Assembly: GCA_024867545.1 (NCBI GenBank)
Contig: JANFNE010000007.1
Location: 930,001-994,000, forward strand
Direction of reading: 5' to 3'
Length of the DNA stretch: 64,000 nucleotides
Origin: Phytopythium helicoides
Taxonomy: Eukaryota; Oomycota; Peronosporomycetes; Pythiales; Pythiaceae
The number at the start of each line of letters is the position of its first letter. Within the stretch, counting starts at the first letter, position 1. Made by a program: the position numbers and the translations under genes. Positions 1-64,000 of this stretch are shown piece by piece. The notes under the pieces were generated by a model, which was given only the letters and a program-made list of their open reading frames with translations, did no database searches and was not told where the DNA came from.

Positions 1-403
1 TATCGTAGGCGCCGCAGTCGAAGCCGAGGCTAGTAAGGACTGATATTTCAATCAAGAAGGCGCTCGCTGTTGAGAGACATTTGAAATCGACAGAGCACTC
101 TGGAAAGGGATTTTAGCCTTCAGAAAGCTGCCCCAGGATCAATTGAGGTGAGAACAGATAGCCCAGTCTGAGAATCAAAGAGCAAGCTGCACAAGACAAA
201 GGATCTCTCTATTTGCGATCAAGATCGCGGTAGACCTTGTGACGCGAAGCTGCGAGGTTGGCCATTCCAATGTATTTATACGAATCCAGTGATGTCGGCC
301 CGCCGATCCCTCCTCTCCAAGGAACTTGTTCGGGGGGGCGGTTGCTTGCCTCCCCTCATTACCCAGTTCGCAGTGGTCTCGCTACTGTAGTTTCAACCCC
401 GCA
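1..403. other. Non-coding leader region
   Basis: I see no conserved coding sequence here. Short open frames overlap the next gene's 5' end but have no family resemblance. It probably holds the promoter and 5' UTR of the gene starting at 404; no clear core-promoter motif was identified. Confidence 0.5.
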
Positions 404-952
404 ATGGCAAGCAACAACAACAGCGACAAAGAAGGAGCTTTGGCCCGCCCAACCTCCATTCGTGTGTGCAAGCCCAGTGGTGGTGGCTCGACGGTTGGCT
501 CCCTGATCTTCGGTGGTGCTGCTGACCAAGACAAATCCTACCTGGACGAGCGCAAGTGTCGGCGGAACTTCAACAGCCCCGCCCATCCGGAGCAGCAGGT
601 TCTCCCGACGTCCAAGACAGTTGCCGGGGATGCGTCATTGTATGGTGCTCCTACCTCTTCTCAACGGGAGCGTGAGCGCGTTGCTGTCGCACCCGGGGCT
701 GTCACCCTCGACGAGCTACGTCAACTCCAAAAGGAGCAGCAACACTACCCTCAGCACCACGGCTATCAGCAGAGTCGCAACCCGATCTACGACGACAGCA
801 ATAACCAGCAGCTCGTGACGGCCACTCGTCGGTCTTCTACGTCCGACTACTTCGCGAATGGTCTGGGCAGTGGTGACAGCGGGAACCAACCACGCCGCAC
901 TCGCCGCATGGTCGCAGCACCTGGAGGTGCTTCCAACTTTCAGCTAGGATAG
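404..952 (+). CDS. SPIRAL1/Jupiter(HN1)-like microtubule-associated protein
   Basis: A 182-residue, low-complexity, basic protein, intronless as read. The start is the ATG at 404 (MASNNNSDKE); the frame is open further upstream, but the upstream residues are not conserved in character. Near the N-terminus (about residues 12-36) it has R-P-T-S-I-R-V followed by PSGGGSTVGSLIFGG; at the extreme C-terminus it has APGGASNFQLG. Paired Gly-rich motifs of the form [R]V..P.GGGS...L[F]GG are the signature of plant SPIRAL1 proteins and of animal Jupiter/HN1 proteins, which bind microtubules. The middle is Gln/Ser/Asn-rich and probably disordered. Role in cortical or flagellar microtubules is inferred from the family only. 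An alternative is a lineage-specific disordered protein with coincidental Gly motifs. Confidence 0.55.
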   Translation: MASNNNSDKEGALARPTSIRVCKPSGGGSTVGSLIFGGAADQDKSYLDERKCRRNFNSPAHPEQQVLPTSKTVAGDASLYGAPTSSQRERERVAVAPGAVTLDELRQLQKEQQHYPQHHGYQQSRNPIYDDSNNQQLVTATRRSSTSDYFANGLGSGDSGNQPRRTRRMVAAPGGASNFQLG

Positions 953-1237
953 GATAGCTTCTGTAGTCGAGATCCATGCCACGCTCCTGGAGTATATTCC
1001 CAATAATCTGCTTGCAACCTGTTCCCTATCGTTGAGAAGTTGTTTCTTGAATTCATGCCATGTCCACTTCAGCGAATGTCACTGGTGGATTTGTTGATCA
1101 TCCAGCACAAGATACTGCGTTTCTGTATAATTTTAGCATCTCTGCTTTTACTTCGTTTACTTCGTCCGTCCATCTTGTGAGCCAAAGTCGTCGCGTGAGG
1201 CTTGTCGAAAGCACAGTGGAGCAATAGTTGCGAGGTG

Positions 1238-3547
1238 ATGGGATGCGCTAGCTCCATTGTGCCGCAGCAACAGCAACAGCGGCGGCAACAACAGCAGCAG
1301 AACCCACACCCTGGTCTTCTTGCAAGACCCAAGCACAAGATGAATGCACTCGTGCCAGAGCCTCCTACAAGGCCTACGACTGCTGTTCCAGCTGGTCCTC
1401 GAGTGGGTTTAGTGTCTCCAGCGCTATTGGGGAATCCTATAAGCACCCCAACGTTAACGTCAAGTGTCAAAGACCCACACAATTACGAGGAGTTGTGTGT
1501 CGCTTTCCTCAAGGCAGTCAAAAGTGGCGACGTACCCGCCATGGAGACGCTCGCACAGCTCGCTGTCAAGCTCAAGCCGACGCCTCAATCACTTGTCAAC
1601 ATCCGCGGTATGTGGGACAGCACGCCGCTCGTTTACGCGACGCAGTACGTCCACTCTGCGGCAGCGCACTGGTTGCTTGCACGTGGTGCAGATGTGCTCG
1701 CGCAGAACGAAAAAGGTGTAACACCACTGTTACTTGCAAGTCTTGAAGGTATGACCGACGTCTGCGAGAAGATTCTTGCAGTCGCCGCGCTCATGGGATC
1801 CAGCAATCCTCTACTCAATGCAAGTAGTGTCCCTGACGATCGCGGACAAACTTCCCCACGACCCGTGGACCAGCAAATTGGAGTAGTCTACAACTCAGCG
1901 GCCGACATCAACGTCCGACTATCTCCACTGCTAGCCGCGAGCATGAATGGACATGCAGGTGTTGTTGCACTGCTTCTGATGCATGGGGCGGATCCAAACC
2001 GACCAGTTGGAGCCAACGCTGGGGGGATTGCATTAAGTGCGAAACAATATGCATTGCTGCTGGCAGCGAAGTATGGACATGGTTCAGTTCTGGAGCTACT
2101 TCTGGCACATGGGGCTGACTGCTCGGTCCGCGACGGTGGAGGAAGCCACGCTGTCTTGCTTGCTTGTGAAAATCGCCGTGAAGATTGCGCGATGAAGCTT
2201 CTTCGTCGATTAGCACTTGAGTCTGCGGATACTGAAGACCCAAGCAAGATGATGAGTGTCTGGATGCAGCCAAATCGCCACGGAATCACAGCTCTGCACT
2301 CTGCGTCTACGCATGGACTAGCATCTGCTGCAGCCGCTCTTTTAGCTCACGCACGTGAACAAACATTTGTTGATGGAGATCCAGAAAGGAGTCAAAAACA
2401 GTTCCGGGCGTTCATAGACGCAACCAGTATCACCCGAGGGGAAACAGCGCTGCTCATGGCGTGCCGTAAGCGACAGTTTGAGGTAGCGAAAGTTTTATTG
2501 GAAGCCGGTGCCGATCCTCGTAGACCAGACCGCGGGGGAACTACCGCGTTTCAAGTACTGGAGCGTTGCGAGCAATCCGATCTCTTGACGATATGTGAAT
2601 CTGCAAAGTCTTCTGCAGAGTTGTCAAACTCTACCGCTGAGAATTGTACGAATACAGGTCCTCCCTTTGAAGGTGGTGACGGATTCACAAATTCCGCGAT
2701 CGAATATGAAGAGTGTCAAGCGGTGTTAATTCCTCCTCAACACTCCATCGAGAGCACTTCAGCACAAGGTGAGGCTTCGAAGCCAGAAGAAGTACGAACG
2801 TCTTCGAACACTGGCCGCGAAGTCATTGAGAGCTCCAGTGATTTGTTAAAACCTACCGAGTGTGCATCTCGCGGGCAAGGCTCAAATGAAGAGCCCCATT
2901 GTGAAAACACGCGCAGAATCGATAACAGTAGCCACCTCCCAGAAAGCGATTCTACCCAAATAGTCGATCCCAAGACTTCCGACTCTGCTGTCATCGGCAG
3001 TGTCCCGACTGTAAGTTTTGCACTCGATTCCGATACGCATTCTACTGTTAATGAAGCAGTTGCTGTCTCGACCCCACACGTGGCAGAATCGCACATACCT
3101 GCCACAGCGGCGACGACTAACACGGAAGAAGTGACAGCAATTCCGATGGGGCACTCGCAGATTACTGTCGATACCACAGTTCAGCCGACGGACACCGAGT
3201 GCACCCCAATTGTGATACCGGAGTTGAATATTGTGGGTCTTGAATCGCTTTCCTCACTCGACAGCATGAGCCCGCTTCGAGAACCAAGTGAGTACGGAGG
3301 AGACGGGCGCACGTCGAGTAATGTGTCAGTTTCGCCGAAAAAGGAGAAGCGCAAGAAGCCGAGTAAGCGAAAGAAGCAACGTGATGGCGATCAGGACCAC
3401 TCGCCGTCGTCCTCTCCGCCTCGACATCATCGGCGGCATCGGCATCGCGTTGCTGAGGAAACCACCGAGGACGTAGGAGATGATAACGGCTTCGAAGTGG
3501 TTGATAGACATAGCCACCGTAGATACGACGAAGATGCCAATCGGTAA
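1238..3547 (+). CDS. Ankyrin-repeat protein with N-terminal acylation motif
   Basis: A 769-residue protein from the ATG at 1238. The frame is open upstream (to about 1202) but has no earlier ATG. The N-terminus, MGCASSIV, fits the N-myristoylation consensus (Gly2, Ser6) with Cys3 available for palmitoylation, so membrane anchoring is likely. A Gln-rich run (about residues 8-23) follows. Residues about 90-490 carry a series of ankyrin-type units, recognisable by TPLLLAS, LLLMHGADPN, LLLAHGADCS and ETALLMACRKRQFEVAKVLLEAGADPR-like cores (the last split here by function, not sequence). The C-terminal third is Ser/Thr/Glu-rich and probably disordered, ending in strongly basic clusters (KKEKRKKPSKRKK and RHHRRHRHR). 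No enzymatic domain was seen; an adaptor or scaffold role is inferred. It converges on the CFAP298 gene with 78 bp between the stops. Confidence 0.85.
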   Translation: MGCASSIVPQQQQQRRQQQQQNPHPGLLARPKHKMNALVPEPPTRPTTAVPAGPRVGLVSPALLGNPISTPTLTSSVKDPHNYEELCVAFLKAVKSGDVPAMETLAQLAVKLKPTPQSLVNIRGMWDSTPLVYATQYVHSAAAHWLLARGADVLAQNEKGVTPLLLASLEGMTDVCEKILAVAALMGSSNPLLNASSVPDDRGQTSPRPVDQQIGVVYNSAADINVRLSPLLAASMNGHAGVVALLLMHGADPNRPVGANAGGIALSAKQYALLLAAKYGHGSVLELLLAHGADCSVRDGGGSHAVLLACENRREDCAMKLLRRLALESADTEDPSKMMSVWMQPNRHGITALHSASTHGLASAAAALLAHAREQTFVDGDPERSQKQFRAFIDATSITRGETALLMACRKRQFEVAKVLLEAGADPRRPDRGGTTAFQVLERCEQSDLLTICESAKSSAELSNSTAENCTNTGPPFEGGDGFTNSAIEYEECQAVLIPPQHSIESTSAQGEASKPEEVRTSSNTGREVIESSSDLLKPTECASRGQGSNEEPHCENTRRIDNSSHLPESDSTQIVDPKTSDSAVIGSVPTVSFALDSDTHSTVNEAVAVSTPHVAESHIPATAATTNTEEVTAIPMGHSQITVDTTVQPTDTECTPIVIPELNIVGLESLSSLDSMSPLREPSEYGGDGRTSSNVSVSPKKEKRKKPSKRKKQRDGDQDHSPSSSPPRHHRRHRHRVAEETTEDVGDDNGFEVVDRHSHRRYDEDANR

Positions 3548-3625
3548 TGAACACACCAACTGTAAGATATGAATGGAGCAAATCACACCTTGTGGCGCAG
3601 TGAAACATGCACGAAAGTAGCCGTA

Positions 3626-4468
3626 TCAAAACGGGCGAATACGCTGCGTCCCGCGCAGCGCATTCTTGAGCGCGCGTGGGTCTGCCCATGCCGAGGCCAT
3701 GTAGTCCTCCGAGTCATCGTCCGCGGCTTGTTTGAGCTCCTCCTGCTTCTTGAAGTAGAATGCCATCATGGCCTGGCGCTCGGCCTCGCTCACCGCAGGC
3801 TCGCGTCCCGGCGCGCCGGCGCCCTTGCGCTGGAGCTTGACGATGACCTTGGTCTTCTCGTTGGTGCCGACGAGGTCCTTGACGCACTGGTCGCGGAAGA
3901 ACTGCTTGCCCGCCCACCATAGCTCGGCCGAGTCCTCCGGCGCGACCTCGAGCGCGGCCGAGCTGTCTCCCAGCGCGGCCTCTGCGTCCTCCTCGTCCAG
4001 CAGGCGGCGCACGGGGTCGTGGTCGGGCAGGCCCATAGGGGAAGGCCATCATGACGGCGCCGCGCACGTTCATGAGCTTCTCCTGCAGCGTCTGCTCGTC
4101 CGAGCGCTGGCCCAGCGCCACGAGGCGCTTGCTGTCCACGGCCTGCCGCGCGTCCTCGGCCACGCGCGCCAGCACCTCGCGTAGCTGCGGGCCCACGCCC
4201 TCGCCCGAGCGCAGGCCCAGCGGGTCGGCCTCGTAGAACTCTCCGCGCGGCGCCTCGGGCTGGAACCGGTCGAGCCCCTGCTGCGCCGGCGCCTTGGCCG
4301 CGCCGAACCGCGCGAGCGCCGGCAGCGCGTCCGGCCAGCGCCGCCAGCCGCAGCCGCGCGTTGTGCACGCGGCAGAGCGCGCGGACCAGCGCGTCATTGC
4401 GCTCGGCGGCCGGCGCCTCGAACAGGAACGCGCTCTTGCTCGCCGCGCTTGACGTGGAACAGCACCAT
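3626..4468 (-). CDS. CFAP298: CFAP298 (Kurly/C21orf59) homologue, broken by three frameshifts
   Basis: Minus-strand reading from ATG at 4468 (MVLFHVKRGE) to the stop at 3626 follows the whole of the CFAP298 family: the start matches the family's MVLLHVKRGD, then SAFLFEAP and RVHNARLRL, a central RGAVMMAFP followed by MGLPDHDPVR, then LWWAGKQF, VGTNEKTKVIVKLQRKGAGA and the C-terminal YMASAWADP. Allowing for the shifts it would be about 279 residues (human about 290). The frame changes three times, near 4436-4439, 4331-4336 and 4034-4041, and each is explained by one extra base; the offsets are far too small to be introns. CFAP298 is needed for dynein-arm assembly and motility of cilia, so it fits a zoospore-forming organism. 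Either these are consensus errors in GC-rich sequence or the gene is a young pseudogene. The start codon lies only 130 bp from the satellite array. Confidence 0.85.
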
Positions 4469-4554
4469 GGGCGGCGGATACGCGAGTGGCGCGGCGGCTT
4501 CAAGCGGCGGCCACCGGCGACTCTTCGAACCCGTCGGTGGAAACAAATGGATCA

Positions 4555-4592
4555 GATCCGGATCCGGATCATCAGGTTTCGTATACGTATAC
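4555..4592. repeat. Two perfect palindromes at the satellite's left junction
   Basis: Positions 4555-4570 form a 16-nt perfect palindrome built of repeated GATCCG, and 4581-4592 a 12-nt perfect palindrome (GTATACGTATAC). They sit between the CFAP298 start and the first satellite unit at about 4599. A hairpin or cruciform could form on either strand. Function unknown. Confidence 0.7.
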
Positions 4593-4598
4593 TTATAC

Positions 4599-7500
4599 AC
4601 TGGCCCCATATCGCCGCGCGCGCTCTGTGGCCGCGCGCCGGTCGCATTGCCAGCTCCATTCGCGACCATCACCAGCATGTCACGTTGGACTCGTCACTCC
4701 TGGACGTCTGCCAATCTCCTTCCCACTGGCCCATATCGCCGCGCGCGCTCTGTGGCCGCGCGCCGGTCGCATTGCCAGCTCCATTCGCGACCATCACCAG
4801 CATGTCACGTTGGACTCGTCACTCCTGGACGTCTGCCAATCTCCTTCCCACTGGCCCATATCGCCGCGCGCGCTCTGTGGCCGCGCGCCGGTCGCATTGC
4901 CAGCTCCATTCGCGACCATCACCAGCATGTCACGTTGGACTCGTCACTCCTGGACGTCTGCCAATCTCCTTCCCACTGGCCCATATCGCCGCGCGCGCTC
5001 TGTGGCCGCGCGCCGGTCGCATTGCCAGCTCCATTCGCGACCATCACCAGCATGTCACGTTGGACTCGTCACTCCTGGACGTCTGCCAATCTCCTTCCCA
5101 CTGGCCCATATCGCCGCGCGCGCTCTGTGGCCGCGCGCCGGTCGCATTGCCAGCTCCATTCGCGACCATCACCAGCATGTCACGTTGGACTCGTCACTCC
5201 TGGACGTCTGCCAATCTCCTTCCCACTGGCCCATATCGCCGCGCGCGCTCTGTGGCCGCGCGCCGGTCGCATTGCCAGCTCCATTCGCGACCATCACCAG
5301 CATGTCACGTTGGACTCGTCACTCCTGGACGTCTGCCAATCTCCTTCCCACTGGCCCATATCGCCGCGCGCGCTCTGTGGCCGCGCGCCGGTCGCATTGC
5401 CAGCTCCATTCGCGACCATCACCAGCATGTCACGTTGGACTCGTCACTCCTGGACGTCTGCCAATCTCCTTCCCACTGGCCCATATCGCCGCGCGCGCTC
5501 TGTGGCCGCGCGCCGGTCGCATTGCCAGCTCCATTCGCGACCATCACCAGCATGTCACGTTGGACTCGTCACTCCTGGACGTCTGCCAATCTCCTTCCCA
5601 CTGGCCCATATCGCCGCGCGCGCTCTGTGGCCGCGCGCCGGTCGCATTGCCAGCTCCATTCGCGACCATCACCAGCATGTCACGTTGGACTCGTCACTCC
5701 TGGACGTCTGCCAATCTCCTTCCCACTGGCCCATATCGCCGCGCGCGCTCTGTGGCCGCGCGCCGGTCGCATTGCCAGCTCCATTCGCGACCATCACCAG
5801 CATGTCACGTTGGACTCGTCACTCCTGGACGTCTGCCAATCTCCTTCCCACTGGCCCATATCGCCGCGCGCGCTCTGTGGCCGCGCGCCGGTCGCATTGC
5901 CAGCTCCATTCGCGACCATCACCAGCATGTCACGTTGGACTCGTCACTCCTGGACGTCTGCCAATCTCCTTCCCACTGGCCCATATCGCCGCGCGCGCTC
6001 TGTGGCCGCGCGCCGGTCGCATTGCCAGCTCCATTCGCGACCATCACCAGCATGTCACGTTGGACTCGTCACTCCTGGACGTCTGCCAATCTCCTTCCCA
6101 CTGGCCCATATCGCCGCGCGCGCTCTGTGGCCGCGCGCCGGTCGCATTGCCAGCTCCATTCGCGACCATCACCAGCATGTCACGTTGGACTCGTCACTCC
6201 TGGACGTCTGCCAATCTCCTTCCCACTGGCCCATATCGCCGCGCGCGCTCTGTGGCCGCGCGCCGGTCGCATTGCCAGCTCCATTCGCGACCATCACCAG
6301 CATGTCACGTTGGACTCGTCACTCCTGGACGTCTGCCAATCTCCTTCCCACTGGCCCATATCGCCGCGCGCGCTCTGTGGCCGCGCGCCGGTCGCATTGC
6401 CAGCTCCATTCGCGACCATCACCAGCATGTCACGTTGGACTCGTCACTCCTGGACGTCTGCCAATCTCCTTCCCACTGGCCCATATCGCCGCGCGCGCTC
6501 TGTGGCCGCGCGCCGGTCGCATTGCCAGCTCCATTCGCGACCATCACCAGCATGTCACGTTGGACTCGTCACTCCTGGACGTCTGCCAATCTCCTTCCCA
6601 CTGGCCCATATCGCCGCGCGCGCTCTGTGGCCGCGCGCCGGTCGCATTGCCAGCTCCATTCGCGACCATCACCAGCATGTCACGTTGGACTCGTCACTCC
6701 TGGACGTCTGCCAATCTCCTTCCCACTGGCCCATATCGCCGCGCGCGCTCTGTGGCCGCGCGCCGGTCGCATTGCCAGCTCCATTCGCGACCATCACCAG
6801 CATGTCACGTTGGACTCGTCACTCCTGGACGTCTGCCAATCTCCTTCCCACTGGCCCATATCGCCGCGCGCGCTCTGTGGCCGCGCGCCGGTCGCATTGC
6901 CAGCTCCATTCGCGACCATCACCAGCATGTCACGTTGGACTCGTCACTCCTGGACGTCTGCCAATCTCCTTCCCACTGGCCCATATCGCCGCGCGCGCTC
7001 TGTGGCCGCGCGCCGGTCGCATTGCCAGCTCCATTCGCGACCATCACCAGCATGTCACGTTGGACTCGTCACTCCTGGACGTCTGCCAATCTCCTTCCCA
7101 CTGGCCCATATCGCCGCGCGCGCTCTGTGGCCGCGCGCCGGTCGCATTGCCAGCTCCATTCGCGACCATCACCAGCATGTCACGTTGGACTCGTCACTCC
7201 TGGACGTCTGCCAATCTCCTTCCCACTGGCCCATATCGCCGCGCGCGCTCTGTGGCCGCGCGCCGGTCGCATTGCCAGCTCCATTCGCGACCATCACCAG
7301 CATGTCACGTTGGACTCGTCACTCCTGGACGTCTGCCAATCTCCTTCCCACTGGCCCATATCGCCGCGCGCGCTCTGTGGCCGCGCGCCGGTCGCATTGC
7401 CAGCTCCATTCGCGACCATCACCAGCATGTCACGTTGGACTCGTCACTCCTGGACGTCTGCCAATCTCCTTCCCACTGGCCCATATCGCCGCGCGCGCTC

Positions 7501-10500
7501 TGTGGCCGCGCGCCGGTCGCATTGCCAGCTCCATTCGCGACCATCACCAGCATGTCACGTTGGACTCGTCACTCCTGGACGTCTGCCAATCTCCTTCCCA
7601 CTGGCCCATATCGCCGCGCGCGCTCTGTGGCCGCGCGCCGGTCGCATTGCCAGCTCCATTCGCGACCATCACCAGCATGTCACGTTGGACTCGTCACTCC
7701 TGGACGTCTGCCAATCTCCTTCCCACTGGCCCATATCGCCGCGCGCGCTCTGTGGCCGCGCGCCGGTCGCATTGCCAGCTCCATTCGCGACCATCACCAG
7801 CATGTCACGTTGGACTCGTCACTCCTGGACGTCTGCCAATCTCCTTCCCACTGGCCCATATCGCCGCGCGCGCTCTGTGGCCGCGCGCCGGTCGCATTGC
7901 CAGCTCCATTCGCGACCATCACCAGCATGTCACGTTGGACTCGTCACTCCTGGACGTCTGCCAATCTCCTTCCCACTGGCCCATATCGCCGCGCGCGCTC
8001 TGTGGCCGCGCGCCGGTCGCATTGCCAGCTCCATTCGCGACCATCACCAGCATGTCACGTTGGACTCGTCACTCCTGGACGTCTGCCAATCTCCTTCCCA
8101 CTGGCCCATATCGCCGCGCGCGCTCTGTGGCCGCGCGCCGGTCGCATTGCCAGCTCCATTCGCGACCATCACCAGCATGTCACGTTGGACTCGTCACTCC
8201 TGGACGTCTGCCAATCTCCTTCCCACTGGCCCATATCGCCGCGCGCGCTCTGTGGCCGCGCGCCGGTCGCATTGCCAGCTCCATTCGCGACCATCACCAG
8301 CATGTCACGTTGGACTCGTCACTCCTGGACGTCTGCCAATCTCCTTCCCACTGGCCCATATCGCCGCGCGCGCTCTGTGGCCGCGCGCCGGTCGCATTGC
8401 CAGCTCCATTCGCGACCATCACCAGCATGTCACGTTGGACTCGTCACTCCTGGACGTCTGCCAATCTCCTTCCCACTGGCCCATATCGCCGCGCGCGCTC
8501 TGTGGCCGCGCGCCGGTCGCATTGCCAGCTCCATTCGCGACCATCACCAGCATGTCACGTTGGACTCGTCACTCCTGGACGTCTGCCAATCTCCTTCCCA
8601 CTGGCCCATATCGCCGCGCGCGCTCTGTGGCCGCGCGCCGGTCGCATTGCCAGCTCCATTCGCGACCATCACCAGCATGTCACGTTGGACTCGTCACTCC
8701 TGGACGTCTGCCAATCTCCTTCCCACTGGCCCATATCGCCGCGCGCGCTCTGTGGCCGCGCGCCGGTCGCATTGCCAGCTCCATTCGCGACCATCACCAG
8801 CATGTCACGTTGGACTCGTCACTCCTGGACGTCTGCCAATCTCCTTCCCACTGGCCCATATCGCCGCGCGCGCTCTGTGGCCGCGCGCCGGTCGCATTGC
8901 CAGCTCCATTCGCGACCATCACCAGCATGTCACGTTGGACTCGTCACTCCTGGACGTCTGCCAATCTCCTTCCCACTGGCCCATATCGCCGCGCGCGCTC
9001 TGTGGCCGCGCGCCGGTCGCATTGCCAGCTCCATTCGCGACCATCACCAGCATGTCACGTTGGACTCGTCACTCCTGGACGTCTGCCAATCTCCTTCCCA
9101 CTGGCCCATATCGCCGCGCGCGCTCTGTGGCCGCGCGCCGGTCGCATTGCCAGCTCCATTCGCGACCATCACCAGCATGTCACGTTGGACTCGTCACTCC
9201 TGGACGTCTGCCAATCTCCTTCCCACTGGCCCATATCGCCGCGCGCGCTCTGTGGCCGCGCGCCGGTCGCATTGCCAGCTCCATTCGCGACCATCACCAG
9301 CATGTCACGTTGGACTCGTCACTCCTGGACGTCTGCCAATCTCCTTCCCACTGGCCCATATCGCCGCGCGCGCTCTGTGGCCGCGCGCCGGTCGCATTGC
9401 CAGCTCCATTCGCGACCATCACCAGCATGTCACGTTGGACTCGTCACTCCTGGACGTCTGCCAATCTCCTTCCCACTGGCCCATATCGCCGCGCGCGCTC
9501 TGTGGCCGCGCGCCGGTCGCATTGCCAGCTCCATTCGCGACCATCACCAGCATGTCACGTTGGACTCGTCACTCCTGGACGTCTGCCAATCTCCTTCCCA
9601 CTGGCCCATATCGCCGCGCGCGCTCTGTGGCCGCGCGCCGGTCGCATTGCCAGCTCCATTCGCGACCATCACCAGCATGTCACGTTGGACTCGTCACTCC
9701 TGGACGTCTGCCAATCTCCTTCCCACTGGCCCATATCGCCGCGCGCGCTCTGTGGCCGCGCGCCGGTCGCATTGCCAGCTCCATTCGCGACCATCACCAG
9801 CATGTCACGTTGGACTCGTCACTCCTGGACGTCTGCCAATCTCCTTCCCACTGGCCCATATCGCCGCGCGCGCTCTGTGGCCGCGCGCCGGTCGCATTGC
9901 CAGCTCCATTCGCGACCATCACCAGCATGTCACGTTGGACTCGTCACTCCTGGACGTCTGCCAATCTCCTTCCCACTGGCCCATATCGCCGCGCGCGCTC
10001 TGTGGCCGCGCGCCGGTCGCATTGCCAGCTCCATTCGCGACCATCACCAGCATGTCACGTTGGACTCGTCACTCCTGGACGTCTGCCAATCTCCTTCCCA
10101 CTGGCCCATATCGCCGCGCGCGCTCTGTGGCCGCGCGCCGGTCGCATTGCCAGCTCCATTCGCGACCATCACCAGCATGTCACGTTGGACTCGTCACTCC
10201 TGGACGTCTGCCAATCTCCTTCCCACTGGCCCATATCGCCGCGCGCGCTCTGTGGCCGCGCGCCGGTCGCATTGCCAGCTCCATTCGCGACCATCACCAG
10301 CATGTCACGTTGGACTCGTCACTCCTGGACGTCTGCCAATCTCCTTCCCACTGGCCCATATCGCCGCGCGCGCTCTGTGGCCGCGCGCCGGTCGCATTGC
10401 CAGCTCCATTCGCGACCATCACCAGCATGTCACGTTGGACTCGTCACTCCTGGACGTCTGCCAATCTCCTTCCCACTGGCCCATATCGCCGCGCGCGCTC

Positions 10501-13500
10501 TGTGGCCGCGCGCCGGTCGCATTGCCAGCTCCATTCGCGACCATCACCAGCATGTCACGTTGGACTCGTCACTCCTGGACGTCTGCCAATCTCCTTCCCA
10601 CTGGCCCATATCGCCGCGCGCGCTCTGTGGCCGCGCGCCGGTCGCATTGCCAGCTCCATTCGCGACCATCACCAGCATGTCACGTTGGACTCGTCACTCC
10701 TGGACGTCTGCCAATCTCCTTCCCACTGGCCCATATCGCCGCGCGCGCTCTGTGGCCGCGCGCCGGTCGCATTGCCAGCTCCATTCGCGACCATCACCAG
10801 CATGTCACGTTGGACTCGTCACTCCTGGACGTCTGCCAATCTCCTTCCCACTGGCCCATATCGCCGCGCGCGCTCTGTGGCCGCGCGCCGGTCGCATTGC
10901 CAGCTCCATTCGCGACCATCACCAGCATGTCACGTTGGACTCGTCACTCCTGGACGTCTGCCAATCTCCTTCCCACTGGCCCATATCGCCGCGCGCGCTC
11001 TGTGGCCGCGCGCCGGTCGCATTGCCAGCTCCATTCGCGACCATCACCAGCATGTCACGTTGGACTCGTCACTCCTGGACGTCTGCCAATCTCCTTCCCA
11101 CTGGCCCATATCGCCGCGCGCGCTCTGTGGCCGCGCGCCGGTCGCATTGCCAGCTCCATTCGCGACCATCACCAGCATGTCACGTTGGACTCGTCACTCC
11201 TGGACGTCTGCCAATCTCCTTCCCACTGGCCCATATCGCCGCGCGCGCTCTGTGGCCGCGCGCCGGTCGCATTGCCAGCTCCATTCGCGACCATCACCAG
11301 CATGTCACGTTGGACTCGTCACTCCTGGACGTCTGCCAATCTCCTTCCCACTGGCCCATATCGCCGCGCGCGCTCTGTGGCCGCGCGCCGGTCGCATTGC
11401 CAGCTCCATTCGCGACCATCACCAGCATGTCACGTTGGACTCGTCACTCCTGGACGTCTGCCAATCTCCTTCCCACTGGCCCATATCGCCGCGCGCGCTC
11501 TGTGGCCGCGCGCCGGTCGCATTGCCAGCTCCATTCGCGACCATCACCAGCATGTCACGTTGGACTCGTCACTCCTGGACGTCTGCCAATCTCCTTCCCA
11601 CTGGCCCATATCGCCGCGCGCGCTCTGTGGCCGCGCGCCGGTCGCATTGCCAGCTCCATTCGCGACCATCACCAGCATGTCACGTTGGACTCGTCACTCC
11701 TGGACGTCTGCCAATCTCCTTCCCACTGGCCCATATCGCCGCGCGCGCTCTGTGGCCGCGCGCCGGTCGCATTGCCAGCTCCATTCGCGACCATCACCAG
11801 CATGTCACGTTGGACTCGTCACTCCTGGACGTCTGCCAATCTCCTTCCCACTGGCCCATATCGCCGCGCGCGCTCTGTGGCCGCGCGCCGGTCGCATTGC
11901 CAGCTCCATTCGCGACCATCACCAGCATGTCACGTTGGACTCGTCACTCCTGGACGTCTGCCAATCTCCTTCCCACTGGCCCATATCGCCGCGCGCGCTC
12001 TGTGGCCGCGCGCCGGTCGCATTGCCAGCTCCATTCGCGACCATCACCAGCATGTCACGTTGGACTCGTCACTCCTGGACGTCTGCCAATCTCCTTCCCA
12101 CTGGCCCATATCGCCGCGCGCGCTCTGTGGCCGCGCGCCGGTCGCATTGCCAGCTCCATTCGCGACCATCACCAGCATGTCACGTTGGACTCGTCACTCC
12201 TGGACGTCTGCCAATCTCCTTCCCACTGGCCCATATCGCCGCGCGCGCTCTGTGGCCGCGCGCCGGTCGCATTGCCAGCTCCATTCGCGACCATCACCAG
12301 CATGTCACGTTGGACTCGTCACTCCTGGACGTCTGCCAATCTCCTTCCCACTGGCCCATATCGCCGCGCGCGCTCTGTGGCCGCGCGCCGGTCGCATTGC
12401 CAGCTCCATTCGCGACCATCACCAGCATGTCACGTTGGACTCGTCACTCCTGGACGTCTGCCAATCTCCTTCCCACTGGCCCATATCGCCGCGCGCGCTC
12501 TGTGGCCGCGCGCCGGTCGCATTGCCAGCTCCATTCGCGACCATCACCAGCATGTCACGTTGGACTCGTCACTCCTGGACGTCTGCCAATCTCCTTCCCA
12601 CTGGCCCATATCGCCGCGCGCGCTCTGTGGCCGCGCGCCGGTCGCATTGCCAGCTCCATTCGCGACCATCACCAGCATGTCACGTTGGACTCGTCACTCC
12701 TGGACGTCTGCCAATCTCCTTCCCACTGGCCCATATCGCCGCGCGCGCTCTGTGGCCGCGCGCCGGTCGCATTGCCAGCTCCATTCGCGACCATCACCAG
12801 CATGTCACGTTGGACTCGTCACTCCTGGACGTCTGCCAATCTCCTTCCCACTGGCCCATATCGCCGCGCGCGCTCTGTGGCCGCGCGCCGGTCGCATTGC
12901 CAGCTCCATTCGCGACCATCACCAGCATGTCACGTTGGACTCGTCACTCCTGGACGTCTGCCAATCTCCTTCCCACTGGCCCATATCGCCGCGCGCGCTC
13001 TGTGGCCGCGCGCCGGTCGCATTGCCAGCTCCATTCGCGACCATCACCAGCATGTCACGTTGGACTCGTCACTCCTGGACGTCTGCCAATCTCCTTCCCA
13101 CTGGCCCATATCGCCGCGCGCGCTCTGTGGCCGCGCGCCGGTCGCATTGCCAGCTCCATTCGCGACCATCACCAGCATGTCACGTTGGACTCGTCACTCC
13201 TGGACGTCTGCCAATCTCCTTCCCACTGGCCCATATCGCCGCGCGCGCTCTGTGGCCGCGCGCCGGTCGCATTGCCAGCTCCATTCGCGACCATCACCAG
13301 CATGTCACGTTGGACTCGTCACTCCTGGACGTCTGCCAATCTCCTTCCCACTGGCCCATATCGCCGCGCGCGCTCTGTGGCCGCGCGCCGGTCGCATTGC
13401 CAGCTCCATTCGCGACCATCACCAGCATGTCACGTTGGACTCGTCACTCCTGGACGTCTGCCAATCTCCTTCCCACTGGCCCATATCGCCGCGCGCGCTC

Positions 13501-16500
13501 TGTGGCCGCGCGCCGGTCGCATTGCCAGCTCCATTCGCGACCATCACCAGCATGTCACGTTGGACTCGTCACTCCTGGACGTCTGCCAATCTCCTTCCCA
13601 CTGGCCCATATCGCCGCGCGCGCTCTGTGGCCGCGCGCCGGTCGCATTGCCAGCTCCATTCGCGACCATCACCAGCATGTCACGTTGGACTCGTCACTCC
13701 TGGACGTCTGCCAATCTCCTTCCCACTGGCCCATATCGCCGCGCGCGCTCTGTGGCCGCGCGCCGGTCGCATTGCCAGCTCCATTCGCGACCATCACCAG
13801 CATGTCACGTTGGACTCGTCACTCCTGGACGTCTGCCAATCTCCTTCCCACTGGCCCATATCGCCGCGCGCGCTCTGTGGCCGCGCGCCGGTCGCATTGC
13901 CAGCTCCATTCGCGACCATCACCAGCATGTCACGTTGGACTCGTCACTCCTGGACGTCTGCCAATCTCCTTCCCACTGGCCCATATCGCCGCGCGCGCTC
14001 TGTGGCCGCGCGCCGGTCGCATTGCCAGCTCCATTCGCGACCATCACCAGCATGTCACGTTGGACTCGTCACTCCTGGACGTCTGCCAATCTCCTTCCCA
14101 CTGGCCCATATCGCCGCGCGCGCTCTGTGGCCGCGCGCCGGTCGCATTGCCAGCTCCATTCGCGACCATCACCAGCATGTCACGTTGGACTCGTCACTCC
14201 TGGACGTCTGCCAATCTCCTTCCCACTGGCCCATATCGCCGCGCGCGCTCTGTGGCCGCGCGCCGGTCGCATTGCCAGCTCCATTCGCGACCATCACCAG
14301 CATGTCACGTTGGACTCGTCACTCCTGGACGTCTGCCAATCTCCTTCCCACTGGCCCATATCGCCGCGCGCGCTCTGTGGCCGCGCGCCGGTCGCATTGC
14401 CAGCTCCATTCGCGACCATCACCAGCATGTCACGTTGGACTCGTCACTCCTGGACGTCTGCCAATCTCCTTCCCACTGGCCCATATCGCCGCGCGCGCTC
14501 TGTGGCCGCGCGCCGGTCGCATTGCCAGCTCCATTCGCGACCATCACCAGCATGTCACGTTGGACTCGTCACTCCTGGACGTCTGCCAATCTCCTTCCCA
14601 CTGGCCCATATCGCCGCGCGCGCTCTGTGGCCGCGCGCCGGTCGCATTGCCAGCTCCATTCGCGACCATCACCAGCATGTCACGTTGGACTCGTCACTCC
14701 TGGACGTCTGCCAATCTCCTTCCCACTGGCCCATATCGCCGCGCGCGCTCTGTGGCCGCGCGCCGGTCGCATTGCCAGCTCCATTCGCGACCATCACCAG
14801 CATGTCACGTTGGACTCGTCACTCCTGGACGTCTGCCAATCTCCTTCCCACTGGCCCATATCGCCGCGCGCGCTCTGTGGCCGCGCGCCGGTCGCATTGC
14901 CAGCTCCATTCGCGACCATCACCAGCATGTCACGTTGGACTCGTCACTCCTGGACGTCTGCCAATCTCCTTCCCACTGGCCCATATCGCCGCGCGCGCTC
15001 TGTGGCCGCGCGCCGGTCGCATTGCCAGCTCCATTCGCGACCATCACCAGCATGTCACGTTGGACTCGTCACTCCTGGACGTCTGCCAATCTCCTTCCCA
15101 CTGGCCCATATCGCCGCGCGCGCTCTGTGGCCGCGCGCCGGTCGCATTGCCAGCTCCATTCGCGACCATCACCAGCATGTCACGTTGGACTCGTCACTCC
15201 TGGACGTCTGCCAATCTCCTTCCCACTGGCCCATATCGCCGCGCGCGCTCTGTGGCCGCGCGCCGGTCGCATTGCCAGCTCCATTCGCGACCATCACCAG
15301 CATGTCACGTTGGACTCGTCACTCCTGGACGTCTGCCAATCTCCTTCCCACTGGCCCATATCGCCGCGCGCGCTCTGTGGCCGCGCGCCGGTCGCATTGC
15401 CAGCTCCATTCGCGACCATCACCAGCATGTCACGTTGGACTCGTCACTCCTGGACGTCTGCCAATCTCCTTCCCACTGGCCCATATCGCCGCGCGCGCTC
15501 TGTGGCCGCGCGCCGGTCGCATTGCCAGCTCCATTCGCGACCATCACCAGCATGTCACGTTGGACTCGTCACTCCTGGACGTCTGCCAATCTCCTTCCCA
15601 CTGGCCCATATCGCCGCGCGCGCTCTGTGGCCGCGCGCCGGTCGCATTGCCAGCTCCATTCGCGACCATCACCAGCATGTCACGTTGGACTCGTCACTCC
15701 TGGACGTCTGCCAATCTCCTTCCCACTGGCCCATATCGCCGCGCGCGCTCTGTGGCCGCGCGCCGGTCGCATTGCCAGCTCCATTCGCGACCATCACCAG
15801 CATGTCACGTTGGACTCGTCACTCCTGGACGTCTGCCAATCTCCTTCCCACTGGCCCATATCGCCGCGCGCGCTCTGTGGCCGCGCGCCGGTCGCATTGC
15901 CAGCTCCATTCGCGACCATCACCAGCATGTCACGTTGGACTCGTCACTCCTGGACGTCTGCCAATCTCCTTCCCACTGGCCCATATCGCCGCGCGCGCTC
16001 TGTGGCCGCGCGCCGGTCGCATTGCCAGCTCCATTCGCGACCATCACCAGCATGTCACGTTGGACTCGTCACTCCTGGACGTCTGCCAATCTCCTTCCCA
16101 CTGGCCCATATCGCCGCGCGCGCTCTGTGGCCGCGCGCCGGTCGCATTGCCAGCTCCATTCGCGACCATCACCAGCATGTCACGTTGGACTCGTCACTCC
16201 TGGACGTCTGCCAATCTCCTTCCCACTGGCCCATATCGCCGCGCGCGCTCTGTGGCCGCGCGCCGGTCGCATTGCCAGCTCCATTCGCGACCATCACCAG
16301 CATGTCACGTTGGACTCGTCACTCCTGGACGTCTGCCAATCTCCTTCCCACTGGCCCATATCGCCGCGCGCGCTCTGTGGCCGCGCGCCGGTCGCATTGC
16401 CAGCTCCATTCGCGACCATCACCAGCATGTCACGTTGGACTCGTCACTCCTGGACGTCTGCCAATCTCCTTCCCACTGGCCCATATCGCCGCGCGCGCTC

Positions 16501-19500
16501 TGTGGCCGCGCGCCGGTCGCATTGCCAGCTCCATTCGCGACCATCACCAGCATGTCACGTTGGACTCGTCACTCCTGGACGTCTGCCAATCTCCTTCCCA
16601 CTGGCCCATATCGCCGCGCGCGCTCTGTGGCCGCGCGCCGGTCGCATTGCCAGCTCCATTCGCGACCATCACCAGCATGTCACGTTGGACTCGTCACTCC
16701 TGGACGTCTGCCAATCTCCTTCCCACTGGCCCATATCGCCGCGCGCGCTCTGTGGCCGCGCGCCGGTCGCATTGCCAGCTCCATTCGCGACCATCACCAG
16801 CATGTCACGTTGGACTCGTCACTCCTGGACGTCTGCCAATCTCCTTCCCACTGGCCCATATCGCCGCGCGCGCTCTGTGGCCGCGCGCCGGTCGCATTGC
16901 CAGCTCCATTCGCGACCATCACCAGCATGTCACGTTGGACTCGTCACTCCTGGACGTCTGCCAATCTCCTTCCCACTGGCCCATATCGCCGCGCGCGCTC
17001 TGTGGCCGCGCGCCGGTCGCATTGCCAGCTCCATTCGCGACCATCACCAGCATGTCACGTTGGACTCGTCACTCCTGGACGTCTGCCAATCTCCTTCCCA
17101 CTGGCCCATATCGCCGCGCGCGCTCTGTGGCCGCGCGCCGGTCGCATTGCCAGCTCCATTCGCGACCATCACCAGCATGTCACGTTGGACTCGTCACTCC
17201 TGGACGTCTGCCAATCTCCTTCCCACTGGCCCATATCGCCGCGCGCGCTCTGTGGCCGCGCGCCGGTCGCATTGCCAGCTCCATTCGCGACCATCACCAG
17301 CATGTCACGTTGGACTCGTCACTCCTGGACGTCTGCCAATCTCCTTCCCACTGGCCCATATCGCCGCGCGCGCTCTGTGGCCGCGCGCCGGTCGCATTGC
17401 CAGCTCCATTCGCGACCATCACCAGCATGTCACGTTGGACTCGTCACTCCTGGACGTCTGCCAATCTCCTTCCCACTGGCCCATATCGCCGCGCGCGCTC
17501 TGTGGCCGCGCGCCGGTCGCATTGCCAGCTCCATTCGCGACCATCACCAGCATGTCACGTTGGACTCGTCACTCCTGGACGTCTGCCAATCTCCTTCCCA
17601 CTGGCCCATATCGCCGCGCGCGCTCTGTGGCCGCGCGCCGGTCGCATTGCCAGCTCCATTCGCGACCATCACCAGCATGTCACGTTGGACTCGTCACTCC
17701 TGGACGTCTGCCAATCTCCTTCCCACTGGCCCATATCGCCGCGCGCGCTCTGTGGCCGCGCGCCGGTCGCATTGCCAGCTCCATTCGCGACCATCACCAG
17801 CATGTCACGTTGGACTCGTCACTCCTGGACGTCTGCCAATCTCCTTCCCACTGGCCCATATCGCCGCGCGCGCTCTGTGGCCGCGCGCCGGTCGCATTGC
17901 CAGCTCCATTCGCGACCATCACCAGCATGTCACGTTGGACTCGTCACTCCTGGACGTCTGCCAATCTCCTTCCCACTGGCCCATATCGCCGCGCGCGCTC
18001 TGTGGCCGCGCGCCGGTCGCATTGCCAGCTCCATTCGCGACCATCACCAGCATGTCACGTTGGACTCGTCACTCCTGGACGTCTGCCAATCTCCTTCCCA
18101 CTGGCCCATATCGCCGCGCGCGCTCTGTGGCCGCGCGCCGGTCGCATTGCCAGCTCCATTCGCGACCATCACCAGCATGTCACGTTGGACTCGTCACTCC
18201 TGGACGTCTGCCAATCTCCTTCCCACTGGCCCATATCGCCGCGCGCGCTCTGTGGCCGCGCGCCGGTCGCATTGCCAGCTCCATTCGCGACCATCACCAG
18301 CATGTCACGTTGGACTCGTCACTCCTGGACGTCTGCCAATCTCCTTCCCACTGGCCCATATCGCCGCGCGCGCTCTGTGGCCGCGCGCCGGTCGCATTGC
18401 CAGCTCCATTCGCGACCATCACCAGCATGTCACGTTGGACTCGTCACTCCTGGACGTCTGCCAATCTCCTTCCCACTGGCCCATATCGCCGCGCGCGCTC
18501 TGTGGCCGCGCGCCGGTCGCATTGCCAGCTCCATTCGCGACCATCACCAGCATGTCACGTTGGACTCGTCACTCCTGGACGTCTGCCAATCTCCTTCCCA
18601 CTGGCCCATATCGCCGCGCGCGCTCTGTGGCCGCGCGCCGGTCGCATTGCCAGCTCCATTCGCGACCATCACCAGCATGTCACGTTGGACTCGTCACTCC
18701 TGGACGTCTGCCAATCTCCTTCCCACTGGCCCATATCGCCGCGCGCGCTCTGTGGCCGCGCGCCGGTCGCATTGCCAGCTCCATTCGCGACCATCACCAG
18801 CATGTCACGTTGGACTCGTCACTCCTGGACGTCTGCCAATCTCCTTCCCACTGGCCCATATCGCCGCGCGCGCTCTGTGGCCGCGCGCCGGTCGCATTGC
18901 CAGCTCCATTCGCGACCATCACCAGCATGTCACGTTGGACTCGTCACTCCTGGACGTCTGCCAATCTCCTTCCCACTGGCCCATATCGCCGCGCGCGCTC
19001 TGTGGCCGCGCGCCGGTCGCATTGCCAGCTCCATTCGCGACCATCACCAGCATGTCACGTTGGACTCGTCACTCCTGGACGTCTGCCAATCTCCTTCCCA
19101 CTGGCCCATATCGCCGCGCGCGCTCTGTGGCCGCGCGCCGGTCGCATTGCCAGCTCCATTCGCGACCATCACCAGCATGTCACGTTGGACTCGTCACTCC
19201 TGGACGTCTGCCAATCTCCTTCCCACTGGCCCATATCGCCGCGCGCGCTCTGTGGCCGCGCGCCGGTCGCATTGCCAGCTCCATTCGCGACCATCACCAG
19301 CATGTCACGTTGGACTCGTCACTCCTGGACGTCTGCCAATCTCCTTCCCACTGGCCCATATCGCCGCGCGCGCTCTGTGGCCGCGCGCCGGTCGCATTGC
19401 CAGCTCCATTCGCGACCATCACCAGCATGTCACGTTGGACTCGTCACTCCTGGACGTCTGCCAATCTCCTTCCCACTGGCCCATATCGCCGCGCGCGCTC

Positions 19501-22500
19501 TGTGGCCGCGCGCCGGTCGCATTGCCAGCTCCATTCGCGACCATCACCAGCATGTCACGTTGGACTCGTCACTCCTGGACGTCTGCCAATCTCCTTCCCA
19601 CTGGCCCATATCGCCGCGCGCGCTCTGTGGCCGCGCGCCGGTCGCATTGCCAGCTCCATTCGCGACCATCACCAGCATGTCACGTTGGACTCGTCACTCC
19701 TGGACGTCTGCCAATCTCCTTCCCACTGGCCCATATCGCCGCGCGCGCTCTGTGGCCGCGCGCCGGTCGCATTGCCAGCTCCATTCGCGACCATCACCAG
19801 CATGTCACGTTGGACTCGTCACTCCTGGACGTCTGCCAATCTCCTTCCCACTGGCCCATATCGCCGCGCGCGCTCTGTGGCCGCGCGCCGGTCGCATTGC
19901 CAGCTCCATTCGCGACCATCACCAGCATGTCACGTTGGACTCGTCACTCCTGGACGTCTGCCAATCTCCTTCCCACTGGCCCATATCGCCGCGCGCGCTC
20001 TGTGGCCGCGCGCCGGTCGCATTGCCAGCTCCATTCGCGACCATCACCAGCATGTCACGTTGGACTCGTCACTCCTGGACGTCTGCCAATCTCCTTCCCA
20101 CTGGCCCATATCGCCGCGCGCGCTCTGTGGCCGCGCGCCGGTCGCATTGCCAGCTCCATTCGCGACCATCACCAGCATGTCACGTTGGACTCGTCACTCC
20201 TGGACGTCTGCCAATCTCCTTCCCACTGGCCCATATCGCCGCGCGCGCTCTGTGGCCGCGCGCCGGTCGCATTGCCAGCTCCATTCGCGACCATCACCAG
20301 CATGTCACGTTGGACTCGTCACTCCTGGACGTCTGCCAATCTCCTTCCCACTGGCCCATATCGCCGCGCGCGCTCTGTGGCCGCGCGCCGGTCGCATTGC
20401 CAGCTCCATTCGCGACCATCACCAGCATGTCACGTTGGACTCGTCACTCCTGGACGTCTGCCAATCTCCTTCCCACTGGCCCATATCGCCGCGCGCGCTC
20501 TGTGGCCGCGCGCCGGTCGCATTGCCAGCTCCATTCGCGACCATCACCAGCATGTCACGTTGGACTCGTCACTCCTGGACGTCTGCCAATCTCCTTCCCA
20601 CTGGCCCATATCGCCGCGCGCGCTCTGTGGCCGCGCGCCGGTCGCATTGCCAGCTCCATTCGCGACCATCACCAGCATGTCACGTTGGACTCGTCACTCC
20701 TGGACGTCTGCCAATCTCCTTCCCACTGGCCCATATCGCCGCGCGCGCTCTGTGGCCGCGCGCCGGTCGCATTGCCAGCTCCATTCGCGACCATCACCAG
20801 CATGTCACGTTGGACTCGTCACTCCTGGACGTCTGCCAATCTCCTTCCCACTGGCCCATATCGCCGCGCGCGCTCTGTGGCCGCGCGCCGGTCGCATTGC
20901 CAGCTCCATTCGCGACCATCACCAGCATGTCACGTTGGACTCGTCACTCCTGGACGTCTGCCAATCTCCTTCCCACTGGCCCATATCGCCGCGCGCGCTC
21001 TGTGGCCGCGCGCCGGTCGCATTGCCAGCTCCATTCGCGACCATCACCAGCATGTCACGTTGGACTCGTCACTCCTGGACGTCTGCCAATCTCCTTCCCA
21101 CTGGCCCATATCGCCGCGCGCGCTCTGTGGCCGCGCGCCGGTCGCATTGCCAGCTCCATTCGCGACCATCACCAGCATGTCACGTTGGACTCGTCACTCC
21201 TGGACGTCTGCCAATCTCCTTCCCACTGGCCCATATCGCCGCGCGCGCTCTGTGGCCGCGCGCCGGTCGCATTGCCAGCTCCATTCGCGACCATCACCAG
21301 CATGTCACGTTGGACTCGTCACTCCTGGACGTCTGCCAATCTCCTTCCCACTGGCCCATATCGCCGCGCGCGCTCTGTGGCCGCGCGCCGGTCGCATTGC
21401 CAGCTCCATTCGCGACCATCACCAGCATGTCACGTTGGACTCGTCACTCCTGGACGTCTGCCAATCTCCTTCCCACTGGCCCATATCGCCGCGCGCGCTC
21501 TGTGGCCGCGCGCCGGTCGCATTGCCAGCTCCATTCGCGACCATCACCAGCATGTCACGTTGGACTCGTCACTCCTGGACGTCTGCCAATCTCCTTCCCA
21601 CTGGCCCATATCGCCGCGCGCGCTCTGTGGCCGCGCGCCGGTCGCATTGCCAGCTCCATTCGCGACCATCACCAGCATGTCACGTTGGACTCGTCACTCC
21701 TGGACGTCTGCCAATCTCCTTCCCACTGGCCCATATCGCCGCGCGCGCTCTGTGGCCGCGCGCCGGTCGCATTGCCAGCTCCATTCGCGACCATCACCAG
21801 CATGTCACGTTGGACTCGTCACTCCTGGACGTCTGCCAATCTCCTTCCCACTGGCCCATATCGCCGCGCGCGCTCTGTGGCCGCGCGCCGGTCGCATTGC
21901 CAGCTCCATTCGCGACCATCACCAGCATGTCACGTTGGACTCGTCACTCCTGGACGTCTGCCAATCTCCTTCCCACTGGCCCATATCGCCGCGCGCGCTC
22001 TGTGGCCGCGCGCCGGTCGCATTGCCAGCTCCATTCGCGACCATCACCAGCATGTCACGTTGGACTCGTCACTCCTGGACGTCTGCCAATCTCCTTCCCA
22101 CTGGCCCATATCGCCGCGCGCGCTCTGTGGCCGCGCGCCGGTCGCATTGCCAGCTCCATTCGCGACCATCACCAGCATGTCACGTTGGACTCGTCACTCC
22201 TGGACGTCTGCCAATCTCCTTCCCACTGGCCCATATCGCCGCGCGCGCTCTGTGGCCGCGCGCCGGTCGCATTGCCAGCTCCATTCGCGACCATCACCAG
22301 CATGTCACGTTGGACTCGTCACTCCTGGACGTCTGCCAATCTCCTTCCCACTGGCCCATATCGCCGCGCGCGCTCTGTGGCCGCGCGCCGGTCGCATTGC
22401 CAGCTCCATTCGCGACCATCACCAGCATGTCACGTTGGACTCGTCACTCCTGGACGTCTGCCAATCTCCTTCCCACTGGCCCATATCGCCGCGCGCGCTC

Positions 22501-25500
22501 TGTGGCCGCGCGCCGGTCGCATTGCCAGCTCCATTCGCGACCATCACCAGCATGTCACGTTGGACTCGTCACTCCTGGACGTCTGCCAATCTCCTTCCCA
22601 CTGGCCCATATCGCCGCGCCGGTCGCATTGCCAGCTCCATTCGCGACCATCACCAGCATGTCACGTTGGACTCGTCACTCCTGGACGTCTGCCAATCTCC
22701 TTCCCACTGGCCCATATCGCCGCGCGCGCTCTGTGGCCGCGCGCCGGTCGCATTGCCAGCTCCATTCGCGACCATCACCAGCATGTCACGTTGGACTCGT
22801 CACTCCTGGACGTCTGCCAATCTCCTTCCCACTGGCCCATATCGCCGCGCGCGCTCTGTGGCCGCGCGCCGGTCGCATTGCCAGCTCCATTCGCGACCAT
22901 CACCAGCATGTCACGTTGGACTCGTCACTCCTGGACGTCTGCCAATCTCCTTCCCACTGGCCCATATCGCCGCGCGCGCTCTGTGGCCGCGCGCCGGTCG
23001 CATTGCCAGCTCCATTCGCGACCATCACCAGCATGTCACGTTGGACTCGTCACTCCTGGACGTCTGCCAATCTCCTTCCCACTGGCCCATATCGCCGCGC
23101 GCGCTCTGTGGCCGCGCGCCGGTCGCATTGCCAGCTCCATTCGCGACCATCACCAGCATGTCACGTTGGACTCGTCACTCCTGGACGTCTGCCAATCTCC
23201 TTCCCACTGGCCCATATCGCCGCGCGCGCTCTGTGGCCGCGCGCCGGTCGCATTGCCAGCTCCATTCGCGACCATCACCAGCATGTCACGTTGGACTCGT
23301 CACTCCTGGACGTCTGCCAATCTCCTTCCCACTGGCCCATATCGCCGCGCGCGCTCTGTGGCCGCGCGCCGGTCGCATTGCCAGCTCCATTCGCGACCAT
23401 CACCAGCATGTCACGTTGGACTCGTCACTCCTGGACGTCTGCCAATCTCCTTCCCACTGGCCCATATCGCCGCGCGCGCTCTGTGGCCGCGCGCCGGTCG
23501 CATTGCCAGCTCCATTCGCGACCATCACCAGCATGTCACGTTGGACTCGTCACTCCTGGACGTCTGCCAATCTCCTTCCCACTGGCCCATATCGCCGCGC
23601 GCGCTCTGTGGCCGCGCGCCGGTCGCATTGCCAGCTCCATTCGCGACCATCACCAGCATGTCACGTTGGACTCGTCACTCCTGGACGTCTGCCAATCTCC
23701 TTCCCACTGGCCCATATCGCCGCGCGCGCTCTGTGGCCGCGCGCCGGTCGCATTGCCAGCTCCATTCGCGACCATCACCAGCATGTCACGTTGGACTCGT
23801 CACTCCTGGACGTCTGCCAATCTCCTTCCCACTGGCCCATATCGCCGCGCGCGCTCTGTGGCCGCGCGCCGGTCGCATTGCCAGCTCCATTCGCGACCAT
23901 CACCAGCATGTCACGTTGGACTCGTCACTCCTGGACGTCTGCCAATCTCCTTCCCACTGGCCCATATCGCCGCGCGCGCTCTGTGGCCGCGCGCCGGTCG
24001 CATTGCCAGCTCCATTCGCGACCATCACCAGCATGTCACGTTGGACTCGTCACTCCTGGACGTCTGCCAATCTCCTTCCCACTGGCCCATATCGCCGCGC
24101 GCGCTCTGTGGCCGCGCGCCGGTCGCATTGCCAGCTCCATTCGCGACCATCACCAGCATGTCACGTTGGACTCGTCACTCCTGGACGTCTGCCAATCTCC
24201 TTCCCACTGGCCCATATCGCCGCGCGCGCTCTGTGGCCGCGCGCCGGTCGCATTGCCAGCTCCATTCGCGACCATCACCAGCATGTCACGTTGGACTCGT
24301 CACTCCTGGACGTCTGCCAATCTCCTTCCCACTGGCCCATATCGCCGCGCGCGCTCTGTGGCCGCGCGCCGGTCGCATTGCCAGCTCCATTCGCGACCAT
24401 CACCAGCATGTCACGTTGGACTCGTCACTCCTGGACGTCTGCCAATCTCCTTCCCACTGGCCCATATCGCCGCGCGCGCTCTGTGGCCGCGCGCCGGTCG
24501 CATTGCCAGCTCCATTCGCGACCATCACCAGCATGTCACGTTGGACTCGTCACTCCTGGACGTCTGCCAATCTCCTTCCCACTGGCCCATATCGCCGCGC
24601 GCGCTCTGTGGCCGCGCGCCGGTCGCATTGCCAGCTCCATTCGCGACCATCACCAGCATGTCACGTTGGACTCGTCACTCCTGGACGTCTGCCAATCTCC
24701 TTCCCACTGGCCCATATCGCCGCGCGCGCTCTGTGGCCGCGCGCCGGTCGCATTGCCAGCTCCATTCGCGACCATCACCAGCATGTCACGTTGGACTCGT
24801 CACTCCTGGACGTCTGCCAATCTCCTTCCCACTGGCCCATATCGCCGCGCGCGCTCTGTGGCCGCGCGCCGGTCGCATTGCCAGCTCCATTCGCGACCAT
24901 CACCAGCATGTCACGTTGGACTCGTCACTCCTGGACGTCTGCCAATCTCCTTCCCACTGGCCCATATCGCCGCGCGCGCTCTGTGGCCGCGCGCCGGTCG
25001 CATTGCCAGCTCCATTCGCGACCATCACCAGCATGTCACGTTGGACTCGTCACTCCTGGACGTCTGCCAATCTCCTTCCCACTGGCCCATATCGCCGCGC
25101 GCGCTCTGTGGCCGCGCGCCGGTCGCATTGCCAGCTCCATTCGCGACCATCACCAGCATGTCACGTTGGACTCGTCACTCCTGGACGTCTGCCAATCTCC
25201 TTCCCACTGGCCCATATCGCCGCGCGCGCTCTGTGGCCGCGCGCCGGTCGCATTGCCAGCTCCATTCGCGACCATCACCAGCATGTCACGTTGGACTCGT
25301 CACTCCTGGACGTCTGCCAATCTCCTTCCCACTGGCCCATATCGCCGCGCGCGCTCTGTGGCCGCGCGCCGGTCGCATTGCCAGCTCCATTCGCGACCAT
25401 CACCAGCATGTCACGTTGGACTCGTCACTCCTGGACGTCTGCCAATCTCCTTCCCACTGGCCCATATCGCCGCGCGCGCTCTGTGGCCGCGCGCCGGTCG

Positions 25501-28500
25501 CATTGCCAGCTCCATTCGCGACCATCACCAGCATGTCACGTTGGACTCGTCACTCCTGGACGTCTGCCAATCTCCTTCCCACTGGCCCATATCGCCGCGC
25601 GCGCTCTGTGGCCGCGCGCCGGTCGCATTGCCAGCTCCATTCGCGACCATCACCAGCATGTCACGTTGGACTCGTCACTCCTGGACGTCTGCCAATCTCC
25701 TTCCCACTGGCCCATATCGCCGCGCGCGCTCTGTGGCCGCGCGCCGGTCGCATTGCCAGCTCCATTCGCGACCATCACCAGCATGTCACGTTGGACTCGT
25801 CACTCCTGGACGTCTGCCAATCTCCTTCCCACTGGCCCATATCGCCGCGCGCGCTCTGTGGCCGCGCGCCGGTCGCATTGCCAGCTCCATTCGCGACCAT
25901 CACCAGCATGTCACGTTGGACTCGTCACTCCTGGACGTCTGCCAATCTCCTTCCCACTGGCCCATATCGCCGCGCGCGCTCTGTGGCCGCGCGCCGGTCG
26001 CATTGCCAGCTCCATTCGCGACCATCACCAGCATGTCACGTTGGACTCGTCACTCCTGGACGTCTGCCAATCTCCTTCCCACTGGCCCATATCGCCGCGC
26101 GCGCTCTGTGGCCGCGCGCCGGTCGCATTGCCAGCTCCATTCGCGACCATCACCAGCATGTCACGTTGGACTCGTCACTCCTGGACGTCTGCCAATCTCC
26201 TTCCCACTGGCCCATATCGCCGCGCGCGCTCTGTGGCCGCGCGCCGGTCGCATTGCCAGCTCCATTCGCGACCATCACCAGCATGTCACGTTGGACTCGT
26301 CACTCCTGGACGTCTGCCAATCTCCTTCCCACTGGCCCATATCGCCGCGCGCGCTCTGTGGCCGCGCGCCGGTCGCATTGCCAGCTCCATTCGCGACCAT
26401 CACCAGCATGTCACGTTGGACTCGTCACTCCTGGACGTCTGCCAATCTCCTTCCCACTGGCCCATATCGCCGCGCGCGCTCTGTGGCCGCGCGCCGGTCG
26501 CATTGCCAGCTCCATTCGCGACCATCACCAGCATGTCACGTTGGACTCGTCACTCCTGGACGTCTGCCAATCTCCTTCCCACTGGCCCATATCGCCGCGC
26601 GCGCTCTGTGGCCGCGCGCCGGTCGCATTGCCAGCTCCATTCGCGACCATCACCAGCATGTCACGTTGGACTCGTCACTCCTGGACGTCTGCCAATCTCC
26701 TTCCCACTGGCCCATATCGCCGCGCGCGCTCTGTGGCCGCGCGCCGGTCGCATTGCCAGCTCCATTCGCGACCATCACCAGCATGTCACGTTGGACTCGT
26801 CACTCCTGGACGTCTGCCAATCTCCTTCCCACTGGCCCATATCGCCGCGCGCGCTCTGTGGCCGCGCGCCGGTCGCATTGCCAGCTCCATTCGCGACCAT
26901 CACCAGCATGTCACGTTGGACTCGTCACTCCTGGACGTCTGCCAATCTCCTTCCCACTGGCCCATATCGCCGCGCGCGCTCTGTGGCCGCGCGCCGGTCG
27001 CATTGCCAGCTCCATTCGCGACCATCACCAGCATGTCACGTTGGACTCGTCACTCCTGGACGTCTGCCAATCTCCTTCCCACTGGCCCATATCGCCGCGC
27101 GCGCTCTGTGGCCGCGCGCCGGTCGCATTGCCAGCTCCATTCGCGACCATCACCAGCATGTCACGTTGGACTCGTCACTCCTGGACGTCTGCCAATCTCC
27201 TTCCCACTGGCCCATATCGCCGCGCGCGCTCTGTGGCCGCGCGCCGGTCGCATTGCCAGCTCCATTCGCGACCATCACCAGCATGTCACGTTGGACTCGT
27301 CACTCCTGGACGTCTGCCAATCTCCTTCCCACTGGCCCATATCGCCGCGCGCGCTCTGTGGCCGCGCGCCGGTCGCATTGCCAGCTCCATTCGCGACCAT
27401 CACCAGCATGTCACGTTGGACTCGTCACTCCTGGACGTCTGCCAATCTCCTTCCCACTGGCCCATATCGCCGCGCGCGCTCTGTGGCCGCGCGCCGGTCG
27501 CATTGCCAGCTCCATTCGCGACCATCACCAGCATGTCACGTTGGACTCGTCACTCCTGGACGTCTGCCAATCTCCTTCCCACTGGCCCATATCGCCGCGC
27601 GCGCTCTGTGGCCGCGCGCCGGTCGCATTGCCAGCTCCATTCGCGACCATCACCAGCATGTCACGTTGGACTCGTCACTCCTGGACGTCTGCCAATCTCC
27701 TTCCCACTGGCCCATATCGCCGCGCGCGCTCTGTGGCCGCGCGCCGGTCGCATTGCCAGCTCCATTCGCGACCATCACCAGCATGTCACGTTGGACTCGT
27801 CACTCCTGGACGTCTGCCAATCTCCTTCCCACTGGCCCATATCGCCGCGCGCGCTCTGTGGCCGCGCGCCGGTCGCATTGCCAGCTCCATTCGCGACCAT
27901 CACCAGCATGTCACGTTGGACTCGTCACTCCTGGACGTCTGCCAATCTCCTTCCCACTGGCCCATATCGCCGCGCGCGCTCTGTGGCCGCGCGCCGGTCG
28001 CATTGCCAGCTCCATTCGCGACCATCACCAGCATGTCACGTTGGACTCGTCACTCCTGGACGTCTGCCAATCTCCTTCCCACTGGCCCATATCGCCGCGC
28101 GCGCTCTGTGGCCGCGCGCCGGTCGCATTGCCAGCTCCATTCGCGACCATCACCAGCATGTCACGTTGGACTCGTCACTCCTGGACGTCTGCCAATCTCC
28201 TTCCCACTGGCCCATATCGCCGCGCGCGCTCTGTGGCCGCGCGCCGGTCGCATTGCCAGCTCCATTCGCGACCATCACCAGCATGTCACGTTGGACTCGT
28301 CACTCCTGGACGTCTGCCAATCTCCTTCCCACTGGCCCATATCGCCGCGCGCGCTCTGTGGCCGCGCGCCGGTCGCATTGCCAGCTCCATTCGCGACCAT
28401 CACCAGCATGTCACGTTGGACTCGTCACTCCTGGACGTCTGCCAATCTCCTTCCCACTGGCCCATATCGCCGCGCGCGCTCTGTGGCCGCGCGCCGGTCG

Positions 28501-31500
28501 CATTGCCAGCTCCATTCGCGACCATCACCAGCATGTCACGTTGGACTCGTCACTCCTGGACGTCTGCCAATCTCCTTCCCACTGGCCCATATCGCCGCGC
28601 GCGCTCTGTGGCCGCGCGCCGGTCGCATTGCCAGCTCCATTCGCGACCATCACCAGCATGTCACGTTGGACTCGTCACTCCTGGACGTCTGCCAATCTCC
28701 TTCCCACTGGCCCATATCGCCGCGCGCGCTCTGTGGCCGCGCGCCGGTCGCATTGCCAGCTCCATTCGCGACCATCACCAGCATGTCACGTTGGACTCGT
28801 CACTCCTGGACGTCTGCCAATCTCCTTCCCACTGGCCCATATCGCCGCGCGCGCTCTGTGGCCGCGCGCCGGTCGCATTGCCAGCTCCATTCGCGACCAT
28901 CACCAGCATGTCACGTTGGACTCGTCACTCCTGGACGTCTGCCAATCTCCTTCCCACTGGCCCATATCGCCGCGCGCGCTCTGTGGCCGCGCGCCGGTCG
29001 CATTGCCAGCTCCATTCGCGACCATCACCAGCATGTCACGTTGGACTCGTCACTCCTGGACGTCTGCCAATCTCCTTCCCACTGGCCCATATCGCCGCGC
29101 GCGCTCTGTGGCCGCGCGCCGGTCGCATTGCCAGCTCCATTCGCGACCATCACCAGCATGTCACGTTGGACTCGTCACTCCTGGACGTCTGCCAATCTCC
29201 TTCCCACTGGCCCATATCGCCGCGCGCGCTCTGTGGCCGCGCGCCGGTCGCATTGCCAGCTCCATTCGCGACCATCACCAGCATGTCACGTTGGACTCGT
29301 CACTCCTGGACGTCTGCCAATCTCCTTCCCACTGGCCCATATCGCCGCGCGCGCTCTGTGGCCGCGCGCCGGTCGCATTGCCAGCTCCATTCGCGACCAT
29401 CACCAGCATGTCACGTTGGACTCGTCACTCCTGGACGTCTGCCAATCTCCTTCCCACTGGCCCATATCGCCGCGCGCGCTCTGTGGCCGCGCGCCGGTCG
29501 CATTGCCAGCTCCATTCGCGACCATCACCAGCATGTCACGTTGGACTCGTCACTCCTGGACGTCTGCCAATCTCCTTCCCACTGGCCCATATCGCCGCGC
29601 GCGCTCTGTGGCCGCGCGCCGGTCGCATTGCCAGCTCCATTCGCGACCATCACCAGCATGTCACGTTGGACTCGTCACTCCTGGACGTCTGCCAATCTCC
29701 TTCCCACTGGCCCATATCGCCGCGCGCGCTCTGTGGCCGCGCGCCGGTCGCATTGCCAGCTCCATTCGCGACCATCACCAGCATGTCACGTTGGACTCGT
29801 CACTCCTGGACGTCTGCCAATCTCCTTCCCACTGGCCCATATCGCCGCGCGCGCTCTGTGGCCGCGCGCCGGTCGCATTGCCAGCTCCATTCGCGACCAT
29901 CACCAGCATGTCACGTTGGACTCGTCACTCCTGGACGTCTGCCAATCTCCTTCCCACTGGCCCATATCGCCGCGCGCGCTCTGTGGCCGCGCGCCGGTCG
30001 CATTGCCAGCTCCATTCGCGACCATCACCAGCATGTCACGTTGGACTCGTCACTCCTGGACGTCTGCCAATCTCCTTCCCACTGGCCCATATCGCCGCGC
30101 GCGCTCTGTGGCCGCGCGCCGGTCGCATTGCCAGCTCCATTCGCGACCATCACCAGCATGTCACGTTGGACTCGTCACTCCTGGACGTCTGCCAATCTCC
30201 TTCCCACTGGCCCATATCGCCGCGCGCGCTCTGTGGCCGCGCGCCGGTCGCATTGCCAGCTCCATTCGCGACCATCACCAGCATGTCACGTTGGACTCGT
30301 CACTCCTGGACGTCTGCCAATCTCCTTCCCACTGGCCCATATCGCCGCGCGCGCTCTGTGGCCGCGCGCCGGTCGCATTGCCAGCTCCATTCGCGACCAT
30401 CACCAGCATGTCACGTTGGACTCGTCACTCCTGGACGTCTGCCAATCTCCTTCCCACTGGCCCATATCGCCGCGCGCGCTCTGTGGCCGCGCGCCGGTCG
30501 CATTGCCAGCTCCATTCGCGACCATCACCAGCATGTCACGTTGGACTCGTCACTCCTGGACGTCTGCCAATCTCCTTCCCACTGGCCCATATCGCCGCGC
30601 GCGCTCTGTGGCCGCGCGCCGGTCGCATTGCCAGCTCCATTCGCGACCATCACCAGCATGTCACGTTGGACTCGTCACTCCTGGACGTCTGCCAATCTCC
30701 TTCCCACTGGCCCATATCGCCGCGCGCGCTCTGTGGCCGCGCGCCGGTCGCATTGCCAGCTCCATTCGCGACCATCACCAGCATGTCACGTTGGACTCGT
30801 CACTCCTGGACGTCTGCCAATCTCCTTCCCACTGGCCCATATCGCCGCGCGCGCTCTGTGGCCGCGCGCCGGTCGCATTGCCAGCTCCATTCGCGACCAT
30901 CACCAGCATGTCACGTTGGACTCGTCACTCCTGGACGTCTGCCAATCTCCTTCCCACTGGCCCATATCGCCGCGCGCGCTCTGTGGCCGCGCGCCGGTCG
31001 CATTGCCAGCTCCATTCGCGACCATCACCAGCATGTCACGTTGGACTCGTCACTCCTGGACGTCTGCCAATCTCCTTCCCACTGGCCCATATCGCCGCGC
31101 GCGCTCTGTGGCCGCGCGCCGGTCGCATTGCCAGCTCCATTCGCGACCATCACCAGCATGTCACGTTGGACTCGTCACTCCTGGACGTCTGCCAATCTCC
31201 TTCCCACTGGCCCATATCGCCGCGCGCGCTCTGTGGCCGCGCGCCGGTCGCATTGCCAGCTCCATTCGCGACCATCACCAGCATGTCACGTTGGACTCGT
31301 CACTCCTGGACGTCTGCCAATCTCCTTCCCACTGGCCCATATCGCCGCGCGCGCTCTGTGGCCGCGCGCCGGTCGCATTGCCAGCTCCATTCGCGACCAT
31401 CACCAGCATGTCACGTTGGACTCGTCACTCCTGGACGTCTGCCAATCTCCTTCCCACTGGCCCATATCGCCGCGCGCGCTCTGTGGCCCCGCGCCGGTCG

Positions 31501-34500
31501 CATTGCCAGCTCCATTCGCGACCATCACCAGCATGTCACGTTGGACTCGTCACTCCTGGACGTCTGCCAATCTCCTTCCCACTGGCCCATATCGCCGCGC
31601 GCGCTCTGTGGCCGCGCGCCGGTCGCATTGCCAGCTCCATTCGCGACCATCACCAGCATGTCACGTTGGACTCGTCACTCCTGGACGTCTGCCAATCTCC
31701 TTCCCACTGGCCCATATCGCCGCGCGCGCTCTGTGGCCGCGCGCCGGTCGCATTGCCAGCTCCATTCGCGACCATCACCAGCATGTCACGTTGGACTCGT
31801 CACTCCTGGACGTCTGCCAATCTCCTTCCCACTGGCCCATATCGCCGCGCGCGCTCTGTGGCCGCGCGCCGGTCGCATTGCCAGCTCCATTCGCGACCAT
31901 CACCAGCATGTCACGTTGGACTCGTCACTCCTGGACGTCTGCCAATCTCCTTCCCACTGGCCCATATCGCCGCGCGCGCTCTGTGGCCGCGCGCCGGTCG
32001 CATTGCCAGCTCCATTCGCGACCATCACCAGCATGTCACGTTGGACTCGTCACTCCTGGACGTCTGCCAATCTCCTTCCCACTGGCCCATATCGCCGCGC
32101 GCGCTCTGTGGCCGCGCGCCGGTCGCATTGCCAGCTCCATTCGCGACCATCACCAGCATGTCACGTTGGACTCGTCACTCCTGGACGTCTGCCAATCTCC
32201 TTCCCACTGGCCCATATCGCCGCGCGCGCTCTGTGGCCGCGCGCCGGTCGCATTGCCAGCTCCATTCGCGACCATCACCAGCATGTCACGTTGGACTCGT
32301 CACTCCTGGACGTCTGCCAATCTCCTTCCCACTGGCCCATATCGCCGCGCGCGCTCTGTGGCCGCGCGCCGGTCGCATTGCCAGCTCCATTCGCGACCAT
32401 CACCAGCATGTCACGTTGGACTCGTCACTCCTGGACGTCTGCCAATCTCCTTCCCACTGGCCCATATCGCCGCGCGCGCTCTGTGGCCGCGCGCCGGTCG
32501 CATTGCCAGCTCCATTCGCGACCATCACCAGCATGTCACGTTGGACTCGTCACTCCTGGACGTCTGCCAATCTCCTTCCCACTGGCCCATATCGCCGCGC
32601 GCGCTCTGTGGCCGCGCGCCGGTCGCATTGCCAGCTCCATTCGCGACCATCACCAGCATGTCACGTTGGACTCGTCACTCCTGGACGTCTGCCAATCTCC
32701 TTCCCACTGGCCCATATCGCCGCGCGCGCTCTGTGGCCGCGCGCCGGTCGCATTGCCAGCTCCATTCGCGACCATCACCAGCATGTCACGTTGGACTCGT
32801 CACTCCTGGACGTCTGCCAATCTCCTTCCCACTGGCCCATATCGCCGCGCGCGCTCTGTGGCCGCGCGCCGGTCGCATTGCCAGCTCCATTCGCGACCAT
32901 CACCAGCATGTCACGTTGGACTCGTCACTCCTGGACGTCTGCCAATCTCCTTCCCACTGGCCCATATCGCCGCGCGCGCTCTGTGGCCGCGCGCCGGTCG
33001 CATTGCCAGCTCCATTCGCGACCATCACCAGCATGTCACGTTGGACTCGTCACTCCTGGACGTCTGCCAATCTCCTTCCCACTGGCCCATATCGCCGCGC
33101 GCGCTCTGTGGCCGCGCGCCGGTCGCATTGCCAGCTCCATTCGCGACCATCACCAGCATGTCACGTTGGACTCGTCACTCCTGGACGTCTGCCAATCTCC
33201 TTCCCACTGGCCCATATCGCCGCGCGCGCTCTGTGGCCGCGCGCCGGTCGCATTGCCAGCTCCATTCGCGACCATCACCAGCATGTCACGTTGGACTCGT
33301 CACTCCTGGACGTCTGCCAATCTCCTTCCCACTGGCCCATATCGCCGCGCGCGCTCTGTGGCCGCGCGCCGGTCGCATTGCCAGCTCCATTCGCGACCAT
33401 CACCAGCATGTCACGTTGGACTCGTCACTCCTGGACGTCTGCCAATCTCCTTCCCACTGGCCCATATCGCCGCGCGCGCTCTGTGGCCGCGCGCCGGTCG
33501 CATTGCCAGCTCCATTCGCGACCATCACCAGCATGTCACGTTGGACTCGTCACTCCTGGACGTCTGCCAATCTCCTTCCCACTGGCCCATATCGCCGCGC
33601 GCGCTCTGTGGCCGCGCGCCGGTCGCATTGCCAGCTCCATTCGCGACCATCACCAGCATGTCACGTTGGACTCGTCACTCCTGGACGTCTGCCAATCTCC
33701 TTCCCACTGGCCCATATCGCCGCGCGCGCTCTGTGGCCGCGCGCCGGTCGCATTGCCAGCTCCATTCGCGACCATCACCAGCATGTCACGTTGGACTCGT
33801 CACTCCTGGACGTCTGCCAATCTCCTTCCCACTGGCCCATATCGCCGCGCGCGCTCTGTGGCCGCGCGCCGGTCGCATTGCCAGCTCCATTCGCGACCAT
33901 CACCAGCATGTCACGTTGGACTCGTCACTCCTGGACGTCTGCCAATCTCCTTCCCACTGGCCCATATCGCCGCGCGCGCTCTGTGGCCGCGCGCCGGTCG
34001 CATTGCCAGCTCCATTCGCGACCATCACCAGCATGTCACGTTGGACTCGTCACTCCTGGACGTCTGCCAATCTCCTTCCCACTGGCCCATATCGCCGCGC
34101 GCGCTCTGTGGCCGCGCGCCGGTCGCATTGCCAGCTCCATTCGCGACCATCACCAGCATGTCACGTTGGACTCGTCACTCCTGGACGTCTGCCAATCTCC
34201 TTCCCACTGGCCCATATCGCCGCGCGCGCTCTGTGGCCGCGCGCCGGTCGCATTGCCAGCTCCATTCGCGACCATCACCAGCATGTCACGTTGGACTCGT
34301 CACTCCTGGACGTCTGCCAATCTCCTTCCCACTGGCCCATATCGCCGCGCGCGCTCTGTGGCCGCGCGCCGGTCGCATTGCCAGCTCCATTCGCGACCAT
34401 CACCAGCATGTCACGTTGGACTCGTCACTCCTGGACGTCTGCCAATCTCCTTCCCACTGGCCCATATCGCCGCGCGCGCTCTGTGGCCGCGCGCCGGTCG

Positions 34501-37500
34501 CATTGCCAGCTCCATTCGCGACCATCACCAGCATGTCACGTTGGACTCGTCACTCCTGGACGTCTGCCAATCTCCTTCCCACTGGCCCATATCGCCGCGC
34601 GCGCTCTGTGGCCGCGCGCCGGTCGCATTGCCAGCTCCATTCGCGACCATCACCAGCATGTCACGTTGGACTCGTCACTCCTGGACGTCTGCCAATCTCC
34701 TTCCCACTGGCCCATATCGCCGCGCGCGCTCTGTGGCCGCGCGCCGGTCGCATTGCCAGCTCCATTCGCGACCATCACCAGCATGTCACGTTGGACTCGT
34801 CACTCCTGGACGTCTGCCAATCTCCTTCCCACTGGCCCATATCGCCGCGCGCGCTCTGTGGCCGCGCGCCGGTCGCATTGCCAGCTCCATTCGCGACCAT
34901 CACCAGCATGTCACGTTGGACTCGTCACTCCTGGACGTCTGCCAATCTCCTTCCCACTGGCCCATATCGCCGCGCGCGCTCTGTGGCCGCGCGCCGGTCG
35001 CATTGCCAGCTCCATTCGCGACCATCACCAGCATGTCACGTTGGACTCGTCACTCCTGGACGTCTGCCAATCTCCTTCCCACTGGCCCATATCGCCGCGC
35101 GCGCTCTGTGGCCGCGCGCCGGTCGCATTGCCAGCTCCATTCGCGACCATCACCAGCATGTCACGTTGGACTCGTCACTCCTGGACGTCTGCCAATCTCC
35201 TTCCCACTGGCCCATATCGCCGCGCGCGCTCTGTGGCCGCGCGCCGGTCGCATTGCCAGCTCCATTCGCGACCATCACCAGCATGTCACGTTGGACTCGT
35301 CACTCCTGGACGTCTGCCAATCTCCTTCCCACTGGCCCATATCGCCGCGCGCGCTCTGTGGCCGCGCGCCGGTCGCATTGCCAGCTCCATTCGCGACCAT
35401 CACCAGCATGTCACGTTGGACTCGTCACTCCTGGACGTCTGCCAATCTCCTTCCCACTGGCCCATATCGCCGCGCGCGCTCTGTGGCCGCGCGCCGGTCG
35501 CATTGCCAGCTCCATTCGCGACCATCACCAGCATGTCACGTTGGACTCGTCACTCCTGGACGTCTGCCAATCTCCTTCCCACTGGCCCATATCGCCGCGC
35601 GCGCTCTGTGGCCGCGCGCCGGTCGCATTGCCAGCTCCATTCGCGACCATCACCAGCATGTCACGTTGGACTCGTCACTCCTGGACGTCTGCCAATCTCC
35701 TTCCCACTGGCCCATATCGCCGCGCGCGCTCTGTGGCCGCGCGCCGGTCGCATTGCCAGCTCCATTCGCGACCATCACCAGCATGTCACGTTGGACTCGT
35801 CACTCCTGGACGTCTGCCAATCTCCTTCCCACTGGCCCATATCGCCGCGCGCGCTCTGTGGCCGCGCGCCGGTCGCATTGCCAGCTCCATTCGCGACCAT
35901 CACCAGCATGTCACGTTGGACTCGTCACTCCTGGACGTCTGCCAATCTCCTTCCCACTGGCCCATATCGCCGCGCGCGCTCTGTGGCCGCGCGCCGGTCG
36001 CATTGCCAGCTCCATTCGCGACCATCACCAGCATGTCACGTTGGACTCGTCACTCCTGGACGTCTGCCAATCTCCTTCCCACTGGCCCATATCGCCGCGC
36101 GCGCTCTGTGGCCGCGCGCCGGTCGCATTGCCAGCTCCATTCGCGACCATCACCAGCATGTCACGTTGGACTCGTCACTCCTGGACGTCTGCCAATCTCC
36201 TTCCCACTGGCCCATATCGCCGCGCGCGCTCTGTGGCCGCGCGCCGGTCGCATTGCCAGCTCCATTCGCGACCATCACCAGCATGTCACGTTGGACTCGT
36301 CACTCCTGGACGTCTGCCAATCTCCTTCCCACTGGCCCATATCGCCGCGCGCGCTCTGTGGCCGCGCGCCGGTCGCATTGCCAGCTCCATTCGCGACCAT
36401 CACCAGCATGTCACGTTGGACTCGTCACTCCTGGACGTCTGCCAATCTCCTTCCCACTGGCCCATATCGCCGCGCGCGCTCTGTGGCCGCGCGCCGGTCG
36501 CATTGCCAGCTCCATTCGCGACCATCACCAGCATGTCACGTTGGACTCGTCACTCCTGGACGTCTGCCAATCTCCTTCCCACTGGCCCATATCGCCGCGC
36601 GCGCTCTGTGGCCGCGCGCCGGTCGCATTGCCAGCTCCATTCGCGACCATCACCAGCATGTCACGTTGGACTCGTCACTCCTGGACGTCTGCCAATCTCC
36701 TTCCCACTGGCCCATATCGCCGCGCGCGCTCTGTGGCCGCGCGCCGGTCGCATTGCCAGCTCCATTCGCGACCATCACCAGCATGTCACGTTGGACTCGT
36801 CACTCCTGGACGTCTGCCAATCTCCTTCCCACTGGCCCATATCGCCGCGCGCGCTCTGTGGCCGCGCGCCGGTCGCATTGCCAGCTCCATTCGCGACCAT
36901 CACCAGCATGTCACGTTGGACTCGTCACTCCTGGACGTCTGCCAATCTCCTTCCCACTGGCCCATATCGCCGCGCGCGCTCTGTGGCCGCGCGCCGGTCG
37001 CATTGCCAGCTCCATTCGCGACCATCACCAGCATGTCACGTTGGACTCGTCACTCCTGGACGTCTGCCAATCTCCTTCCCACTGGCCCATATCGCCGCGC
37101 GCGCTCTGTGGCCGCGCGCCGGTCGCATTGCCAGCTCCATTCGCGACCATCACCAGCATGTCACGTTGGACTCGTCACTCCTGGACGTCTGCCAATCTCC
37201 TTCCCACTGGCCCATATCGCCGCGCGCGCTCTGTGGCCGCGCGCCGGTCGCATTGCCAGCTCCATTCGCGACCATCACCAGCATGTCACGTTGGACTCGT
37301 CACTCCTGGACGTCTGCCAATCTCCTTCCCACTGGCCCATATCGCCGCGCGCGCTCTGTGGCCGCGCGCCGGTCGCATTGCCAGCTCCATTCGCGACCAT
37401 CACCAGCATGTCACGTTGGACTCGTCACTCCTGGACGTCTGCCAATCTCCTTCCCACTGGCCCATATCGCCGCGCGCGCTCTGTGGCCGCGCGCCGGTCG

Positions 37501-38589
37501 CATTGCCAGCTCCATTCGCGACCATCACCAGCATGTCACGTTGGACTCGTCACTCCTGGACGTCTGCCAATCTCCTTCCCACTGGCCCATATCGCCGCGC
37601 GCGCTCTGTGGCCGCGCGCCGGTCGCATTGCCAGCTCCATTCGCGACCATCACCAGCATGTCACGTTGGACTCGTCACTCCTGGACGTCTGCCAATCTCC
37701 TTCCCACTGGCCCATATCGCCGCGCGCGCTCTGTGGCCGCGCGCCGGTCGCATTGCCAGCTCCATTCGCGACCATCACCAGCATGTCACGTTGGACTCGT
37801 CACTCCTGGACGTCTGCCAATCTCCTTCCCACTGGCCCATATCGCCGCGCGCGCTCTGTGGCCGCGCGCCGGTCGCATTGCCAGCTCCATTCGCGACCAT
37901 CACCAGCATGTCACGTTGGACTCGTCACTCCTGGACGTCTGCCAATCTCCTTCCCACTGGCCCATATCGCCGCGCGCGCTCTGTGGCCGCGCGCCGGTCG
38001 CATTGCCAGCTCCATTCGCGACCATCACCAGCATGTCACGTTGGACTCGTCACTCCTGGACGTCTGCCAATCTCCTTCCCACTGGCCCATATCGCCGCGC
38101 GCGCTCTGTGGCCGCGCGCCGGTCGCATTGCCAGCTCCATTCGCGACCATCACCAGCATGTCACGTTGGACTCGTCACTCCTGGACGTCTGCCAATCTCC
38201 TTCCCACTGGCCCATATCGCCGCGCGCGCTCTGTGGCCGCGCGCCGGTCGCATTGCCAGCTCCATTCGCGACCATCACCAGCATGTCACGTTGGACTCGT
38301 CACTCCTGGACGTCTGCCAATCTCCTTCCCACTGGCCCATATCGCCGCGCGCGCTCTGTGGCCGCGCGCCGGTCGCATTGCCAGCTCCATTCGCGACCAT
38401 CACCAGCATGTCACGTTGGACTCGTCACTCCTGGACGTCTGCCAATCTCCTTCCCACTGGCCCATATCGCCGCGCGCGCTCTGTGGCCGCGCGCCGGTCG
38501 CATTGCCAGCTCCATTCGCGACCATCACCAGCATGTCACGTTGGACTCGTCACTCCTGGACGTCTGCCAATCTTCTTTCTACTGGCCCA
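4599..38589 (+). repeat. 125-bp satellite array, 272 units
   Basis: A head-to-tail array with a 125-bp period. Taking the CATATCGCC of each unit as the anchor, anchors fall at 4607+125n up to 22607, then at 22713+125n up to the degenerate end at 38588. That gives 272 unit intervals with only one net length change, a 19-bp deletion in the unit at 22607-22712. I noticed one base substitution (31489, G to C). The first unit has an extra C (GGCCCC) and the last has several changes from 38572 onward. The unit is 65% GC by my count (51 C, 30 G, 17 A, 27 T), so the plus strand is strongly C-rich. It contains GCGCGC on both sides of a short spacer (a potential hairpin) and no stop trinucleotide on the plus strand. 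Near-identity over 34 kb implies very recent amplification, continual homogenisation, or assembly smoothing. Confidence 0.98.
22607..22712 (+). repeat. Variant 106-bp satellite unit with 19-bp deletion
   Basis: This is the only unit of abnormal length. About 19 bp between two GC-rich GCCGCGC-like direct repeats (which also form the arms of the unit's inverted repeat) are missing, consistent with slippage or deletion across a hairpin. Confidence 0.9.
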
Positions 38590-39672
38590 CAAATAGAAGG
38601 GTAACCTAAAGAATTTTGTGGCGCTAAGGCTACTATTGATGATTGGGAAACTCTCCTGCCAAAATTCAAGAAAATCAAGCAGGTGAATCGTAAATATTGC
38701 GGGGGTTAGCTAAGTGACTTTATGGGAAAAGAGATGAGACGCACGAAAAACCACGAATGATGGAGCTCATTCCTAGATTAGTGCTGATATGGCCTTGGCG
38801 AATGCCTTCCTGATGCTTGCTTGAAGTCTTCTCACTGAGAAAGAAGTTGTCGTGCTGCTTTCCACTCGTCCTCTACCTGTGCAGCAGTGAATTTGTTACA
38901 CCGTGCAACTCAACATCAACATGTTCAAGGTTTCGCTTTTAGAATCGGGACTTGTTCCAGCTCTTCGAGTGCCTCAGGTTGAGCTAGCAGTACCTGCTGT
39001 CAATCAGGTCTAATTTCAGTGTTTTTGGCGTTATGTGCGTGATGTTTCGTCGTATGCCATATCGTGGTCGCTACACTGACTTGGCTCCATTATTTGTGTG
39101 CCACCCAACTATGTTGTGTATGATCGTCATTCTCATGTTCCGGAACAGTTATCTTTCTCCCTGTATTGAACAAGAGACAAGGGCATGGTCTCCGTTGAGG
39201 TCGGTATATCAAGCAGGATCATGGCACTCGGTGCCCATGTATCCCTCTGCTCCAAGCATTTCAGTAGCCGCTACTGTTCCTGTTGTTGCTATAGTTGACA
39301 TGCCTTTTATCTATCAGTCTCCATTCTTCGCATCATTACGTCTCACAGTATCGATGCCGTCTCCTCTTTTAGATTTGCTCATCCTTTCCCTGCTGCTTCT
39401 CGCTAAGCCGGATGAGCTCGACCTTGCACACCACTAGCAGTTCCTGAAGCTACCAACCGCGAGCTGATTAGTCCTTTTCGAAGCCGTACAACGGCTCACT
39501 AGTTTTCTGCACGAATTCATAATTGTAACGTATCGTATACAAGCGCTCCCGGCATTGATGTCCATTGCCAAGAGCGCTGATCCTTATTCACTACGCTTGA
39601 ATATTATCGCCAGACATCTCCCCAAATGGGTTGTGTATGTGCGTCTGGAGACAAAGTTGTTCTTCTAAACAT
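38590..39672. other. AT-richer spacer with no recognisable gene
   Basis: Base composition drops sharply after the satellite. The longest open frame (39033-39437, 134 codons, hydrophobic C-terminal half) starts at an ATG but shows no family motif. I treat the stretch as decayed, probably transposon-derived sequence. Confidence 0.5.
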
Positions 39673-40134
39673 TTCTACGGTTTGCGTTATGTACAACTCT
39701 CACCGGTTGCACAAATCTATAGCGACGGAATGGAGTGTATGAAAAGTTAGTGATGACACACCACGATATTTGTGCGCAAAGTAAGATTCGCTTAGCCTTT
39801 CTGGCAGGCGACTACCAATACTGGGCTGAGTATGGGATGGCAGCTTATGTTGCTGGCCAAGTTACTCAACAACGTCTATCTTTTCCTTGTCCTTTCGATA
39901 GAGTTCTACGGTTTGCGTTATGTACAACTCTCACCGGTTGCACAAATCTATAGCGACGGAATGGAGTGTATGAAAAGTTAGTGATGACACACCACGATAC
40001 TTGTGCGCAAAGTAAGATTCGCTTAGCCTTTCTGGCAGGCGACTACCAATACTGGGCTGAGTATGGGATGGCAGCTTATGTTGCTGGCCAAGTTACTCAA
40101 CAACGTCTATCTTTTCCTTGTCCTTTCGATAGAG
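39673..40134 (+). repeat. Tandem duplication of a 231-bp segment
   Basis: 39673-39903 and 39904-40134 are consecutive copies differing, as far as I can see, at one base (GATATTT versus GATACTT near 39768/39999). The length is a multiple of three and each copy carries the same short open frame (beginning MYEKLVMTHHD). The encoded peptide is not recognised. The flanks suggest decayed mobile DNA. Confidence 0.9.
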
Positions 40135-40599
40135 TTAGTTGTGAAAAAAATGGATTTTGCTCTGGTCGACACTTGGCGGTTTTAATTGGCTATCGAAACG
40201 CTAGGTAAATGCTTTGAAGACTGCATGATTACAGGAGGCCAATATTGGTACAGGAGAGCCTGGCGGCGTTGAGTTTCCTTTGAGCACCTCTAGCAATGAT
40301 TGTGGTATTTACTCGTATTAGTACTCTTGTCAGCTTTTACGTTGTTCAATTATGCTCGCCGGCAACAGCCTCCTCGTAATCATATTCAGTGAAGTCTCTG
40401 TGTGTGGAACTCTTGGACGGTTAATGCACTTGCCGCGCCGTCGTTCGACTTTCCAAGACACTTGGATACCACCATGATGCAAATTTGTGGTGTAATCTGC
40501 AGCGCGATAACTACGTCGAGAGGATATGGAGTCCCAGTGATATCAATACGGCGTGCGCGATGCTGGAAGTTGTAATCCACCTTTTGGGTGTATCAGTAT

Positions 40600-42240
40600 A
40601 CTAGTGCGCCGCCGTTGTGTATGACAGACTTTTGGGGATGCCGTTTTTCGAAGATGTACAACCTGATATCGACTGGAAGCGTCGATGCTTCCGAGAGACT
40701 CAAGTGGAATCATATTGGCCAAGCTTTGACTCAGTGTGGTAAATGCAGTCCAACTACAAGTTCCAGGTTTCGAGAGGCTCTGACTAGCAAAGGCTCGTCA
40801 ACGATAAGCCCCGAGACTCGTCGAGCCGTCGTGCTAGAAACGTATCGGGAGGTCGACGTTGAAGTCGTTGAAGACCCACTCGAGGAAGAAAAGCCTCTGT
40901 CGCGGAGAAAGAGAAAAGCAACCATGGTTGAAGCAATGTTCACACTTGGTGTGATGGGCTCAAGTGGAGTCGAGACTTAGTACATCTCAAGGAAGAAGCT
41001 TCACAAGTTCGTGAGGCTTCCGGCGAAGGAACAACCCCGCATGATTTCATGCTCATGCCAACGAACGACTCCAACTCGCTCATTGCCGAGCAGATAAGGC
41101 GTCAGGATGAACCTGACAACGTCAGCACAAGGAAAGCTCTCGGTTCCTCGAGACCGACTGGGAGAAGTTCAGGGATACGCCAGCGTATCCGGTTCTGCTC
41201 GGGTTCAAGGACGCCATCTTTCGGCTCGAGTTGCCAAACGGACTGTTGAAAGAGCGCGGCATCGAGCTCAGCAATGTATCGCCAACAGTGAAGGTTGTCT
41301 CCCGATCAAAAGACTGAGATTGAGCGTTGAATTTGGGCAATGATTTCAAAGGTACTCATCCGACCCAGCATCAGCCCGCACGCAGCTCCAAGATTCTGTG
41401 TACTCAGGCCAGTTGGATGGAGAATCGTTCACGACTACTGATATCTGAACTCCAATACAATCCGACAGAGTGTATCTATGACGCGGAAGGAAGATGTCTA
41501 CGACAACATGGCTCGTATTGTGTCTCATGCATGGATCTGATGTCAGCGAACTATCAAGTCCGGATGATAGCTGACCACGTCAAGTACACAGCCTTCCAGA
41601 CTCCGAGCGGTCTCTACGAATATCTCGTGCTCCCGATGGGCGCTTGCAACGTTCCAGCCTCGAAGCATCGGTTGACGTCGTCGTTATTCTGAGACCTAAA
41701 GAATACGCGATCATTCTATGATGATATCTACATCTTTACCAAGTCTACCCCAATTTGACAGCGCTGTTGAAGAAAAAGGACAAGAAAAATTCGGAGATTA
41801 CGCTTGACATGAGGCAGCTCAACAACTTTCAAGAGCTGAAGCAGCGTCCCTCCAAGGCGCCGGCTCTTCATCTACCCGATTTCTCGAAGCAGATGCACTT
41901 GCGAACGGACGCAAGCAGGTTCGCAGGCGGCAGCGCTCTGTTCCAAGTTGTCGATGGAACTTGCGCATGTTCGGACCCAAGTGGATCGGCCCGTACCCCG
42001 TCATCCGCAGGTCCACACGCACGTCTACAAGGTCAACATTCCTCCGGGCGTGGAATTGCATCCAGTGTTTAACACTGGATCGCCAAACCGTACGACCAGC
42101 CCACTCGACTTTCGCAGCCTCGAGCAGTCGGTTTACGAGACCGCACTGTCGGACAACTTACAAAGCGATTATAGGCATGCGTAAGCGCCTAGGAGCAGTC
42201 CAGTACCAAGTACGGTGGTGGGGAGGCTACAGTTGAGGGG
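40600..42240 (+). mobile_element. Degenerate Ty3/Gypsy (chromovirus-type) pol remnant
   Basis: Fragments in all three plus frames follow the order of a Gypsy polyprotein. Near 40625-40690: a retropepsin tail reading LLGMPFFEDVQPDIDWKRR. Near 40920-41010: AMFTLGVMG and RKKLHKFVRLP linker. Near 41155-41270: DWEKFRDTPAYPVLLGFKD. Near 41525-41660: reverse-transcriptase palm text CMDLMSANYQVRM and TAFQTPSGLYEYLVLPMG. Near 41716-41745: catalytic FYDDIYIFTK. Near 41860-41945: the RNase H start PALHLPDFSKQMHLRTDAS. Near 41970-42110: integrase C-terminal KWIGPYPV and IPPGVELHPVF. Near 42180-42235: a chromodomain core QYQVRWWG. The RT fingers and most of the integrase are deleted and there are many stops and shifts, so the element is dead. 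No LTRs were found. Confidence 0.85.
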
Positions 42241-42501
42241 GAGCTAGTCGAGAATCTGCATCAACAGGACTAATCCAAGATTTAGAACGAACTCGGCGCT
42301 GCAAGCGGCGAAGGAAATAGACACGGTGAGGCCTTCGACTCAGGAATCCAAGATAACGGAAGAATACCCGTCATGAAGGGGTAAAAGAGCAACGTCTATT
42401 CCAGTGGGTCTATTTACTACATCAACTCGGCCAGACGGATGAAGAGTAGAGACTCAAGCCAGTCCCCCAGAAACTCGTCCAGAGCTTGTTAAGTCGTCTC
42501 C

Positions 42502-44087
42502 GTGGTTGCGAGGCCCGCCGGCTCGGCTTCGAACATGAATGCATACGCAAGGCGCTTGGGCAACAGGAAGGCTCCAGCGCAACGTATACCCTATATGTTA
42601 ACCCCATGGAGGCAATGTAGTCGAAGCTTTGTGTTGCCGTCGTCATTCCTCGACTCATTTGCCGGTCTGGCTGCTGCATGCTTCGCTGTTCATCAATCCG
42701 ACCGGATCCAAAACCCAAAAACTCTCGCAGAGGCACAACGCAGTGTCCACTGGCCTGAATGGCAAGCGGCCATGGAGAAGGAGCTTGCCGATCTGCGAGC
42801 TAATGGGACATGGGAGCTTGTGGACGCACCAACGGGTGCAAATCTAGTGATCTCCAAGTGGGTCTTCAAGATTAAGTTTCACAGCAACGGCGAGCTCGAG
42901 CGGTTCAAGGCTCGGCTTGTCGAACGCGGGTTCACACAACGGTACGGTGTTGATTTTGAGGCCACCTTCTCACCGGTGCTGAAGCTGTCCAGCATGCGGT
43001 TGCTTGTTCTTCTTTCGGCTACATGGCGCTCACGGCTTCGACAAGGCGATGTGCCAAACGCGTATCTCAAGTCTCCGCTTGACAAGAAGATCTACATGCG
43101 ACAACCGGAGACAGGCATCCGCCGCCAGCCCGAGGAGGAAGGCAAGGTGTGGCTGCTCCTAAAGGGTCTGTACGGATTGAAGCAAAGCGGGCGACTCTGG
43201 AACGAGTTAATCGACGCGTTCCTGTGTGCAGAAGGCTTTCGGTGCAGCAAGATGGACCCGTGCCTCTACTGGAAGCAAGTACGAAGCAAATTGTGCGCCC
43301 TCGGTCTCTATGTGGACGATATTCTCGCAACAGCACAAGATGACGAGCTCTCGGAGGCGATAATGGCGAAACTCGCCACCCGGTTTGGCATCAAGGACTT
43401 GAGCGAGGCAGAAAAGTGCCTTGGAGTGTGGATCCAGCGTACGACACAAGGCATTCAGTTGCACCAGCAGCCCCACGTCGAGGAACTGCTGGCTAAGTTT
43501 GGTTTACAGTTGGCCAAGAGCGTGAATACTCCGACCGACGTGAACCACGGTTTCTTTGATGACTCCAGCCCGCCGTTCTTACAAACTCAGGCTATGAGAG
43601 AGGCCGTCGGTAGCCTGCTGTGGCTCTCGAACTGCACAAGGCCAGATATCACCACAGCCGTGAACTGCTTGTCGCGATTTGTTGCTCATCCGACACAGCG
43701 CCACTGAGAGGGCGTGAAACGTGTGCTCCGATACCTTCGTGGTACTGCTGATTACGGCCTCTTCTACAAGTACGGCTTCGGCCCAATCGCTTTGCTGAGT
43801 CCCATCATTTACAGCGACGCAAACTGGGCGGGGGACTCAACATCCGCCAAGTCAACGTCCGGCGCGTTGCTTCAAATCAACGGCGCGACGCTCTCATGGC
43901 GAAGCAGTCGACGGTGGCCCTCTCAACAATGGAGGCTGAATGTGTTGCTGCAGCACTCGCAGTACAAGAATGTGCGTGGATCTCCCAGCTGTTTCACGAG
44001 ATCGGTCTGCTACAGCAGGACGATGTGATCCTGTTGCGCATTGACAACCAATCTGCGATCAAGACAATCGAGAACGACATCCGTTAG
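42502..44087 (+). pseudogene. Ty1/Copia pol remnant (RT and RNase H), inactivated
   Basis: A clear Copia reverse transcriptase runs from about 42700: ISKWVFKIKFHSNGELERFK, GVDFEATFSPVLKLSSMR, QGDVPNAYLKSPLDKKIYM, LLKGLYGLKQSGRLW and the catalytic LYVDDILATA. RNase H follows: YSDANWAGDSTSAKSTSGAL, then KQSTVALSTMEAE and DNQSAIKTIEND. Two lesions are visible: a TGA at about 43705 where the family has Trp after His (HW.VKRVLRYLRGT), and a frameshift at about 43900 inside the RNase H SWRS/KQST region. Gag, protease and integrase were not recognised upstream (the sequence before about 42690 is not conserved), and the 3' end stops abruptly near 44090. Position 42502 is only where the open frame begins. 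It lies directly after the Gypsy remnant. Confidence 0.9.
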
Positions 44088-46930
44088 CAAACTTCACGAA
44101 GTACAGCAGTGTGGTCCACACCACGGCTCCCTCATCGTTGCCCGGGTTATGCGTGTGCGGTGCAAGAAACTCGTCTACGAAGCTGCTTGAGACCAATAGG
44201 CAACACCTGCAACTCGCCCAGCAGCTCGAAGAGCGTCGAACCCACAGCGACCTCCAGGAGAAGTGCGGGTCGACAGCGGGATACCGCGCTTCTTACAGTA
44301 AGTCTCGAATTTGAGGGTTCACGCAGTTGAGGATGTTGGTTGGCGCAGGTCTGGAAAGCATCGAGAACGTCAAGGTTGTCACTCAAGTTCGCTCACTCGC
44401 TGAGCAGCCAGGCGCGCGGCTCCCAAGTCCCTCGTAACATTCTTCCGGTTGTGGGGGAGCGCCCACATGACGCGGTTCTCGTACGCGTGGGGGCTGCTTT
44501 TGAGGTCTACGACAGACTAGATCGTTCAGGGCTTGTTGGATTGACGTGGGTCGTGCCGGGCTTCGTCTTGCGGGCAGCAGCGAAGCAAGCTGTTTCGGCG
44601 GTGCATTCCCTCCGGTCGACCACTTAGCGTTCTGCCTGGTCCTGGCCATGGCTACGTCGAGCGTCGGCTAACCGACACGGGACCAAGAGTCCCTCGAGAC
44701 GTCCAAGCACGCAGCAGAGACCCAGAAACAGCGAGCGGCGACTCCAGCAACAACGCACGCGAGCTTCGGCATCAATCAGAGACAAATGAGCTTCTTCGGG
44801 CAGATTGAGATGTTTTCATGGTATTGTGTGCCTGCAGACCAAAGGTCGTGCTCACGAACATGACCGGGATGCGTTGAAGTTGCCCTGATCGGTAGAGGAG
44901 GATGCTATACTGGATTTGGGATTCCATCAAATTATGTAGGGGTGAGTATTATTGTATCAAACTAGAGACGGTTTGAATCTGCTATTAGTTTTAAAGTTTT
45001 CATATAGAAAGGGAGTTCTACACCCGCCCTCACGTGTGGCTGGAACTCCCTGCTACCGGGTAGCTCTAACTTCGGACCTCGCCCGCCAGCAAACAAGCCG
45101 CCCCTCCTCCTTCTCATCCTTGAACTCCAGCACGAAGATGACTTGCTTCAATCACGTCGATTTGCGCTCCAAAATACCTCAGAAATAGAGTGGCAAAAAT
45201 CGGCTGGGAGCCGCACGACTCGATACCGTACCTACCATGAGTTTTTGAGGTAGAGGAATAAAAAAAATATGATCACCGCGATAATCCGGACTTCAATGAG
45301 AAAATAACACTCCCGCTATTGCCGATCAAGAGAGGTATAGTTGTGGCGGAGCGGCCTCCGCGAGGATCGCCGAGAACGGCGAGGGGATCGCGACGAGAAT
45401 GCTCGGAAGTGTGAAGACACCCCGAGGCTACCCATACGACCCAGTTAAGTACGACTGGATGGCGATAGGACGGCGCATCTCTGAGTCTGATTGGATTAGG
45501 CGATTTCAACTAGGGTCAGATTAGGCACGCATGCCTAGTTAGCGTGTACCACATCTAGAGGGTCACAGAGGATAGAGCCAGCGTAGGAACGGCTGCAGGA
45601 CGTGCAGCCAACAGGGTAAATCAGTCGTGAATCTACTTTGGAGAGCTCAAGCCGTCTTCTTGGCCTTCAAATCGCGTCTCAACTCAGCCCACACCCAACA
45701 AGAGGGTGCAAGACAACGGTAAAGGACATTGGGATCCCTAGTGATCTATCTTTTGGGCGGCAAGGAACGACACCTGCCGCAACCCCTTTGGAGCGCTTCG
45801 ACATCGCGGACGCCGAAGCCCGCTGCAACGCAGCAACCAACCTCACAGTCGCAGCGCGAGGAGTTTCCGCTGCTGCGACCCCCCGCCTCGCTCGAGAACA
45901 CCTCGACCACACACGCTTCTCCCTCCGTATCCGCGAGGATCGCGAATCGCCCACCGACGGGTACACAACGTGACGCCGTCCGCCAAACGGAGTAACCCCT
46001 CCGGTAGTCGGTGTCGGGCGTGTGAGAGAAGTTCGTGCGCCGATTTTGGCCGGCCACTTCTCCACATAGTCTGCTTGCATAGGAAGGTTGATTTTACTGG
46101 CTTGTAAGGCCTACTTCGGTGCAGCCTTACTGTTCGTCGAGATTCGGTCTTTGTGTGATGGCTATAGCAGTGCTCAATGAGGGTGAGTTTAATGCTTCAT
46201 GCGGATGACGACATGGATTCAGGTTGGCGGAGAAATGGTGGAGAAGGCTCTTTTGTATTAATGAGATTGAGAGGGCATGCAGGTGGGCACTTCCATCAAT
46301 CCATCATAACCGACGGACGCAGCGTAGTAACTACTAAAAAAACTTTTTAAGAACGTTTGTATCTATACAGATACCATATAAAATGATAGAAGTCCCGTAG
46401 CGGAGTCCCGTTGATAAAGAAATTCATTGAGTTGCGTTGGAATTCAAAGAATTGGTGCGCAAAACGTCACTCCTACTATGGTGTACCGTAGTTGCGTTGC
46501 TGGAAACATGCCCAAAAGTGGTCCATGTCCCCCAAATGGTCGGTTTCACTACTGGGTTGTATTTTCGCCAATCAATTGCGTTCAGTTGGTTTTCTCGCGT
46601 GTGATTGGCTACCACCTCGAGGCTTTCATTCCTGTTGACGTACGCGCCACGCACGCCGCTCGCCAAGTGCATTCCTGACGCCGTCGACACACTTCGCTTC
46701 ACCTCCGCTCGCTCCCCTGCCGCCGAGCCCTCGACCGCCTCGACTGCTTCGTGCTCGCACTCGGTCGCAGGCGCTCAGAAGCTGCTGCAACGCTGTGGAT
46801 CGGCTCCAGACCCCCTCCGCCTCGCGTGCCTGCATCAGCCACGCGGCGCGACCTGATCGGATCACCCAGCACGCGTGTCTCTGCCCCTTGCCTAGCTTCA
46901 AGCCGCTTTCTGCTGCAGGAAGCGCCGTGC
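44088..46930. other. Unassigned, probably transposon-derived spacer
   Basis: Several open frames of 70-135 codons on both strands (for example around 44150-44330, 44383-44649, 45638-46080 and 46424-46702) show no motif I recognise, and they overlap in multiple frames as expected for GC-rich non-coding DNA. No LTR pair, terminal inverted repeat or tRNA was found. Some may be gag or integrase debris of the neighbouring retroelements. Confidence 0.45.
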
Positions 46931-46933
46931 TGG

Positions 46934-46948
46934 TCATTCATCATTCAC
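46934..46948 (+). promoter_or_regulatory. Putative oomycete-type initiator of the TMLHE-like gene
   Basis: TCATTCATCATTCAC lies about 23-37 bp upstream of the ATG at 46971. Oomycete core promoters commonly have a TCATTC-type initiator close to the start codon. This is a motif match only; no transcript evidence is available. Confidence 0.4.
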
Positions 46949-46970
46949 GCTTTCGCGCCGGACGATCGCC

Positions 46971-48320
46971 ATGCGCCTCGCTCTTTTGCCGGTCCGCGCG
47001 TTGTCGACTGCCTCGCGCCTCGCGCCTCGCCGCGCATTCAGCGCCTCCGCAACGGTGGCTGCCGCCAGTGGCACGCGCGTCGCGAGTGTCGACGAGCTTC
47101 CCAGCGAGCAAGCGGTGCGCGTGATGTTCCACGACGGCGTGAGCGCCAAGTTTCACAAGCTCTGGCTACGCGACCACTGCCGATGCCCGCAGTGCCTACA
47201 TCCTGAGACCAAGCAGCGTCAGCTGGACACGGCCTCCATCCCGCTCGATCCGTCGCTCAAGGCCGTGACCGTGACCGAGCGCGGTGCTGTGGCTATCTCG
47301 TGGACTGCTGCTGTGGTACGGTCAAGTCGGTTGCGAGGCATGGGTAGAGGTTCGGGGTGGTGAGACTGACTTTATGCTCATGATGTTGCCAACAGCGAGG
47401 CACAGCGTGCACCGCCAGCGAGTTTGATGCGCAGTGGCTGCGCGACCACGCGTATGCGCTTGACAACGTCGATCAGCAGCAGCAATATCCGCACAACCAC
47501 CGGGTACCGACCGGTCACAAATCGCGAGCTTTGGAACAAGCACACGCTCGAGCTCCCTGTGCACTCGTTCGATGACTGCTTGGGTGACATCAAGCCCTTT
47601 ATGCAAGACCTGTACAAGTTCGGACTCGTCAAGGTGTCCAACACGCCGTCGTCAATGGATGAGACGGAGAAATTCGCCACCAAGATCGGTTTTGTGTTGC
47701 GCACGATCTACGGTACGATGTGGACGACCAACCCCAAGAGCGACAGCGAAGGCTACAACGACACTGCATCGACCAATCTCGAACTGCTGCACCACACCGA
47801 CGGCACGTACATCCGCGACCCACCGGGGCTGCAGATCTTCAACTGCGTTGCTCAAGCTGGAGAAGGCGGCGAGAGTCGCTACACGGATTCTTTCTTCGTG
47901 GCCGAGACGCTGAAGCGCGAAGACCCCGAGGCATTTGCATTCCTCGCCAAGACGCCACTGCACTACCAGACGTACGATAATGACGCGCATCTGGCTACGA
48001 TGGAGCCCATTCTGCGACTTGATTACCGCGGCAACATCACTCAATTCCGGCACAATGACTATGACCGCGCGCCGCTGACTCACTTGTCGTTCGAGGATGT
48101 TGGAGTGTTCTACCGTGCACACCGCAAGCTGCTGGAGATCATGCGCCGCGACGAAATGGAAGTCGAGACCAAGTTGCGGGTGGGCGAGATGATCGTCGTG
48201 GACAACCAGCGCGTCATGCACGGGCGCCATGCCTTCGATGGTGGTGAGCGCTCACTCATTGGTTGTTACATCGGTCAGACCGAGTACGAGAGCCGCCTTC
48301 GAGTGCTTGGCATCATTTGA
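46971..48320 (+). CDS. TMLHE: Trimethyllysine/gamma-butyrobetaine dioxygenase family protein (TMLHE-like), mitochondrial
   Basis: A Fe(II)/2-oxoglutarate dioxygenase of carnitine biosynthesis. Exon 1 (46971-47315) begins with an Arg/Ala/Ser-rich, acid-free mitochondrial presequence and holds the N-terminal Zn-type domain (LWLRDHCRCPQCLHPETKQR). The intron is 47316-47395 (GTACGG...CAG). Exon 2 starts GTACTASEFDAQWLRDHAYA-like and continues with the catalytic domain: HTD (about His248/Asp250) and the distal His (about 390) in RVMHGRHAF, with ERSLIGCY near the 2-oxoglutarate Arg. FRHNDYDRA and TIYGTMW resemble TMLHE more than BBOX1. Predicted length is about 422 residues, as in human TMLHE. Between about 47470 and 47530 the conserved frame must shift by one extra base. 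A different donor at about 47360 (GTGAGA) would avoid the shift but lose the conserved SEFDAQWLRDH segment. Confidence 0.85.
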
Positions 48321-48436
48321 GTACCTAAAGGACGGCAGGGAGCCCCTAGAGGATATGATGGGGCGTTTTGATCAATGTTCACAGTTTTGCCCACCTACAT
48401 TGCCAACTCATGCACACATTATTCACACTGACGCCT

Positions 48437-51400
48437 CTACAGTGACACAAGCGGTTGCGTGACGTCCGGAATGACTTTCGCACTCAGCGGCTGCAACCGA
48501 GGACTCGTGACGGGGACTCCGCCGCGAGATGAGGTCGGTGGCGTTGGTGTCGGCTGGTCACGAAGCTCTTTTCGCTTCTCTTCCACGCGCTTGGCGCGGA
48601 TCTTCATGACGATGTCATCGACATCGCCTGCTTTCAGAGACGCCAGGCTCGTGTTCTTTTTCTTGTTTTTCAGAGCCTCCAGCCGCTTCTTTGTCTCTTC
48701 CTCTCGGCGGATGCGTCGCTCCTCTGCAATGCGTTTGCGCTCGTTATCGCGATCTGCGGACTGAAGGACTTTCGCAAACGAGTAGAAGATGGAGAAAAAC
48801 GAATCGGGACCGCACTCGGGACTTGACGGGTCCTCTCCATAGTACGAGACAGTGTCTTCGAACTGCTTCGTCATGTCCTCGAGCTCAGACGCGATTTCCT
48901 CAGACAGCTTAGTTGCACGCTCTGCGAACGGCTGCACCACTTCTTGGAAGCGATCCGAAACCTCCACATCCTCTCCATCTTTCTTCGGAAAAGTTGAAGG
49001 CGGCAACTTTGCGTGCGCTTCAAGTTCGCCACAAATGAGTGCTGCAGCCTTTCGAACTGCGGACTCACCCGCCTTGAGCACCTGACCGTGACCCGACTTG
49101 CGCTAGCGATGGATGGCAGGTTCTTGTCAAACTCAAGGATGGCCGGGTCCTTATCGCGCAGCACCTTGGCGACGTAGTTGAGAAGCGTGATCGAGTTGTC
49201 ACTGGCCTTGACCTGGTTGAGCTTTAGAAGAATGTTCAACCGGAAACCTGTTGCACCACCACGCGCGGTGCCGTCATTCAGCGCATTTCCGAGCGACAGC
49301 ACTACGCTAAAGATATCTCGAGCGCCGCGCAGTCGCGAAGCTCTTGACAAGCACTTTTGACAGAGTCCATGAGCTTTTGCTGCTCTTCCACGTAAGTATC
49401 GAACTGCCATGTGGCATGAACCGCTTGCAGCCGAGTTGGAAGGCGAGGAACACACAGCATTTCTCGGAAATACTGCTCTGCATCACCTAACAACTTCGGG
49501 TCACCCGTGTACGCACGAACAGCTTCGATCTCTGCGTCTTCAGGAGCAAACTGAATCAATGCTGAAACCTTTTCGATTGACAGGAGCTCTTTGTCCACTA
49601 AAAGAACAGCATCGCGAATCTTGGCGTAGGGGAGGCGGAATCGTGCCAACATGATGCCAATATTGTTCGCTCGCTTGACATCAATCAACGCAACACGTGT
49701 CGGCGCACGCTTTTTGGCAGGAGCCTTCTTCCCATCCGGAGCTTCCTTAGCCTTTGGCGGCTTGTTGACGAAGATATCAGACAGTTTCTCAACATACTTG
49801 TTCAGCACTTCATCCTTTTTGGGTTTGGCAGGGCCAGAAGCAGGAATCTTCGGCTTGAGTGGCCCACCTGCCTGCCGTGCTGCAAAGAGATCCGCGACAC
49901 TCACCGGTCCTACCGGTTTTGGAGGTTGTTCCCGTTCCTGTTCCTGTGACTTCTCTGACGTTTGAGCAAAGCTTTCCCAGATTGTGCCAGTCACATTTTC
50001 GGACTTGACAGGCTCCCAGTAGAGATTGCGTAGCTTTGGTTTGGGTGGTGCAATAACTACAGGTTTCTTTGGGGCTTCTGATGTGCTCATGAGTGACAGA
50101 TCTTCAGGGATCAAGGTGTCTGGAGAATCCAGAAGCTTTGCATCAAGTCCCTCCGCGCCTAACTTCAGTTCTACTTGTGGACGAGGCATTCCCATCTTCA
50201 TGAGTTTGAAATATTTGGCGTAGCTGGGGTGCTCCGATACTTTGACCTTTTTAACTGCCGCACCTCCTGCCTTGATCTCCTTGCCATCTTCATCAACCAT
50301 CTTGTCTGGAGTCTCCAGTAGATTTGGATCAAGTCCTTCTGCAGACGCCTTTAGCTTTACATGATCCATTGGCATCCCCATCTTCAACAGTTTAAAGAAC
50401 TTGGCAAACTTCTCGTGATCCTTGACCGGAGTGCCCTTGGGTTCCGCGACAATTTCCTTTCCATCTTCATCAACTAGCGTTTCAGGTGCGTCAAGAAGCT
50501 TTGCATCCAACCCTTCTGCTGACGCTTTAAGCTTGATCTGCTCCAGAGGCATACCCATCTTCATTAGCTTGAAAAACTTGGCAAACTTGGGATGCTCCTT
50601 GACTGGAGTTCCGACTGGCCTTTCATCAGGGATACGCTTTCCCTCCTCGTCCACGAGCACATCAGGGGTTTGCAGAAGCTCTCCATCCAGCCCTTCTCCA
50701 GACGCCTTCAGCTTCACATGCTCTATCGGCATACCCATCTTGAGGAGTTTGAAAAACTTGACGAACTTCTCGTGGTCCTTGACGGGGATACCCTTCGGGG
50801 GACCTGGTGCCCCAGGAACGTACTTTGAACCATCTTCGTTCAATAGCGTGTCAGGTGTATCCAGCAGGTCGGCATTGAGGCCTTCCGCTGAGGCTTTCAT
50901 TTTTATATGTTCAAGAGGCATGCCCATCTTCATGAGTTTGAAAAACTTGGCAAACTTCTCATGCTCTTTGACCGGAATTCCGGCAAACCCAGTTTCCGAG
51001 GATGGAACAAACACGTTGCCTTCTTCATCAAGGAGTGCATCAGGAGTGTCAAGTAGATTCCCATCAAGACCCTCAGCCGAGGCTTTCAACTTGATGTGCT
51101 CCAATGGCATGCCCATCTTCATGAGTTTGAAAAACTTTGCAAACTTCTCATGCTCTTTGACTGGAATACCCGCAAAACCAGTTTCTGCGCCACCATCACC
51201 CTTGACTTCCTTGCCTTCATCATCTAGAAGGAGATCAGGCGTATCGAGCATCGCGGGATCCAGGCCCTCGGCAGACATTTTCAGCTCAATATGTGGCCGC
51301 GGCATACCCATTTTCTTGAGTTTGAAGAATTTGACATACTTATCATGCTCTTCCGCGCGAGTGCCACGCTTTTCACTCTCTCTTGCTCCTGGTTTGGTAA

Positions 51401-54086
51401 GCGGAATGATTTTGTCGGGGGTTTCTAAAATGGCCGTGTCGACTCCCGGAAGCTCGCTGCTCATCTTCATCTGCACATGTTCCATCGGCATTCCCATCTT
51501 GAGAAGTTTGAAGAACTTGACGAAATCAGGATGCTCACATGCAGCAACCTGGTCGTCTTCCTCATCAGTCTCGTCCGCAGTGTCGGATAACAAGTCGTCG
51601 CTGTGCTGACGCTCGCGATTCTGAATCAAAATCACAGGCCCGATGTGGAACTCGAATGTCGGATCCTCATCCGCACACTTTTGCAGAAAGCTCGTATACC
51701 GATCACGCATTTTCATGAGGGTCTTGCGGTCGTCGTAGCCGAGCTCGAAGTTTCGCACCTCCTCCACTGGAGCAAGCAAAGCGATCTGCTTCACAATGCG
51801 CTCCGTCAGCGCCCACATCTCTTTCCCAATAACGCTATCGCCTGGAATAAATAATAGTTGCTGCAAGATTGATAACAAACACGGTTGCAGCTCCGGGTCG
51901 CTTGACACCATCTCGACCAGTTTCTTGTAGACGCTGTCGGATGATGCAAGATCTGTCTCCTCGAAAATAGTGTCTTTGCGATCATCCTCCATAAAGCGCT
52001 CAAACACATCGATTTGTTTCTCCATGTTGTCGAGCTGGTTGCGAAGCTGCGTCACAGTACTGCTGATGATACTGTTACCACCGCCACCCTTGCTGCCGAT
52101 CTTGTTTTCTGGCGGAAGAGACGATCGCCCATCTTCGCGAGGAGGCGGGGGCTCTTTGAGCTCCCGATCGATGGGCGATGGCGGTGCGCTTTTGCTGCCG
52201 ATTGAGGCGCGAAGCAAGTTTGGAACCGACTGGCTTTGAGCCGCGAAGCCTGGAGAGCTGAGCAACCGCGATTTTGTTTGTGGAAGAGCAGGAGTTCCTG
52301 GGTCCTTTGGAACGGGGGAAATGCTCGGAGAAATGGAGCCGGCCAACGAGAACGATTGCGTCCCAGTTGACAGCTTTCGATCAGGTACGGGACCGACAGC
52401 CGGCGACGGGGCTGGGGATATTCCCGGTGAGGGCTGCGCACGAAGAGATGGAGACGACACTGCACCCGAAGATTTTTCAGCGGATAACGATAGATTCGGA
52501 TTCGAGATCGAGTAAGCCTTTTGCTGAACGGCCAAAGACTTTGCTCGAATCTCTTCAAAATAACCCGCCATCTTGAGCGCCATGAAGTCTGACCGGATTG
52601 CGAGGCGATCTTCGAGGCGAATCGCCTTGTTGACGATGATGTTGACAAAACTGAGCACATCCTCTTTGAATACCAGAGAATAGCGCGCTGACTTGAGTGC
52701 ATCACGGAGGCAGCTGAACCGGATGACTTCCCCCTTGGTCTCCTTGTAGTGATCAAAAGCTTCGATCACAGCCTGGTGGCCCGCAGCGCTGTTGTAGCAG
52801 ATAATACCAAGCAGTTGCAGCGTGTACTTTTTGACATCGCCATTTTCTGTATGGAAACAGAGTGCAACACGCTTCACTAACCCAGGCGTATTTGTGATGG
52901 CTTCGACACCGGCTGTGAAGTGGGTCAGCGACCGCAAAATGCGAAGAATCACCTCACAAATCTTGGTTGCTTTCTCGTACTTGGAATGCTCGAGTGGGAA
53001 AGGAGATGGGTCAGGCAGCTTCATTGTAAGGTAGTCGAGACCGAAACTGGACAGGAACGACTCGAGCCAGTCGGACGATGCCACTGCGATTTTGTTGCGT
53101 AGGGCCTCCAGTTCCTTCAGTCCCTTGTTGTCCCAGTTGAGCTCCACCAAGTTCTCGGCAAACTTGGCAGCTTCGACTGCATTCGACTGGGTATTGTCTT
53201 CGTTCGCATGCTGCTGCGCGTACCATACTACGTGCCACTTGGTCTCGGTGGTTTCAATCCGCATAAGTTCATCCATCACGTCATCCGGTACGCCGCGCTT
53301 TAGCAGCAGCTCGCGGTACATTTCGTCAACAGTGTCGTGCGACGGCGCTCGCGGTGGCTTTTCAATTGCTTTTGGCGCAGCTCCGCCTGTTGGCATGCGG
53401 TTGGCGAAGAACCCTCGGAAGTAGTTGAGCTTCTCGTTAAAGTTGGTGCTATCCTGCACAGGGTTGATCATCGAGTTTCGGAAGAAGCTGCCACGCCGCG
53501 GCCTGGACGTGGTCGACGCCCGGTCGCCATCGTTGCTTGCGGTGGTGGCGTTGGTCTGCACCGTCGGCTCTCGGCGGAACTCGAGCCGCAGCGGCCAGGC
53601 GGTTGGCTCCTTCTGTAGCTGCATGGCGTGGCTGACGATCTGATCGAACGGCAGCTCGTCAATGTGTGTCTTGTGGATGACCTCGAGGATGTCACCGACG
53701 TTGACCCTGCCCGTGCTCTCGACATAGCCGCGCGCGCCGTTGGCCACGGGGCGAAAGCCTTTGACCATGGCGCCGCGCTGCGGCCGCCCGCGCTCGACGT
53801 GGCGCGCGCGCAGGTCGAGCCCCAGCGGGCCAGGCGTGGGCACCTCGACCGTGAACGTGAGCGGCGCCTCGCTCGCCGCCACGTCGCTCGGCCCGAAGAG
53901 CGACGGCAGCGGCGCCGCCGGCTGCGAAACGCCGCCTTTCTCGCCCTTGGCCGCCCCGGCAGAGACGCTGGCGCCCGACGGGAAGCCCGTGAGCGAGTTG
54001 GACGTGCCCGTCGACTGCCGCGACGGCGAGTCGAGCCCGCGCAGCGTCGAGCCGCCGCCGTAGGACCCGCGCCGCTTGCGCCACAT
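48437..54086 (-). CDS. Giant formin (PDZ-like, GBD/FH3, eight WASHC3-like motifs, FH2)
   Basis: An actin-nucleating formin of roughly 1,880 residues, starting MWRKRRGS at 54086. Domains in order: a PDZ-like domain (about 76-171, with the GPLGLDL loop and VNVGDILEV); a GTPase-binding/FH3 armadillo region (about 245-530); a Ser/Pro-rich linker (560-690); a short coiled coil (about 700-730); then eight copies of a KFFKLxKMGMPxxHxKxKxxxEGLD motif (about 850-1330). FH2 starts at LRNLYWEPVKSENVTGTIW (about 1350) and includes VKRANNIGIMLARFRLPY, AEQYFREMLCVPRL, VVLSLGNALNDGTARGGATG and the C-terminal FFSIFYSFAKVL. A basic tail follows. There is no polyproline FH1. Two apparent one-base losses break FH2, near 49320-49345 and 49085-49105. 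The gene shares a 245-bp intergenic region with the PLAC8-like gene. Confidence 0.9.
50130..51545 (-). repeat. Eight WASHC3(CCDC53)-like motif repeats within the formin
   Basis: Eight units, mostly about 180 bp (60 codons) apart, each coding for E/D-H-x-K-F/Y-x-K-F-F-K-L-x-K-M-G-M-P, then H-x-K/E-x-K, E-G-L-D-x-x-L-L-D-T-P-D and an acidic DEEG-type spacer. Units 3-7 are most alike at the protein level; units 1, 2 and 8 are more divergent. This resembles the K.LK.GVP...V..KM..EG.D..LL motif of the WASH-complex subunit WASHC3. Confidence 0.85.
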
Positions 54087-54331
54087 GGCTCGCCGCTCGC
54101 TTCCTCGTGCCCCTCGGGGAAAAACCCGGCAATGTATCCGACTCGCAGCTGGCAGCCGGAAAAGGGAAACCCACCGCCGCGATCCGAATCAAAATGTGCA
54201 CTCAACCCCTCTCTGAGCAGAGAACTGGACTTCTGCACACGGTGATTCGGAATGACGCGCCACACGTTCCTTCCGACCTGGCACACAACGTCGGACTTCA
54301 ACGAGAACGCGAATCCATCACCAACGGCAGC
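54087..54331. promoter_or_regulatory. Divergent intergenic region between formin and PLAC8-like gene
   Basis: These 245 bp separate two genes transcribed in opposite directions, so they must contain both promoters and 5' UTRs. I saw no convincing initiator or TATA motif. The call is positional. Confidence 0.5.
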
Positions 54332-55254
54332 ATGTGCCTCTGCTTCGTGTGCCCCGGCGAGCCCGTGGAGGAGGACCCGCGCCAGGAGTACGGCGACAGC
54401 TTTGCGGTCGGGATGATGCAGGCACCGCGCGCGGACCCGCTGTGTGCGTCGACGTGCCTGGAGCTGCGCAGCCAGCGCTAGCGGCGGCGGCGCTTCGTCG
54501 TTATCAGGTGGACGGATGGAGCGGTCCTGACGGGGTCTTGACGACCACAGGCTGCGTCGGTGCCTGCGTGTGCCCGTGCTGCGCGCAGATCTACATTCGG
54601 CGCAAGGCACTGGGCTTTGACATGTCCAAGTACTCGTGCTGCCAGGGCTACATGGACGGGCTCGTGCCGTGCCTCGAGGCGGGTCACTGCGGTGAGCGCT
54701 CGTGCCCCAACACATGCCTCTGCGTGGAGGTAGGTGAGGCGGCGTCTTGAAACTCGTGGCGGCGGTATCTGAACGGACCTACTTCCCCAGTCGTTCCTGT
54801 GCAACGGATGCGCGGTGTCGTCGACGCGCATGATGGTTATGGACCGCTACGGTCTCCGCCCCGACGAATGGGACAACCGCATCATCGTACGTGGAGATCA
54901 GTCTGTTACCAGCACGCTTACAAGACACTGACTCTTGCGGGGGATGCAACGACGCCAAGCGCTTCAACAACTGCATCCAGATCACGGCTGTCGTGTGCGA
55001 CTGCCTCAGCGTGTGCATCCCCAGCGCGGACAACCTGGCCGACTCAATGCGGTGCGTCGCCCAGTGCACGTACGCGTCTACCCAAGGCTGCATGACGGTG
55101 AGGACACGTCCCCAATCTGGGCGAATATTCCTCCCACACTGACAACGTCGCTGCCGATCCCATCCATTTCTCTAAGGCCCAGGTCAACGTGGAGCTCAAG
55201 CAGCGCGAGGGCTCGTTCTCGCCCATCGAGGACGACGTCATGGAGCGCATCTGA
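54332..55254 (+). CDS. Cys-rich PLAC8-like protein, five exons
   Basis: I reconstruct five exons in phase: 54332-54443, 54551-54729, 54791-54886, 54960-55097 and 55177-55254, giving 200 residues. The introns (107, 61, 73 and 79 bp) start GTGCGT, GTAGGT, GTACGT and GTGAGG and end in AG. The start MCLCFVCPGEP is the first ATG that leads into the Cys-rich text. Recognisable blocks are CCVGACVCPCCAQ (PLAC8-type Cys cluster, about residues 38-50), SCPNTCLCVESFLCNGCAVS, RYGLRPDEWDNR and the C-terminal GCMTAQVNVELK. PLAC8 proteins are small Cys-rich, membrane-associated proteins linked to metal transport or size control in plants. The exact role here is unknown, and the homology to PLAC8 is moderate; an oomycete-specific Cys-rich family is the alternative. 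Confidence 0.75.
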
Positions 55255-55319
55255 TCAGAAGAGCTTGGGAAATGATCTGTCGCGCAATTCATGCAATGCA
55301 ACCTAGTGTTGGTTTTGGA

Positions 55320-55324
55320 CCAAT
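55320..55324 (+). promoter_or_regulatory. CCAAT box upstream of SF3A1
   Basis: GGACCAATCAG lies about 110 bp before the preferred SF3A1 start (35 bp before the alternative ATG at 55355). It is an exact CCAAT match but functionally untested. Confidence 0.3.
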
Positions 55325-55429
55325 CAGAGTACTTTGCATCGTGGATTGGTTGAAATGACAGCCAAGCCGTGGGAAAGTGAGGAGGCAAGCGGCGACTCGC
55401 TGGCACGCAGGCGGCTTGGAGCGGCGAGT

Positions 55430-57908
55430 ATGGCGGAGGACGGCGCGACGGCGGCGATGGCGGACGCGGCGGCCACAACGTCGCAGGGCAAGGTGACGGG
55501 GCTCATCTTCCCGCCGCCCGACATCCGCGCGATCGTGGACAAGACGGCGCAGTTCGTGGCCAACAACGGGCGCGCGTTCGAGAGCCGTATCATCGGCGAG
55601 CGCATGTCGGCTAAGTTCTCCTTCCTGCGCGACACCGATCCGTACCACGCCTACTACGAGCACAAGGTGAGCGAGTTTGCGGCGCAGAAGGAGGCCAAGC
55701 CAAAGGATGCCGAGGCGGACAAGCCCGCGGAGCGGGAGGCCGAGCGCGAGACGGAAGCAGCCAAGCTGGAGTCGCCAACCCAGACGGCGCCAGAGCCAGC
55801 CGCGGATGCGGGCGACGTTGTGGTCGAGAAGAAGGCTGTTCAGGATGTGACGGCCAAGGTGGCCAAGAAAATCAAGGAGAAGGTGCTCGAGCCGCCCGAT
55901 GAGGACTTGTTTTCCATTAAGCACCCGGCGCAGCTCAGCGCGCTGGACCAGGAGATCATGTACCTGACAGCGCAGTACACTGCGCTGAGTGGCAAGACAT
56001 TCTTGTCAGGACTTGCTACGCGCGAGCAGCGCAACCCGCAGTTCGATTTCCTCAAGCCGACCCACCCGCTGTTCGCGTACTTCACGTCGCTCGTCGAGAG
56101 CTACGCTCTGGTGCTGGCCAAATCCGACAAACAAATGAAGCGGTGCGTGCAGAAGCTCATCACTGAAAGAAAGCGACACTCTGCACTCAAACAAAAGCTG
56201 ACTCTTGATTTTTCCTTTACAGAATAGAGGATGGAATGGAGCGCATGCAGGTGCTGGATAGATGCGTGCACAAGCTCGAGTGGGTCCGGACGGAGCAGGA
56301 GCGCAAGGCCAAAGAGGCAGCTGAGAGCGATGCAGAACGCATGGCGCTAGCTCAAATCGATTGGTACGACTTTGTTGTCGTGGAAACCATCACATTTGAC
56401 GACGAAGAGGAGTCGCAGGATGCTGGGGCTACTCGAGCAGACGCGGAAGCAGCAAATGCATCGGACAGCGATGATATGGACATGGATGACGACGACGACG
56501 ATGATGAGAAGCCACAAATCAAGGTCGTCGAAGACTATGTGCCGCAGGCGGCCCCAGCCGCGCCACAGACAGCGCAGCTCATGAGCGTGGACGGCAAGAC
56601 GGTGTCCACCGCTGAAGCAAACGAGCACATGCGAATTTTGCTCATGAACCCCAAGTGGAGAGAGGAAACACAACGTCACCTAGAAAAGCAAAAGGAGAGC
56701 TCGTACGCTGCGGGCTCGGCGATTGCCGACTCCCTGCGACGGTTTGCAACCAAGCGCGCCGACATTTTCTCGTCATCGGCTGAGGAAGAGGCACGTCTGC
56801 GTGAGGCTACGAGTGCACCTCCTGCAGCTTCAGTAAGCGTGCCAGCCGTACAAGAGGGGGCCGATGACAACATGGAAGACGATATCCAAAACCAAGATAG
56901 CAGCTCCTCGGGAGTACCTCCTCCTGGATCCGCATTGTCTGCAGGAGCTGGGTATCCTGGCGCGCCGCCTCTCGGAGGAGCCTCGGCGCCTGCTCCTAGT
57001 GCTGTTGGAGCGTACGGAGTGCCGGGTGCACCACCAGGAGTTGGAGTACTTCCCCCGGGTATGCCACCACCGTTTGGGGCGCCTCCCGCCATGGGTGCCC
57101 CCTTGGGTGCCGGTCCTCCCCCTGGTATGGGCATGGGTGGACCTCCTGGTATGGGGGCTCCTCCAGGTATGGGAGCTCCAACTGGCATGGGTCTTCCACC
57201 CGGCATGGGCGCTCCCCCCATGGGGGTACCTGGCTTCCCTCCAAGGCCCAATTTCCCTCCTGGAGTTGGTGGACCTCCTGGATCGGCACCAGGTGTTGTC
57301 CCGCCTGGTCCTCCAGGAATGGCAATGAGTGGACCGCCTGGTATTGGTCCTCCAGGTGTGCCGGGAGCCTTACCTCCTGGCGTCGACGCGGACAGTAGCG
57401 AGCGGGCGTCCAAACGGCAGCGCACTGACGGATCGTCGTTGTTGACAGAAGACGAGTTTGCCGCACTTCACAAGGTAGGAGGAGCTTCCGGATCAAGGCG
57501 GCAAGCTGTCGTTCCTCGGACTGAGTTTGCTTATTTTATGTCGTTTCAGGGCAACGTTCGACTCGTGATCAAAGTCCCAAGCGAGCCTGACAATGCTCAG
57601 TGGAAGCTCGAAGGCCAGACGATCATTGTTGAAGTGGATATCAAGGCGACGCTGCGAGGCGTCAAGGAGCAGATAATGGTGGGTTGGACATCCTCTCTGC
57701 ATCTGGCTAGTCTGTAGCTCAGAGCTTGACATCCTCTTTGCTTTTGATGTCGTCGATGCAGAAACAACTTGAAGGCATGCCGGTCAACAAGCAGCAGCTC
57801 AAGGCGCCGATTGGCTTCGTTAAGGACTCGCTAACGTGCGCGCACTACAACTTTGTCAATGGCACTGTGCTGGAGTTGAGCGTCCGCCAGCGTGGCGGTA
57901 GGCGATAA
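55430..57908 (+). CDS. SF3A1: Splicing factor 3A subunit 1 (SF3A1/SAP114/Prp21)
   Basis: A subunit of the U2 snRNP SF3A complex, needed for branch-site recognition. Exons are 55430-56142, 56223-57474, 57550-57678 and 57762-57908 (746 residues). Introns begin GTGCGT, GTAGGA and GTGGGT and end in CAG. SURP1 spans about residues 34-84 (IVDKTAQFVANNGRAFE, DPYHAYYEHKV) and SURP2 about 169-225 (YLTAQYTALSG, FDFLKPTHPLFAYF). The conserved IDWYDFVVVETITF and the MRILLMNPKW segment follow, then a long Pro/Gly/Met-rich region, and a C-terminal ubiquitin-like domain ending in RQRGGRR, as in human SF3A1. I prefer the ATG at 55430 because it leads directly into VTGLIFPPP as in the family; an in-frame ATG at 55355 is possible. 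The second intron is 75 bp with no in-frame stop. Confidence 0.93.
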
Positions 57909-58028
57909 GCACGTTCACGTTAGGAACGACATCAATATGCAAGGTGGTGCCAGACTTTCCGAAGGTCACATAGGGTGGTTAACATTCAAGCTATACGGAC
58001 CCTGCCGGGTCGACTGCTCACTTCGGGT
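57909..58028. other. Convergent spacer between SF3A1 and HSCB
   Basis: These 120 bp separate two convergent stop codons and must hold both 3' ends. No polyadenylation signal is obvious on either strand. Confidence 0.4.
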
Positions 58029-59121
58029 TCAACCCTCGAGCTTCTCCTCCTTGTTGTCAATCTCCTCGGCACACTTGACCATATACTGAAGCTCGACAGC
58101 AAACTTCTTGGTTGCATCCAGATCTTGCTTGCTGTCATACACTTCGCCAAGCTTGTCGATGATAAAGTCAATCTGCATTGAGATCTCGTTGCGGATCTGG
58201 TCCAGCTCCTCCAGCGACGAGGCATCATCAATGCGTTCACTGGCAGCACAAAGCGACTGTCAGCATGTGGGAGAAGGAGGAGCATAATGCAGATCGATAC
58301 AGTGGTGACATTACCGAATCTCCATGGTCTGCATCAGTAGCTGCGGATCTACCGCCGTGCTTGCTGTCTCACCAAGCGCGTCGATACCATGCAGCGCCAA
58401 CTAATAGAGATTGATGGAAAGAAGGAAGCAACGGTTATTAGAATCATGACACTGGCTGCTGATGGAGAAGGGTGTTTGCATACCAGGTACTTGACGCGCG
58501 TGTTGGGCTTCTTGAGCATCTTGTACGCATCGTTGATTACTGCCGCGTTCATTGCCGACAGCTCCTTCTCGAACTGGAATAAGCAACATCGACGCGTTAG
58601 CGGTCATATCTGTGTGAGGGCGGGCAGCGCAAACGCACCTCTGACTTGGACCCGTACAGATCCGGGTGCAGACGCTTCTGCAGGTTCCAGTACGTCTGCT
58701 CGATCTTGCGCTGCTCCAGGTTGAAGTTCTTGGGGCTGCAGTCATCACGGAGCTCGTCAGCAAGGGGTTGGCGACCGTTTCCCTTCAGTAGCGCACGCCC
58801 ACGCACATCTTGAACATCTCAAAGTAGTCGCAGTGGCAGCCTCCCTTGACAACCGGCTGGATGGCGTTGCAGCTCTTGCAGAAGAACGAGCAGCAGTCGG
58901 TTGCGTGGTGGCACTTCCAGCAGCTCCCTGCGCATGCCGCACGAGTCAGCCCCACTCCCCGCCACCAACCGCCGCGCAGATGCCCACGCACGTCCGTCGT
59001 CGTGCTCGTGCGCCGCCGGGCACGCCACGCCGCTCGCGGTCTTGGCCGCCTGCGCCAGCCCGCGCGTCGCCGCCCGCTGGCGCGCGAGCCCCGAGACCCG
59101 CAGCACTCCCCGCCTCAGCAT
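58029..59121 (-). CDS. HSCB: HscB/Jac1 Fe-S cluster co-chaperone, mitochondrial, six exons
   Basis: A J-domain co-chaperone that delivers the ISCU scaffold to mitochondrial HSP70. Exons on the minus strand: 59121-58992, 58927-58807, 58735-58639, 58573-58484, 58400-58315 and 58239-58029. Phases close perfectly to 244 residues (human about 235). Donors are GTGCGT (three times), GTATGC and GTAATG. The N-terminus (MLRRGVLRVSGLARQRAATR) looks like a mitochondrial presequence. C46-x2-C49 and C60-x2-C63 form the zinc-binding motif found in animal and other eukaryotic HSCB. The J domain starts CDYFEMFKIPKNFNL, with HPD at 107-109 and NDAYKMLKKP. LHGID, LLMQTMEIRERIDDA and a helical C-terminal domain match the HscB oligomerisation domain that binds ISCU. 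Confidence 0.93.
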
Positions 59122-59400
59122 CGCTCGCTCGCTCGGCTACTGCCCAGTGCCGCGTCTGTCGCCGGATCGATCGGCCACGCCAGCGCCGTCCTCCACGTTC
59201 TGATACCGGTCAAGCAGCTTCCAGCGCCGCCGACAATCGAACTGTGGCGAACGCCTGGCGCGAAATGCTCGGGATTCGACTAGGTGCGATTCAATGTGGT
59301 GTCACAGCAAATCGCACTTAGCCAAAATCGTGATCATTCTCCACGTACCGTAAACTGATAATATTTACCAATATACCACTTCAACTTGAAGCTCTTGACG
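59122..59400. promoter_or_regulatory. Divergent promoter region of HSCB and the downstream unknown gene
   Basis: 279 bp between two start codons. Near 59334 on the plus strand TCATTCTCCAC resembles an oomycete initiator about 65 bp before the ATG at 59401, in an AT-rich patch (59340-59395). The HSCB side is GC-rich with CGCTCGCTCG repeats. Confidence 0.4.
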
Positions 59401-59944
59401 ATGTCGAAGCCTGATGAAATCCCCATCGGAATCGAGGACATCTACCTGCGCATCAACCTGGTCGAGGTGTGTGGCTGCGCGAGGGCGGTCGCTGCGCTCC
59501 GCTGGCGGCTGACGCGCAGCAGCGATTCGTGAACCGCATGCTCGAGACCACGCGGCAGCTCGAGCGGCGCGCCGAGGCCGTGGAGCGCGCCGCCGACCCA
59601 GTCTTCAACGCCGGCAGCGTCGCCAACGTGCTCATGCGCTCGTTCTCTCTCAAGGTGCGTGCGCGTGGCAGCGAAGGCGGACATCTAGCGCCGTTTGCAG
59701 GCGCTCACACCTTCGCGGGTCATGAAAGAGGAGCGCGCCAGCGGCGACTGCCCAGCCCGTCAAGTGGGAGCCCGTGACCTTCGACTTCAGCACCAGCGAG
59801 CTGCTGGAGCGCCTACAAAAGAGCGACGCGCGAGAGCTCGGCGTCTCCATCTCGGCGGAGACATCGGCTACCGCTGCTGCTTCAGCTGTTGCCCAGCTGC
59901 CGCCAGCGCCGATGGAAGTTTCAGACTCGGACTCGGACGAATAG
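59401..59944 (+). CDS. Small acidic-tailed protein of unknown function, three exons
   Basis: I do not recognise the family. Exons 59401-59466, 59520-59654 and 59756-59944 join in phase to 129 residues. The first intron is bounded by GTGTGT and a CAGCAG (exon 2 could start at 59520 or 59523), the second by GTGCGT and CCCAG. An earlier CAG at 59698-59700 would put exon 3 out of frame. The protein has an N-terminal segment MSKPDEIPIGIEDIYLRINL, a helical Arg/Glu-rich stretch (RMLETTRQLERRAEAVERAA, possibly coiled coil), the block VKWEPVTFDFSTSELLERLQ, and an acidic C-terminus SDSDSDE, a possible CK2 site. The conserved-looking splice phases and codon usage support a real gene. It is divergent from HSCB. 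Confidence 0.7.
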
Positions 59945-61202
59945 ACCGTATTGCCGTTTTGATGTAGATGCCTCGGGGCTTTCGTAGTCGCGACGCGTGT
60001 TTTCTTTGGACGACGCTGTAGGATTTCTTGGAGCGGAAAGCCTCCGATGGAAGAATCGGTAGCGTTTGCGCCTGCAGAACGATCAAGGAGAGCTCTAGAA
60101 GGCAAACGACCAGCAACGTAGAAGTCAGCACGGTGGTGCTTGCTAGCCTTGAGCACCCATGCCACCGGCATCTTCTTGACGACTCGAATGAGCTGGACGT
60201 GTTGGATCCACTACAAGTTCAGGAGCTGCTCGATCTGGCACGGAGGACTCTCGTCCTACTTGTACCTCTATATGACTACGGGCGTGATGAAGGAACCGAA
60301 TGCACCGAGCTGAAAGCAATATTCCCGTCTGCTGCCACACGCGCAGGCGAGGTATCGCCTTGCGAATGATAGCATTGCACCCATTTGTCATGTTGGTCGC
60401 AAGTCGAAGTTGACACGATTGGCGACGCTAGTTGATCCATGTCAAGCCACCCGATCGACCGATCTCCAGTCGATATTCATGGATCACCTGATACCAGAGT
60501 TCGTACCGCAAGAAAGTCAAACTGCGGTGGTGGGAGTCGCCGAGTCTCGTTGATCTTATCCAAGTTTGCTCTGTCAAGAGTCGCTGATGAGATGACATCG
60601 CTTAGAGCCGTACGCCTATGACCTCGAAAAGGTTTGTTGCTGTTGAGCATGGTGCTCGCCAACTTGCATGGCCTGTAGAGAGCGGCACAAATCGCTTTCT
60701 TCTGTGAATAGCATTTCGGCGGGCTGTACGTCGAGGTGGACCACTGGGCTGACACATGCTGAGTAGAGAGCTCCCACACTTTTGGTCGCCTGGCTTCCTT
60801 ACACAAGTTGAAGTGGAATATACCAAGATCGCACCTGAATAGAGCGCCCTATCGGTCCGCTGCAACTGCAACCATTTTCAAAATTTCAAAGCCGAGAAAG
60901 GACGTGTTGCCGATCCTTCACACCTGCACTGTCGAGAAAGGACGCGCCAAGAAAAGCCGATGCCTCGCTGCACGCCACAACGCGATAGCTTGAGCGTCAA
61001 GGAGGTGTAGGCGATCTGATGGCGCAGGTACACGGCGGAGGAGGCAGGGGAGACGTTGACACAACAAGGCAATGACTGCGTAACCAACTCGCGCTGGGTT
61101 CCAGACCACCCACTCCCGTCTGGTCTAGTCCAAGACAATCTAAGTGACACCTGCGGATCGAACAGCTCTGATTCATCACCCCTCACCATACCTGGCGACA
61201 AA
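59945..61202. other. Region without a confident gene
   Basis: Open frames on both strands are short and mutually overlapping. On the minus strand 60690-60760 reads, in one frame, SPVVHLDVQPAEMLFTEE, which resembles a kinase catalytic loop (VVHRDLKPENILLTEE) but lacks the Arg-Asp of HRD and the DFG. A minus-strand frame from about 60171 (MPVAWVLKASKHHRADFYVAG) is unrecognised. I see nothing I can annotate as an intact gene. Confidence 0.45.
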
Positions 61203-64000
61203 GATGAACACACACGCACACGCAGTCCGCAAGTGACGTGGCAGCAAGGAGCTGTGAGCCGGGAGCTGAGAGCTGGTGGGTGAGTGGGTGCACCAATCAA
61301 GTCCATTGAGCCGAAGCGTACTGCAGTTACTCATGGCGAATTTCGCCATGTTAGCTGTACGCGGGACAGCGCGGTGGACTCGGTGCACTTACCGCCTGCC
61401 TCTTCGGCTTCAGGTTCAGCTCGGTGCACTGTCAGTCGTCGGCGGCATCGTTTTGTACCAGAGAATGAGGTGCGTCACGTTCGATCTTGCAAGGTCGTAC
61501 AGCAGTCGAGAACCTGACCTCTCCAAGTCGACCAAGATCTTGGTCATCGTCATCTCGTTTCCATCACTTCGGCTCGTGGCAACGTGGTAGTCGTCGGTCT
61601 GTGCCATCGTGGCATTCGTTCACAAGGTCCGTCACATCGCTTGGAGCTGCGATGCGTCAAGTTCCTTCATATCGTGGCGTCTGACTGCGTGATGTGGATG
61701 TCTAGGTTGAAGTCGAAGTCGAAGTCGGAGCTGCAGTGGCAGTAGCGGGGTGGTTGAGAGAGCCGTGGAGGAATGAATGGAGGTACGGAGCATGCGATCG
61801 AAGCGCAGAGCATGAAGCGCGGAGTGTGACAGAAGTGCTCACCTCACGGATATGGATCTGTAGTTGGATGCTCTCGAGGACGCGGCAGCCGTCGTCATCG
61901 ACCACATCAGCCGCAGTGGCAACGACAATGGGATCGGCAGTGAGATCGGCAGTGGAATCGGCAATGGCGATGGAAGCGAAAGCAAACCTCCGACCACACG
62001 GTCAAGAGCAAGAGGAAGAGCAAGAGGAAGAGCAAGACCGAGAGCAAGACCGAGAGCAAGACCAAGAGCAAGAACAAGACGATGAACACACACGCACACG
62101 CAGTCCGCAAGTGACGTGGCAGCAAGGAGCTGTGAGCCGGGAGCTGAGAGCTGGTGGGTGAGTGGGTGCACCAATCAAGTCCATTGAGCCGAAGCGTACT
62201 GCAGTTACTCATGGCGAATTTCGCCATGTTAGCTGTACGCGGGACAGCGCGGTGGACTCGGTGCACTTACCGCCTGCCTCTTCGGCTTCAGGTTCAGCTC
62301 GGTGCACTGTCAGTCGTCGGCGGCATCGTTTTGTACCAGAGAATGAGGTGCGTCACGTTCGATCTTGCAAGGTCGTACAGCAGTCGAGAACCTGACCTCT
62401 CCAAGTCGACCAAGATCTTGGTCATCGTCATCTCGTTTCCATCACTTCGGCTCGTGGCAACGTGGTAGTCGTCGGTCTGTGCCATCGTGGCATTCGTTCA
62501 CAAGGTCCGTCACATCGCTTGGAGCTGCGATGCGTCAAGTTCCTTCATATCGTGGCGTCTGACTGCGTGATGTGGATGTCTAGGTTGAAGTCGAAGTCGA
62601 AGTCGGAGCTGCAGTGGCAGTAGCGGGGTGGTTGAGAGAGCCGTGGAGGAATGAATGGAGGTACGGAGCATGCGATCGAAGCGCAGAGCATGAAGCGCGG
62701 AGTGTGACAGAAGTGCTCACCTCACGGATATGGATCTGTAGTTGGATGCTCTCGAGGACGCGGCAGCCGTCGTCATCGACCACATCAGCCGCAGTGGCAA
62801 CGACAATGGGATCGGCAGTGAGATCGGCAGTGGAATCGGCAATGGCGATGGAAGCGAAAGCAAACCTCCGACCACACGGTCAAGAGCAAGAGGAAGAGCA
62901 AGAGGAAGAGCAAGACCGAGAGCAAGACCGAGAGCAAGACCGAGAGCAAGAACAAGACGATGAACACACACGCACACGCAGTCCGCAAGTGACGTGGCAG
63001 CAAGGAGCTGTGAGCCGGGAGCTGAGAGCTGGTGGGTGAGTGGGTGCACCAATCAAGTCCATTGAGCCGAAGCGTACTGCAGTTACTCATGGCGAATTTC
63101 GCCATGTTAGCTGTACGCGGGACAGCGCGGTGGACTCGGTGCACTTACCGCCTGCCTCTTCGGCTTCAGGTTCAGCTCGGTGCACTGTCAGTCGTCGGCG
63201 GCATCGTTTTGTACCAGAGAATGAGGTGCGTCACGTTCGATCTTGCAAGGTCGTACAGCAGTCGAGAACCTGACCTCTCCAAGTCGACCAAGATCTTGGT
63301 CATCGTCATCTCGTTTCCATCACTTCGGCTCGTGGCAACGTGGTAGTCGTCGGTCTGTGCCATCGTGGCATTCGTTCACAAGGTCCGTCACATCGCTTGG
63401 AGCTGCGATGCGTCAAGTTCCTTCATATCGTGGCGTCTGACTGCGTGATGTGGATGTCTAGGTTGAAGTCGAAGTCGAAGTCGGAGCTGCAGTGGCAGTA
63501 GCGGGGTGGTTGAGAGAGCCGTGGAGGAATGAATGGAGGTACGGAGCATGCGATCGAAGCGCAGAGCATGAAGCGCGGAGTGTGACAGAAGTGCTCACCT
63601 CACGGATATGGATCTGTAGTTGGATGCTCTCGAGGACGCGGCAGCCGTCGTCATCGACCACATCAGCCGCAGTGGCAACGACAATGGGATCGGCAGTGAG
63701 ATCGGCAGTGGAATCGGCAATGGCGATGGAAGCGAAAGCAAACCTCCGACCACACGGTCAAGAGCAAGAGGAAGAGCAAGAGGAAGAGCAAGACCGAGAG
63801 CAAGACCGAGAGCAAGACCGAGAGCAAGAACAAGACGATGAACACACACGCACACGCAGTCCGCAAGTGACGTGGCAGCAAGGAGCTGTGAGCCGGGAGC
63901 TGAGAGCTGGTGGGTGAGTGGGTGCACCAATCAAGTCCATTGAGCCGAAGCGTACTGCAGTTACTCATGGCGAATTTCGCCATGTTAGCTGTACGCGGGA
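61203..64000. repeat. 878-bp tandem array (three units plus partial), continues beyond window
   Basis: Units begin (GATGAACACAC) at 61203, 62081, 62959 and 63837, exactly 878 bp apart; the fourth is cut by the window end. The copies appear identical apart from one base noticed at 62064 (A, versus G in the next units). Each unit has small overlapping open frames on both strands, none with a recognised domain. Each also carries GTAAGTGC and GAGGTGAGC on the minus strand that look like 5' splice sites. Left of 61203 the sequence is unrelated to the unit, so 61203 is the array edge. Confidence 0.95.
62003..62080 (+). repeat. Purine-rich 12-bp minisatellite inside each 878-bp unit
   Basis: Variants of AGAGCAAGACCG and AGAGCAAGAGGA are repeated about six times, giving a Gln/Glu/Asp/Arg-repeat in one plus frame and a Leu-rich repeat in one minus frame. 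The same tract ends the next units at 62881-62958 and 63759-63836. Confidence 0.8.

Follow-up and report, generated by a model that had tools for sequence, protein, structure and literature searches.

The window, i.e., the whole stretch of 64,000 nucleotides analyzed in this study, spans positions 930,001-994,000 of contig C68 (1,551,574 bp) in the Phytopythium helicoides assembly (49.06 Mb, 100 contigs). Positions below refer to the window unless another contig is named. The window contains a satellite array of 272 head-to-tail units of 125 bp with a GC content of about 65% (4599..38589, + strand; hereafter the window array), which was delineated by TRF, by a self-comparison at a lag of 125 bases and by core anchors. 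TRF calls a period of 125 over 4598-38589. The 272 core anchors are spaced 125 bp apart throughout save for one interval of 106, and 269 of the 271 core-to-core intervals are identical, with one lacking 19 bp and one carrying a single substitution. The lag comparison likewise reveals only two internal disturbances, specifically the sole short unit (106 bp, with a 19-bp deletion; 22509..22614, + strand) and the sole internal substitution (31489, + strand). The initial annotation had reported 272 units in 125-bp register with one length change and one substitution, and its coordinates, count and description proved correct.

Across subfamilies, conservation of the unit is highest in a 17-bp core, GTCACGTTGGACTCGTC, with its first copy at 4679..4695 (+ strand). 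At the left edge (4599..4606, + strand) the array opens with ACTGGCCC, followed by one extra C (C run 4604-4607) and then by the common unit. The right edge (38574..38589, + strand) shows three C-to-T differences (38574, 38578, and 38580) and ends in ACTGGCCCA. Both edges are sharp and in equal unit phase, and ACTGGCCC is present at each of them (4599-4606 and 38581-38588).

Open reading frames of an ordinary kind, with ankyrin, TauD, formin, and SURP/PRP21 (splicing factor) domains, lie inside the window, and ABC-transporter ORFs are found in the 10 kb upstream of it, which bears out the earlier description of a locus that is gene-dense apart from the array filling more than half of it. This description is qualified by retroelement remains at 41.3-43.7 kb and a second tandem array from 61.2 kb. 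The TauD-domain protein has its best matches in oomycetes (identities of 72-76% with most of the Phytophthora and 70% with the Globisporangium species among the matches listed). Two copies of a 231-bp repeat adjoin the window array (39663..40124, + strand). The retroelement remains (41327..43707, + strand) comprise RNase H fragments, an RVT_1 match below the Pfam cut-off, and an RVT_2 ORF of Copia type (42502-43707) whose likeness to the Copia family of the other arrays, described below, is only about 36%. The second tandem array (61203..64000, + strand) has an 878-bp unit and extends about 15 kb past the window, to about 79 kb on the window scale; it is nearly uniform and is interrupted once, near 71.2-72.3 kb. 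Positions 54-224 of the 878-bp unit match, at 77-78%, a repeated set on contig C24 (767-777 kb), about 67 kb from the relic of the 125-bp satellite on that contig.

The initial annotation proposed searching the genome for other copies, and this search uncovered related arrays or relics on ten further contigs. The 17-base core pattern with at most two mismatches has 2,833 matches in the genome, compared to 33 for the reversed control. Copies were placed by this pattern together with DNA queries using units of the window, C15, C46, and C28 arrays and of C35; the window array itself is absent among the matches listed for the query with its own unit. In total, arrays or relics are present on 11 contigs (C15, C16, C24, C28, C29, C35, C46, C60, C64, C71, and C68). 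This number is a lower bound since only the best candidates were scored and very common words were skipped; 100 of the 2,833 core places are listed, and more arrays may exist. The window array is therefore no lone feature, as it had been taken to be, but belongs to a family that is spread over the genome and linked to a Copia element. With its non-coding unit arranged head to tail in long arrays at more than one locus, this family is satellite DNA.

An alignment of 11 units splits the family in two. The first group consists of the units of C68, C29, the C29 edge, C60, C46, and C35, which are 75-96% alike; in the second, the C15, C16, C71, and C24 units are 88-93% alike, with C28 standing more loosely at 70-79% to this group. 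Units of different groups are 56-71% identical outside the core and agree at 14 to 17 of the 17 core positions. Differences among subfamily units range from 4 to 39%, and the nearest relatives of the window unit are those of C29 (96%) and C60 (91%). The unit length is 125 bp in most arrays, but 124 bp in C28, with additional lengths of 108 and 123 bp in C46 and a 110-bp relic on C24. On C46 (1294-1309 kb), the 125-, 108-, and 123-bp units are irregularly mixed, with a solo 368-bp LTR inside. Core anchors run from end to end of C60. An array is present at the very start of contig C15, and units of equal score on C64 reach to within 0.8 kb of the contig end, so these two contigs may adjoin. Contig C35 opens with 27 CCCTAAA telomere motifs (positions 1-800).

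The best 17-column window of the alignment holds 14 of the 43 invariant columns, with a permutation p of 0.012 that is biased because the core itself served as the search pattern that led to C15, the entry to the second group. In alpha satellite with a CENP-B box, a diverging monomer likewise keeps one well conserved 17-bp stretch and forms array-specific variants. The 125-bp family resembles it in these two respects, a likeness of organization that implies no shared sequence. We also considered a strong hairpin as a general feature of the unit. A G+C-rich inverted repeat is a feature of many subfamilies and is visible in the folds of several units, but the eight units folded gave z values from -0.4 to -3.6 and the window unit is ordinary (z -0.4), and the candidate was rejected.

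The window array can be read through in all three + strand frames, as can the C29 and C46 units, which would suit a giant repetitive gene. This open state is not kept across subfamilies: the C68, C29, C29 edge, and C46 units are free of + strand stops, whereas stops occur in 7 of the 11 subfamily units (C60, C35, C15, C16, C71, C24, and C28). We therefore regard the array as non-coding and reject a coding megasatellite. Two translated pieces from the start of the array also gave no Pfam match. An array of small RNA or tRNA genes was rejected as well, as the window yields no Rfam match at the gathering score and no tRNA. Taken together, a coding or RNA-gene nature of the array is extremely improbable.

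The window array is the most uniform of the five arrays for which diversity was measured. The mean pairwise difference per base, calculated from 125-bp units alone with other unit lengths dropped, is 5.9e-5 for C68 (270 of 271 units), 6.8e-4 for C46 (69 of 121 units), 2.1e-2 for C29 (67 of 69 units, divergent edge units included), 2.2e-2 for C60 (324 of 358 units, a noisy stretch included), and 3.3e-2 for C15 (158 of 159 units). Units are closer within arrays than between arrays, as in concerted evolution. The C29 array has divergent edge units around a uniform interior, a pattern that fits the prediction of unequal exchange. Neighboring units are identical more often than in all 2,000 shuffles in C15 (54 of 158; shuffle mean 35.0) and in C60 (252 of 357; shuffle mean 205.8), while identical neighbors are rarer than the shuffle mean in C46 (39 of 120 versus 48.7). 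Near one end of C15 (positions 1-20000), variant blocks repeat in threes and resemble higher-order repeats; such repeated multi-unit blocks agree with unequal exchange. The uniformity of the window array and its sharp, same-phase edges fit a recent expansion, and a recent founding or expansion is likely, by a mechanism that may have involved either a circle or unequal exchange. Of the causes named in the initial annotation, recent expansion or strong homogenization is thus in line with the four less uniform arrays and the C29 pattern, while smoothing by the assembler may still have acted locally.

It is quite unlikely that the homogeneity or the length is mainly a product of assembly, with noisy reads collapsed to one consensus and an arbitrary unit count. 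The longest variant-free stretch of the window array measures 17.9 kb; reads shorter than this could not fix the unit count, whose reliability is set by the longest reads. Other arrays do break the assembly (C60 is anchored over its entire length, C15 begins within an array, and the C64 units lie near a contig end), and a noisy stretch in C60 seems poorly corrected. Against this, the window array retains two singletons, the 19-bp deletion and the substitution, and variants, blocks, and edge units remain specific to the arrays of other contigs, although genome-wide smoothing would mix them. Any smoothing would have to be local: the subfamily differences, the deletion and the substitution persist, and the noise in C60 illustrates how a poorly corrected repeat appears in this assembly. 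We should note that the differences between arrays speak against genome-wide smoothing but not against a wrong length of the window array.

The Copia family that accompanies the satellite is represented by a reference element of 4.8 kb with 368-bp LTRs on C29 (24752-29535). Its RT region has 30 near-complete matches of at least 94% on 16 contigs (17 with fragments) among the best 40 of 41 candidates. The near-complete copies are clustered on some contigs (six on C39, four on C75, and four on C28) and, within the same 40 candidates, single on C5, C21, C29, C42, C47, C51, C64, and C79. Copies of the LTR are found on 14 contigs among the best 40 of 67 candidates. With C60 left out for its end-to-end core anchors, ten array loci could be tested. 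At seven of them (C16, C28, C29, C35, C46, C64, and C71), a copy of the element or of its LTR lies no more than 5 kb away, and a broken copy 26 kb from the C24 relic raises the number to eight of ten within 26 kb. Under uniform independent placement, the corresponding p values are about 6e-13 (5 kb) and 6e-12 (26 kb), for distances picked after the data were seen. The remaining two loci, C15 and C68, have no member of the family among the matches listed; for C68, this covers the best 40 of 67 LTR candidates and the best 40 of 41 RT candidates, and the Copia-type matches on this contig at 972.5, 1321.7, and 1350.8 kb belong to other families.

The Copia element inserts into satellite units. Junctions between LTR and satellite were found for eight elements on six contigs (two on C16, one on C28, two on C35, and one each on C46, C64, and C71). 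They fall at several positions of the unit, and no single preferred insertion site is seen; the two C35 junctions share one position and may go back to one duplicated event. Satellite sequence is present in 5 of the 33 outer LTR flanks fetched, namely on both sides of one C28 element and on C35, C64, and C16. The other 28 flanks contain none, including every flank read on C5, C39, C42, C47, C66, C75, C79, and C86 as well as the flanks of one C46 element and of three more elements on C28, so a Copia locus can do without the satellite. A second LTR retrotransposon, with 613-bp LTRs that are 99.8% alike, lies inside the 125-bp array of C29 (7126-14660), and another copy of this element is found 2 kb away from the C46 array. 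This family was discarded as a satellite-seeker: its best 40 of 48 candidates are dispersed over 20 contigs, and six flanks of other copies gave no convincing satellite match (best E 0.0075). Satellites derived from retroelements are known in plants (PMC7004042). Genome queries with the 125-bp units list no match inside the two LTR elements examined on C29.

In Phytophthora sojae, clusters of the Copia element CoLT mark CENP-A regions and the centromeres, which are described as gene-poor and 211-356 kb in size (PMC7082073), and later assemblies use Copia-like elements or CoLT as centromere marks in the same way (PMC11139960; PMC9584435). The present Copia family resembles CoLT, compared by distribution only, in being concentrated at about one locus per contig. 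Unlike at the CoLT centromeres described, many of the Copia loci also hold a satellite family, and the window array has genes close to both sides and no Copia cluster among the matches listed. Two satellite families have been reported from Phytophthora parasitica, specifically PpSat2, with a 142-bp unit of 57% GC in gene-rich places, and PpSat1, with one monomer in 333 copies among retroelements and a proposed centromeric location (PMC7290008). Like the 125-bp family, they are oomycete satellites in arrays with divergent edge repeats, but their published unit lengths and composition differ; in P. helicoides, one family occupies both settings and Copia inserts into its units. Aphanomyces euteiches harbors 41 tandem repeat families (AeSat) of 100-500 bp with up to more than 3,000 copies, for which, in contrast to the Copia link of the 125-bp family, the part of the report consulted describes no association with centromeres or Copia loci (PMC8780586). 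Among the literature matches listed, with subscription papers mostly outside the scope of the search, none describes an oomycete satellite with a 125-bp unit that is associated with Copia loci.

With seven of ten testable loci near one Copia family, and Copia clusters marking the centromeres of P. sojae, the 125-bp family is probably centromeric or pericentromeric. The explanation that we favor, and consider reasonably likely, is that of a non-coding satellite of a genome-wide family with array-specific variants, situated mostly at Copia loci and linked to centromeres, of which the window array is a young member. The loci shared by Copia and satellite would then be centromeres or their flanks, and the satellite could serve as structural chromatin, with a unit of nucleosome scale and a core that possibly binds a protein. 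Unequal exchange and conversion would keep each array uniform. The window array would have been founded from a unit near the C29/C60 type, and its expansion would be recent enough for almost no mutations to have accumulated. Several observations weigh against this explanation: true Copia clusters are limited to some of the contigs, most outer LTR flanks (28 of 33) are free of satellite, neighboring units in C46 are less often identical than in the shuffles, and the hairpin energy of the window unit is ordinary. For the window array itself, the close genes and the lack of the Copia family among the C68 matches listed also argue against a centromere.

These same two features would suit an ectopic, functionless copy on a chromosome arm, formed when a circle from a C29- or C60-like array integrated via a short match and was then amplified. 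The sharp, same-phase edges sharing ACTGGCCC are what one circle crossover into a site would leave, and the closest relatives of the window unit are indeed other arrays. However, other arrays likewise reach unique sequence with ORFs (C28 at 486 kb and C15 at 22 kb, the latter ORF without Pfam match), and the same-phase edges may be due to chance, which we estimate by judgement at a few per cent. In addition, the right-edge unit may be old since its bases at 38578 and 38580 match those of the C29-edge, C46, and C35 units. We consider such an ectopic origin possible, albeit with less than even probability.

It is somewhat unlikely that the window array is instead a compact, satellite-only active centromere of its chromosome. 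It is the longest array here with both flanks and belongs to the same family as the arrays at Copia loci. The C68 matches listed contain no other candidate locus, a weak argument as the listings cover only the best candidates and one of them also omitted the window array. The nearby genes again speak against this role. Moreover, no telomere motif was found in the first 3 kb or the last 1 kb of C68, so this contig is probably a chromosome piece whose centromere may lie elsewhere. A broader version of this idea, which we hold to be just as doubtful, is that P. helicoides has satellite-based centromeres, in which the 125-bp unit would be kept at nucleosome scale, its conserved 17-bp core would bind a centromere protein, a centromere-seeking Copia would have invaded most loci, and the window array would be a just expanded, compact satellite-only centromere among genes.

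The window array is genuine and represents an ordinary kind of sequence, satellite DNA, in an extreme state, and its setting adds interest beyond the array alone. It is also a good test case for the assembly of near-identical repeats. Oomycete centromeres have so far been described from Copia clusters. A satellite that shares many Copia loci, with arrays differing in age and Copia load, would test whether centromere identity resides in the satellite or in the retroelement, and the same set of arrays would also test how a satellite array is founded.
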